Shown here: positions 1-64,000 of the stretch, piece by piece
Numbering within the stretch: position 1 is the first letter of the stretch
How the letters are laid out: each line of letters starts with the position of its first letter
DNA from: Siphlonurus alternatus
Lineage: Eukaryota > Arthropoda > Insecta > Ephemeroptera > Siphlonuridae
Assembly: GCA_949825025.1 (NCBI GenBank)
Contig: OX463780.1
Span: 20,664,356-20,728,355 of the forward strand
Reading direction: 5' to 3'
DNA length: 64,000 nucleotides
Position numbers and translations under genes: made by a program
Notes under the pieces: generated by a model
Told to the model about the DNA's origin: nothing
The model's input: the letters and a program-made list of their open reading frames with translations, nothing else
Databases searched by the model: none

Positions 1-504
1 TATCTGTGTTGTAATGCTAGCATAATATCTGGCATGTTAAATTGCTAGCCGGGCCAGCTCCTCAAGAGGAAAGGGATGAGGGTGGGTCGAGACAGTTTTC
101 ATGAGCTATTAGTTGTCAACTTGCACAAATTTGCAGATATAAGGCAGAGCTGAGCCAGGCATACGACAATTAAAGTATGATATATATTATATATATACAT
201 CTTATGATTCTTATGGGCTGCTTCTGTGGGAGCAGGATATAAAGGACCTATAATCGAATAGTGGTGGGACACTTCTCTTGCAAAGTATGCATGCAATGTG
301 TATAGAAATTATAATTATGCATCATTTGAAACGTGCATGATAACCTTTATTATGCATATTGCACACTGTTATGTGCATTTTAAAACTTGTACTGTATGCG
401 AACAAATGTTTTAGTAATAAAACTAATAAAAAACAAAGCACATATTGAAATAAGCGTCGAGAAAAATTATATGTGATAAAAAAATAATTTAACTATAATT
501 AAAC

Positions 505-665
505 TTCATTAATATTTTTAACTACATCATAAATTTTTACGAAATTATTACTAAGTTCATTTATTTTTATCTCATCCAAATTTCCACAGGTATTAACTTT
601 AATATTCAATGTCAAGATAATTTTTTTAACACTTCATGCACTGCAGACTCCATATGTCTGCAGTT
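505..665 (-). pseudogene. Degraded GR relic (LR-YE-L-IN region)
   Basis: Minus-strand translation gives INELSNNFVKIYDVVKNINE, which lines up with the LRxxYExLHEIxxKINxIY stretch between TM4 and TM5 of the array exons. It is preceded by ELQTYGVCSA and a stop, recalling the ELQFWSIC motif. The reading frame is broken on both sides and no start, TM6 or splice donor follows. It is probably a decayed member of this or a related GR family. It is the leftmost GR-like trace in the window, so the array probably continued further left. Homology was judged by eye only. Confidence 0.33.
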
Positions 666-1093
666 CATAATTCATAATCAGTTTATTGCTCTTCGATTGC
701 ACAACAATATAAGCACGTCAATAATTATAAAGAATAATTACATTAAACAAATTGAAAGTACGTCAATACAAAACATAACAAATAATCCTGCATACAAAGA
801 TTCAATCAAAGATTGGCTCAAGTCACTTATAAGCACCCAGTAAATAAAACTTTTAATTAAACCTTGTTATATTATTCTACATCGAGATCGGTAGTAAAAT
901 AAATGAGGAACACAAAAGAAACAACTTGAATCATAATTATATCCAATCCAATATAATAAAGTTTCTAACACCGCGTTTATATTCTCAACTGGTAATGTAC
1001 GTCTGTCTCCTCAAGTTCTTGCAAATTGTGAAGTACATATATATTAAGTTCTGGTACTCCATAGCACAGAAATGGATTGTATACGTTAACATA
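666..1093. other. Non-coding flank
   Basis: AT-rich sequence with one short open frame on the plus strand (926-1147) that runs into the adjacent transposon. It resembles no family I know. I see no gene. Confidence 0.4.
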
Positions 1094-1101
1094 CAAATTT
1101 C

Positions 1102-2621
1102 CAGTGGTGAAAGTAGTTTCAAATTCTTACCAGTGCGCTTCAGATAGAGGCCTGAAGGGCCCAAACCCCCGCCAGAGGCGCGATTTTTTGGGAAAAAGGG
1201 GCGTGGCTTGTTTTTTTTAATTGGAAAGTTTCACTAAAATTGATTTATAATTAATATTTAAAGTAGAGTGAGCGATTGTATTTTTTTAAAGAATTTATTT
1301 TCTAAAAATATTTTAACCTTCCCTCTATTAATTAAGAAATTAAAACCAAAAATTGCCAAAGTTGGTGTTTCGGAGGCGTTTAACATGCAAAATTATATGG
1401 CACAGAAAACAGCATTTTACTTAAACTTAACTTGAACTATGGTACCAATTAAAAAATACATACGTAATCTATGATAAATTCATTAATGGATTTTCGATTT
1501 AAAAATAAAATATTTTTTTACGGAGCCGTTTTTCCGGAAAAAATATTGAAAACCCACACAAAATAAGTAAAATTAGATACTTATTCGAACTTTTAACCGA
1601 GGAAAAAAAAATGTAGTGTCATGCACATCCATATTAAATTGATAAAAAAAATATTCTAAAATATCTGTGCTGGCTAATGAAAATTAAAACATAACTTTTT
1701 ATATGAAAAAAAAAAAAATCGCAAACAAGCCAGTTGTCTATGTCTAGCAGTATAAGCAGCAGTACGTGTTAATACAGTAAAAATATTTTAATGAACTGTT
1801 TCACAATTTCAATTTAGAATGTTCTATATATAAAATTAATTTAATAAATGTTAAATTTTTTTAAATAATTAAATTATCGTTTTAAATGTCTCAAAAATTA
1901 ATTTAAACAAAAAATTCCAAAAAGATGTAAAAAAAAAAAAAAGGTTACAATTTTAAAAAAGTGATAACGACTTCCACTTAATATGAAAATTGAAGATAAA
2001 ATAGTAAACCCAGGAAACAGTAAACCTACAGTTACTTAAAAAAATATACATAACAAATTTCTTTGATTTAAAAAATCTAAAAAAATAAAATAAGAAATAA
2101 ATGTGTTCTCAGGTTCGCCATAAGAAAAGCTAGGCGTTTGTGGAGAAAAATATTAAAATTAACTTTTTTATCGTAGTCTTTTAAAACAATGTTTTACTGC
2201 AGCACTTACTATTTATTTATAATGCAACAATTTCGTATACCATGATATTGTTAATTTATTTTTATTTTTTACCCATTGAAAAAAATAAATAAAAGTAAAT
2301 ACATTCAATATAGATTTCAATTATTACTTTTTTTAGTACAAAATTTTGACTTTAAAAGAATTAAAGTGCAAGTTAAAACTTCCTGAGATAAATAAAAATC
2401 AAGGTACAAGAACATGTATTGAGCATGATTATAATGGTTTATAATGTGATGTGTTCACACTTGCAAATATATATATATATATATTTTTTATTATTAAAAA
2501 TTATTAATTTTTTTAGTAAATTTCGATCAGACTAAATCAGTGTCTTACCAGTGCGCCGCACTGGCGACAAATGTCTTACCAGTGCGGCGCACTGGCGCGC
2601 ACCGGCTTACTTTCACCACTG
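1102..2621. mobile_element. Non-autonomous hAT transposon, 1.52 kb
   Basis: The element begins CAGTGGTGAAAGTA and ends with the reverse complement TACTTTCACCACTG. It is flanked on both sides by a perfect 8-bp direct repeat CAAATTTC (1094-1101 and 2622-2629). An 8-bp target duplication with CAGNGG-type ends is characteristic of the hAT superfamily. Sub-terminal GTGCGCCGCACTGG-like short palindromes occur near the right end (about 2550-2600). No transposase frame was found inside the AT-rich interior, so it must have been mobilised in trans. Confidence 0.85.
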
Positions 2622-2629
2622 CAAATTTC

Positions 2630-3850
2630 ATAAATTATTTCTCCAATAAAAGCATGCAATAATATCTTTCTTCGTTATCTACGTTATTACTTACGTAACT
2701 ATTATCGTAAGTATAAATGATAAAATAAATCTAATTTTGATAATATTGTAAATATTGTAAAACTCATTGTGAAAATTGTTTCATCTCGAGTGATTTTAAA
2801 TATTTCCACTTTTTACACATTTATAAAACTTATAGGCAAAACAGAAGTTAATAGTGACACATAGTGAAGAGGCTGTAGGAGTTCCACTAACTTGTAAGAT
2901 GCTTAAATTGGGCAAAACGATTTACAACCAAACAACAAAATGAGTCATACATGGATCATTTAAATTGAACTTAAAAATTAATAATAAATGGTAACAATAG
3001 GATCGATTCACTTATAGTTAATTCGATTTGTTTTTAAAAGACGCATTTTTTTTACCTGTTATTCGTGTTATTAGAAAAAAAAAAATTCTTTTTTTTTAAA
3101 TCACTTCTTACCGCTTTGTGATTTTTGAACTAAACATATTGTCGCATTATAATTTTAATGAAAGTGAAAACACTGTCGGTCTGCGTCACACTGAAATTAT
3201 TATCTAATTGATGTTATCCCCACTCTATAATACTTATTTGTTGTATTCAGGGAGTAGTAATAAACAATAAAAGTTACCTTCTATATGTAAAATATATTTT
3301 TACACTTCACTGAATTACAAGAAGAGATGCTCAAATTTATTGTGTTAACTTATTTTGGTATCATCAGCCTTTAGAAATGTCTGTTGTGTCAATATTATTA
3401 TAATAAAATTTATTGAATTATAGAAATGGATTGTCATCTATTTTACTGTATAAATAAATATTAAATATGAAGTATTATGTTCTTAAATTAATGAATTTTA
3501 TGTCCTTTGTTAGATTTTAATGTAAAAGGCTCTTGAATGAAGAAGCATTACCATTAATGCGGAAACAATAATAATGGTATGCAAATATGATACATTTTAA
3601 AGTATACTTCCGTAGATAATGCAATTATTATTTTAAATGGAGAAATTTATAATATTCATTATTTTATCCTATTTTCATATCGATTCTTCAATACATGAAG
3701 TACAAAAGAATATAAAATTAAGTGGGTTTTAGTTTTTTCTAGTTGTTTTTAATTTTAAATTCTGCTTTATACCATTAATTAGTTCTATTTAACAATAATA
3801 ATTCTCTTTAGCAATTATTATCATATTACAGCATTAATTTGCATTGTATA
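2630..3850. other. AT-rich spacer, no gene seen
   Basis: No open frame with recognisable content on either strand. No GR motif or C-terminal TYhhhhhQF exon was found here, although this is where shared downstream exons could have been expected. Confidence 0.45.
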
Positions 3851-3858
3851 ATTAAAAC

Positions 3859-4036
3859 CAGGCGCGGATCCAAGGGGGGGGGGTGATGGGGGCGATCGCC
3901 CTCCCCCCCCAAAAGGTCCCAAAATACACTGGAGGTGTTATTACCCCCCACCCATCGCCTCCCACCCACTACAAATTTTAACAGTGTGGGATAGGCCCCC
4001 CCCCCCTCCCAGAACCGTGAGCTGGATCCGCCCCTG
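3859..4036. mobile_element. hAT-type MITE, 178 bp
   Basis: The terminal inverted repeats are CAGGCGCGGATCCA and TGGATCCGCCCCTG, differing by one base in 14. The element is flanked by perfect 8-bp direct repeats ATTAAAAC (3851-3858 and 4037-4044). The interior is G/C-homopolymer rich and non-coding. The short open frame across it (3826-4053) is an artefact of that composition. Confidence 0.85.
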
Positions 4037-4151
4037 ATTAAAACTGGCTTCAATCCGTACTTTTATTATCTTTTTTAAAATAGAAGAGTAAATATTTCAA
4101 AAGTGAAATAATGTCATAAAATTTGTTAAATATATTTTAGAGTTAACTCAC

Positions 4152-5030
4152 CTCGTTTACAGCTTCAATACAAATGAAAAAGATGTATAATAGTTTAATA
4201 AAATCAAGCAATGCCCAAGTAATCCCAATAGTCCAATCCCCTTCACCATATTCGTAAATCGAGTCGAAAATTGTTTGGAACTCCAAATAAATGTCAAATT
4301 GTAAAAATGTACTATGGAGACAAAGAAAAAATAAAATATTTATATTATAAATTGAATTAATTTCAGATAATATTTCTACAAGATCAACGTAAGCATTTCG
4401 TAGTTGCAAGAATTTTGTTCCAGGAATAAACTTTCCATTCACAGTAGAAGATTCAAGTTTGTTGTTCAATTCTTGAAAATAACTTCTTGTCAGATAAATT
4501 AAACTCCAAATTTGAAGTTCCACAGAGGTAAGGGCGATTTCCATGATTAATCCAGCCATCATAGCCATCAATCCTCGCTCATTTAAGTATGAAACGTTCA
4601 AAATGTTCGAAAAAACGTGAAATAATACAATGTTTAGTAAAAATAAATTTTTTATCATGTAGCAATTTTTTAACGGAATGATATTTTCTAGTGTATAAAA
4701 TTTTTGAAATATTTTAGTTATATTCCTTGCTTCAAAAATAATAAAATACACAATTGAAATGAATGAAAAATTTAATATAATATCACCAATAAAATGTACA
4801 ATATATGCTGCTTCAATTATAGTTGTTTGGAAAAAATTGACACATCGAAAATATAAGAAATACAAGTTACAAAATTCAGCGCCTAGTAAATAAAAAATAC
4901 TTATTATGTGTAACCCACTAGTGTGGAGGTGTTTAATTTGATCGTTTCGTACAATACTTATTGGTAAAGTACCGGTGAACTTTGATATATAATAAATGGG
5001 TTGGAAAGCGATGAACACACTTGCAGTCAT
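4152..5030 (-). CDS. Gustatory receptor variable exon 1
   Basis: Encodes 293 residues, TM1-TM6 of an insect GR, ending at donor GAG|GTGAGT (phase 0). It has FTGTLP at residues 18-23, VHFIGD at 78-83, VELQIWSLIY at 170-179 and EINSIYNINIL at 223-233. The last hydrophobic segment is WALLDFIKLLYIFFIC at 272-287. Hydrophobic stretches lie near 38-60, 76-100, 130-150, 160-183, 225-245 and 270-290. Reading past the donor hits a stop two codons later, so a downstream exon is needed for IC3 and TM7. Only 473 bp separate its ATG from the donor of exon 2. Exon 2 is the clear nearest relative. An ACAGT initiator-like site has its presumed +1 A 9 nt upstream of the ATG. Ligand unknown. Confidence 0.85.
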
Positions 5031-5503
5031 GTTTCAACTGTTATATTAGTTCTGTAAGAAGAGAAGAACTGAATTGTATAGAACACTATACATTCTCACT
5101 TAATTGTATTGATTACAAAGTTTTGCTAAAATAGTTTAATATACATGATACTCAACTACTGTAGCTGTCAACTTGAAGAAAATATTATTACAATATTGTC
5201 ATTATTAAATGAAAACTTAAGGTAATGAATTGTGCTACTACTTTTAGTTATATAATGTTAAATTAAAATATAATATTATTATATAAGAAATAATATATTA
5301 TATATTTATAAAGAAGCAAAAAAGAGTTAGTTTGGATAAATAAGCAAAAATATGTATTACGCAACCAACATACCTTAAAAAAAATCTGTTAATATCACTT
5401 TATTGAGTCAATAGACAGAAGTAAAAAATAATAGATTTATAAAATACAGTAAAAAATATAAGTAAAAAAAATCATCAAAAACTTAGGGCTTTAGTTAACT
5501 CAC

Positions 5504-6370
5504 CTCTCTCACTGCTTCATTTAGGATGAAAAACACAAAGAGTATTTTAAACCCATCAAGTAAAGCCCACTTTCCGTATAAAGTCCAATCCATGTCACCA
5601 TAGTCGTAGAATGTATTATAAATTACTTGAAACTCTACATAAAAATCAACCTGAATATTTATATTACGGAGACAAAGAAGAAGTAAAATATTTATGTTAT
5701 AAATCGAATTAATTTTATCTGATACTTCCACAAGCTCAACATAAGCATATCTTAGCTGCATGAATTTTCCGTTGACATCAAGAGATCTTGCGAGTTGATC
5801 GTTCAATTCTTGAAAATAACTTTTTGTCAGGTAAATAAGGCTCAAAATTTGTAACTCTACTGAAGTCAAGGCGATCTCCATCATTAATCCAGTAATCATA
5901 CCTATTGTTTCAAAATCTTTTAGATACGTAATATTTAAAAGTGTCGAAAAGAATTGAAATAATAGAATATTTAATAAAAATTTGTTTCTTATAGTGCAAT
6001 AATTTTTTAATGGTATGATACTTTCCAGTTTATAAAATGTTTGAAATATTATTGGTAATTTCTTTGCTTCAAAAATTACAAAATATACAACTGAAAAGAA
6101 TGAAAAATTTAGTAACAAATCACCAATAAAATGTACAATATCAATAGCTTCGAGCGCGTCATTTAATTTAAAAAATTTAACACATCGAAAATATAAGTAA
6201 TATAAGTTAGAAAATTCCGAACCTACTAAACAACAAAGGCTTAGTATGTATACAGCACTAGTGTGAAGATATTTAAGTTGGTTATTTTGTTCAAAACTTA
6301 GTGGTAAAGTCCCGGTGAACTTTGCCATGTAATAGATGGGCTTAAAAGCAATGAACACGCTTGCAGTCAT
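5504..6370 (-). CDS. Gustatory receptor variable exon 2
   Basis: 289 codons from the ATG matching that of exon 1 (MTASVFIAFKPIYY) to donor GAG|GTGAGT. The open frame extends further upstream to a TTG, but the homologous ATG and the TCAGT initiator-like site at 6400-6404 argue for this start. VHFIGDLLLNFSF, SVELQILSLIYL and KINSIYNINILLLLC follow the family order. The hinge between TM4 and the LR-YVELVE helix is shorter than in exon 1. It pairs with exon 1 as a recent tandem duplicate. No exon encoding TM7 lies in the 473 bp before exon 1. Confidence 0.85.
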
Positions 6371-6398
6371 GCTGTAAGTCGCTCTGTAGTAAGCAGTC

Positions 6399-6404
6399 AA
6401 CTGA
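6399..6404 (-). promoter_or_regulatory. Initiator-like site (TCAGTT) of exon 2
   Basis: TCAGTT on the minus strand, presumed +1 A at 6402, 32 nt upstream of the exon 2 ATG. It matches the arthropod initiator core TCAGT. Spacing is longer than in most of the array, so confidence is modest. Confidence 0.35.
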
Positions 6405-6884
6405 GTGCCTTGTATACATTTTTAATTGTATCGAATTATCGAAAGTAAAGCTGAAGCACAATGATACTCAAATATTGTTGCTGTCAATCTTGAGAATGCT
6501 ACGATAATTTTAATACGATTAATGAAAACTGTTACATAATAAATAATCAATAAAGCTCGCTATATTTTATTTCAAGGTGAATTAAAAAAAGTATAATAAT
6601 CTGAAATCAAGAAAAAAAAAAAGAATAGCCTATTTTGATAGTATCAAATATATAATACACCATTTACAGTTACTTTAAGAACATTAATGTTTTCCCCCTT
6701 TTTTTTTGTACTGGATCTTACAATTTTAGTTCATTGTATTTTATTTCTTTCAGTTACTCATATGTTATTTTAAAAAAAAGAAAATCCATATTTTGAAAGA
6801 TATTCGATGTTCGTATGCCTTGTTGAGAAAATTCATTTCGTTTTCATTTTATTTCCTTGTATCTTGTGCAAATTTTTCTAATTT

Positions 6885-7230
6885 ATGGTTCATTGATTTG
6901 TAATAGTGCTTAAATACGTAAAATGTATACTCAAAATTTGTAATTTAACTGAACAATGATTTATTTCAATTAAATATGCAGTTACACATTTAAATGCAGA
7001 AACTGGTATAATATTAAAAAATATGGTTAAACCTAACATTACTAATGATAAAATTAAAACTCTCCATTTAATTTTGTTTCAAAAGTTCTTTGGTAGTACA
7101 TAAATTTCTAATTCTTGAACAACATAAAATATCATTGAGCATTTTGGTACACCCAGCAACATGAAGGCAAAAAACGACAACAAACAAAATACAAATTATA
7201 TTGAATCTCCTTGTAGCATTACTTAAGTCA
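6885..7230 (-). pseudogene. Degraded GR relic (TM4 region)
   Basis: Minus-strand frames yield YLIEINHCSVKLQILSIHF (about 6920-6985). This matches the TM4 segment of exon 5 (VEIMECSISLQVWSLLY) in order and spacing. A hydrophobic stretch upstream (about 7150-7230, with FVVVFCLH) may be an earlier membrane segment in another frame. There is no intact start, donor or continuous frame. I read it as an old GR copy between exons 2 and 3. Confidence 0.45.
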
Positions 7231-7741
7231 ACTAATTTCTTGTTTTTAAACTTATTCAGGTTGAAATAACATTAATTTCTTTTTATTTAATTAACTGATT
7301 ATCTTAAGTGCTCTTTTAGTATATCGAGCACACAGTTTCACTTAATATTTATGTATAATGCTAATGTAATAAGATGACTAGCATAAATTGAAATGTTGAG
7401 TGGTTTGTGTCAAACCGTGCATAATGATTTATTTATATTTGTTATTAATACATGCATAAATGCATTTGGAATTGGACGAATATTTTTTTTATTCATATTG
7501 TGAAATTTCATGGCAAATAAACACATATTAGTTTTAGAAATTAAGTTTCTAGGAATGCTGCAAGCATTTAAAAATAATTATAACAAATTCCCTCTGTTCA
7601 ACAAATTCGGCAGCTATTTCTATAATCTTGCTATTTTTAATCCCATTATATATAATGTGCAAATTGATGCAAATTACAGCAAATTGACAATGAACTTTGA
7701 TTTTTAACATTCTTTATGATTATAGTTATTGTGAAACTTAC

Positions 7742-8652
7742 CTCTTTAACAGCTTCAGTACACATATAAAAATGTAAGAAAATTCTTATTATATTAAATA
7801 TAGTCCACTGAATTTCTAAAAAAAAGTTAAAACTTGTACCATTCGATGCAAGATCATACACGTCTACAAGTGTCTTGTAAATATCAAACTGCTCATAAAT
7901 ATTGTGTAGACAAAGTACCAGCAGTATGTTAAGGTTGTAAATTTGATTTATTTCAATAGAAAGTTCAGTGAGATTTTCAAATACTTGGCGAAGCCGAATT
8001 ATCTCCGCGTCACTATTCACGTTTTGCCAATTAATATAACATTCAAGTTTTTCGTTTAATGATTGAAAATACAATCTCAATATGTAAATTATGCTCCATA
8101 TTTGTATTTCTATAGACATAAGAGCAGTTTCTAAAATAGTTCTTGAAATTACACTCAAAATATCTTCATTAATCATCATTAATAATTGTAAATTTAGAAA
8201 TATATTTACAGTATGAAAAAATATTATACTTTTAAGTAACAAGTTTCTAGTATTGCGGTAATTTTTTAATGGAATTTTACTATCTAATTTTTGAAACGTT
8301 TTAATGACAACTGGAATATTTCTTGAATTAAATATAAGAAAATGAATAACTGAATAGTAAAATAGTTCTGTGAAAATATTAGCAACATATCCTATACAAC
8401 ATCTCCAGCATCAAGAGATGAGTTAGAAAAAATAGTTTTTGTAAGTGAAAATAACTGAACTAGACTTTTAATATCGAATATAACAAGTATTAAAACACTT
8501 AATAAACTTATTTTCTTACTGAAATATACTTCAATAGCTTGTTTTTTAATAATATTTCTGTGTGATAATGGTAATGTACTTGTAAATTTTGACACAAAAT
8601 AAACTGGTTTCAGAACAAATAAAATTCCCAGCTTTTCAGACCTATTCATCAT
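7742..8652 (-). pseudogene. GR variable exon 3, frameshifted
   Basis: The N-terminal part (MMNRSEKLGILFVLKPVYF, FTSTLPLSH) runs in one frame to a stop at about 8392, just after DAGDVV. The homologous continuation (YVANIF, FLIFNSRNIPVVI, KIPLKNYRNTRN) is in another frame to donor GAG|GTAAGT at 7741. Aligned with exon 2, where DIVHFIGD is expected, about seven bases are missing. Apart from that lesion the exon keeps all family landmarks, including SIEIQIWSIIYIL and EINQIYNLNIL. It belongs to the exon 1-2 group. It may be a young pseudogene, a null allele, or a sequence error. Confidence 0.75.
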
Positions 8653-9234
8653 GCGATTCCAACAAAAATCACTGTGTTAAATTGGGTATATGCGCCACGC
8701 TGTGCAATCCAAAATATACTGAAATCTAATAAGTTAAGTATACAAATCACAGGGAAAAAATCCAATATATTTTGTGACACAAAGTGTTATTAATTTTACT
8801 GTGGAAAGTAAACAGAAAGAGCAATTTTGGTTTGAGGCATTGTAAATATTTAATGTAAAAATGTGCTTTTAAATAATATGAAAAAGAAAACCTTCAAAGT
8901 AAAAAAGTTTTTTTTTTTTTTTTAAAGAAAGTTCTACAGCCTAATTCATTACTTATGCATTTTTAAATTGAATTAAATATTTTTGGAATTCAAATGAAAA
9001 TGTGAGAAAAAAAAATTCAAAAAACACAATTTTTACTTTCTAAATCTAAATTAAATGTTCAATTGTTTGCTTTTAAATTTTTGTAATGTAACATTTCAGA
9101 GCACAATTATAAAAAATGTAGTTAAAAATTATGATTTTTTTTTCTTTAAGAAAAATGACATGCCTTTCATTCTCCGTTGCATTGAAAGTCCAAAATTGTA
9201 TTTTGCTGGATCAACATAGATCCAATTTATCGAA

Positions 9235-9440
9235 CCCTTACACAAAACTATTGTATAATACGTTGTATTTTAATTATTCAATTAAGTGTACCTACATTAA
9301 TTTGGCATATTTTGTAAAAATATGCGCCGCATAAAGTTGATAAAACAACAAAATATTAATATTGAAGTTTGTATTTACTATTTATTTCACTCGCCAACTC
9401 AACAAACTCAAAGTATCAGCTTCGTAGATTCCGATATTTG
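9235..9440 (-). pseudogene. Degraded GR relic (TM5 region)
   Basis: Minus-strand frames give EFVELASEINSKY and, after a one-base frame change, NFNINILLFYQLYAAHIF. Together they match the YxELVEL-xxINSIYNxNILxxLC-xxY stretch around TM5 in exons 2, 4 and 5. Stops follow immediately (LM*VHL). It lies between exon 3 and the palindrome at 9.8 kb, and is a decayed relative of the 4-6 group. Confidence 0.5.
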
Positions 9441-10586
9441 AGGTGAGTTGTATTTGCAACATTGTATGATCAATAAGGCCGCAGAGTGAAATTTTCTGAG
9501 GCAAAGACTTTAGAAAAAACTTATTGGGGAATTAAACAAATCATTCAGTAATTATAAATTATAATAGAGCAAGTAATTGATATCCGATTGGAGAACTCCA
9601 ATTAAGCAATTAGGCATTTGACTTTTTCAGCCACCAATTGAGTTATTTTGTTCCCTCCCAAATATGTATAATCTTTTACCCAATAAACAATTATTATTAT
9701 TATTAAGACGTCAAATACGTCACATGCAAACTATTCATGTTGTCGCTTCATGTTTATTATAAAAACGGAATAAAAATAAAAGTTACGGTCCATGGTAAAA
9801 AATTATAATACAAATGAGGAATTTGCATGCGTGAATCTGATTGGCTTAATCGAAAGAGGGGGCTGAGAAATACATGTGTGAATTTTATGCGAATTTTTTG
9901 AGCACTGCAAGTATGCTCAAATGCATATTTAAAAGATGCACTTTACCTGGAGGCGATGGCGCATCGCCAGTGACGTCATCGCTATGTCAGGTTCGGTTCA
10001 CTATAGATATGCATACCTGTACGCACCTGCATAACAGGTAGCCAATCAAAAACAATCTAGCCAAAATTCAAAATTTCAAATGCCTAGCCTATTAGTTTTA
10101 AAACTTAAAAAATGCACATTATTCCATATACGCGTATTGTAAAAACACACTGGGAGATAAGTAATATTACAAACGTACCTTTCATCATATTTAAATAATA
10201 GAAATTGTTTCGCAAATAGTTTCATTTAATTGAAGAGAAGATGCAATCGATGCAATATCAAGTCCTGCCACCAACTTTTCTGTTTAAATTATTGGCGATT
10301 ATTGGCGCGTCATGCATCAATCAGCCAATAAAAATGTGTAAATTTATCATACTGGACTCCTTCCGTATCTGCTGATTATCTATTGATTTATTTTATTAAA
10401 CCTAAAACTGAGCCTCTTTTCTTATCTACGAAGATAGTAGGATGCCGTAGGATTCAATATTTAAATTTATTAAGACCCTTGAATCATAATTTATCAATGT
10501 CTTTTCAACCCCCTGTTTGCTGCTGCTGAAACCAGAAACGGAAGGATTGAAAAATAAATACAGTTTTAATTTCAACATTTCTATAA

Positions 10587-10661
10587 CGCCTGTACGTGGT
10601 CGAGTGGAAAAGCACTCGTCTTTCATACAAGAGGTGAAGAGTTCAATTCTCCTCTGGTTCA
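10587..10661 (+). repeat. tRNA-like sequence, left arm
   Basis: Contains TGGTCGAGTGG, close to a polymerase III A box, and GAGTTCAATTC, close to a B box (GGTTCRANNC), about 35 bp apart as in tRNA genes. The acceptor ends pair poorly, so I read a tRNA-derived head of a repeat and not a functional tRNA. Confidence 0.4.
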
Positions 10662-10796
10662 TTTTACATTTTTAGTAGCACGAAGAATTAATTCAAACGT
10701 ACGGGGTAAAATAATCTTATTTTTTCTTACAATATAATCATGTTATACTATTATAAGTCACACTTTTTCATTTAAATACGCACTTACAAAAACTTT

Positions 10797-10827
<31 letters not shown>

Positions 10828-10939
10828 GCGTTTCATTCAATGATAGAAAAATTAATAAGAAATTATAAACAAAACTATTTTACCCCGTTTGAGTTAAAAA
10901 TATGAAATAAACTTCTTCGTGCTACTAAAAATGTAAATT

Positions 10940-11013
10940 GAACCGGGGGAGATTTGAACCCTTCACCTCTTGCATGGAAGGCGAGCGCTTTTCCACTCGA
11001 CCACATATAGGCG
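10940..11013 (-). repeat. tRNA-like sequence, right arm
   Basis: Mirror copy of the left-arm tRNA-like stretch, slightly closer to consensus. It has A box TGGTCGAGTGG, B box GGGTTCAAATC, and GCCTTCCATGC where the anticodon arm would be, as in glycine tRNAs. Acceptor-stem pairing is poor. A polymerase III promoter relic is likely; a working tRNA is unlikely. Confidence 0.4.
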
Positions 11014-12031
11014 TGTTGGAAAATTTGAAATTAAAACTGTATTTATTTTTCAATCCTTCCGTTACTGGTTTCAGCAGCAGCAAACAGGGGGTTGAAAAGA
11101 CATTGATAAATTATGATTCAAGGGTCTTAATAAATTTAAATATTGAGTCCTACGGCATCCTACTATCTTCGTAGATAAGAAAAGAGGCTCAGTTTTAGGT
11201 TTAATAAAATAAATCAATAGATAATCAGCAGATACGGAAGGAGTCCAGTATGATAAATTTACACATTTTTATTGGCTGATTGATGCATGACGCGCCAATA
11301 ATCGCCAATAATTTAAACAGAAAAGTTGGTGGCAGGACTTGATATTGCATCGATTGCATCTTCTCTTCAGTTAAATGAAACTATTTGCGAAACAATTTCT
11401 ATTATTTAAATATGATGAAAGGTACGTTTGTAATATTACTTATCTCCCAGTGTGTTTTTACAGTACGCGTATATGGAATAATGTGCATTTTTTAAGTTTT
11501 AAAACTAATAGGCTAGGCATTTGAAATTTTGAATTTTGGCTAGATTGTTTTTGATTGGCTACCTGTTATGCAGGTGCGTACAGGTATGCATATCTATAGT
11601 GAACCGAACCTGACATAGCGATGACGTCACTGGCGATGCGCCATCGCCTCCAGGTAAAATGCATCTTTTAAATATGCATTTGAGCATACTTGCAGTGCTC
11701 AAAAAATTCGCATAAAATTCACACATGTATTTCTCAGCCCCCTCTTTCGATTAAGCCAATCAGATTCACGCATGCAAATTCCTCATTATATATATTTAGT
11801 TACGATATATAACCTTGTATAATAATGATAATTTTTATGAAATTTCGATATTATATTTACATGATTAGTATTATAATATAAAAATAAAAGTTATGAAATC
11901 ATATGAAATGAATTCAAAAATTGTCTTTATTAAAATAGAAATTTTTAAAAACACAAAACTCTCATGTTATATTTAGATTTGTTCAGTTTAAAATCATAGT
12001 TAAATGTAAAACACTAATAATTTTATAAATT

Positions 12032-12181
12032 GTCACCTCAGAATGCAAGTCAGATAACTACAAAAAAACACAGCAAAAAGTCAAACTATTACCACTCTTA
12101 TGCTTATAGTATTCAAGGTTCATATTCCTGTATGAATTGTGTGTAGTTACTGTAGTTATCTGAATTGTTTTCTGAGGTGAC
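12032..12181. repeat. Short inverted-repeat element
   Basis: The ends GTCACCTCAGAAT and ATTGTTTTCTGAGGTGAC are inverted repeats. Both are followed inward by CAGATAACTAC-like sequence. About 150 bp long and non-coding, it has the form of a MITE just downstream of exon 4. Confidence 0.6.
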
Positions 12182-12289
12182 GAAATATTAAAATTTGTCT
12201 TTCACAATATTTAAAATTCACGATTCTACATTGGTAAAATTACTGTGATTTTTACGAAAACTTATTATTATTTGCGAAAACTCACGTAC

Positions 12290-13168
12290 CTCATTCAAAA
12301 CTGCATTGAAAGTCCAAAAGTAGAGGTGTATTTTGGTGCAATCCAGAAGTACCCATCGGAGTCCATAAACTATTCTATACGCTGTAATATAATGACCCTC
12401 TAGCATACTGTAGATAATTTTGCATATTCTATATACATCTAATTGCAAGTAAGCGTAGTGCTGACAAAGAAAAAACAAAATATTAGCATTGAAAATACTA
12501 TTTATTTCAATCGACAAATCAACGAGTGTTTCATAGCAGTTTCGTAAATTCTTATAATCGTCTCTTTTTAACTTACAACACGTTTCAATCTCGTCATTAA
12601 GGGACATAAATAAATTCTTTAATAAATACGCGAAAGTAAAAACGAGTAGTTCGATAGAACATCCCATCACTTCAATCATTACGCTAAAAATATCGCAGTA
12701 TGAGCTGCCATTTTCTATAACGTAATCTAAAATAAACACAAATGTTAAAATATGAAAAAATAATAAGTTAATACAAATTATATGTTTAGTTTGACCATAA
12801 TTTTGTAAACGTATGATTCTTTCTAAATTTAACATACTATTAATTATTGACGGAATAGTTTGTGAGTTAAATACTACAAAATAAAACATAGAAATGAATG
12901 AAAAATTATCAAAAATGTTGCAAATAATAAAAATAATATTTCCTATTTCATTAAAAGACGAATTTTTTACGAATAAAGTTGATCTGTTGTACAAAGTATG
13001 TAATTGATAACATTCCAAAATAATTAGAATTAAAATATTAAAAATAAAAAACTTCTTGTCACTTGATATTTGAATCCTGTTACATGCTACATTTGTGTAT
13101 TTTAAAGACAAAACGCCTGTGAATTTACACATGAAATAAATAGGCTTGAAGGCTAGCCATACACCCAT
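12290..13168 (-). CDS. Gustatory receptor variable exon 4
   Basis: 293 codons from MGVWLAFKPIYFMCKFTGVL to donor GAG|GTACGT. A second possible donor, GTGAGT, lies four bases into the intron; the GAG|GT site is the one conserved across the array. Landmarks are SFNEIGNIIFIICNIF in TM2, RIIRLQNYGQ in the first intracellular loop, CSIELLVFTFAYLL in TM4 and EINSIFNANILFFLC before TM5. The family FIGD motif is replaced here, so it is a divergent member of the GVW group (5, 6, 11). No close NCAGT initiator; a weaker TCACT sits with its A 25 nt upstream of the ATG. Confidence 0.83.
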
Positions 13169-13399
13169 CTTGCTTGATGGAATTTATCTAAGTGAAGTAC
13201 ACTCGTGCTTCATTCTGTTTATTTTGTATTGAATGCAGTGTATTACTTTCGTTGTTTGTCTTTCCGGTACGAAACATTTCGATTTTCTTAATGCTTAAAG
13301 ACAATATTTGCAGTGTGATACTAATCAATGATGTTATTATTATTGACAGTAACGATATAGGTTGTATTAATTTATTTTGAATTTATAATAAACATACTT

Positions 13400-14010
13400 T
13401 TACGAATACGTTTCCAGCAAAAAAAGGTTAAATAAATTCAAATTCAAATTGTTATTTATTCAGCAACAGTTACAGAACCAAGGCACTAAATATAATAAAA
13501 CAGACAACACTACACACACATAAAAAAAGAGAAAAATATGATACATAATAATAATTAAAATGTAAGGCACTAATTATACATTGTCAAAAGAAAATATAAA
13601 AAAAGTATTAATAATTTAGAACAAATCGAGCATTCATCACCTTAAAAATACTAATTAATGCCTTGAAATTCATCTTAATAAGTTTTAAAATCAATTTTAC
13701 AAAATAATATTATAAAATTTAATATACAGCTAAAAATAAATCAAAACATTATTTTAAAAAAATTAAGTTGGGCTCTTATGCTCCAAGGTTTGTATTCAGG
13801 TAGGAAGCTGATAAAAATAGCTCTTATGTGCAAGTATATCTACTTTGCTCAATCTAAAATAAAACGATATAAGCACAGAAAATATAATATTCCAAGTTAT
13901 TGATTGTAAAAAGTTATCAGTATGAATTTTTTACGAGCCGAATCGGATTACAAATATTTTTTATCATGAAAAATCAAAATTATAGAAAAAATGTAAATTA
14001 TGCACAAACT
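13400..14010. other. AT-rich intergenic stretch
   Basis: No recognisable coding sequence or GR motif. Contains only A/T-rich simple sequence up to the MITE that starts near 14011. Confidence 0.4.
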
Positions 14011-14366
14011 TAATGGCCAACCTGCATAACAATTTTTATTGTAAATATGAATAGAGGGTACATAACAATTTATGTTACTACAGTATGCTAGTTTTGTTAC
14101 TGTCATGATTTTTTGATTTTTTTTTGAGTCTCGGAACTATTTTAAAAAATCATTGAAAGTTCTGCAAGTTCTGATGGCCCTCCATGATCCTTAATAAAAA
14201 ATAGGGCCTAAACGCCTATTGATAACTTCAGGGGGCGTGGTCGCAGTTTCAATAATTTTTAAAAAATAGTTCCTGGATAAAAAAAAAAATCAGTATCATA
14301 ATTTGGCACCCTCTATTCCACTCAATTCACTTTTGCTATACAAAAAGTCTTGCAGGTTGTCCATTA
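14011..14366. mobile_element. MITE family A, copy 1
   Basis: Inverted ends AATGGCCAACCTGCA and TGCAGGTTGTCCATT. Inner inverted motifs are ATAGAGGGTA and CACCCTCTAT. A middle GAACTATTTTAAAAAATCATTGAAAGT stretch has its mirror further on. The same structure recurs at 21.7, 53.7 and 56.0 kb in this window. Confidence 0.75.
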
Positions 14367-14475
14367 CTAAAAAAATACATGTCTGTTAATAATCTTGTTT
14401 CTTTAAATATAATGAAAGTTGTAAAATGGAAATTAAAAAAAAAAAAAACATTGTAAAAAGTTAATATCGACTTAC

Positions 14476-15372
14476 CTCGGTGACCAACGTAGAACAAATC
14501 CAAAAATAGTAAAGTATTTTAATAACATCAAACAGAGCCCAACGTAGTCCAAACATTACATTTTCATGCTGAATTTCACTTTCAAAATTAAATCCAAAAT
14601 TATAAAGTGATTTTATTATTATGTAAGTATCATACTGCAGATAAACATTTTGTTGACACAAAAGAATTAAAATATAAAAGTTGAAAATAATATTTATGTC
14701 ATTTGTCAATTCAACAAGTTCTTCATAAAAATTTCGAAGTTTTCTTATGCACTCACTCTGAGTAGATATTTTTAATTTTTGAAGCTGCACTAGTTCAATG
14801 TTTATTGTCTTAAAATAAAGCTTTATTATGTAAAGTAAGCTCCATACTTGAAGAGAAATAGAACACTCCATGATCTCAACTGTAACTCCAACAATTATAC
14901 TCATTACTGTAGTAGAATATATTAACATCAAATCAAATACCATGTATGCTGTGATAATTTGAAAACATAAAATATTAATTATTATTAATAGTCTAGTATT
15001 TGCATTATCCTTTAATGGTAACATGGCCTCTATATTTATCAGTTTATTCAAAACTAATGCTAACTTGTGGGAATTATAAATAAGAAAGTACATAACTGAC
15101 AGTACTAATAAATTATCAGAGACAGTACCAATGAAATTAACAACAGACTCAGCAGTGAAAGAAAATATTTCCCATTTACGATAAAAATAATATAAACGAC
15201 ATAATTCAGCAAAAATTATGTATAAAATACTTGATATAAATAGTTTTCTATTGTAAAACACATAAACTGGTTGGTTTTCATAATTCACATAAGATAATGG
15301 TAGAACAAAGGTGACTTTAGAGACAAGGTAGACCGGCTTAAAAACGTACCACACACCCAATCCACCCGTCAT
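14476..15372 (-). CDS. Gustatory receptor variable exon 5
   Basis: 299 codons from MTGGLGVWYVFKPVYLVSK to donor GAG|GTAAGT. VVNFIGTVSDN is at TM2, AMLPLKDNANTR in the first loop and CSISLQVWSLLYIIKLYF at TM4. EELVELTNDINIIFNFYIL precedes TM5 and WALFDVIKILYYFWIC is TM6. Its three-base-per-codon frame ends in phase 0, like all others. A decayed copy of its 3' two thirds sits at 26.1-26.7 kb. ACAGT with its A 13 nt upstream of the ATG could be the initiator. Confidence 0.85.
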
Positions 15373-16134
15373 GATTAGTTTTACTGTTTTATAACCAATT
15401 CTCTATCAACAATATTCCAACAAATTCTTTATTATAATTTTAATGAAATGGTTTTAGCATATTATACCAGATATTTTGTACTTAAATTTTATTACAACAC
15501 TTATCTTACAATCGGATAATTGAATAGATATTCCATGCCCAAAAGCTTTTAAGCAAATGATTCCATGCGTATGATGTCTTAATGGAATTAAATTGATATT
15601 ATATTAAATATTAAAACCTCGTTGACTAAATTAAAATGTATAAAATTTATAATGCTGAAATTTCATAATACTTTTGTAAACACTCATACTCAGCTTTATG
15701 TTATTTAGTTTATTACAGACTCGTAAAACGCTCTCTTTATATAATTAAAAGTGGTACATATGCATGCACACAGTCAAATCCTTGCAAAACTAAACCTTAA
15801 TATATATATCATAACAATAAAACACGTATATATTATAAAATTAATTTAAATTGCATAAACCTATAATATATAATTTGCATTTTTCTATTCGTCTTTAATG
15901 AAAAATCTATATATTTTTTTTACCTACATACAGTCATGTGTATAGAGTAAAATGGCTTACTATTATTATTTTTTTAATTCTTCTTAAACACAATGTTTCA
16001 TAAATTTAAAAATAATTAAAATTTACAAAAATCATTTTTTTATTTTCATGTGGTAAAAATAATTTATTAATTAATAACTTAATTGTAGATATTATATACA
16101 CATATACATAACCATTAACGTGTAGTATTCTTAC

Positions 16135-17014
16135 CGTTTTTTTATGTTGCACTGCAGATCCAAAAGTAATAAAACATTTTCATTCCATAAAGTAAATTAA
16201 GCCCATTTACTCTATATCAATTATATATAGCTCTACAAGCTCCTCATAAGAACGACGAAATTTGATAATTTTTTAATTGATAATTTCATAGGAGCTAATT
16301 TCTGAAGATCGTCATTCACTGACTGAAAAAACTGCATCAAAATGTACACTCTAATAAGCTCCAAATGAGAAGCCTACTGAACACTCCATAACTTCCACAC
16401 AAACACCGAGTACTGTACTCAGAGTGTTACGATTTGTAAGCATCCATTCTAAAATGTAATAAACTGAAAGATAATTGGGCGCGATTCACGAAGCAGTTAG
16501 CCAAGTTTTAACCACGTTTAGTTTAACTACGTTTAAACTATCCCTGTTTTACGTGTTAAATCACCTGACTAAACGTGGTTAAGCTAAACGCGGATAAAAA
16601 CCTGGATAACTCTTTTGTGAATCGCCCCCATTATGTTTGCTAATATTACCAGTCTCATTCTGTAAATATTTCTCAATGTTAGTGTGCTTTCCAATTTTAA
16701 CATCATGTTTAGTATATTATGGATAAATTTCGAGTTAAAATTTAAAAAATATAGAATTTCGTTTAATGAAAATAATCAAATGTTACCAAATAAAGCTACA
16801 ATACTACCATCTTATACGTAAAATATTTTTAACTTTTGTACAAGTTAAGCAAACAATCGCACTCAGCAAGTATAAGAAATAGGAAACTCATAATTACAAT
16901 TCTTTTGCTAGGAAATATCATGTATATTATTTTTTGTTGATTCCAGGATATTGACAAAACTCCTGTACATTTTGACACTAAATATATTGGCCTGTACGCA
17001 AGCCACACTCCCAA
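16135..17014 (-). pseudogene. GR variable exon 6, disrupted by a MITE
   Basis: The N-terminus GVWLAYRPIYLVSKCTGVLSIS closely matches exon 4, but the start codon is TTG where exon 4 has ATG. The frame closes after 61 codons (LLNLYKS then stop). Decayed TM3-TM6 traces continue to a donor-like GTAAGA at 16134. A 153-bp inverted-repeat element (16477-16629) interrupts the TM3-TM4 region. Start loss, stops and insertion together make it a pseudogene. TCAGT survives 10 nt upstream of the former ATG. Confidence 0.8.
16477..16629. mobile_element. MITE inserted in GR exon 6
   Basis: Ends GGGCGCGATTCACGAA and TTGTGAATCGCCCCC are inverted repeats. Complementarity continues inward through the AACCACGTTTAG and CTAAACGTGGTT motifs. 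ATT flanks both ends, a possible 3-bp target duplication as made by PIF/Harbinger elements. Non-coding. Confidence 0.75.
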
Positions 17015-17029
17015 CTTGCTGACTGATAT

Positions 17030-17860
17030 TTTTAATGTGAGCTGAGAAGTGCAAGAAGTGGCTTCAAATAGTTTGTGATGACAAAAGTCAATAAAATGAA
17101 TTGTGTTTTAAAATATGATTACATAATTATGCTGTATATAATACTAACCTATAACTTTTTATTCAAAATATATTTTTTATTTTTTTAATTGTATTGATTC
17201 AAGATTTCTCTTATACCTCATTTCAATCAATTATTAATTAATTTATTAAAATAAAAGCATTTTATTAGCTATTAGCATTACGTAAAGAACATTGTGAAAC
17301 TACCATTTTATAAAAGGCCTACATATCTTAGTTCTTTTACTTACATATGCATGCACTTAATTATTATTAATAAATTTTAAAATTTGTAGCATGTAACAAT
17401 AGTGGAGAAACAGTGTTTGTCATGTATTACGATTTTAGAATACATTTTAAATATACAATTATTTATTTCCAGCTATGCAATGAATGCAGTATAGTGTACA
17501 TTAATTTACAAGTTTTGAGCTCAAAGAGATCCACATTTTTAATATATAATAATTACAAACTTCTTACCTTTCCATATTAGGTAGTTTATTGTTTAGAATA
17601 AAAACAATAAGGTTAGATTAAATGTAAATAAAATAACAACACTACCTTCATAATCGAATTTCTCCTGAAGCAAATTATTCATTAATTTGATGCTGGTGAA
17701 CAAATTGCCTAACTTCAAGGAGAGATCACATAATTTTATGTGAAAATTCGTAGAAAATTATAGTGTGTCTCCATGAGAGCTTAGATTAATACTTATAAAG
17801 AGAAGGTATTTAAGAAATTTCTATAAATAACAAGAGCTTATTTAATTAATATAAAGGTGA
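17030..17860. other. AT-rich spacer between exons 6 and 7
   Basis: Nothing recognised. A cttacc-like site near 17574 has no GR-coding sequence before it on the minus strand. Confidence 0.4.
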
Positions 17861-17869
17861 GTATCTTAC

Positions 17870-18796
17870 CTCGTTCGTGACAGCCTCACACAACCAGAAG
17901 TAGTAGAAAATCCTAAAGCAATCGAATGTGAATGAAACCAACGTACTACTCACAGACATCTCTTCCTCCTCATCGTTACCCATAACCGAGTCGTAAAGCA
18001 TTCTTATCAAGAGAAAAGCCGCCCATTGTGTGTACACATTATGTAAACATAAAATCACCAACACCAAAGAGCCGTAAGTTTCATTAATTTGCTTTGTTAT
18101 CCTGTGTAAAATTTCAAACGATAACCGAAGTTGATTTAATTTATTTTCAGTTATTTTATCTGGTTCTTGACAATTTTTAAGATTTTTATTAAGAGAAATG
18201 TAGTAAAATTTTAATAGAAAACATAAACACCAAAATTGTAATTCAATTGAACATTGGCTTGATTCATAAACAAGAACAAAAATCCATTGCAAAATGCTAA
18301 GTAATGAACTACTGCTGTATTCTGGAATATACATATAGTAATCTATATTTGTAATTAATGTTAATGTTTGCATTATAATTACAATTAAAATTATATTTTT
18401 TCTGCAGTGTGCATGATCATCCAATGGAATATACGAGTCTAACTCTTGCATATATTTAAACATTTTTATTAATTTTGTCATTCGATTTAAAATAAAATCA
18501 ATTGCACATAAAATAAAAATACAAAATAAAACATCACCAAAATACGAAACATAATATTCTGTTTTTAATTCCTGGGGATTTTGCAAATATCGTTTAGATA
18601 TTAATAGCAACAAAAATACCGCATCAACATTGCTTAGTATTAGAAATGACAGCGAGACGGTATGGATTGTACGATCACAGGACACTTGCAGTGGACTTTT
18701 ATCGTTGGTTTTGTAAGACAAAGGAAGCACTCCGGTTATTTTGCTCGACCAATAAAGGGGCTGGAGCACCCACAGAACGCTGTTTCGACCTCCCAT
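17870..18796 (-). CDS. Gustatory receptor variable exon 7
   Basis: 309 codons from MGGRNSVLWVLQPLYWSSKI to donor GAG|GTAAGA. YYVSYFGDVLFCIFIL is at TM2, SYIPLDDHAHCRKN in loop 1 and QCSIELQFWCLCFLLKFYYI at TM4. RITKQINETYGSLVL precedes TM5 and FTFDCFRIFYYFWLCEAVTNE closes the exon. An acidic EEEEE run (about residue 276) lies before TM6. INETYG is nearer to the IN-xFG form of many other insect GRs. TCAGT initiator-like site with its A exactly 14 nt upstream of the ATG. Confidence 0.86.
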
Positions 18797-18807
18797 TGAC
18801 TTGGCAC

Positions 18808-18812
18808 ACTGA
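18808..18812 (-). promoter_or_regulatory. Initiator-like TCAGT of exon 7
   Basis: Presumed +1 A at 18810 leaves a 14-nt 5' UTR, the spacing shared by twelve exons of the array. Confidence 0.5.
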
Positions 18813-18859
18813 AGATGTTATTATAAATAGTGTACGTGGCATTAAATTGATCTAGGTGT

Positions 18860-19553
18860 TACCTTTCAAATATTGAAGTACTTCTAAAGAATTCGATTTC
18901 TGAGGGGTTCTGTTTTCTCAGAAATTGAATATGTATTGATGTTTAATATTAAATTTTGATATTTTTTAAAAGCTTTTCAGTCAAATTAATGAAATTTAAC
19001 GTTTTCAAATGTTATCTATATCAGCTATTAAATATATCACTTGTCAGTCCAAGTTTTCATTATTATTTTGTATGATATAAAATATTTAGTATAAAGTCAT
19101 ATTTGGGTCGTCGTTATGAGCCATGGAATCATGAATAGATAAAAGTGTATTATATATTATATTATATATTTATATATTTGAATTCAATAAGGTGACAATA
19201 TCAATATGAAATAAAAAATATTCTATTTATTACAAGCCTATTGACAAAGAGGACACCACCTTTTCTCTGAAGGAAATCTACTCAGAATTGTTCCGTAATG
19301 CTTGAAGAGTTTTTTTATTTCTCAGGAATGCATTATATTACCAACTTGCTTGTTTATAAAATATATTGAATTATGGCCAAGCTATAACTGTTCAAAATTA
19401 TATTAAGTTCTTCAATTGTAAGTGCAATTATGTACATGAGCAAAATTAAATGAAAATATGATAATAATAATAGTTAGAATAATAATGGACATTCTAAAAG
19501 TATATACTGTTTGCAATAAAAGTTAAAGTGTAGCCAATAATTGTACACGTAGT

Positions 19554-19608
<55 letters not shown>

Positions 19609-20010
19609 TTTTTTTTAAAAAAAGCATTGATTTTTTTAGTAGGCTAGTAAATTTTTCTCTTATAATTAGCAACGACATATTACATGGTTAAAATTTCTAC
19701 ATCATACAAATTTCCTTGATACTTTATATTAAGATTTTTTTTAATTAGAGTTTTTATATTATATATGCAAGTCATTCAATTATAATTACCCTCTTTCTAA
19801 AATAAACAAACGCATATTTTCGTAAGATTCTAAGGAAATATAAAATGGACATACTCATAGCTTTAATAGCAAAGCATAAAAAAGTATACTTTTCGCCTCA
19901 TTCAATTTTTCCTAATAAGAATTAGGTGGTGGCACCTTTTCCTCTATAATTTTTTCTCTTTGCTTCAATCAATTCAGGAAATTACCCTCCGGTTCCCCAC
20001 TTACTTTCCA
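18860..20010. other. Spacer with (TA)n microsatellite
   Basis: AT-rich, no gene recognised. A pure TA tract lies at about 19565-19605. Confidence 0.45.
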
Positions 20011-20024
20011 CGCCACTCTCTCAC

Positions 20025-20933
20025 CTGCCGTTGTACGTCTGCGCAGGTCAAGACGAGGAGTAAAACCCTGGCACCTTCGAACACGAGTCCCCAAACCTCG
20101 GTGAGAATGCTGCCACCCTGATTGCCATGTGCTAGACTGTCGTAAATGCTCTTTATTGTCCAGTAGATGAAATACTGCAGATAGACGTTGCGGACGCATA
20201 AGAAGCTCAAAATACACAAGTTATAAAGCCAATTAATTTTTTCACCGATTTCTTGAAGTTTTTCATAACTTATTCTTAAATTTGACAATTTTTTTTGTGA
20301 TACAATTGTATTATTTTTTGATAATATGTCTAACGTTAAATTCAAAACACGGAAATATTGTGACATTATGTAACATATACTCCAGAATTGAAGCTCAATT
20401 GATATTTGATTAACACCAGCTAAAGTGGACATTATCCAATGAAATATACCAGTAAAAGACCAAACTCTATATCTTAATGAGTATATCATATATGCCAAAT
20501 ATACACCTTGAAAAATTATTACACGGATAATAATGGTTTTCTTTATTTTATAATAATTTTGAAATGGAATTATTTTATCAACTTTTAGTAAATCATGTAA
20601 AATATTAGGTAATTTACGTACATTAAAGAAAACGAAGATTATTATAGATATTATGTATAAATGAAATATTACATTTCCAATGGAACGAAGAAAATACGCA
20701 GCATCGACTCCTACTCCTGCTAAGTAATTCAATGCATTTAAAAACACGTAGTAAAGATCACGTAGATACTGAACGCTGAGATAAATCGCGCTGAACACGA
20801 ATGATTTTGAATCGCAGAAAATATTCACTGTATTTGAGCCTTGATTTTCGTATTTTAAAGGTAAAACACCTGAAATTTTGGAGATACGAAATACAGGATA
20901 GAGCAGATCTAACACACTCTGTTCTCCACCCAT
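20025..20933 (-). CDS. Gustatory receptor variable exon 8
   Basis: 303 codons from MGGEQSVLDLLYPVFRISKI to donor CAG|GTGAGA. AYFLRSIGNVIFHLYIIS at TM2 groups it with exons 19 and 20, which also use CAG before the donor. ISIELQFWSICYIMSQYFRVLN is at TM4. EKINWLYNLCILSFLCVRNVYLQYF spans TM5, and FEGARVLLLVLTC is TM6. It lies about 24 kb from its two nearest relatives, so the subgroup has been dispersed. TCATTC initiator variant with its A 14 nt upstream of the ATG. Confidence 0.86.
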
Positions 20934-20943
20934 TGCAGCAGTG

Positions 20944-20949
20944 GAATGA
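20944..20949 (-). promoter_or_regulatory. Initiator-like TCATTC of exon 8
   Basis: TCATTC fits the TCAKTY initiator consensus. Presumed +1 A at 20947, 14 nt before the ATG. Confidence 0.5.
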
Positions 20950-21049
20950 GGTATTAATATGGTTCAATACATCGAGGAATATGACAGTTTATTACCTACA
21001 ATGTAACAATGACAATATCTGGTAAATGGTAAACCATTAAAAATAGTCC

Positions 21050-21720
21050 AAGCTTGTCGTAGACAGTTATTTTTTTATAATAATGCTTCAATTATTTATC
21101 AATAATTTATTAAAGCTTTACAATGTACTGTGATATTATTGCTATAAGGACACCAGAAAATTATGCATACATTGTATTAAAAAGGTGTAAATAAGAATTT
21201 TCACTGTGTATTTTTTTTTTCACTTAGTCGATATTTTTAAGTTTATTACAATAATTTTTTGTTATATATATCATTAAATATAATCTATTATATAATTATA
21301 TTAACAAATAATTGTATTGATTTTATTAATAAATAAATGAAGTTGTCTTTGTTGAGGGCGATATTTAGAAACTTAGGCCCACTTTTCCACCCAATGTATT
21401 GAAAATATACAGTGACAGAGATTTATTTTATCATTTGGTCAACCACCGACTATACAACTCTTTTATACAAAGTAGTGTAATTTAAAAATAATAGTATACT
21501 TCTGAAGTAAAATTATAATTTAGTTGGCCATGCTTTGTGGTTTGCATTATAATAAAATTTTATAGATTTTTTTTAAGATTCCTCCAAAAATTTCTGTAAC
21601 TAAATAGTTTTCCATTGTTCCGAATATTACATTATAGGATTTATAGGTGCTGCAGTAAATAATTTACTATAAATATATTTTATATTGAAGGATGTCATAT
21701 ACCCCTGTCATATATGTATA
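21050..21720. other. AT-rich spacer
   Basis: No coding sequence recognised upstream of exon 8. Confidence 0.4.
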
Positions 21721-21724
21721 ATGA

Positions 21725-22050
21725 AGTATCAACCTCAATTTTTTTTATTACAGAAATGGATAGAGGGTGTTAAAGTTATACTACTATGATTTTTTTCAGA
21801 TTTTTTGGAATCCAAGAATTATTTTTAATATTATTGAAAGTACAGAGAAAGTGACGCCTCTTGACGTCTCTCTTAATAAAAGGATTGGACCTAAAAGAGG
21901 CGTGGGTTCAAACCCAAACTCGAAAAAACTTTTTAACAATACTTCTCGGTCTCTAAAAAATCTAAAAAAAAAAAAAAAAAAAAAAAATCACAGTGGCATA
22001 ACGTGCACTCTCTATCCATTTTTGCAATAAAATATTTTGAGGTCGATACT
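21725..22050. mobile_element. MITE family A, copy 2
   Basis: Ends AGTATCAACCTCAA and TTGAGGTCGATACT. Inner motifs are GATAGAGGGTG and CTCTATCC, and the middle carries GACGCCTCTTGACG. A poly-A run lies at about 21966-21987. The open frame over it (21767-22030) is spurious. Confidence 0.75.
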
Positions 22051-22359
22051 CTGTTATATTTTGACGTCTTTAAATAATTTTATACCATGCAAAATACATT
22101 TATTAAAAATTATTATTTTTTATTTACATCTCACAATTTCATATTTCAGTTGCAATTAATATTGCATTTGCCATATTTTTATCTTAAAAAGAACAAGATT
22201 TTTAAATATTCTATTTTAAATTTATATATAATTGTATGTCAAATAGATATAATAACGTTCATTTCCTTATTTTTTGCAATAACCATATCAAAAATTAAAC
22301 ACACTAGATTGGTATGGAAGTACCATGCTTAATTTTTTAACATTAAACGAGTGCAGTGT

Positions 22360-22455
22360 TATAGTAGAACCATCATATGGTCAGCGCTGTCACTTCGACA
22401 TGGCACATAAGAGAGAAATGCACTTGTCAAAGTGACAGCGCTGACCATATGATGG
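22360..22455. repeat. Near-perfect hairpin, 41-bp and 31-bp arms
   Basis: A left arm starting TATAGTAGAACCATCATATG is mirrored by a right arm ending CATATGATGGTTCTACTATA. A short loop separates them. The minimal form suggests a MITE or its solo end pair. Confidence 0.7.
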
Positions 22456-22805
22456 TTCTACTATACTCATGCCATGTGTGTGTTTATTATGACGTCATTT
22501 AAGCATAGTTATCGCGCTTTGACCGCATGATTTCGTATGAATTTACTGGTTATATTAATTAAGATACCACCCGAAAATTCTCTTGCAAAAAACTGTGACG
22601 TCAGAGCAAGTCAAGGGGATGTAGTCGATATTTAATTATTTATCTCACACGCATTTCTGTAATAAAACTGCATACGAGTGTCAGACATAGAAAATATAAG
22701 CTGATAGTTTTTATTATAAGCGTACTTACACCCAACCTTGTTTGAATCAGCCGTTAATAATTAAACGTGGTCATTCTTTCATGCAGTCGTCTGTTTTTGT
22801 CTTAC

Positions 22806-23729
22806 CTCTCGTTCGACTCTCGTACACACCCAGATCATTAGAAATAGTCTGCTTCCTTGAAACACGAGCCAGTTTGCCTTTAGTAACACTGTATCATCAC
22901 CTGAGCCTAAAACTATCGTGTCGTACATGTACTTAATTATAATGTAAACTTGGTATTGCATAGAAGCATTGCACCCACACAAAAATATTATGATGCAAAA
23001 GTCATAAATTCGATTCATTTTCCCACATATTTCATGCAATAATCCATAAGCAGTTCGAAGGTTGTTTAATTTTAATAACATTTTATTCTTTGGAGTATGA
23101 AATATTGTTCCAATTTGTGTATTTAATTCTCGAAGTAATAAAGAAATAAAATATAATATACTGCAAAATTGAAGTTCAATTAAAATTTGGTTACTACTTG
23201 CTAAAAATGATATAAAATAATTAGTGAAATTACTAACGTTTAATTCATTGAGAAAGAATAATATTATGTAATTGTAAAGCAGAAAAATTATACGAATACT
23301 TAGAAGCATTATAAGAGTGACTAAAATTCTTCTTTTTATCAAGTCATAATTTTTTATTTCAATAATATTTTGTACTAATGTAAAATTATTAAAAACATAA
23401 ATAAAATTGTTAACAGAAAATAAGATAAAAACAAAAATTGATATCATATAGCTGAAAAATAAAATATCTCCAATAATGTAAAGAAATTCAGGAGAACTTA
23501 TTGTATTTTCAAACATGGTGTGACAAAATGAATTATATAAGTAAATTGCATCGCGGGTGATCAAAAGGATGATGTAAATAATACTAAAGGTAAACAATTT
23601 GGTCCTGTGTTGAACAGTCCCACTATTGGATTCTTGGCCAAAGCAGTAATGAACAGGAAAGACGCCTGTAACTTTGGACAACCATAACACAGGATGAAGC
23701 ACAGAAAACACGTTGCTATTACGTGGCAT
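22806..23729 (-). CDS. Gustatory receptor variable exon 9
   Basis: 308 codons from MPRNSNVFSVLHPVLWLSKV to donor GAG|GTAAGA. It has TGVFPVHY where most have TGVLPLSY. LYIIGDILFFSYMISI is at TM2, ILIELQFCSILYFISLLLRELN at TM4, KMNRIYDFCIIIFLCGCNASMQYQ around TM5 and FQGSRLFLMIWVC at TM6. It has no near-identical neighbour. ACAGT initiator-like site with its A 14 nt upstream of the ATG. Confidence 0.86.
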
Positions 23730-23945
23730 ATCAATAGTATACTGTTTTGTTTAAGTTTGCTGTGTATCCGTCTATCATATCCTCTCTCTTGTCAGCGTGA
23801 ACAGTTACTAATTTAATTAAGAATCGATCAAATAGTATAGTATATTATGTTAAGATAATTGTTTTGTAAAATTTATCTAATTGATTTTCATATTTTACCA
23901 AATAAAATTTGCAGTGTATATTATTTTAACAGTAAAACAGAAGCA

Positions 23946-24053
<108 letters not shown>

Positions 24054-24368
24054 GATTTTAATGATATAAAGAGCTACGAAACATATTTTACAAAAGAATG
24101 ACGGTTAAAGGTTGATTTATCATTTAGTTAGTTAATAATAAATAAGAGACTTTTCTTAATGAACTTAAAACAGTTTTTATATTCAATTTAGTACTAAAAT
24201 TGAGACTAAAAAAAGTCCCAAGAATTTATCAAATTGAATGAGAAAAAATTTTACTGAATCGTCAAGCATCAAACGGACTTAAATATTATTTTTGTTTTAA
24301 CTCATCTGTCTCGTTTTTTTTAAGCTTTATTAAAATTTATAAAAAAATAAAAAATTCCATTGCCTTAC

Positions 24369-25286
24369 CTGCCACTCGACACAAGTGCAAACTGAGAACA
24401 GAAGAGTGACTCGAACGGTTTCAAACAGTAGCCATCTAGTTTCGTTAATAACAGTACCATTGTGTTCTTTCAAAACCGTCATATCATAGAAAAACTTAAC
24501 TATGGTATAAAGTTCATACTGCATGTATACGTTTCTCATTAACAAGAAATTAAATATACTTAAATCATACATACGATTAATTTTTTCACTTAACACATGC
24601 AATTTTTCATAGATTAATCTCAGATCAATAATTGTATTTTCTGAAATCAATACATAATTTTCAGACATTGCAAAAAGTTTTTCGTTAATCAATTCATAAT
24701 ATTTAAACAGTAAGTAACAGAAACAACAAAATTGTAGCTCCATAGTTATTTGGTTACCAGTTGCTAAAAATGAAGTTAATTTTTCAAGAATTCTCCTAAT
24801 TGGCAAGTTTCTTTTTATGAAAGATGGAATAAAACTAATAAGTAAAAATATTAACAACGTGATTTGACACATGGAAAATATTAAAATTACAGTCTTTCTT
24901 ACATTTTTGTTATTTTGTAATGAAACAATACGATCAATTTCACAAATTTCGTATATTATACCTGGCAGTTTCGGAACATCAAATAGAATAAAATATATTA
25001 TAAAAAACATATAAAATCTAAATATCACATCAGCAATAAATTGAAAAAAATGTGCGGTTTCCATTGCACTTCCATCGGTAATTAAATGTGTAACAGTTGA
25101 TGTATAGGTAAATGAAAGATCAAGTGAATTTATTAAAATCAAGTATATTGTTGAAAACACAAATTCCTTGTTTTGATGAAACATTTTCGTATCACAGTTT
25201 TTTATATTCAGTGGTAAGACTCCAGTATATTTAGAGATCCAGTAAATCGGCTTGATTACAAATAATACACTGCCTTCTGCACCCAT
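24369..25286 (-). CDS. Gustatory receptor variable exon 10
   Basis: 306 codons from MGAEGSVLFVIKPIYWISKY to donor CAG|GTAAGG. TAHFFQFIADVIFRFYMFF is at TM2, with the family IGD reading IAD. LATGNQITMELQFCCFCYLL is at TM4. EKINRMYDLSIFNFLLMRNVYMQYE spans TM5 and LFETVRVTLLFSVCTCVEWQ closes the exon. Exon 12 is its near relative throughout and shares the CAG donor. TCAGTG lies with its A 10 nt upstream of the ATG. Confidence 0.87.
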
Positions 25287-25293
25287 CTTTTAC

Positions 25294-25298
25294 ACTGA
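25294..25298 (-). promoter_or_regulatory. Initiator-like TCAGT of exon 10
   Basis: Presumed +1 A at 25296. A second candidate, TCATT, lies about nine bases further upstream. Confidence 0.4.
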
Positions 25299-25319
25299 CA
25301 ATGAGATATTTGAGCACGT

Positions 25320-26130
25320 GTCTTTGTATGAAATAAAACTTCTGCTAACTGAACTCTTCAATATACTGACACTAAACATTTCTGTTTTCTAAAAACAAAC
25401 TTGCAGTTATTTCCCCACCCCCCTGAATCGAGACATTAGTCAAATTAAAATATAAATAATTCAACCTCATCTATCTTTTTCATGCAAACATTTACATACT
25501 TATTTATTAAAAAAACGTATTCCTCGTTGGCTACTTTATAATTTATTTACTTTCTTTTTTTATTAATTTGTAAATATTTAAACAATTTTACTGTAAGTTA
25601 TTAAAATCATATTAAAGGAGAATTATAATTTCATATAATTATTAATTTTATTAGTGTAACTACAAAAAAATCGATAATTTAATTAAATGGCAATTTTATT
25701 TTAAGCTCCAGACATATGGCGTGTTACTGGGAATAATTATAATGAGTGAATTGAAACAATGTTTTTTGGTAATTATCACAACGGCTAGCCTTTGTGGATG
25801 GTTTATCAATAAAACTTCATTTCTTTTTTTCAAGATGGCGGAATTCACAAAAAACTCTTCATCACTGATATAAAGGAGCAAGGAGAATATTTAACCCAGA
25901 TATTTACATCACATATTTTATTGCCATGTTTTTAGCAACTACTGTCTTATTTGATTTTGTCCCGATATTGATGTTCATACAAAATCAATAGTATGTATTG
26001 TATATTAGGTGTAAACTGAATTTGCAAAAGAGAGAAAAAAAAAGGCAAATTTTAAAAAATATTGTTTTACAACTGGTTTTTAACACGGTAAAAGTACTGA
26101 AAGGAAAGTTTAAAATACCAAATTATAAAC
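25320..26130. other. AT-rich spacer
   Basis: A 61-codon open frame (25696-25881, minus) has no recognisable similarity. No other content seen. Confidence 0.4.
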
Positions 26131-26141
26131 TGTCGACTTAC

Positions 26142-26697
26142 CTCGGTAATTAACTAATGCAGAACAAATCCAAAAGTAGTAAATTATTTTAGCATATAGC
26201 TTCAAACAAAATTCAACATAGTCCAGAAATTACACTTTCATATTCTATTTCACTTTCAAAGTTAACTCCAAAAATAAAAAGTAATTTTACTGTCACAAAA
26301 GTGTCTCTAGATACACATTTTGTTGACACAACAGGATCAAAATAAAAAGTTGAAGATATAATTTATATTATATCACTCGATAATTCAACAAGTTCTTCAT
26401 AAAAATCATTAAGTTTTTTTATGCACTCATTCTAAGATGACCTTTTTACTTTTTTAAACTGCACTATTTCAATATTTATTGCCAATTAAAATAAAACTGT
26501 ATTATGTAAAAGACGCTTCATACAGTTCATACTTGAAGAGAAATAGAACACTCCAAGATCTCAACTGCAACTCAACAATTATACTCATTACTGTAGTAGA
26601 ATATATTAATATTTTATCATATATACCATGTAAGCAGAGATGATAATTTGAAAAAATAAAATATATCTATATCCTTTAATGGTAACATGGCCTCTAG
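26142..26697 (-). pseudogene. GR pseudogene 11, truncated copy of exon 5
   Basis: Base by base it follows exon 5 from the first-loop sequence (CCTTTAATGGTAACATGGCC) to the donor GAG|GTAAGT at 26141. Small indels destroy every frame. The first third of exon 5, including the start, is absent; sequence similarity stops near 26697. Because it resembles exon 5 (11.7 kb away) more than its neighbours 10 and 12, it was probably copied or moved and then decayed. The conserved donor is still intact. Confidence 0.8.
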
Positions 26698-26699
26698 AG

Positions 26700-27300
26700 A
26701 GAATAAAAAAATACAATGAATACAACAAACTGGTAAATTCACAGAAGAAAATAATTTAAGTTAGAATTAGGTAATGGTTCTGAAATATAATTAGAAATAC
26801 ACTGAAAAAAAAATGTTTGTTTGAAATTATGAAAAATATTTATTGTTTCTAGTTTCTATAAAAACGCACATAATTAAAAACATACATAATTTAATTCCAT
26901 TCTTTTTTATTTAATAAGTTTATAATATGTTGCAATTATACTGCATGTTAGTAAAAGTAATATAAATTGTAACTTTATTATATTTTAAAATATTTATTTA
27001 ATTTTTTAATGTATTAAAATGGTAATAATAATTATATTAAGTAAAGTAAAGAAATGTGGTTGTTTATCACAAAGATCTGTTGTTATGGGTGGTTTAGTGG
27101 TGTACTTGCTGTTATATTATTTATATTATATATACGACAGACTTGTTTCTCGCAACAACTCTAAAATTTCAGTGTAACTCAAAATAAGATGTATGACAAA
27201 GGCTTTAACCGCAAGTGCGCAATGTCCCACCACATCACTGTTTAAAACCACCAAATTAATACACTTTAATTGATTTAAATGTATAATAAGAATGTTCAGT
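26700..27300. other. AT-rich spacer
   Basis: No gene recognised between pseudogene 11 and exon 12. Confidence 0.4.
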
Positions 27301-27309
27301 AGTACGTAC

Positions 27310-28242
27310 CTGCCACTCCACACGTGTGCAAATCGAGAACAAAAGAGTGACTCGAATAATTTCAAAGATTAGCCATCTTGTTTCATGAATTATAGTACCG
27401 TTTTGTTCTTTCAAAACCGTCAAATCATAAAAATACTTAATTATGATATAAAGTTCGTACTGCATGTAAACGTTCCTCATTAACAAGAAATTAAATATAA
27501 TTAAATCGTACATACGATTGATTTTCTCACTAATTTCATGTAGTCTCTCATATGTTAATCTAAGATCATCAATTATAGTTTCAGAACTTTCAGAACACAG
27601 TAAATTATTTCGAGAAAATAATTCTAATTTTTTATTTAATGTTTGAAAATATTTTAATAGTACATAACAAATACTACAAAATTGTAACTCTAAAGTAATT
27701 TGATTGCTTGTAGCTAAAAAAGACATAAATTTTTGAACAAGTCTGTTAAACGATAAGCTATTAGATGACAATGAACGAGCAAAACTCACAAATAAAAATA
27801 TTAGTAAAATCTGTTGACAAATTAAAAATGACACACAAATATGTCGTCTTAATGTTTTATAATCATAAAATGGAATTATTTTATCAATTTTACAAAGTTT
27901 GTATATAATATCAGGAAAATATTTAAGATTGAATACAACAAAATAAAATAAAGATAGCATATAAAATATAAACATAGTATCACCAATGAATTGTAAAAAA
28001 TGTGCTGTTTCAATTGCATTACCACTTGTAAGAAAATGCCTAACAGTTGTTTTATATATGTAAACAAAATCAAGTACATTGGTAATTATTAAATACATTA
28101 TGGAAAATAAGTATAATTTGTTTTGACGGAAAATATTAATATTATGATCCTGTATTTTATAATTGAGAGGTAGTACTCCAGTAAATTTTGAAATCCAATA
28201 AACCGGCTTAAGCACGCACAAAACACTGCTTTCTGTATTCAT
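27310..28242 (-). CDS. Gustatory receptor variable exon 12
   Basis: 311 codons from MNTESSVLCVLKPVYWISKF to donor CAG|GTACGT. An in-frame TTG six codons upstream is not used as start because ATG 28242 aligns with the starts of exons 10 and 18. TAHFLQFIGDTMFIFYMLSL is at TM2, KIIPFYDYKTLRRH in loop 1, NQITLELQFCSICYVLLKYF at TM4 and KINRMYDLIIFNFLLMRNVYM around TM5. LIFEIIRVTLLFSICTRVEWQ is the end. GCAGT initiator variant with its A 14 nt upstream. Confidence 0.87.
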
Positions 28243-28264
28243 GACTGCGTCACACTGCAAGGTA

Positions 28265-29110
28265 AAATTTCACACTTCATGCAATTTTGCTGTAGTAAAA
28301 TGTAGTGATTCATATCTATGTAGAGTTGGTTCGAACATGTTGACATATTGTAATCTGATTTTTACTTGAAAGTGATAAAATTTCCATCAAATCAGAATAT
28401 AAAAAATTCTACCTTTTTTTTGGCTTAAAAAATTGATACGAAGCTTTAGCTAAGAAGACTTAGAAAATGGAAATAAATTAATAATTTTTTAAAAGTTTCT
28501 AAGGAAATCATAAAAAATTAATAGAAATAATGGAAAGACGTTTTTTTATTATTAATATTTTAATGAAGGAGAGTAACTTGAGAAAACGAGTCAAAATTAT
28601 TTCAATACATTAGTTAGTTAATAATTTGTTATTTATAACATTAATGTTATAATGGCTTTATGATTGACAGTTTTTTGTTTCTTTTTCTAGAAATGTGCAT
28701 GTGACTAATAAACTGCAGTGAGATTTGCGAAACATTCTTACACTCATAAAAGCCAACTCTTATAGATCCGCAAGTTCATGATTTTAAGGATAGATTATCA
28801 ACCATAATTTACGTATGTTTTTTAAAAAAATTAAGCGAATCGTTATTAAAAAGCACCTTGTCAAGAAAGCAACCCTGCCAATATATTTTCTTCCCTGTCT
28901 ATATTTTATACTCATATACTCCTTGAGAACAAAGTTTTGTAAATTAGAAATAGGAAAATAAAATCATCTGTTTTGAGAGCGGGATTCTTCCATTCAATCC
29001 AAACTAAGCAAAATTAAAACAGTTGAAAATAAAGAAAAAAAAAAGTTATTCTTTTGAAACCTTGCTTCCTATTGAAGCTAAACATTACTTGACGATTTAA
29101 AAGGAATATT
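28265..29110. other. AT-rich spacer
   Basis: No coding sequence recognised. No TM7-type exon seen downstream of exon 13. Confidence 0.4.
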
Positions 29111-29507
29111 GAGTCTTACCTCATGTTGAACGTTGGTGCACACAGAAAAAAGAAGGTAGATTCTGAGGATTTCAAAAATTAATCTACCGCTTACATGGAA
29201 CGCCGTATTTGCCTGATGGTTCAAAACCACATGATCATAAACAGTCTTCATGAAAATATACAACTCGTATTGTAGCATCACATTACGTGTCAACAAAAAA
29301 CTAATGATGCTTAAATTATAAATACGATTTAATTGATCGCAAATTTTATGTAACAATCCAAATGTAATTCTCAAATTTTCAAATTTCTTTTCTAATGTCA
29401 ACTTTTTGTGCCTACTAACTTTTAAATAAATTAAAAGCTGATTATTTAGTGACTTAAAATAATTTAAAGTAACATAACAAATGCTCCAAAATTGCATCTC
29501 TAAACAT

Positions 29508-30312
29508 ATTTAGATATGCTGATGCTGATGACTCTACTTTATTTAGATTAATTCAGAGTGAAGAAGACAACATAGCTATACAGAATGATCTCAACAATAT
29601 CTCTGTTTGGTGTTGTAATAATGGAATGTCATTGAATGTAAAAAAGTGTAAGGTAATGGACATATCATTAAGTCTTTTGCCATCAAAATATGAATATTAT
29701 ATCAATAATGGTATCATTTCATATTGTGACAGCATTAAAGTATTGGGTGTTATGTTGACTTCTGACATGAGATGGAATTTGCAAACTGAAAATGTAAGAT
29801 GCAAAGCTGCAAAATTTTTAGGTTTTCTCAAACGTAGTTTGTTTGGTAGCACCACTAAAGTTAAGCGTATAGCTTATTTAGCGCTGATAAGGTCAATAAT
29901 AACATATGCAGCACCAGCATGGCACCCAACTACTTCCACTAATATGAAAAAATTCCAGAGTTTAGAAAAAAAGACCTTGAAATTTGTTTATAAAAATAAT
30001 ATTCCTGACTGCAGAACAACAAATATAGTCCCTATTAAGGACTATTTTGAGGTTATGGACCTTAAATTCTTTCATAAGTGTCAAACTGGCCAAATTGATT
30101 TAAACTTCGCTAATTCTGTAGTCAATGGACGTCCCATTAGAGGGCAAGGCGGGGCAGTTCGGCTCATTCCACCAAAGGCTCGAATTGATTGTTACAAAAA
30201 TGGCTTTGTAATAAGATCTGTGGATGAGTGGAATCGGCTTCCGGGTCCTATCAAGAAATGTTCTGAAACACAGTTTTTAAAGAAACACTATATTTGTAAA
30301 AATAGTTTGTGA
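29508..30312 (+). pseudogene. LINE reverse transcriptase, C-terminal fragment
   Basis: An open frame of about 268 codons. It starts at the altered YADD box (YADADDST), then NGMSLNVKKCKVM, VLGVMLTSDMRW, and LALIRSIITYAAPAWHP, which is the typical thumb and C-terminal region of Jockey/CR1-type LINEs. It ends with a stop at 30312. The palm motifs and endonuclease are missing because of 5' truncation. No function is expected. Confidence 0.8.
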
Positions 30313-30449
30313 TTACACATTTATTTTGACACAAGCTTACAGCTAGTGATTGTTTTTTTTCAGTAGTTATATAAAGGATTGTAACCACTTTTTAGTTAAA
30401 TAGTGCCATCGGTGCTTTGTTGCAATCCGCACCCTAATTTTTGTAATAT

Positions 30450-31104
30450 TGTCACGATAGTCTATTTTATATTTATATAAATTAGACTACCTCTATTTTA
30501 CAACCCGCCTTGCGTTTTAGTATTTTTAGTATTTGGGAGATACTGGATCAATAGTACTCGTTTACTAGGAATCATATGAGAAAATACAGATGTTTTATGT
30601 ACTTACCCCATCCCGTGAGGAAAATCCTAAATTAACCCCTACCAGTCTCCAGCCCTGTCGGTCCTCTGCCCGATTAGCTGTCTACCCGAGAGCGGGGGTA
30701 TTTTCTATGTATTACTGTGTACTATATAAAGGCAATGCACAGAGGGAACATTGAGACAGACGGAGAGAGACGCTGTTCGATTCCAGAACACTCACATACG
30801 CACCATCATGGTGTTTGCATCAGTTATCGGTACTTAGTTTTTCTTACTGACTGTTCCACTCTGAGCATCCTTCATTCTTCTGTATTTAAAATGTAAGTAT
30901 TATTTCAACTGTACTTCTATTATTTCTATTAATAAATATATATGTTAAGATCAATGCTAGTTTTATAATTTAAAGATCTCACAATCATAAGATAGGTTTA
31001 CGCAAGTAGGCTTGGGTTTACGATCCTGGTGTCATGGGGTAAGATCATAGAAAAATATGAATGATAATTAGACGCCCTAGTTAAAGACAGAAATCCCCGT
31101 GACA
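30450..31104 (+). mobile_element. LTR of a gypsy-like retrotransposon, 655 bp
   Basis: Starts TGTCACG and ends CGTGACA, the TG...CA inverted ends of an LTR. It is followed at once by ATTTGGTGGAGGCGACC, which has the look of a tRNA primer-binding site. A TATATAAA box lies at 30723-30730. About 400 bp of internal-like sequence follows, but no second direct LTR. It sits within the LINE 3' UTR, flanked by AATAT on the left and again near 31560. Confidence 0.7.
30723..30730 (+). promoter_or_regulatory. TATA box of the LTR
   Basis: TATATAAA followed by GC-richer sequence within the LTR, as expected for the U3/R junction of a retrotransposon promoter. Confidence 0.45.
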
Positions 31105-31502
31105 ATTTGGTGGAGGCGACCGTGTTTGAAAGCGACCGTGTTTAAAATCAACCGTGTTTAGAAAAAATTGTGCTTAAAAAAAAAAAAAAAAACGTGTTTT
31201 AAGGCGATCTGCTCGTTTTTAATTCAAAAATTTTTTTATTGCCGTTTGCTGCGTTATTATGACAATATGGTCAGACTAACGTTTTTACCCGTAAACTTGA
31301 TGCTAAATATAACTTAAATTATCAAGTCTTTCGAATTATATAATAATGAAAAAAATAATTAAATAAAAATAAATTTTCAATGCACTTATGTTTTTACAAA
31401 AATGTTAAAAAAAAATTTAATAAAAATAAGTGTGTATTTATTCTAAATTAATAAGTGAGATCATATCTTTTTACTTTTTATCCACGATCTATAAATCGTA
31501 TT

Positions 31503-31547
31503 AAAATTTTAAAACTAGCATTGATCTTAACATATATATTTATTATA
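31503..31547 (-). repeat. Inverted copy of an LTR segment
   Basis: The reverse complement of this stretch repeats LTR bases about 30927-30977 (ATATATGTTAAGATCAATGC within both). The nested LTR element is therefore rearranged and not a simple solo LTR with leader. Confidence 0.7.
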
Positions 31548-31588
31548 GTACAAATACAATATATTTTGTATTTGTACTTTGGGTGAAA

Positions 31589-31591
<3 letters not shown>

Positions 31592-31667
<76 letters not shown>

Positions 31668-31668
31668 A
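31592..31668 (+). repeat. (AAAT)n tail of the LINE
   Basis: Uninterrupted AAAT tetranucleotide repeat, the 3' tail of the inserted LINE. It marks the right edge of the insertion in exon 13. Confidence 0.9.
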
Positions 31669-32229
31669 TTTGATTACTAGCTGCTAAATATGACATAAAT
31701 GATAATATTATACTCATTATATCCCAATTGTTAGAGTTATAAATATTTATATAACGAATTACTAGTATTGAAAATTGACAACTCTGACAAATTAATAAAA
31801 CAAAAAATACACATTTTGTAATAACGGCACTGTGCTGTAAATGAACAATTTTTTCCACTTTTGTTAAATCCACAAAGATTTTTACAATATATTGTAAATA
31901 ATGACAAATAAAATATATCATTGTTATCATATAAAAATTAAACATAATATCGCCAATAAATGACAGTAATTGAGCTGCCTCAAATGCAAACCCATCTTCA
32001 AACAAATGTCGAAATGTTGATTTGTACATAAAGTAAAAATCTCTTATATTCGCAATTACATGGTAAATGATTGTTACAGTAAGTAATAATTTACTTTGAT
32101 ATACAAGCACTTTTCTACTTCCAACAGGTTTGAAGCTAAGGGGTAACACTCCTGTCGCCTTAGACCATATACATATTGGTCGCAGCGGTAAAAAAACATT
32201 ACTTTCTATCTCCATCTCTATGTCATACT

Positions 32230-33090
32230 ATCTAAATAAATTACTATATATACTGTATACCCTGTATAGTGATTTTGCAAGACAACTTTAACAATTAATG
32301 GCTTACCAAAGTTATAAGCATGAGTAGATATTAATTTTGCTAATAGTTTTGTTTTGTTACGTGTGTAATTTTGTCCTTTGTGTTTGTGTGATCCATGTTG
32401 TCTTGTACATCTAGTTAGTTGTAAATAAATTATTATAAGAGGCCTTTAAACATCGAAAATCACCCTATCTTGCTAATAACGCTTCTATAGCAGTAAACTA
32501 AATGGGGTTATTTTGTTTCCAAACACAATAGAGTAACCCAAGCAATATTCTTTAGAAACATAAAAAGTAAATACAGTACTTAAATAATTATATTGATTGT
32601 ATTTTTAATGATATTATTTAATAGAAAATGTATTCCAATGTACATATAAATTGTAATTACATGGTATGAGCAATTATTGCTTTTCAAATAGAAGGTTTCT
32701 ATAGGGTAATTGTTAAATTTTTAATGATTTGATAATTAAAGTAAGAAATTAACTTCAATGCCTATGTAATATTTAAATATACTTAAATAATTTTCATTTT
32801 TTTAATTGTAACACAAGTAATCATGGTTTTTAAAATAAATTACGACCGTTTGGAAAACTTCGTACTCAAGATAAGGAAAAAAATGACAAAATTTCATGCA
32901 CACGGTCCTTTATATAATATACAATAAGAGATCGTGTATTAAAGTCGAAATGAGGGTATTTACAAATATCTTTAGCACTGATTATTCAGTGTTAAAAGGA
33001 ACATATATAGATGTTAGGACATATTTTAGCGCAATGTGTTTAAAACATTACAAAATCAGTGCTACAGAACTTTGTGGATCTTTCGTATTC
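32230..33090. other. AT-rich spacer
   Basis: Nothing recognised apart from short plus-strand open frames without similarity. Confidence 0.4.
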
Positions 33091-33099
33091 AATACTTAC

Positions 33100-34021
33100 C
33101 TCATAATCCAAATCAGCACAAACCGAAAATAGGATATAAACTCTAAAAGTTTCGAAACAGAACCATCTCATAACTTCAATCATTGTTTCTTGCTGCTGGT
33201 CCAAAACCAATGTATCGTAAGTAATTTTGATCAAGGTAAAAAGTTGAAACTGCAGATACACATTTCTAATTAATAGAAATGTCAAATTGCTGAGTCCATA
33301 CATCTTGTTTACTTTTTCACAATGTATCTGTAATCTTTCAAAAGTTAATCTTAAATTATTAATTCTTCTTTCAGATCCTCTAAATTGATTTATTTTTGTT
33401 ATATTTTCATTAAGTACTTTAAAATAATGTTGTATAAGAAAACAAATACTCCAAAATTGTAATTCTAAACTAATTTGATTACTTGATGAAACATGAGACA
33501 TTGTACATTGAAATATTAAAATAATTGAAAAGTTTTCTGATAACAAAATATTTAGATATCCCCAAAAAATATATATAATTTGATACCCTTGACAAAATAA
33601 GAAACATAATAGTAAAATAATCTTAACTTTTTTATTATTTTTAATACTAATTATTTCATCGACTTCTTTAAAATCATTCATAATATCAATAATACTTTGA
33701 CTTTTATAAAACGCAAAATAAAGTATTAACAACATATAAAACTCGTATATCACCAACACAATGTATTAATTCAACAGCTTCCAATGCACGACCGTCAATG
33801 AAAATCGGTTTAATTGTTGAACCATAAACGTAATGACAATCTCTGACACTTGCGATTGCTTGAAAAATAATTGTAACAATGAATATTTTACTTCCACGCA
33901 ATGCACGCACATTGCATTCACCTTTAACAATGTTTTTGTAAGTTACAGGTAAAACTCCAGTTAATGTAGACCATGTTAAGATAGGCTTCAGAAAAGACAA
34001 GGCACTGCTTGGAGAACGCAT
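33100..34021 (-). pseudogene. GR variable exon 14, frameshifted
   Basis: The N-terminus MRSPSSALSFLKPILTWSTL with TGVLPVTYK runs in frame through ALEAVELIHCVGDI. It then shifts at about 33750, where roughly five bases are missing relative to GDIMFNFYML of exon 13. The correct continuation (EFYMLLILYFAFYKSQS) is in another frame to donor GAG|GTAAGT. VDEIISIKNNKKVK, SSNQISLELQFWSICFLIQHYF and KVNKMYGLSNLTFLLIRNVYLQ are all preserved. Single lesion, otherwise a member of the 13-16 group. ACAGT initiator-like site with its A 14 nt upstream. Confidence 0.78.
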
Positions 34022-34039
34022 TACTGCAATGCACTGTGA

Positions 34040-35260
34040 GGGATGTTCCTAACATTGCGTTAATTTTATTAACAGACGGTAAAAATTTGTTAACAAGTAT
34101 AATTACTATTTATCACTAAAGAATTTTAAAGTATATACACTTTAATTATCAATTAAATGCTTATAATATTAAAACTGGTATTTATGTTGTATATTATTTA
34201 ATTGAAGCTGTTATTAAAATCTACAATAGTTATCATCATGAATTCAAAAAGTTCTTGAAAATACTTTTAACAATAGGGAGTTTTATGCAATGAAATTATG
34301 TAAATTCAATAGTTTTTGTTATTCATAAAATTATATATTATAACTACAGTCATAACTATACATAATTGTTATTACATTTCCAAAGTTCTGTACGTTCAGG
34401 CACTTATTTTATAATGAGAAACACGAACAAAGATTGTTGAAGCATCGTTAAATAATGCTCAATTGTAAGAAACACAATGTAATTTAAATGTTGTAATTTA
34501 ATATTTATTATGTATGTTTGAAGCCTGCAAGCAATTTAGAACAGAAAATACAATATTAATGTGCTAATTTTATTTTACTATTTGAAGGGAAGTCCACTCA
34601 ACCCCCACATTAGAAAATTTAGGGACAAAAGGTTTCGTTATTTATCAGTTAATAATTTCCATTCTCGAAAGAAAATTATGAAAATACTAGTGTATTTTAA
34701 AGTTGAATTTTAAAATAAAAGTAAGCCATTAAAACCATATTTAATATTAAGGCTGAAATTTTGAGATCAGTGATTAATATTGTAACTTTTTATTTTCAAC
34801 AATGACTTTTTGGTCTTTACCAGCTGAACAAATCTTCAACATTAAGTTCATTTATTATCACGTACGCGATAACACAGATTATAATTATGTGCCGTGCTAT
34901 GGAGTTCTATATTTGTGGATATTCTATATGTAATAATGCTGCTGGCTATTGATATGACGTTATTTTACCCATAAAATATTAAATTATAATAAAAAATTGA
35001 AATTACTGAATTTAATTTTGAATTTACTGCATTGTTGATGATAACAAAGTGATGCAGAAATGCAATTTTGGAAGTGGAAAAGTAATTAAATCTACTAGTA
35101 GTCATCACTAACAGAAGGAAATTCACGCTTCATGTTTATATCACTAAATTATATGTACAAATGTGAAAACACCCACAAACAGAGAAGGGATAACGTTCGT
35201 GCAGTCTCAAGTTGTACTTAATTTTTTACATTCCCATGTGACCTCCATAGTTTTTTAAAT
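34040..35260. other. AT-rich spacer
   Basis: 1.2 kb with no coding sequence or repeat recognised. Confidence 0.4.
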
Positions 35261-35272
35261 ATCAAATCTTAC

Positions 35273-36208
35273 CTCTGCTTCGAGGTAGACACAGATTGAA
35301 AACAGCAACCAGATTCGCACCATTTCGAATAACAGCCATCTTGTTACGTGTTCAAACTTGTCTTCTTGGTGACCCGTCACAATCATGTGACACGCGTGTT
35401 TAATTACAACATACAGTTCGTACTGCATCCACACATTCCGCATGAGTAAGAAACTAAACAGTCCTAATTCATAAACTTCATTCAATTTTTTACAAACTTC
35501 GTGTAATAATTCAAATGCTACTCTAAATTGCTTCAATTTTTCTTCAACAAGTAATAATTCACTAGTGTTCATTTTCAAATAGTAATTTAGATTATTATTT
35601 AAATGTGTCAAATATTGGAATATTAAATAACAAAAGCTACAAAATTGCATTTCAAAACTGACTTGATTATTAATTGCTAAATAAGACATGAAATATTTAA
35701 AAAATGTACTAATTGTTAAATTATTAGAAATATACTCATTTCTGTAATTAATAAACAAATATATGAGTGAAATGCTTTGAAATGTTACAAAGCAAAAATA
35801 AATAATTTTATCACTTTTATTACTTTTTGTAAGAGGTAAAATTGAATCAATTTGTGATAATGCGTAAAGAATATCAATAAATTTTTGGATATTATACAAA
35901 ACAAAATAAAATATTGTTAATATGTAGAAATTAAACACAACATCACCGATCAACTGTAAAAAATGAGCATCACCAAATGTTGAATTTTCTTCAAAGATGT
36001 GACGTATTGCTGATTTATAAACGTAATGAAAGTCCCGTACATTTGCAATAACATGGTATAAAATCGACCATTTGAATAACATGGTGTTGCGTGTAATGAG
36101 AACGTTCTTGTTTGCGAGAGGTTTGAAGCTTAGCGGTAAAATGCCAGTCATTTTGGACCAAACACAGATGAAGTGCAGTTTTGAAATTACGTTGCTTTTC
36201 ATCTCCAT
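35273..36208 (-). CDS. Gustatory receptor variable exon 15
   Basis: 312 codons from MEMKSNVISKLHFICVWSKM to donor GAG|GTAAGA. TGILPLSFKP is the N-terminal motif and DAHFLQLIGDVVFNFYILTIFYFVL spans TM2. SILPLTKSNKSDK is loop 1 and NNQVSFEMQFCSFCYLIFQYL is TM4. KKLNEVYELGLFSFLLMRNVWMQYELY spans TM5 and LLFEMVRIWLLFSICVYLEAE closes it. It is a clear VWSK-group member. No NCAGT pentamer at the usual distance, an exception in the array. Confidence 0.87.
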
Positions 36209-36641
36209 TGCAACTATAAGATTCTCTTAACTTGTTAGTGATGAAAGTAAAACATGAAACTACAATATTATTATTGTTGGTGAATTTAGGAAAGGAAGTT
36301 CTGTCATTGTTTATACTGTACTAGCTGATATGTCACTGATGATCATGTAACGCAGATGGTAAGTTGTTCACTGGTTCTACCTTCGTACTTCACTATAACT
36401 AACTTTTAACTTTGTGTGTCTATTGAAATATATTATATATAAAAAATATAATCCACCATTAATTTTAACGATGAAAATTCAACAAAAGAGTAACTATGAA
36501 AATTTTGTTTGGCACTTTTTTAACTGCTTATAACCATTATCTATAACGTATTGTCATGCTAAAGAGGACAATAAAAAATTCGTCTTGTCATAAAATAATT
36601 GTTTACATATTCACTTTTTTTATGTATAGACTTTGAGCATA

Positions 36642-36784
<143 letters not shown>

Positions 36785-37032
36785 CACACCTTTACAAAAT
36801 TAAAAACTTTGAAAATATTAAAAATTAAGACAGTATAATATTATACTATACGTGGGTAAAATGTTTTCAGTGTCAATAACATGCATGTATTAAAATCTAT
36901 TATAAAAAAGAAACAAAAAAACTTAAAACAGACATAACTAAACAATTTACGTTTTAGATTATTATATTATAATAATTTGAGCAATGATTCTCTCTTATAA
37001 AATTCTTATTTACATTTGTTTAATATAATAGG

Positions 37033-37146
37033 TCTATTCGTAATTACACAATTAGAAAGCATCGATTTTTACTTTATGTTTCATGTAAATAAGGTTCATC
37101 AATAAAAATCGATTCTTTCTGATTGTGTATTTACGAACAAAGCTAA
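37033..37146. mobile_element. Short terminal-inverted-repeat element
   Basis: A left end TTCGTAATTACACAATTAGA is mirrored by a right end reading TCTGATTGTGTATTTACGAA. Complementarity goes on through ATCGATTTTTA and TAAAAATCGAT. About 114 bp, non-coding, MITE-like. Confidence 0.65.
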
Positions 37147-37467
37147 TATTTTCATCGTAAATTGATAGTTCTTGAGGATTTTTATTTGTAAAATTTTTAA
37201 AATAAAAATACAAAGATGAAAACCATAAAATATTATTATATTCTCAACTATATACTTCCACAAGGAATATCAAAGTATTTAATTTTTTTTTTATTATTTT
37301 TACAATGGCGAACCAGGGCACCACCTTTTTGCTTAGAAATTTAAAGCGCGACATATTTGAGAAGTAAAGAATCCTTGGTGTATGATTTTTAATGATCTAA
37401 ATCTCTATCTTATGTTCTATACTTTATCCATTAAAATAGAATCATGGCACATTCAAGATGGACTTAC

Positions 37468-38403
37468 CTCATCTTGAACGTTTGTGCAGATGGAAAACAG
37501 AAGGTAGATTCTGAAGATTTCAAACACCAACCTTCCGCTTACATGGAAGGTCGTGTCTGCTAAATGGTTCAAAACTTCGTGGTCATAAACATTTTTCATC
37601 AGTATGTATAACTCATATTGCATAAGAATGCCGTGTGACAGTAAAAAGCTTAGGATACTTAAATTATAAATCTGGTTTAATTGATCGCAAATGTCATGCA
37701 ACAACTCAAATGAAAACCTAAGTTTTTCAAATTTTTTCACGGATCGTAATTTTTTACTCGTGCTTATTTTCAAAAACATTCGAAGTTGATTATTCAATGA
37801 TTTCAAATAATTTAATATAACATAACATATACTCCAAAATTGAATTTCTAAGCATATTTGATTACTAGCAGATAAATAGGACATGAAAGATAAAAACAAT
37901 GTCTCAATTGACCAAGTGTTAGATTTAAATAAATCTAGATATTTAATTAATAGAAATGAAATTTGAATGCTCTGACATAATAATAAAACTAACATGGCAA
38001 TCAACTTAATATGTTTATATTTTTTTAGAGGAATGATTTTATCAACTTTAGATAATTTCATCAAAATATTAAGAATATTTTGTAATTCAAAATAAATAAA
38101 ATATCCAATAATAATCATATAAAAATTGTAAGTTAAATCAGCCAGAAACGAGAGTAAAGAAGCACATTCTATTCCAAATTCTTCTTCAAAAAAGTATCTC
38201 AATGTTGCTTTGTACATATAGTGGAGCTCTCGTACATATGAAATAAAATGGTAAATCATTGTCAGTATGAATAAGATATTGTTGCGGCACACGAGTACGT
38301 TCTTATTTCGACTGGGCTTGCAGATCAGAGGCAACACCCCCGTGATTTTCGACCATACATAGATGGGTTCGAGGATTGAAGTTATGTTTCTTCTTATCTC
38401 CAT
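37468..38403 (-). CDS. Gustatory receptor variable exon 16
   Basis: 312 codons from MEIRRNITSILEPIYVWSKI to donor GAG|GTAAGT. Ten upstream in-frame codons (open to 38433) are excluded because the homologous starts of 13 and 15 are at this ATG. CASLLSFLADLTYNFYMIIIGYFIYF replaces the usual FIGD at TM2. KIIPLKKYKHIK is loop 1, SNQICLEIQFWSICYVILNYL is TM4 and QLNQIYNLSILSFLLSHGILMQYELY spans TM5. LVFEIFRIYLLFSICTNVQDE ends the exon. Nearest relative of the split exon 13. No clear initiator pentamer at 14 nt. Confidence 0.87.
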
Positions 38404-38462
38404 TTCTACAGCAATAAAGTTACGAGTTAGCAAGCAAGATCGTAGAATTCCCTATTTAACAC

Positions 38463-38568
38463 TCGTTGCCTTGAAAAATTTCCAACCTTGTTAATCACCA
38501 TGCCCTGTGTTATTCCTACTAAGCATGGTGATTAACAAGGTCGCAAAAGGAAACTTTCCGAAGCAACG
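38463..38568. mobile_element. MITE family B, copy 1
   Basis: Ends TCGTTGCCTTG and CGAAGCAACGA; inner inverted motifs CCTTGTTAATCACCATGC and GCATGGTGATTAACAAGG. A diverged relative lies at about 54276-54392. It sits 60 bp upstream of exon 16. Confidence 0.7.
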
Positions 38569-38579
38569 ACTGTACATTC

Positions 38580-39685
38580 AGCAATACAAGAACACAATTC
38601 GTTATTATATTGTCATTAATTACTGTAAACGACTTCAATAATTAAAATTATACTTATTAAATTTTACTATGTTCATTTTGCACCTGGTTGTATATAGTAG
38701 ATTATTGTATAATCTCAATCTATTCTTTCAATTTTTTATGTTACGACATCTAGGCAGGCCTAAGTCATTTAATTTTTTCACGTCGCTTCGCAGATATTTG
38801 AAAGAACAGATTTTTTGTTGTTTACTGGTTTCCACGTAAAAATGGACTAAAACATTTTTTATTTATTTTATTTAAGAAAGTATGAATTTTAGCATTCACA
38901 ATATAATAAAAATATAACAAAGGATATTTGTGAGCAAAAATTTGTTTCAATTTGTTTAAAAATTTCCCTTTCCATCGTTATTTGTCCCCATTATTGCGTC
39001 AAAAACGAAGCGGAGACACAATTTACTTTTTTTCAAATTTCTTTTCATTGACTTGTTTATAATATATTTTGAAATAATATGGAAATTGCCAAATAAAATT
39101 TAAAAAATAAACCCCTAACAAGCTGTTACTGATGAAAGGGATGACATTATCCACTTATTCCTTAAACCCTAGCTTGGACGTATTATTTTCATAATATTTA
39201 TGTATTTATGAGGGTTTACTACATTGCGCACCGGTTAAGGTTTAAGTTTAATAATAACTCTGTCAGCCTCTACAAAGGATAAAACGTAATTCTACTTTCA
39301 AATCTACTTGTGAACCTGAAAATTTTCTATTAATTTCTTGAACATGATATACATGTATATATAATATCTGAAAATTATTATAACTTAAATATATACAAAC
39401 ATCGTAAGTACCTATAATAGACTTATAATTAAATATTTGCTTTTTTTAGTTGCTTCTATCGTTGTAATATAAAATTTATGTATATAATGTAGTAACAACA
39501 TAATTATATTATGCAAATGTATTAAATAAATAAATATAAATTTGCTAAGTTTAAAAAAGTTAACGAAGTATTAATTTAAAATGGGTGTATGAGCATGGAT
39601 ATTTTTAACTTAAAATTGGTTTTACAATATAAATAACAGGCAGGTAGAATGACGAAAAAGTAACTGTAATTTAAATTATTATCAT
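38580..39685. other. AT-rich spacer
   Basis: No coding sequence recognised. No TM7-type exon found. Confidence 0.4.
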
Positions 39686-39695
39686 GAATTCTTAC

Positions 39696-40631
39696 CTCTC
39701 GCTGGAGCTTGACAGTTACCCAAAACTGGAGAACGACCTTCAAAGCTTCATAACAAAGGAAGAACATGACCTCGAAGATGCTGCCATCTCGCGGGTTCAG
39801 CATGACCAAATCAAATAGCATCATGACGACAGAGTAGATCTCGTACTGCATGTACACATTACGCATCAGCAAGTAACTGAGGAGACACAAGCCGTACATC
39901 TCGTTCACGGTCTTGCAAAGCTCGTGCAGTTTTTCATAAGATGTACGAAGGTTATTTAAATCTTTCTCTAGAGGTATATTTTTACTTTTTACGTAATTTT
40001 GTAGTACTAAATTTTCAATTTTAATATAATTTAATAATATGTAAGAAATACTAAAATAATGCAATTCAATTGTAGCTTGGTTACTACCAGCAATGTAAGA
40101 CATATAACTCTTGCAATTGTAGTTACTAACGTCCAATCATTAAGACTAGGATATTTATTATAGTTATCTCTTACTGCAAATATAAAATGACCGCATTGAA
40201 ATATTAATATAACACATAAAATATTATTTCTTACTCTTTTATAATTTTTTAAAGGAAGTGTTTTATTAATTTCAATAAGATGATTAAAAACAAATATAAA
40301 TTTATTGATACCAAGTATTAAGAAACTTAGGATAGAAAGCATGTAAAAATTAAAAAAATATATCACCAATAAATTGTAGAAAATGCGCTGGTTCGATTGC
40401 AGATACTTCAATGAACACGTGCTTCAATGTTGACTTATAAACGTAGTGAAAATCACGTACGTTTGTGATAATCAGGTACAATGCACTAAGTGTAAACAAT
40501 CTTTTATCACATTCTATATTTACGGTGTTTCCTTTAACAATTTTGTATCTTAAAGGTAAAAGTCCTGTAAACTTCGAAATGTAATACAGTGGTTTGAAAA
40601 GGTACAAAACTACGTTGTCCGATCCCATCAT
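39696..40631 (-). pseudogene. GR variable exon 17, two frameshifts
   Basis: It starts MMGSDNVVLYLFKPLYYISK with FTGLLPLRYK and is open to HFLQFIGDIFF. One extra T in a run of seven (40352-40358) closes the frame. FNFYMLSILSF then continues in a second frame through KTLPLKNYKRVRNN to DWTLVTT. A second shift near 40110-40120 leads to SYMSYIAGSNQATIELHYFSISYILLNYI and on to donor GAG|GTAAGA. TM5 and TM6 (VNEMYGLCLLSYLLMRNVYMQYEIY, LCYEALKVVLQFWVT) are intact. The first lesion is in a homopolymer and could be a sequence error; two lesions together favour a pseudogene. Confidence 0.75.
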
Positions 40632-41174
40632 TATAATAAAATGCACTAAAATGTTGTTAGTAACTCGTGTGATACGATAGTTAAAAAAATAGGTATTGAC
40701 ACTTTCAACAAAGGGTAAATCACTGTGTGGCGTTTCAATCAATTATGCAGCAAGATTGTTAGTGATATTGTAGTAGAATAAAATGCTATGAAGGATAAAC
40801 TCATTAAATCTCAAGTAAAAAAAAAAAAAAAAAAAAAAAGATCTCAAATTTAATATTAGAGCAAAGACATGAATTTTCAAATAACAAAATAACATAACAT
40901 ATTTATTTATTTTAGAGAAGCAAGGAAAAAGAAAAAAAGAAGGCCTTTGAGAAAGAAGGAGATTTAATTGATTTGGGTTATTTTAACCTCACATGTATTA
41001 CATGTATGTAATACATTGCAAGTATAAAGGAGTAAGTATATGCCTTACTCCGGTGAATTCACTATGAATATATATGCATGTACTCCGCTGCATCGGAGAT
41101 CAAAATAAATGTGATTAAATTTAATATTCTTTAACCATGCACATGGCTTTCTAGTAAAATAAAATTGAACTTAC

Positions 41175-42101
41175 CTCCTTTTCGATGTTAGAGCAAGCAG
41201 AAAACAGTAAGACGATTCTTAAGCTTTCGAATATCAGTAACTTTATGGCAGAGAATAGGTTTTCCATTTCCAAATTCAATGCCAGTAAGTCATATACATT
41301 TTTTATAACTAAGTACAAATCGTATTGTAGGAATACGTTCCGCATACAAAGAAAACAAAATATGCTTGGATCATAGATGCGATTAATTTGGTCATAAATT
41401 TTATACAACCTGTCATAATTAATTCTTAGTTCATCCACGTTCCGCCAGGTGAATGTTTTTTTAGTAATTGAAAAATAATTTAAATTCTCATTTAATTTTT
41501 TAAAATAGTTATACAAAACTATGCAAATACTCCAAAATTGCATTTCTAGGGTTATTTGATTACTGCTGGCTACAAAAGAGATAAAACCTACAGAAATTGA
41601 ATAAGCGGTCAATTTATTATTTTGAAATGAATGGAGAAGTTTTATTATTAAAAATAATAGAGGTATTCCTTGAATGAATACAATCCAAAATAAAATTTTA
41701 TTTCTTAAAGATTTATAATTTTTGATGGAAATTGCTTTATTAATTTTTATAAATTCTTGAAAAATATCAGGCATTTTTTTTGTATCATGCCATAAAAAAA
41801 TAAGAATTGATAATAAATAACAATTAAATATCAACGCCCCTATTAATTGAAGAAAATGAACGGCTTCTAATGAATAAATCTCGTCTGAAAAATGACGCAT
41901 TGTAGATCTGTATACATATTGAATATCTCTCAAAAACTGGAGTATTATATAAATAATGCTAAGCATTACCAAGCTTTTTTGACGATGTATTGTTATGTGC
42001 TTAGAGCTGTCAATATTATAATTTAAAGGTAAAACTCCCGTATATTTTGATATCAAGTATATAGGCTGGAGTACGAATAACACACTGTTTTCTGCTCCCA
42101 T
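41175..42101 (-). CDS. Gustatory receptor variable exon 18
   Basis: 309 codons from MGAENSVLFVLQPIYLISKY to donor GAG|GTAAGT. The frame is open eleven codons further upstream, but ATG 42101 aligns with exons 10, 21 and 24. TGVLPLNYN is the N-terminal motif and AVHFLQLIGALIFNCYLLSI is at TM2. AISIKNYKSLRN is loop 1, SSNQITLEMQFWSICIVLYNYF is TM4 and DQINRIYDPSIFCFLCMRNVFLQYDLY spans TM5. LIFESLRIVLLFSACSNIEKE closes it. IGA instead of IGD at TM2 links it to the 22-25 block. TCAGT with its A 14 nt upstream of the ATG. Confidence 0.88.
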
Positions 42102-42112
42102 ATTGTAGAAAT

Positions 42113-42117
42113 ACTGA
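42113..42117 (-). promoter_or_regulatory. Initiator-like TCAGT of exon 18
   Basis: Presumed +1 A at 42115, 14 nt before the ATG. Confidence 0.5.
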
Positions 42118-42225
42118 CGTACAAAACGTATCACTCACTTAAAAACGCCAAGTGCTTTCAATTTTTATAGAAAGAGTTTGTATATATAAAAAAAATATAT
42201 AACATGAGCATGGTTTGAAGTAAAG

Positions 42226-42301
42226 AGTTGACACTTTTCGTATTCTCTCCAATCTGGTGAATGAGTCGCAATTCCTTTAGAAAATAAAAAGTGTCAACTG
42301 A
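42226..42301. repeat. Hairpin element
   Basis: GAGTTGACACTTTTCGTATTCT faces a right arm ending AAAAAGTGTCAACTG. Short inverted ends around about 40 bp; MITE-like. Confidence 0.5.
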
Positions 42302-42309
42302 TGATGACG

Positions 42310-44080
42310 ATAATATTGTTGTTTACATGTCACTTTTTTGTATAAAGGCAAAGAAATTTAACAAAGTGTATGTCATTTTTACAAAATTGATACATTATTT
42401 TAAATGAGTTCATTTATTTATTATTAAGCACATTGTTATATTTGTGAATAAATTTTGATAAGAATGCGAAGTTAAATTGGTGAAAAATTGGAGTCTCATT
42501 CAGATTAAATAAAAAAGTTAAAGGTTTTACATTTTATACATATATAGTGACAGTTTTTTAAAGTTTAAGTAATAATTTATCAAAGGCATAGGTCCAAATA
42601 GCTCTAATTTTATTAAATGATAATTTTACTCTTGCACAATTCTGGGAGTATTGTCACACAGTGTATATTAATAAGAGTTTATTTTTAAGATTTTTTTGAA
42701 AAGTCTCTACATATTGAAATGTGCATAATCAATTTCGTATTGTTATATTTAGTGAGGTAGCTTTGGGAAATTATTTTAAGAAATAGTAATAAATGCTTAA
42801 AATATAAGCAATTTTTAGAGGAATAATTTCAGGTCCAAAATATAATTTTTAAATTAGAGTTAGAGTTATATAGTAAATATATATGGAACTATTCATAAAA
42901 AAAAACTAGCATTGAATTTAGCCTAACGAAAATTTAGTCACAGATTTAGAGTTAAATATTTCTGGGCTGAAATAAGTTTTTTCTGTGTGAATAGCCTCTA
43001 CTGTTACAACATTTACAACGTACTTTTTATAACTTCTCCTAATTTTTCTTAATCTGAATCTTTTTGTCAGTTCTGCCGCGGCTCCGGCAACTCAGACAGA
43101 AGCTATGCATAATATTATATAACCTATAAAATACATACCTACTAACATATCCTGGACAGTGGTAACGTTTAGGCTGTCTTAAAGTGTAAAACGAATCTAT
43201 ACTATCACCTCTAACAAGTGAAAGTTGACACTTGATAATTTCCGGAAGTAACGTAAATTACGTAGTTCTTCTTTTGTTTAGTCCGCAATCGGAAGCGGAA
43301 ATTAGTAGAAAATTTCCGGTATTAACTCTCAATTTTTATACTGTAGACTACGAAGAGGTCAGAAAACTTTTAAACTTCGAAAGAAAGCAGAAATCAATAA
43401 TTATGTGAAGTTTAACACACTCTTAATAATATAAATATTAATAAAATAGCTTTAATGTTATAAATATTAATTTTTGATCAAATTAATATGTAATTAATTA
43501 ATCTCCGTTTTAATATTTAAAAATTTGCTTAACTTCCAAGGCTGAAAACAACCAGGTGACCACATCTAATTTTATTATGAATTAATTGGCATTGCATGTT
43601 AGTAAAAAGATTGGAGATTTCTATAAACATAAATACAGCAATATTGTAAATTAAATCCCCAGGGTAACTTTATGCTTTATATATCGGTATTTTAGCTTAT
43701 CTTAAGGGACATTTACAATAAAATGAGACCATGGCACTACACGTTCAGGGTACACTTATGAAATTTGATTTCAAGCTTGATTTTTGTATTTAAAGTTTTT
43801 GAATTTATATTAAATTTGTGTTCTAAATTTAGTTTAATTTGTTGTGAATCATAATAGAACTATGGACACCTTTTACGAGTCATTAACATCATTATTTTAT
43901 ACTGTTATTACTTATTAATGAACATATGACTATCCCGCGGTGTTTGTTTTCGAGCTGTTTCTACCTATAAAAAAACTTGCCCCAGAAAATATGACATATT
44001 TATGAAGTTTTAACATCAGGTTATCAGGTTGTAACTTTTGATTCATATGCAATTATTCATAAATAAAATATTAATTTATT
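42310..44080. other. AT-rich spacer, 1.8 kb
   Basis: No gene, GR trace or transposon end recognised. Confidence 0.4.
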
Positions 44081-44090
44081 AATTGCTTAC

Positions 44091-44974
44091 CTGAAGGTGT
44101 AATTCTTCACACACCCATATCTGTTGAAATGCTTTAAATACGTCAAAAAACGTCCATAATATTTCAAGACAAAACTGGTGATGATGTGTACCATAAAGAA
44201 CAACTTCATACAACTGTGAAATGATGCTAAACATATTATACTGAAAGTAAATATTCCGTATACATAAAAAACTTAATAAACATTTGTTATAAATTTGATT
44301 AATTTTACTACAAACGTCAGTCATCATATCACATGCTAATCTTAAATCATACATTCTCTGTTGTGATATAAGAGTATTTTTCTGTGAAGCATATTTCTGT
44401 AATTCATTGTTTAATGCTTCAAAATATTGTAGTAATATGTACAAAATACTCCAAAACTGTAACTCCACTGAAATTTGATTACTGGAAGCAAAAATAGACA
44501 TAACATGTTGAAATATTTTAACTGGAGTTAGATTTATTAATCTGAAAGCTGCAATTGTAAAATATAAAGTCAGCATCTGACTTAAAACCAAATATATAAA
44601 AAGCTTGTTTCTGATGACTTTCTGCTTTTTTATAATTATAATTTTATGTATATGTTGTAATTGATTCAAAATGTCTGGAAATTCCCGTACTTTTAACCAA
44701 ACAAAATGAAATATTGAGAAAATATAAAAATGAAATATTAAATTTCCAATTGTTCTTAGAAAATAATCAGCACCAAATTTAATTCCTTTAAAATAGTGAG
44801 CTGTTGAAACATATAAGTAATATAGGTCACGAAAATATATAAAAAATGAATATAGAGCACTTAGTTTATATATTTTAATATTGAGGTAAAAAGTCATATT
44901 TTGTTTGTTGTGATTTAAAGGCACAACCAAAATAACGGCTGCAGCAGGTAAAACACGTCTTCACTGCCACCCAT
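44091..44974 (-). pseudogene. GR variable exon 19, N-terminal deletion
   Basis: It starts like exon 20 with MGGSEDVFYLLQPLFW at 44974 and reaches a stop three codons later. The frame that continues the receptor opens at VVPLNHNKQN. Compared with exon 20, about 19 bases encoding the SKITG part of SK-TGVLPL are missing. From there all 280 codons are open to donor CAG|GTAAGC: ADYFLRTIGNLIFHFYIF, SSNQISVELQFWSILYILLQYF, KINQIYNKCLLSFLCIRNIYFQYN and FFDVFKAFQQIWVCEELHLQ. An internal ATG could initiate, but the product would lack the conserved N-terminus. Pseudogene is the better call. Confidence 0.7.
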
Positions 44975-44999
44975 TTTATAGTTTACTACTTCAGAAATA

Positions 45000-45760
45000 A
45001 TAATAATAAAAAAATGCTCATGATAATAATAAAATGTGTACTGTCCACATGACACATTATCCGCTTTTCAACAATATCATTAGGGTCCTGTTTAACCAAA
45101 TTAAGCTGCCAGTCAGTATTCTTGGTATTGTATGTTATATTGTTACATTTTATAATTATGTAATCAATAAAATAATCAAATGCTTTATTGAAGTTTCAAA
45201 GGATAAATATTTCAGTGCAATATTTTTCTTATCCAAAATATCATATTGGGAAAAAAAGGACAACATAAAAATTTGTATTGTCATTTCAATTTATATGATG
45301 CTTCCAAAATTATCGCTTTATTTTATTATATATAACTTTCTAAAATTATAAGTTATTGTCTACAATAAAATAATACGCATGCAAATTTATAATATATATG
45401 AGATGCAAAACAAAGGCTATATACTGGCGCTTGCTGTATAAATTCAACGTTTTGAGGTAAAAAAGTAAACAATTAGTAGTTCGAATTGTTTTACTGTGCA
45501 TCAGCCTATTATTTGTTCTTATAATATTTTAATAATTAAAATTATCAACAATGAAAATCTTCTTGAATTAAATTATATTTTTCATTTTATTTATTATATT
45601 TATTCAATACAGACTGGGAGTTGTATAGGTAGTCACATTGTCAAAAATACAGTATAATTCATATAGAAATATTCATATTTAAATACTTAGACAATATTAA
45701 GTTAACATACACGTCATGCAGACATTACTATAAAACTAAAAAAAGTGGTATCATCTATTT
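45000..45760. other. AT-rich spacer
   Basis: A 105-codon plus-strand open frame (45034-45351) is hydrophobic and A/T-rich with no recognisable family. I do not call it a gene. Confidence 0.35.
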
Positions 45761-45762
45761 AC

Positions 45763-45935
45763 CACCAAAAGCCGAATTCGGGTAAAAGCCGAAAAAAATT
45801 AGCAAAACTAGTTTTTAGCATATTGGTTAATGACCAAAACTAGTTTTGCTCAAATCGAAATGAACAAAACCAGATGAAGACTTTTACTTCGGCTTTTGCT
45901 AATTTCGATTTGAACAAAACTAGTTCTGCGCATTT
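45763..45935. repeat. Mosaic of inverted repeats (AAAACTAGTTTTGCT)
   Basis: AAAAGCCGAA and AAAACTAGTTTT motifs occur several times in both orientations (near 45775, 45808, 45840, 45880, 45920). They form nested hairpins. Element type unknown. Confidence 0.55.
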
Positions 45936-46259
45936 CTCACAAGTTTATAAATTTATTTTGTCAAAATTATTAATTTGACGTACAGCGCAGCGCGCCCCAT
46001 GCTATATATTATACCTATTGTGTTGTCTATTCATCTATAACTTCAGTGTTTTATGATTAATTATTTATTATATTATATTCTGTATTGTTTTTAGTTTATC
46101 ATACATTTTTTTTTGTTTATTTGTTGTCCCACATTTAATGTGGGAAAAAAAATATTGGACCATGCTTAAAAAATTAACCTTTTTAAATTAAATTTCAACA
46201 AACTGAAAATATCACAACTTTGTTGTTTAAATATAAAAATAAATTTGTTTTTCTCTTAC

Positions 46260-47168
46260 CTGGCATTCCAGTTCTGTACACACCCAAAACTGCTGAAAAA
46301 CTCTAAATATTTCGAATGATATCCAAACTATTTCACGTAGAAAGTTGTGTTTTTTTTCATTGAACACAATGAAGGAATACAAATGTTTAATGAGTCTGTA
46401 AATATTGTACTGAATGTAAATATTGCGAACACAAAAGAAACTTAACAAACATTTATCGTAAGTTTTGTTAACTTTGACTGCCATTTCATTCAAATTTTTA
46501 TCAGCTAGTCTTAAATCTATAAAATTTTGTTCTGAAAAGACTGTGGAATTTGTCATACAATAAGTTTCTAATTGATGATTTAGGTTTTTGTAAAATTGTA
46601 TAATTACGTAGCCAATACTCCAGAATTGCAATTCTATTGAAATCTGATTGCTCCCAGCAATTATAGACATAAAATATTGACAAAAAATAAGCAAATCATA
46701 TTCATAGGAAAATGAAGTAAGAATAAAATATAAATATATACTTTGATAAAATATAAGATATAATAACAATTTTTGTCTTATTATTTTCGGCATTTTAATA
46801 GAAATTATTTTATTTATATTTTGTAGCCCATGAAGAATATCAGAAAACTCAGACACTTTAAATAACACAAAATGAAAAATTGTTAAAACGTAAAAATGAA
46901 ATATGATATTTCCAAATGAGCGAAGGAAATAATCTGCATCAATAGCAATTCCCATGAAATATCTTGAAGTTGAAATGTAAACATAATAAAGGTCACGTGT
47001 ATACATTACTGAAAAATATAACACACTTAAATTAAATATATTTTTGTTAATAAAAAAATTCAATTCTTTTGGCTGCAATATCTTATAGCTCAAAGGTAAG
47101 ACTCCGGTTATTTTCGACAGCCAGTATATCGGTTGTAGGAGGTAAAACACGTCCCTACCACCTTCCAT
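46260..47168 (-). CDS. Gustatory receptor variable exon 20
   Basis: 303 codons from MEGGRDVFYLLQPIYWLSKI to donor CAG|GTAAGA. TGVLPLSYK is the N-terminal motif and ADYFLRSFGNIIFHFYVLTIFHFVLF spans TM2. KIISIKMPKIIRQK is loop 1, AGSNQISIELQFWSIGYVIIQF is TM4 and KVNKTYDKCLLSFFCVRNIYIQYNIY spans TM5. ISFEIFRVFQQFWVCTELECQ closes it. Sister of exon 19 and cousin of exon 8. A CCAGT pentamer lies with its A 23 nt upstream of the ATG. Confidence 0.87.
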
Positions 47169-47614
47169 GTTTGCAACAGAGTGATGACACTGGACATCAC
47201 GTCAAAATAAAAAAAATTACCGTGTTTGTGAAATATCGATTTTCTATTATAGTCTTCTAATCATTTTCTATTGTTGGCGTTACTTCGAAACTATCAAACA
47301 ACCATCTACATAATAAAAGGTTATCATCTGATTATAGTATTTTTATCATTATATTTATAACAAAGAACAAATTGAGTAGAAATAATTAATTTAATTACAT
47401 GTAATTTAAACATCAAAACTTTTAATTTATTATAAGATATCATGAGCAAGTTATAAATTATAATTGTTCTAATAGCCTTGCATCCTCAAAAAAGGGTTGT
47501 AATTTTTTTTATGCCAGGTAAATTTATTGAATTCTATTAAATAGTACAGTATAATACTACGAAAAATTAATACGACAGTTTTTTTTTATCTAAATTAAAA
47601 TGTTATTTATAATA

Positions 47615-48759
47615 CAGGGTGATCATAAAGTTCATGAAAATTGTAACCGCAAATCTATACATCAAATTGAAGTCCTGGTTTCATCATTTTCAAAACTTGA
47701 TTCAATATTTTTTTAATTTTACAAAGTGGTTTTCTCACAAGTTGAAACAAGATGATAATTGCAATTTTTAACCGCTTTTTCTTGATGTTTTGGACTGCAG
47801 CACCTAAAATTTAATGCATCAAAGCTCTTGTTTGTTGATTTTTTTTTTTTTTTTTACCCACACTACCTTAAGATTTCTCCACATATGCCCCATTACCTAT
47901 TCGTAACACAAAACAATTAAACACATGTAACCGCACCTGTAGCTCCCGCCAAAGGTACTTGCGTGAAATCGCAAGATTCGCATGATAAGTGTGGTGGATT
48001 GAAAGACACAAATGATGGGCTGCTTGAGCTGCAGTGTCTTGAATACTATGTTCTTATGTAACTCAAAGAAGAATTTGAGTGTGATGAGGTCAGGGGACCT
48101 TGGGGCTAAGTTGTGGGACCGTCATAATGTCTGTTCAAGTGTCCGAGTAAGACAAGACTCCGTACAGACAAGAGCGCACGTCGTTTCGTGACAGAGCGCA
48201 TCATTGTCTGTATACGAGGTCTTCCCCGCCGGTAACTTCCTCAAATGTGACGGTCCCACAATGTGGGTCCCGAGATCCCCTGACCTCACTACACTCAAAT
48301 TATTTTTTGGAGAACAACGTGTTCAAGACATTGCATATGGTGAAGAACACCGTGCAACTCAAGAGCGAGCTTTTCAGTTCACTGCGCTTGCGAATCTTGC
48401 AACGCCACGTAATCTTTGGCGAGAGCTTGAGGTTCGGTTACATATGTTTTGAGGTACAAGTGGGGCTTACGTGGAGAAACCTTAAGTTGTGGATGAAAAA
48501 ATTCAACATGCAGGGGTTTTGATGCATTAAATTTCAGGTGCTGCAGTCCAAAACATCAAGAAAAAGAGGTGAAAAAACGCAATTTTTAACATGTTTCAAC
48601 TTGTGAGAAAACCATTTTGACAAAAAAAAAAAATTTGGAATCAAGTTTTGAAAATTTTGAATCCAGGGCTTCAATTTAATGTATAGAAAGTGTATATTCA
48701 GATTGAATGGGGGAGTTCTATTTGCGGCTACAATTTTCAAGAACTTTGTGATCACCCTG
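47615..48759. mobile_element. Mariner-type foldback (inverted duplication), 1.15 kb
   Basis: Ends CAGGGTGATCA and TGATCACCCTG are flanked by TA on both sides, as for Tc1/mariner elements. The whole element is a palindrome centred near 48185. Each half carries the same TIR, the same CTGCAGTCCAAAACATCAAG block and the same transposase-derived block. The right half (48244-48520, plus) translates to VPRSPDLTTLKLFF and a following helix, like the PRSPDLTPLDFFLWG motif of mariner-family transposases, with broken frames. No functional transposase. Confidence 0.8.
48244..48520 (+). pseudogene. Mariner transposase C-terminal fragment
   Basis: Broken frames contain PRSPDLTTLKLFF, then the region expected after the second catalytic Asp (VQDIAYGEEHRATQERAFQF). 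A C-terminal stretch about RNLWRELEVRLHMF follows. The mirror copy in the left arm (48060-48130, minus) is more degraded. Not functional. Confidence 0.6.
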
Positions 48760-48922
48760 TATTACTGTCTTCATATCGTATCATAGAATTTAAACTTCTA
48801 CCAGTTCTACAACTAGCTATAGACAGAAAAAGTTAAATAACGATTAGCGAGGGGGGAGGACCATGAAAATAATTTTACATTAAAGAAAAGTGTGTAGAAA
48901 AAATAATTGGAAAATTACTTAC

Positions 48923-49849
48923 CTCATTTTCTAGCTGCGAGCAAATTGGAAATATGAGCATAATTCTAAAAACTTGGAAAGTAAGCCATCGAAGGTTGTA
49001 GAACAAAGACTCATTGTCAATTTGTAAAATAAAGAGATCGAATAAAAAAGTAATTATCAAATATATCTCATACTGCATATAAACATTACGAATACAAAGA
49101 AAGTTTAAAATACTAAAACCATAAATTTGATTTATTTTATTACAATTTTCATGCAATATCTCATAAGCATATCTATATTTATCAAATTTCTTAGAAGAAC
49201 ACGATAATATATCTTGTGAGCATTTTTCCAACACTTTATTTAATTCTCTAAAGTACTGTAGAATGATATAATAAAATGCCCAAAATTGAAGCTCCATTGC
49301 AATTTGATTATTACCAGTAATAGAAGACATGATTGATTGAAATATTTTGTTTAAAGTTAAACTTTGCATCAATATTTCATCTATGTAAAATTGAATTAAA
49401 AGTACAAATCTTGTACCATGACATATCAACACACATGTTACAATTTTTAAAAGAATTAATTTAAATTTTATTAGAGGAATAATTGAATTAATTACATTTA
49501 ATTCTTGAATTATTTTAGGTAATTTATTTACATCATACCAGACAAATTTTAGAATTGATAACATATATACACCATAAATTATGTCACCAATTAACTGTAA
49601 GAAGTGAGCTCGACCTATAGTTTTAAAATCTTGAAAAAATAAATGACGATTTACAGAATGATAGACATAATGAAAATCTCGAAGATTGATTAAAATTAGA
49701 TAAATAATGCTAATTATGAAGATTTTCTTATCAATCGAAATTTTAACGTGATTACTGTGACTTTGGTATGTTAAAGGTAGCACTCCTATGTATTTTGAAG
49801 ACCAGTACAGAGGTTGGAGCAGATACGATACGCTGTTTGTAGCACCCAT
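48923..49849 (-). CDS. Gustatory receptor variable exon 21
   Basis: 309 codons from MGATNSVSYLLQPLYWSSKY to donor GAG|GTAAGT. IGVLPLTYQ is the N-terminal motif and RAHFLQLIGDIIYGVYMLSI is at TM2. SIIPLIKFKLI is loop 1 and NNQIAMELQFWAFYYIILQYF is TM4. NKINQIYGFSILNFLCIRNVYMQYEIY spans TM5 and LTFQVFRIMLIFPICSQLENE closes it. INQIYG retains the IN-x-YG form. TCAGTTTG with its A 14 nt upstream of the ATG is one of the clearest initiators of the set. Confidence 0.88.
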
Positions 49850-49860
49850 TATACCTGCAA

Positions 49861-49865
49861 ACTGA
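49861..49865 (-). promoter_or_regulatory. Initiator-like TCAGT of exon 21
   Basis: Presumed +1 A at 49863, 14 nt before the ATG; followed by TTG as in exon 24. Confidence 0.55.
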
Positions 49866-50277
49866 CATTATGTGATATGGGATATTGACATGTGGTTAAT
49901 ATTTACATCGTTAAGGGTTGATAGAAAAAAAAAATAACAAGCAGGTTCATAATGGTATATTTTGTATACACTATAGTTTAGGAGCCTGAATTTGACGTCA
50001 GATTTCCATGATGACCATCTTATTGTAGAATTATTGTTAATTGAAGAAATTAAATTATTACAAAGCAAGGAAAAAGGTTTTATTCTGATAATAACACTGT
50101 TTATTAATAAATAATTATAAGAGTAAATATTTATTTAACTTTTATTAATAAGTATAATAAATATTATTTATAAGCGCTTCCTACAAAGATCTGTAAACTT
50201 TAATCAACCCAAAAGATAGATCCGATGTAAACTACCTCTTTGAATTAACTGTAAATAATAATATTAACCCTTAGTTA

Positions 50278-52250
50278 AGCGGCACTTTTCGCGCGTAGGG
50301 ATCCTCGTAAGAAACGCCCGCGACATTTTCTTTTCGCGTGGCAGAGGTGTTCCCGTCCGGAATCGACCCGGGAGACGGGGGCGCGGGGTGGGGGGCCTCC
50401 CGAGGTTTCCGGAACCGCCTCCCTAAAATCGAGTTTCCGATCGGGAGGGGCGCCGGAGGGCGAGAGAGGGCGAAAATCTCGAGCCGGGGACGAGATTTCG
50501 GGGAAGTTGCGGGCCTCCGGGGGCCCTCCCCGGCGTCCGTCCTCGGCGCCGCGGGAGGGGCGGACCGGTCCTCTCGGAGGTTCATGAAGCCCTTTTTCCA
50601 CTTTCGCCCCTCCTCCGACGGGGCGGGGCCGAGACCGCCCCCGACCCCGCGGGACGGTGCGGCGTCCATCGGACCTCGCGGTTCTCGTGGCACGCGACCG
50701 GCGGCCCGCCGACGCGCCTCGAGACGAAGCGACCGATCCGTCGCGTCTCTCGCGCGTCTCGCCGCGAACGCGCGTCCTGTCGGGGGGTCGCTCGGGGCGG
50801 GGGAACCACGGAAACTTTATCATCGGGGTCGCCCCCGACGTTTGTTAACTCATCCGGGCACGAGAGTAGGTTAGGTCCGACATCGGTTGATTGACACGGC
50901 CGATCGAGCGGACCACAAATGAACAGAGAGCTTTTTTCGAAAGCGGGCCTGCTTTCCGTCAACGGGGACGTCAAAGTCGGGTCCAGCTCTCTTTGAGCAA
51001 CTTCGGGTGCCATTTCGCGATTTGAAATCCTGCCTCCGTTCGAGGGGCGTGTTCGTGAGAATGACGTCGCGACACCTTTCCATCGCGATTTGCATACTTT
51101 TCGTACTTACTCGATTTAAACGCTTTGTTTCCCGAGCTGATTGTGCGGTCGACGGAAAAAAAGTTAGGTCGTGGCATTCAGACGTGCCCACATACGGATG
51201 GATCTACATGACGTTGACAGCCATGACAGGGCGTAATGCCGCGTCGTCGCTAGGTCTACGTCTCACTCGCTTCATCTGAGAGGCGGAAATGGGACTCTCG
51301 ATAGAGACTTCCTGGGGAAGTCTCGTGCCGGTCCGACACAAGCGGTGCACTATTTATTATACATTCTGGAAGGTTCCGGGGCGGTACGAGAAAAGGCCGC
51401 CAGGTGGCAGCACGGCTCGGAAAATTACCAGATATAGTGGCGATCGCCGTTGAAATACTTCTACACTGAGTTCACAGATGGCGCGCAAATCCATCTATAT
51501 GACACGTGCAATTTTTGGCCACCACCGCGTCGTCGCGACTCTCCTTCTCAAAAAGAAGAGAAAAAAAAAAAAAAAAAGGCCGGCGACCACCCGCACCCCT
51601 AGTCCTTATTATTAAACATCACTTTCGGGACCCCAAAATTAACCAGCGTTTTCCTATGCTGGGACGCACTTCCTTTGGGCGAGCGTCTGGGTTCGTCGGA
51701 ACCCGACGAAACTTTTCCTGGGGGTTCCCGGGGGTGGCCGCCGTAACCAGGAAAAAAATAAAAAATCCACGTCCGGGGGGGGGGGGGGGGGGACTGGGGG
51801 TGAATTTTCTTATCTAGATTTTTGGGGTTTTTCGGCCTCCGAGCTCTTCCGGTGCCCTGCGCTGGCCTTGGCCGGTGGAGGTCTTTGCCCGGTGAACTTT
51901 TGTTGCTGCCAAGTCGTGTTCGGTTCCGGACACCGGACACCGTTTCGGCAGCGCACGCAGCCCGTGAGGTTACGTTTGGAAATTTCGGCTCTTCGGTGTC
52001 GTGTGGTCTGTGTTTCGAATCACCGTGTGTTCGAGTGTTGGTGCGTGGTGTGTTGTCGTGGCCGTGTAGTGAGGACGTCATGCTATTGCGACGTATTACG
52101 TGTCACTTTGATGTGTTATGGCCCTCCATCATGCACTTTGAATCACAAATGTGGACATCGTGGACACGGGGTGACCTTGTGCCACGTGACTCCACGGCTA
52201 GGGGATCTCCTCCCTGAGTTCATCTTTTCGTTGGTTTCGATTTGTGTTTT
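50278..52250. other. GC-rich, CpG-dense island of about 2 kb
   Basis: Composition changes abruptly at about 50278 from AT-rich to strongly GC-rich with frequent CpG. It falls back stepwise after about 52250. All frames are long and open because of the composition and none shows codon structure or family motifs. A poly-A run (about 51559-51575) and a G15-type run (about 51774-51791) are inside. Candidates are a CpG island moved with a gene 5' end, a foreign insertion, or a misassembly. No rRNA or tRNA recognised. Confidence 0.6.
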
Positions 52251-52589
52251 CTGATACGTAGACATGCAACGCACAACGTACTAGTGCTACTTTTTACATT
52301 TTTTATACATACAGTGTTTCCTGCCATTGGAAAGTTTATGGTTACCAACTTCAACAGCTTCTTTGACGTCCAACTTTGAATGTTGGTGGAAAAAGGCAAG
52401 TCTACCATTGGTAGAAAGAGTTCTGCTAACTGGGATTGGCTGAAGCTTTTGCATATCGTCAATGCTTTGAAATTATTATAATTTATTAACTTTCTTTGTG
52501 TGACTGCTGCCATCCCATTGGCTGCTTCTGTTTAGAGGCAACATTGCAAAAGGGGATCTGACTGCTCAGTGCAGTGATGTGAAATTCGC

Positions 52590-52665
52590 GCGAAGATTGG
52601 TCCGCTAAAATGCGCATGCGAATATCCGCGCAAGTGCGCGCATATGTGCGTAAGATAGTTTCAAG
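52590..52665 (+). promoter_or_regulatory. Promoter-like cluster (NRF1-type site)
   Basis: ATGCGCATGCGAATATCCGC contains TGCGCATGCG, the binding consensus of NRF1 (ewg in flies). It is followed by more CGCGCA units and, 25 bp on, TTCAAGATGGTGGCCGCC, which has the look of a start region of a housekeeping gene. Confidence 0.4.
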
Positions 52666-52784
52666 ATGGTGGCCGCCCGCAAATGGAATCACGTGAGCAC
52701 AGATATTGTAGACATTCAGAAGTTCGATATTTTTCCCATAGATGGAGATGCCATGGTAGCACATTCCAAGCAAACTACTTTCAG
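52666..52784 (+). CDS. Possible first coding exon of an unrelated gene
   Basis: ATG in a GGTGGCCGCC context opens 39 codons plus two bases (MVAARKWNHVSTDIVDIQKF, then DIFPIDGDAMVAHSKQTTF) to a donor-like AG|GTGTGC. The composition is balanced and unlike the receptor exons. I do not recognise the protein. No next exon was found in the repeats that follow, so this may be a duplicated 5' fragment carried with the GC-rich island. It may equally be chance. Confidence 0.25.
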
Positions 52785-52798
52785 GTGTGCCTTAATTA

Positions 52799-53165
52799 AT
52801 ATAACTTTATATAAAATTGATTATTTTCGTAAATAATGCTCGGATTTACTCCCAATTAGGTCTAGGGGGGGTTATAAAATTAAGGTGCAAGTAACGCAGG
52901 TTGCATACTTTCAGGGGCATGTAGGTCGGGGTTGCATACTTTCAGGGGAAGTTTGGTTGGGTTGCATACTTTCAGGGGCATGTAAGTGAAGGTTGCCTAC
53001 CTTTAGGGGTAACTTATAATAACTTTATATAAAAACGAATATTTTCGTAAATAATGCTCGGATCATCTCCCAATTAGGTCTAGGGGGTGTTATCAAATTA
53101 AGGTGTAATTAATGCGGGTTGCATACTTTCAGGGGCATGTTGGTTGTGGTTGCCTACTTTCAGGG
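52799..53165 (+). repeat. Tandem-like repeats (GCATACTTTCAGGGG unit)
   Basis: GTTGCATACTTTCAGGGG recurs at about 52900, 52930, 52962 and 53117, with diverged copies at about 52990 and 53148. An 80-bp block (CTTTATATAAAA to AATTAGGTCTAGGGGG) occurs twice, about 52802-52868 and 53021-53093. Two nested levels of duplication. Confidence 0.75.
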
Positions 53166-53321
53166 GCAATTTGCGTTCGGTACATCATAGCATTACGAGG
53201 TTTAATTACAACTGGTTACCTCTTTGTGTTGAAGATAGGCAGTGTCCGGAGTAAGCCCATTGCCTTGCTCGCTCGAACACGACCGGACGCTAAGAAAATA
53301 ATTAACTCGAATCTCCCCAAA

Positions 53322-53475
53322 CTCCTTAAAAAAATTATTAAATAAAATAAAATAAATAATATTAAAATAGTAGGGGCCTAACAACTGCGTCTGACTCCTT
53401 AAAAAATTATTAAATAAAATAAAATAAAATAAATAATAATAAAATAGTAGGGGTCTAACAACTGCGTCTGAGTCG
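53322..53475 (+). repeat. Tandem duplication of about 75 bp
   Basis: The unit from CTCCTTAAAAAAATTATTAA to CTAACAACTGCGTCTGA is present twice, head to tail, with an AAAAT-type simple sequence inside each unit. Confidence 0.75.
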
Positions 53476-53544
53476 TTATCTGAGCCTGTTCATCTTCGCT
53501 AATTTAGAACACTATAATATCTGTCAATATATGGCTGAGAGATT

Positions 53545-53717
53545 TTTGAAAGTGCATCACTGCACTGGGTGGAAAGCAAGACGAATTTATCCCAGGGAGG
53601 GAGCGGCGTATTTTTATACTTGAAATGGTCACCCATCCAAGTATTAACCACGCTTGACGTAGCCTGACTTCAGTGATCTAACGAGAACCGGTCAATGCAT
53701 AACGCCACGCTCCACCT
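53545..53717 (-). mobile_element. 5S-rRNA-derived SINE, 3'-truncated copy
   Basis: On the minus strand it reads GACCGGTTCTCGTTAGATCA, then GTTAATACTTGGATGGGTGACC. This is the internal-promoter region of 5S rRNA, followed by the SINE body ending in CCCAGTGCAGTGATGCACTT. The same head is in the longer copy at 61057. Confidence 0.8.
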
Positions 53718-53734
53718 CTACTCTGAATTACTCT

Positions 53735-53999
53735 GAATTTTTTTAGATTTTTGTAAGTCCTGCAACCATTTCTAAATACTTATTGAACGTTCTGTAATTT
53801 AAGTTGGCACTCCTGAATCGTTAATAACAAGGATAGGACAGAGACGCCTGTTGACGCCTCCAGAGGGCGTGGCAGCACATTTAATAATTATTTAAAAATA
53901 GTTCTGGGTTTCAAAAAAATCTGGAAAAAATCAGAGTAGCATAATTTGGTACCTTCAATTCATTTCTGTAATAAAAAAATTTCATGTAGGTTGTCCATT
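53735..53999. mobile_element. MITE family A, copy 3 (left end lost)
   Basis: Shares GACGCCTGTTGACGCC, AATAGTTCTGG and the right end GTAGGTTGTCCATT with copy 1. The left part is shortened against the SINE. Confidence 0.65.
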
Positions 54000-54275
54000 T
54001 TGCATTAAAATACCGTTATGATATCACGTACTGAATACTTATATAGATGGCAACATATGATTGACAAAATTAATTAAAAGACTTGAAACCAAACGAGCGT
54101 AGGCGAGCCTAGTTTACACCCCACCCCTAGTATTATTTATAAGAATATGATTTTTCATGATGATTAAGCCACTAAAATTTTCATATTCTAATATTTCATT
54201 GTACTTGTTCATTTATACTATATATTATTTCACTGCTTTAAAAAAATATTTCTGCCTTGCATTTTTTCAAGTATA

Positions 54276-54392
54276 CTCGTCGCTTTGGAACATTTCCCAC
54301 TTGTAGCCTTGTTTTAATCTCTATGTCCTGTATTATTGTTACAGGGTATGGGTGATTAACAACACTCCAAAGGGAAATTTTCCGAGGCCATG
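54276..54392. mobile_element. MITE family B, diverged copy 2
   Basis: Right half GTGATTAACAACACTCCAAA, then GGAAATTTTCCGAGGCCATGACTGTACA, follows copy 1 at 38.5 kb. The left half GTCGCTTTGG is weaker. Confidence 0.5.
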
Positions 54393-54586
54393 ACTGTACA
54401 ATTAAGCCTACAATTTCTACAATTAAGCTATGCGAGAAACTAAGTTGTCTCTTTACAATTATTATTATATATCACTAATTTCATTAAGAAACGTGCAATA
54501 CTGCAAGTTCAAAATCTATCTACATAAAAATTCATAAATACGTTAAAAAATCACGCACAAAATAAGAAATAAATTTCAAATCTTAC

Positions 54587-55534
54587 CTCTTGTTCTACTC
54601 TGGCGCACACATCTACTAGTAAAAAAACAATGAAAGTATAGAACAGAAGCCACGGTACTGCGATCAAGAATCTATTGGCTACAACGTTAAGTACAGATTT
54701 TGAGTCTATAGAAATATGATTAAAAATATCGTAGCAATTTTCAAACACGATGTACAAATCATATTGGAAATAAATATTGCATTTCAACAAGAAAAAAGAA
54801 AGAGGGGGACCGAACATTCTGTTTACGTCTTCAAATACTGCGTGTAGTTTTTCGTAAGTCGACCTTAAATCACCAATATCCGTTTGCTTAAACTTCTTTT
54901 TATTGTTCAAAGAGTACTGTAATTCATAATTAAAGCATTTAAAATAATGAAATACAACTAAGCAAATGCTCCAAAACATAATTAGTAAAGTTATTTGAGA
55001 ATTATTGAAGATATAAAATAAAATTTTAGATGTAATATTAAATATGAATATGTCTTTAAAATTGAAATTATAACAGGTTTTTACAAAATATAAAAACTGT
55101 ATGATATGACCTGCAATGAAACAAATTAAAATTTTGTTTCTCAAAGAGTTAATCTTTTTCAGAGAAACGATTTTATCGATTTCTTTAAAAATTTGGAAAA
55201 TGTTACTAAATCTATGCATCTCATGCAAGATAAAATTAAATGTTAAAATAAGAGATATATTGGTTATCACAGCCCCTATCAATTTAAGACTGTGAACTGC
55301 TTTCAAGTCTCGAATTTCAGATACCAAATGCCTCATTACTAAGTTGTACAAGTTGTACGAGTCTCTGGTGTATTGAACAACTAGAAATAGCACGTTGAGG
55401 ATTAGTAGTTTTTTGTCACGGTAAATCTTAATATGATTTTGACTTATTTTGTAAGTAACAGGTAAGATTCCAACAGCCTTAGAAGCCCAATACACGGGTC
55501 GGAGGACAAAAAATGCCCTGTTGTTCAATGCCAT
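54587..55534 (-). CDS. Gustatory receptor variable exon 22
   Basis: 316 codons from MALNNRAFFVLRPVYWASKA to donor GAG|GTAAGA; longest of the set. VGILPVTYK is the N-terminal motif. LKAVHSLKLIGAVITNISLILTF at TM2 and ITLLIMFWSICLVVFHYF at TM4 define the 22-25 block, in which the usual LQFWSIC is MFWSIC. DVNRMFGPPLSFFLLKCNIYFQYDLY spans TM5. A longer loop with four extra codons (ISIDSKSVLNVVANR) precedes TM6. ACAGT initiator variant with its A 14 nt upstream of this ATG, supporting it over the in-frame ATG four codons upstream. Confidence 0.87.
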
Positions 55535-55559
55535 TACCACACTCAACTGTTATTTTTTT

Positions 55560-56000
55560 ATTTTACAATAGAGCAATAAATTTGATGTTTTTCTAAAAGA
55601 TAGTAAATTATTAATTTATAGGTTGAAATGGATATTGATGAATAATCGAGTTGAAATAGATACTTGACAATAATCCATCCACCTAGTAAATCTCCTTTAA
55701 AAGTTTTTCAATTTAATTTGCATGATATCAACTATTACTTGCTAAGATTAAAAAAAAAAAAAAAAAAAATGTGGAAAGATTAAAAAAGTTTCAAAATTTA
55801 TATTTTATTCAATATTATTTTGAACAACTTTGTTAATACTGTATTGGATTCGATAAATAAAATATTTTTTAATTTTTTTGAGAAAGTTGATGAAAAAGTC
55901 ATGTATAAAAAAAATAGCAGTAACACTAAAACTAGAGGAAATACTTAAATAGTAAAAATGTATTGGGACATCCATCCTACATAAAAATATTGAGCCAAAA
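55560..56000. other. AT-rich spacer
   Basis: Poly-A and AT-rich sequence; no gene recognised. Confidence 0.4.
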
Positions 56001-56006
56001 CAATAG

Positions 56007-56317
56007 AGTATTGTCCTCAATTTTTTTATTGCAGAAATGGATAGAGGGTGCAAAGTTATGCTACCCTGATTTTTTTCAGATTTTTTAGAGCCCGGGAACT
56101 ATTTTTAAAAAATTATTGAAAGTCCTTTTCGTGACGTCACGAGACGCCGCTCCTTAAGAAAAAGATAGGACTTGCCGCCGCGTGACGTCACAAAAAGGAC
56201 TTTCAATAATTTTTTAAAAATACTTCCAGGTCTCAAAAAAATCTGAAAAAAATCAGGGTAGCATAACTTTGCACGCTCTATCCATTTCTGCAATAAAAAA
56301 AATTGAGGACAATACTC
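56007..56317. mobile_element. MITE family A, copy 4 (most symmetrical)
   Basis: GAGTATTGTCCTCAA and TTGAGGACAATACTC form perfect ends. Inverted complementarity runs almost to the centre, where CGTGACGTCACG and CGTGACGTCAC flank a loop of about 35 bp. The most complete fold-back of the family. Confidence 0.85.
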
Positions 56318-56579
56318 CATTACCTTTAACATGCGCGCTACTCTTGATTCCTTAAATAAAAAAAAAAAAAAAATACACATTATAGTGAATTTTTGTTGAT
56401 AGTATTTGTAAATAATGCTTGCATGCTATAACCTAATTACCTAATTTGGAGATAATCTTGAGCTTTAGATTGGCTCCTTGTTAATTTTCCTGCTGGAAAT
56501 CGCTTTGTGAAATCCACCTTTTATGTCGCTGGCCAATGACTGGCCAGTCCCAGGCACCGCCAAACTTTTCACAAGTGGC

Positions 56580-56830
56580 GGTTGCTAAAAAAACATGGCA
56601 CCTACTCGTGCATCCGGGAGGTGGTTGATGGCATCCTCAATACCTGACCTGACTGAGGTTTTCCATGGTTCCCTCAGTCGCAACCAGGTGAATATTGGGA
56701 TGGATTGCTCTAGATTATGGCCACGCCGATTTGGAAGGGACCCACAAAATCCTAAGCTATGCGCTAGGTTGGTCAACAAAGAGCCTGGAATTTTAAGTCA
56801 AATGTTATTTGTGACCAGTACCCTCTAATA
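56580..56830 (+). mobile_element. SINE tail-related fragment
   Basis: CCTGACTGAGGTTTTCCATG followed by GTTCCCTCAGTC is shared with the central domain of the SINE at 61057. The flanking parts differ, so it is another SINE family or variant using the same central domain. It lies downstream of exon 23. Confidence 0.55.
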
Positions 56831-56939
56831 CAACAGGGTTCAGTAGTAGAAGCAATATACATATATATATATATATATAATTATATATTATGTATATATA
56901 TTATAATATAAAGTATTTAAATATAGCGATCCAACTCAC

Positions 56940-57863
56940 CTCCCTCTCGACCCTGGCACAGGCACTCACCAGGAGAAAGATACTGACAGCAGACACGGCT
57001 AGCCACTGGACCGATATTACAACGTTGATTGTCAAAGGGGCGTTGCTTATGAGCACATCGTACACATTCTCGACTATACTGTATACATCATACAGCACGT
57101 ACGCGTTGAGTCTCAATAAAAAACAAAGAACTATAAAACCAAATGTTTCACTCAAAATTTCAATAAGAGATTCTATTTTTTCAAATGCAATTCGTAAATT
57201 GTCAATTTCTTTTAAACTTAAAGGTAAGCTTAAAAAGTGTTCAATTTTATAATTTAATACCTTTAAATACTTTGAAATTAAAAAACATATACTCCAAAAA
57301 AGGATACTTATTGTTATTTGTCCATTATAAAATATATAAGTTAAACTTTTATTAATAATAATACTTATTATATATTTTTTTGAGTAATATAAATTATATG
57401 AAGTTTTTATGAAATATAAAAGTTGCAAACTATGTCCAGCTATGTACATAAATAAAATTGATTTTCTCAAAGACTTCAGATCATTAAGAGTAATAAGTTT
57501 ATCAATTTCTTTAAAAATATTAAATATATTACTAAACCTATCAGCAGCGTGTAAAATAAAATAAAACAATGAAATAAATAATAAATTTGTTATAATAGCT
57601 CCTATTAATTTCAAACTGTGTACAGCTTTTAGATCATCAATTTCAGATACCAAATGCTTCATTACCAAGACCTTTAAATTGTAACTGTCTCTGACGTATT
57701 GTACCGCTAGGAACAACAAACTGATGATCAAAACTTTATGGTTACCGATAATCTGGATCTCTTTACATTTACTTGTTTTAAAACTCAAAGGTAATATCCC
57801 GATGGCTTTAGAAGTCCATAAGACAGGTGTTAACACATACAACGCTCTGTTTTCTGTTGCCAT
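56940..57863 (-). CDS. Gustatory receptor variable exon 23
   Basis: 308 codons from MATENRALYVLTPVLWTSKA to donor GAG|GTGAGT. IGILPLSFKTS is the N-terminal motif and LKAVHSLKLIGAIITNLLFI is at TM2. KLITLNDLKSLRKS is loop 1 and ITISILFWSICFLISKYLKVLN is TM4. EILSETFGFIVLCFLLRLNAYVLYDVY spans TM5, and the last segment is VSAVSIFLLVSACARVERE. SETFG is close to the classic IN-x-FG form. The frame is open sixteen codons further; the chosen ATG fits both homology and TCAGT with its A 14 nt upstream. Confidence 0.87.
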
Positions 57864-57874
57864 CATCACAACCA

Positions 57875-57879
57875 ACTGA
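57875..57879 (-). promoter_or_regulatory. Initiator-like TCAGT of exon 23
   Basis: Presumed +1 A at 57877, 14 nt from ATG 57863. Confidence 0.5.
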
Positions 57880-57914
57880 ATAATATAAAATAAAAAGGTA
57901 TGTTTTACCAATAT

Positions 57915-58810
57915 TATAATGGAAAAATAAGAATTAAATTTTTATGTTTCAAAATCAATTGTGATGCATAATTAAGTAGGAATAGTTAAGATAACAAAGT
58001 GGTGATTGATAACTTTCAATAGCTTAATAGACATTATATAATGCCCTTTAAAATTTCATCATAGTCCTTGTTACTCATCAAGATTATTAAATTGTAACAA
58101 AAATTGAAAATATTACATATAATATTCATAATTATATTTAAACTCCCAATGTGTAACTTTAACAATGCGTGTATACATCCAATCATGACTATTCGTTAGT
58201 CCTTTTATTTAAATTGTGTTATGAATATTACATGCTACATAAATTTGAATAGTTAATAAGATTGAGAGTACAAAAATAAAAATAGAGGTCACATAATAAT
58301 ATATCCATATATTTGATGTTCAATTTGCACAAAAATTATATATTTAATTAGAATGTTTTACCATTTTATAGATAAGAATGAAATCTCTATGCTCAAAAAA
58401 AATTAAACTTCCTTACATTGTATTTGAATGGAAGTATCACAATTAAACCTATAGGCTTACACAAACAATCAGGCAAGTGTGCATTACAGCTTTCAGCCCT
58501 TTAATTAAGATAATTTATAATTTGTGAAATACCTATAATTACTAGTTACTAGACAATGCGAATACTGCGATAATGCGAATTTGTATACTAAATTAAATTA
58601 TATTATGTTGTTTTAATTCCTTTGTTATTGACAAGTTTGTTATTATGATTATTTGGTGTGATGGAGTTCAACACACCATTTTTTTCATATATATATATAT
58701 ATATATATTTTTAATTTTTTCATTTTTCCTACTTTAGTACATTTTTTTTTTGTATCTTGTTCAAAAGAAAACAGAATAAAAAGCCTCATTATATGATTAT
58801 TGTATTGACC
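57915..58810. other. Spacer between exons 23 and 24
   Basis: AT-rich with a short (AT)n near 58690. A minus-strand stretch near 58090-58120 reads YFQFLLQF between stops; it is not a credible TM7 exon. Confidence 0.45.
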
Positions 58811-58818
58811 AAACTTAC

Positions 58819-59730
58819 CTCTTGCTCCACCCCGTTGCAAACGTAAAACAATGAAGATATTCTTACAAAGGAGAGAAAGAGAAACTGAATGGAGATGAGA
58901 ATGTTGTTGTCCAACTGAGAATTAAACTTGAGCATGTCATACACATTCTCAACTACTTTATATAAATCATACTGTAAATAAATTAAACGTTTTAGTAAAA
59001 ACCAAAGAATTATTAAACCAAATGTTTCATTCAATGTTTCAATTAGTAAAAATAATTTTTCAAATGCAATTCTTAAATCATCAATGTCATTTAATTTTGA
59101 TGATAACGTTGAAATTTGATTAATTTTAATATTTAATGATCTTGAGTATTGTAAAATTAAAAAACATATACTCCAAAACATGAAAAGTAAAATTATTTGA
59201 GCGTTGTTATAAATATAAAACATGCTTTTAGTAACATTATTAAATAAAATTGATTCCTTAGTGTGATAAAATTTTATGAAATCGGAGAACAGTATACTAT
59301 GAAAAACCATTAAACAAAATATATTAATATTACGTAGACTTTTTAAATTTTTAAGTTGAATTATTTTATCAATATCTTCAAAGAGATTAAAAATTTTACA
59401 AAATCTTTGTGTTTCAAACAAAACAAAAACGAATGTTAAAATGATTGATATATTTGTTATCACTGCGCCTATGAGTTTTAAACTATGGATTGCCTTCAGA
59501 TGTTTCAAATCAGACACCAAATGTCTCATTATTAGGTTGCACAAATTGTTGCTATCTCGCAAGTACTGCAGGACCAAAAATAACAAGCTAATGATGAGTA
59601 TTTTGTGGTCCTGGAAAACCTTGATGTTATCAGATCTGTTTCTTCTGTAACTCAGAGGTAATACGCCCATGATTTTGGAAGCCCAATAAACGGGTCGTAG
59701 AACAAAAAAGGCACTGTTTTCTGATCCCAT
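58819..59730 (-). CDS. Gustatory receptor variable exon 24
   Basis: 304 codons from MGSENSAFFVLRPVYWASKI to donor GAG|GTAAGT. MGVLPLSYR is the N-terminal motif. LKAIHSLKLIGAVITNISIILTFVFVLF spans TM2, and KIIQLKNLKSLRN is loop 1. IILLFMFWSICFLILQYSRSLN is TM4, and ETLNETFGLIILWFLLKRLIYLQYDLY spans TM5. LSFVRISSLFYVCNGVEQE closes the exon. Its ATG is only 308 bp from the donor of exon 25. TCAGTTTG with its A 14 nt upstream. Confidence 0.88.
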
Positions 59731-59741
59731 TGCGACAACAA

Positions 59742-59746
59742 ACTGA
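59742..59746 (-). promoter_or_regulatory. Initiator-like TCAGT of exon 24
   Basis: Presumed +1 A at 59744, 14 nt before the ATG. Confidence 0.55.
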
Positions 59747-60038
59747 TATCAATCGAATTAAGTCGAATAACTTTTTTTTTGCATTTTTATAAAGGAAAAT
59801 AAATAAAATATTAATAGGTAAAAAGTGGAACGATGACAGTCAATGGGATTTTATATGTGTGACGAGTACTTGCATGTGTCAAACTTTAGTATTTCAATTT
59901 AATATTTGATAAAACATTTCCTTCACTTTTAATCTTCACCCCCTAAATTAATATAATAATATATTAAATATTTATTGTATAGGCGGAATTGCGATCTACA
60001 TTTCTATTAATATTCATATTTTCAAAAAATATGCTCAC

Positions 60039-60953
60039 CTCTCTCTCGATTCCAGTGCAAACTGAGAAAAGAAGGAAAACTCTTGCACTTGAAAGAACAA
60101 GCCACTGCATAGAGATGAAAGTGCTGGTAGTTAACTGAGCAATGCCGGTGAAAATGTCGTACACATTCTCAATAATAGTAAATAAGTCATATTGCAGATA
60201 AATGTTACGTTTTATTAAGAATGTAAGTAGTATGTTATCATACATATTATTTACTGTTTCAATTAGTATGTATAATTTATCATATGTAATTCTTAGTTCA
60301 TCAATTTGTTTTATGTTTAATGTTGAAAATTCTATTTCAAAATTTAATGATTTCAAAAAATGTAAAATAACTAAACATATACTCCAGAACATCATTTGCA
60401 ATGTTATTTCAGCATTGAAAATTATGTAGTTCATGATTTGGTAAATAACAGTTAAAATTTTCAAATCATTTGATAGCAAAATATTAAGAAAATTTTGAAT
60501 ATTATAAGACAACTGAATACCGTGTGCAATTAAAAACCAGAAAATTATTGTGAATTTAAGATATTTGGTATATTTAATCGTTATAATATGTTCAATGTCT
60601 CTTATATATTGAAAAATGGTTAAAAATATATTTGAATGGAAGGCTACGAAATTAAACATTAAAACTATTGATATATTTGTTGTTAGAGCTCCAAAGAATT
60701 GCAAACAGTGCAATGGTTCTAGGGCACCAATTTTATGTATAAATAAATTAATAATTAGTGCGTATAAATAATAACAATGTTTCAAGTATTGACAACATAA
60801 AACTAATAAACTAATTATCAAGAGGTAAAAATCCCGAAAAAACTGGGTTTCTTCTGATTTGCTTGTTTTGTAATTGAGAGGTAATATTCCAATATATTTA
60901 GAAGCCCAGTACACGGGCTGAAGCACACAAAATGCAGTGTTGTTTGCACCCAT
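60039..60953 (-). CDS. Gustatory receptor variable exon 25
   Basis: 305 codons from MGANNTAFCVLQPVYWASKY to donor GAG|GTGAGC. IGILPLNYKTS is the N-terminal motif and LEPLHCLQFFGALTTNISIVLMF is at TM2. HIITIKYTKYLKF is loop 1 and ITLQMMFWSICLVILHFLKSLN is TM4. ETVNNMYDNILLTFLIKRNIYLQYDLF spans TM5 and SSARVFLLFSVCTGIERE closes it. The short hinge between TM4 and LR-TYDKL is a feature of the block. CCAGT with its A 14 nt upstream of the ATG. Confidence 0.87.
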
Positions 60954-61056
60954 TGTCAGACTATACTGGACAGTTTTAAGTGCTATTTCGTATAAGTCGA
61001 TTTCTTTTGGAAGAAAAGTATGTTAAATATTTATATCTTGAACCACTATCCTTAAT

Positions 61057-61460
61057 GGAGGTCGAGCGTGGCGCAGTGCATTGACCGGTTCTCGTTAGAT
61101 CACCGAAGTCAGGCTACGTCGAGCGTGGTTAGTACTTGGATGGGTGACCGTTTCAAGTAAAAAATACGCTGCTCCCTCCCTGGGGTAAATTCGTCTCGCT
61201 TTCCACCCAGTGCAGTGATGCACTTGTGTGTGGTTCCCCAGGCTTTGGACATCGCTTTGGTCCATTGAGAAAAAGTAGAGGTGTCCGTCCTGACTGAGGT
61301 TTTCCACGGTTTCCTCAGTCTCACCTCAGCGAATGCTGGGACGCGTAAGCATGCAGGCCGTGGCCACTATCCGTTCCCTACCTTATCCCTACCCAGTACC
61401 CCGCCGCGAGCTGTAAGCTCTTAGGGGTGTATCCTTGTAATATATATATATATATATATT
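61057..61460 (+). mobile_element. 5S-rRNA-derived SINE, near full length
   Basis: The head GACCGGTTCTCGTTAGATCA, then CCGAAGTCAGGC and GGTTAGTACTTGGATGGGTG, is clearly 5S rRNA and includes its internal control region. A lineage-specific body follows (CCCAGTGCAGTGATGCACTT), then the shared central domain CTGACTGAGGTTTTCCACGG. A GC-richer tail and a short (TA)n end it. The older copy at 53.6 kb shares head and body. Upstream of exon 25. Confidence 0.88.
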
Positions 61461-61469
61461 TAATCATAA

Positions 61470-62380
61470 TATTGTCATTCCTTTGAGCATTAATTATAAC
61501 CTTTCTCTCTCTCTCTTGCTCTTTAAAAAATTATAGAATTTTAATAATAATTCAAGTTCTATAGAGATCATCTAAAAGTGATAATTAAAGTTATATTGAA
61601 TTAAATTAATTGTAAATATATTTTTGTAAAAAGCAACAGTAAATTAATAATGATCTGTTATTTGGAATGCAAAATATGCTTAAAATATTGTATTTATTTG
61701 TGTTATTGAAAGGAAAGGAAAAAAATAAATCATAATTCTTCTCTGCTTCAAAGTTTAAAAGAGAAGAATATAAAAAATAATATGACATGCATTGAGATTT
61801 TTGAAGTATAGATAAATTATAAACCTCCTGTTTAATACTAATGAACGTTATTGAGTATACCTTTGATTTGAATGATTTACTTTGTTTATTGGATTCAGTA
61901 CAAAAATTCCACTTTTTGGATACATATTATACAATTATTACATCATAAAACATAAAAAAATAAATTCTATTCTATTTAAATGCAACGTTCTCTACAAAAT
62001 AAAAAACAAATTTTACGAAAAAAGTTGCATTTCTAAATACACTCTGGGTCCTAACTCTATTAATTAAAAAGTTATTTATTTGAGCCTTTTAATATCATTA
62101 ATTTCTCCTTATTAATTTTTAATAAATCATTTCATCCTGAGGTTATGCAACTTATATTTTCAGCACTAAAACAATGTGGGTTATTTATGCAACAGAGGCA
62201 ATGAATCAGGCTTGCCTTATATATGTATAGCATGAAGAACACTCAATATTGTATTTTCTCTTTTCCTTTTTTCTGTATGTTCAATTTAAAAAAAAAAGTT
62301 TTTTACTATGAAAAAGGTCAGCAGATACTCGTTATATTATAAATTCATTCATAGATTGGAAAAATGCAGTAGCAAGTAAT
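61470..62380. other. AT-rich spacer
   Basis: No gene recognised between the SINE and exon 26. Confidence 0.4.
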
Positions 62381-62390
62381 GTATTCTTAC

Positions 62391-63314
62391 CTCTCCCTCA
62401 AGTTGAAAGCAAACATAGAAGAGCATGAAGATCCGCAAACACGCCAACAAAATCCACTTCACAGAGTAAAATATTTCATCCATTGGAATATCCAAGATGA
62501 AACATTCGTAAATATTTTTAACAAGTAAATATAAATCGTATTGTAAACTAACATTACTGATACATAAGAAACAAAATATTTCGGGTGCATAAATATTATT
62601 TGTACTCTCATGAATACCATGTATTATTTCTACAGCCAATCTGTAATCATCTACTTTTTTCATGAAAACAATGGAATGACGCTTAGAATTGAGTTTTAAA
62701 TGTGTATTGAGTTCACGTAGATACTTTAATAAAATATAACATATACTCCAGAATTGTAATTCAAATGTTATATGATTTGAACTTTCAATAAAAAGAAATA
62801 TTCCATTACAAAATTGAAATCCTGACCAATCTTCTTTAGTTATAAACTTAATACGGTCAACAATATTAAATATGAAATGCATTCCATGAATTGTAATTAT
62901 ACAAAATATTAAATTAATTCTTGTAAATTTTACATTTTTTAATGGTACAATTTTATCAACCTTCATCATATCTTGAATAATATTAATTAAACTATTAGTA
63001 TCACACAAAATAAATCTAAATACTAATAAAATATATCCATTAAATATAGCAGTTCCAATTACTTGTAGAAAATGTTCTGCCTCCATTGAAACTGATGTAA
63101 AATGATTCCATGCTAATTCATAAAAATTATAAAAATCTCTAATATATTGAAGTAAAAAATATATTATGCTATAGGCTAGTAAGTTCTTATCTTTGAATAT
63201 TTGTACGTCATAGGAACTTCTTATTTTGAATTCAAGCGGCAAGATTCCAAAAAGTTTGGACACCCAGAACACGGGACGAAGAAGGTACAATACGCTGCTC
63301 TCAGGTCCCGTCAT
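62391..63314 (-). CDS. Gustatory receptor variable exon 26
   Basis: 308 codons from MTGPESSVLYLLRPVFWVSK to donor GAG|GTAAGA. FGILPLEFK is the N-terminal motif and EAEHFLQVIGTAIFNGYILLVF is at TM2. KIVPLKNVKFTR is loop 1 and SSNHITFELQFWSICYILLKYLRELN is TM4. ESTNNIYAPEIFCFLCISNVSLQYDLY spans TM5, and LLACLRIFMLFYVCFQLEGE closes it. ESTN replaces KIN in the TM5 entry motif. TCAGT with its A 11 nt upstream of the ATG. Confidence 0.87.
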
Positions 63315-63322
63315 CGCGGAGT

Positions 63323-63327
63323 ACTGA
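63323..63327 (-). promoter_or_regulatory. Initiator-like TCAGT of exon 26
   Basis: Presumed +1 A at 63325, 11 nt before the ATG. Confidence 0.4.
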
Positions 63328-63334
63328 CCAAGAC

Positions 63335-63925
63335 TCTCGTCACCTCAAGGTAAGTATGGAGAAGTGACAAGACGTGTCACAACTTGTAGTTCTCGCAGGT
63401 CCTCAACTTGTTTACAGTTGAAAACACCCTAGACCTAGCGTTTTAGTATAATTAAGGATTAATTATGCAACGATGATAATATTGTAAAATTTGAGAAATT
63501 TCTCGTACAAAAATTATGTATAAACTGTATTATTGTTCATAATATTCCTTAATTTTATTTGTAAAACCTTGAAATGATACAAATTTTATAATAAATAATA
63601 TTTTAACTAACTGACACGATTTATTAAAAATGCATCCTCGGCCCTATAGATTTAACTTTTAAATTTACTACATTAGGAGGCTTAGTAAAAAAAGTAGTAA
63701 AAATTATATAAACGCTAAAAATGTTGATAAAATAAAATTCATTGTTGGTAAGAGGAAAAGTAAAATTTATAAATATAAAAAATATATTGCTATACCCAAA
63801 ACTTAACGATAACGACGCTCCCTTTTACAATTCTTAAATCCCCACATTTTAGTAAAGAGTCATTCACAATATATTCATTTGCTAGATAACATATAATATT
63901 AACAAACAAAACAACTTTAATTTCA
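63335..63925. other. AT-rich spacer
   Basis: About 600 bp between exon 26 and exon 27. Nothing recognised, and no TM7-type exon. Confidence 0.45.
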
Positions 63926-63931
63926 ACTCAC

Positions 63932-64000
63932 CTCATTTTCAACGTTCTCACACACCGAGAAGAGCATCCAAACTCTGACAACAGCAAATAAGAGCCACTT
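63932..64000 (-). CDS. Gustatory receptor variable exon 27, cut by window edge
   Basis: The last 23 codons read KWLLFAVVRVWMLFSVCENVENE up to donor GAG|GTGAGT. This is the standard TM6 end of the array exons. The rest lies beyond the right edge, so the array continues there. Confidence 0.85.

Follow-up and report, generated by a model that had tools for sequence, protein, structure and literature searches.

A probable 101-kb gustatory receptor gene with 29 alternative first exons and shared 3' exons in the mayfly Siphlonurus alternatus

How is a receptor completed when its large exons stand in tandem and appear to stop short of the last transmembrane helix? This question is raised by a stretch of 64,000 nucleotides of the Siphlonurus alternatus genome (the window). 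A sequence-only reading had seen in it 27 homologous large exons of gustatory receptor (GR) type, 19 of them intact, and had predicted that they are joined to common constant 3' exons outside it, to the left of coordinate 1. Coordinates are those of the window, with negative values to its left. We propose that the locus is very probably one minus-strand GR gene of about 101 kb (99288 to -2116), in which 29 alternative first exons, each probably with a promoter, share a single set of constant exons.

The 19 intact first exons fully inside the window are all on the minus strand. The one closest to the constant exons (4152..5030, 293 aa) has an ATG, an open frame and the donor GAG/GTGAGT. The check for ATG and donor likewise gave intact exons at 5504..6370 (289 aa), 12290..13168 (293 aa), 14476..15372 (299 aa), 17870..18796 (309 aa), 20025..20933 (303 aa), 22806..23729 (308 aa), 24369..25286 (306 aa), 27310..28242 (311 aa; the source of the structure model), 35273..36208 and 37468..38403 (312 aa each), 41175..42101 (309 aa), 46260..47168 (303 aa), 48923..49849 (309 aa), 54587..55534 (316 aa), 56940..57866 (309 aa), 58819..59730 (304 aa), 60039..60953 (305 aa) and 62391..63314 (308 aa). 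Another minus-strand exon (63932-64867, 312 aa) crosses the right edge, with 63932..64000 in the window. The array continues past this edge in flanking DNA of the same chromosome, where nine intact exons start at 66114, 68846, 70668, 87130, 89416, 92848, 94182, 96608 and 98377, the last ending at 99288. An own ATG and a phase-0 GAG/GT or CAG/GT donor were found in 29/29 exons (19 in the window, one cut by its edge and nine beyond).

About eight further first exons are degenerate, two of them split by insertions. A profile scan of the window found six on the minus strand: 7724..8643 (two profile matches), 16148..17020 (fragmented; pieces of profile positions 9-311), 29111..32224, 33088..34036 (two matches), 39684..40643 (three matches) and 44082..44986 (start in a separate match). 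Beyond the window lie 74572-75445 and 77198-84029, the latter interrupted by an insertion that has inverted ends. The stretch 29111..32224 is apparently one exon interrupted by an insertion that carries a reverse-transcriptase-like open reading frame (29473-30312, plus strand) and an AAAT repeat; its parts, 29111-29509 and 31604-32224, lie on the same strand and match profile positions 189-318 and 4-208, respectively, which fits a single exon. The scan also gave two weak remnants (6861-7195 and 26149-26352, in pieces with E 0.002 to 0.3). Three other pieces, near 502-615 and 2708-2887, were weaker (E 0.03 to 0.2) and do not enter the count. The window holds 26 to 28 units in total, edge-cut exon included. 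The homologous array is real, and the earlier figure of 27 falls within this range; that reading may have taken the two parts of the interrupted exon as two. Elsewhere in the window, a GC-rich block at 50-52 kb proved not to be a flank of the 18S genes compared, and Rfam gave no match at gathering scores.

The locus belongs to the insect gustatory receptor family by its Pfam 7tm_7 match, its GR fold and its TM7 helix. Addition of the constant exons raised the 7tm_7 score from 42 to 113 bits. Two joined proteins scored 112.6 and 118.7 bits (cut-off 26.6) over profile positions 1-368 of 370. When 11 distinct window exons were scanned alone, three passed (27310, 41175 and 58819), exon 56940 stayed under the cut-off, whether taken as the whole ORF (22.9) or trimmed (21.8), and the other seven had no 7tm_7 match; a genome scan with 7tm_7 hit eight places in the window, all above the cut-off. 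A protein search using one first exon alone gave no match. The model of exon 27310 has the GR fold and aligns to Gr43a residues 3-354, which supports, for this modelled exon, the earlier view that the exons end after TM6. The tail of the joined protein aligns as far as Gr43a residue 422.

The predicted constant exons are present in the DNA left of the window. Three phase-0 exons with good splice sites follow one another in order on the minus strand, at a distance of 0.9-2.1 kb from coordinate 1: constant exon 1 (-1006..-938, 23 codons), constant exon 2 (-1628..-1539, 30 codons) and constant exon 3 (-2116..-2033, 27 codons and stop), which carries TM7. The motif TYhhhhhQF is typical of GR TM7 helices, although not obligatory. 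The search proposed by the sequence-only reading, for short phase-0 exons with this motif, would have failed, since TM7 reads TNMAILMQA. In an alignment of ATNMAILMQA to ATYLVILIQF of Gr43a, the conserved Gln is kept, Tyr is replaced by Asn and Phe by Ala. A literal search for TYhhhhhQF therefore misses the real last exon, and neither the literal nor a looser TM7 motif scan revealed it. It emerged from a graded scan in which AG acceptors were assessed by position sets taken from a consensus; constant exon 2 was found by motifs. SYFIILIQF at -32912 was set aside as it fell outside the best 12 acceptor-linked candidates per strand.

The sequence-only reading had recognised no exon with the TM7 motif in the window. 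Indeed, TYhhhhhQF is absent from its six frames, and the real constant exons likewise have no match there. Absence of the literal motif is a weak test, however, in a gene whose TM7 reads TNMAILMQA. The looser pattern matched once in the window, at TFIMFTFQL (46967-46993), which is out of frame inside exon 46260-47168. A stronger test is whether private 3' exons lie between the large exons, as expected if the array consisted of some 29 separate tandem GR genes. Such an arrangement has precedents in this genome: the GR array on C8 has five copies of its penultimate exon at spacings of about 5 to 9 kb, the C1 array has two different TM7 exons, and the neighbouring GR gene at -5867 carries three 3' exons of its own. 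However, a search for related 3' exons found neither constant exon 2 nor constant exon 3 again between the large exons of the array, although in other parts of the genome the same search detects relatives with 37-68% identity. The constant set of the array was seen once, and the sole other set found within 264 kb is that of the neighbouring single-exon GR gene. At the DNA level, separate genes are refuted for exons homologous to the known constant set, and we consider them highly improbable overall. A strongly diverged private 3' exon could evade the search, which gave no match on C6 despite the GR array there. One match to constant exon 3 (score 38) at 68778-68852 was rejected: CAA, not AG, precedes it, and it shares sequence, in a different frame, with the end of exon 68846. 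We take it as chance and have no other explanation for it.

In the single gene that we favor, each first exon would encode the receptor body up to TM6, and the three constant exons the last 80 residues, TM7 pore helix included. Transcription would begin about 14 nt upstream of the ATG of the chosen exon and continue through all downstream sequence, and the phase-0 donor of this exon would be spliced to the single acceptor at -938 (C3:20663417). Intervening first exons would leave with the intron because they are predicted to lack splice acceptors. Choice of a promoter would then be choice of a receptor, and all receptors, presumably differing in ligands, would have one pore helix in common. 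The farthest exon would require an intron of about 100 kb that spans insertions.

Each first exon probably has its own promoter, as judged from the leaders. In 21/29 intact exons, CAGT occurs no more than 27 nt from the ATG, and in eight it is missing there; as the exons descend from one another, this count is not independent evidence over 29 exons. The initiator consensus is TCAGT. Among other GRs of the genome, CAGT within 27 nt was found in 1/11 distinct first-ATG leaders (L001-L008 and L029), L004 at -9, and the initiator is therefore not general to the GRs of this genome. The neighbouring GR gene, which has two ATGs close together, shows CAGT when its leader is taken from the second. No TATA-like site was present in the 21 exons checked, and upstream k-mers beyond -28 recurred in only 2 to 5 of the 29 leaders, some of which belong to recent duplicates.

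The CAG stands at a near-constant distance from the ATG in many exons, and it could instead be a splice acceptor, which would make the large exons internal and mutually exclusive behind a common 5' exon. This reading is quite unlikely, as the base after CAG is T in 21/25 cases, which fits an initiator and not the usual acceptor. In the 15 nt before CAG, the pyrimidine fraction is at background (0.51 vs 0.51), while six real acceptors have 0.60-0.67, a small difference, and the leaders of exons 4152 and 24369 contain an in-frame stop between CAG and ATG. Another possibility is that only exons near the constant ones are used and that the distal array is a decaying reservoir. The degenerate and insertion-split exons, as well as introns of up to 100 kb, would suit such decay. 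Nevertheless, 10/29 intact exons lie beyond 63.9 kb and have kept phase-0 GT donors, and among close exon pairs with a dN/dS value, distal ones are also below 0.5. We regard a decaying reservoir as unlikely, if less so than internal exons. By helix-wise entropy, S3 is the most variable helix and the N-helix and S5 are the least variable, at a resolution that does not reach down to the pocket.

The junction is also present in a gene model from Cloeon, which belongs to another mayfly family. This GR model of Cloeon dipterum joins a large exon to the constant exons and ends in the same three, with 73 of 76 residues identical; its front matches the one array exon compared at 22%. It is not a clean isoform because two tandem large exons are misjoined in it.

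Loci of this kind are already known in insects, though rarely so large, and the mayfly gene adds a new, large locus to those of the Gr39a/TcasGr214 type. It has large exons in tandem that all open with an ATG and end at a phase-0 donor, and one shared three-exon 3' set, with none private among recognisably related 3' exons. Drosophila Gr39a has four large exons in D. melanogaster vs 29 intact ones here, and the mayfly TM7 differs from it in reading TNMAILMQA. Tribolium castaneum Gr214 has 30 alternatives (PMC6307266, PMC6720082), so that "one of the larger loci of this kind" was a fair description; this beetle belongs to another order. In Blattella germanica, Gr60 and related loci have several long first exons joined to three shared short final exons by phase-0 introns, the largest locus having 13 alternatives compared with 29 in the mayfly gene (PMC6175461).

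If the promoters act as proposed, one channel pore (TNhhhhhQA) would be paired with fast-changing ligand-binding bodies. In vertebrate clustered protocadherins, variable first exons with a promoter each are joined to a constant set, and promoter choice is exon choice. It is conceivable, at somewhat less than an even chance, that the mayfly gene is such a promoter-choice locus, in which some 29 promoters, borne by the exons and in many cases followed by a fixed leader of about 14 nt, would select the receptor body, and a single, almost frozen pore cassette would serve all bodies. The two would work alike with unrelated proteins, and the likeness concerns the coupling of promoter choice to exon choice. 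An initiator at near-fixed distance would explain concretely, and in a testable way, how one receptor is picked from 29, and the nearly frozen cassette beside fast-diverging bodies would be a natural experiment on the ligand and gating parts of GRs. The array on C6, if served by a single TM7 exon, would add an independent example from this genome.

Scanning the window with a profile made from its own long reading frames returned 19 intact large GR exons, all on the minus strand, and six degenerate GR exons. This bears out the large minus-strand exons with their own ATG and a phase-0 donor that the sequence-only reading had described. Ten further intact exons extend the array: one straddles the window's right edge, and the other nine lie past it. 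All 29 start with ATG and end in GAG or CAG before a phase-0 GT donor, the donor hexamers being GTAAGA (10), GTAAGT (6), GTGAGT (5), GTACGT, GTAAGG and GTAAGC (2 each), and GTGAGA and GTGAGC (1 each). If left unspliced, each frame meets a stop codon 2 to 24 codons past the donor.

Mean identity among the 29 exons is 30%; it is 41% for adjacent exons and 28% for exons at least five places apart, and this fall with distance along the array is a mark of tandem duplication. dN/dS ranged from 0.17 to 0.46 in the 12 computable of the 14 closest pairs, which supports selection on the intact exons; for many of the pairs dS is saturated or reaches high values (up to 2.3). The closest pair, 89416-90324 and 92848-93762 to the right of the window (84% protein identity, dS 0.20), is a recent tandem duplication.

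The flanks were examined over 100 kb on either side, 264 kb in total without any N. Left of coordinate 1, where shared 3' exons had been predicted, three short phase-0 exons are present on the minus strand (negative numbers denote this left flank). Constant exon 1 (-938 to -1006; AKKTGPLVNKIANSLPESPTRET) is preceded by GCAG and followed by GTGAG, constant exon 2 (-1539 to -1628; LLWFASEVSSRKVKFTACGLFPINYELLFA) is preceded by TCAG and followed by GTGAG, and constant exon 3 (-2033 to -2116; AAGSCATNMAILMQAHIVTLKQKSGGE and a stop) is preceded by TCAG. Outside the array lies a neighbouring GR gene with a single large exon (-5867 to -6790) and private 3' exons at -7756 to -7824, -7890 to -7979 and -8735 to -8818, which makes it an internal control. 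Its constants match those of the array at 43 of 76 residues, and the TM7 of this gene (-5867 to -8818) reads SNMVLLAQS. It is perhaps a sister gene of the array.

Uniqueness was assessed by ungapped scoring of constant exons 2 and 3 on both strands of the 264 kb. Constant exon 2 scored 156 at its own site, 103 at the neighbouring gene and 28 at the next best; the scores for constant exon 3 were 123, 47 and 38, the last without a preceding AG. In the whole genome (455,680,777 bases, 102 contigs; 50,231,148 in C3, which carries the array and on which the window occupies 20664356-20728355), constant exon 2 gave 19 matches (E up to 2.2); two of them fall in this region, none of them between the array's own large exons. 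Hence a TM7 exon between adjacent large exons, the arrangement that the earlier reading had set against shared 3' exons, was not found with the constant-exon probes. The same search located five similar exons spaced 5 to 9 kb on contig C8, by this measure an ordinary tandem array. At C4:20545247-20549344, a GR fragment with stops precedes a penultimate exon that shares 68% identity with the one of the array, perhaps a decayed relative of the array gene.

No match fell on C6 (29,903,323 bases), the site of another GR array; 3' exons unlike these would escape this search. GR exons extend there from 13,023,377 to about 13,096,000, within an overall locus of 13023377-13101857. Five large frames lie in the 20 kb read at 13,084,001-13,104,000, together with a single canonical TM7 exon (13,101,741; ITGAATTYLVLLLQF, containing TTYLVLLLQF), whose only other match in the genome is partial, on C5, with a stop (E 0.42). 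Five large frames with one nearly unique TM7 exon suggest a possible second alternative-first-exon gene, in which one TM7 exon may serve many large exons.

One first exon joined in silico to the three constant exons (389 aa) was searched against 5.77 billion sequences. At E 0.001 a single protein was returned, from Cloeon dipterum (550 aa, named 'Gustatory receptor'). Its tail is identical to the array constants at 73 of 76 residues, and its front shares 22% (70/318) with the queried first exon. In the Cloeon model, an exon ending in E runs straight into AKKTG, matching the predicted junction, and a second large exon is misjoined upstream. A first-exon profile, whose alignment took in every intact exon except 63932 (28 of 29), matched one unnamed 295-aa frame, similar to exons 4152 and 5504. 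As far as one Cloeon protein can tell, the contrast between tail and front points to a single, nearly frozen tail copy that would serve all bodies while the bodies turn over.

In 21 of 29 exons a CAGT is found no more than 27 nt ahead of the ATG, compared with 8.4% of random stretches of that length; binomial values for this enrichment overstate the case because the exons are related to one another. Its A stands at exactly -14 in 12 of 29, and the base after CAG is T in 21 of 25 cases. Among 60 positions before the ATG, just -15, -13, -6, -3 and -1 exceed 0.35 bits. There is no pyrimidine tract upstream of CAG, nor a TATA-like site before it in 21 leaders checked. The neighbouring gene also has CAGT within 27 nt of its ATG, as does one of the 11 GR leaders compared from elsewhere in the genome. 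TCAGT is the initiator consensus, and we read CAGT as a putative initiator giving a leader roughly 14 nt long.

The gene anatomy is present in the DNA; for splicing and promoter choice, we propose the following from sequence. Each first exon would start from its own promoter, without a splice acceptor, so that a transcript begun at a given exon would hold one usable 5' donor. This donor would pair with the acceptor at -938, and intervening first exons would go out as part of the intron. No splicing regulator would be required, the receptor being chosen at the promoter.

The array is of an already known kind, since TcasGr214, BgerGr60 and Gr39a share its design, and it is very large. TcasGr214 carries three shared 3' exons, as here, and its alternative long 5' exons number 30, against 29 intact ones in the array (PMC6307266, PMC6720082). 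Published counts are 17 alternatives for AglaGr99 and 13 for LdecGr48 (PMC6720082), 13 for BgerGr60 (PMC6175461), again against 29, and only four for Gr39a, also with three small 3' exons (PMC2204066). The damselfly (Calopteryx) report counts 115 GR proteins from 51 GR genes (PMC5381652), and main-text passages of the Cloeon genome paper count 64 GRs without mention of alternative first exons (PMC7250882). The mayfly case itself is new, as no mayfly locus of such design is described among the literature matches listed, which cover mostly non-subscription papers.

Other features accompany the array. A GC-rich block at 50001-54000 (54% at 50-52 kb and 40% at 52-54 kb, vs 25-33% nearby) contains no recognised gene or RNA family, and a flank of 18S rRNA genes was ruled out against the 18S loci compared. 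The repeat at 53.7-54.0 kb is found many times over the 264 kb. At 29509-31604, a retroelement-like insertion, which ends near an (AAAT)21 repeat and carries an RVT_1 fragment on the plus strand (a reverse-transcriptase-like ORF, 29473-30312; E 2e-4, under the family cut-off), appears to cut one degenerate GR exon in two. Right of the window, an insertion of about 5.9 kb (77533-83409) interrupts another GR exon; it is bounded by inverted repeats of at least 48 nt and looks like a DNA transposon.
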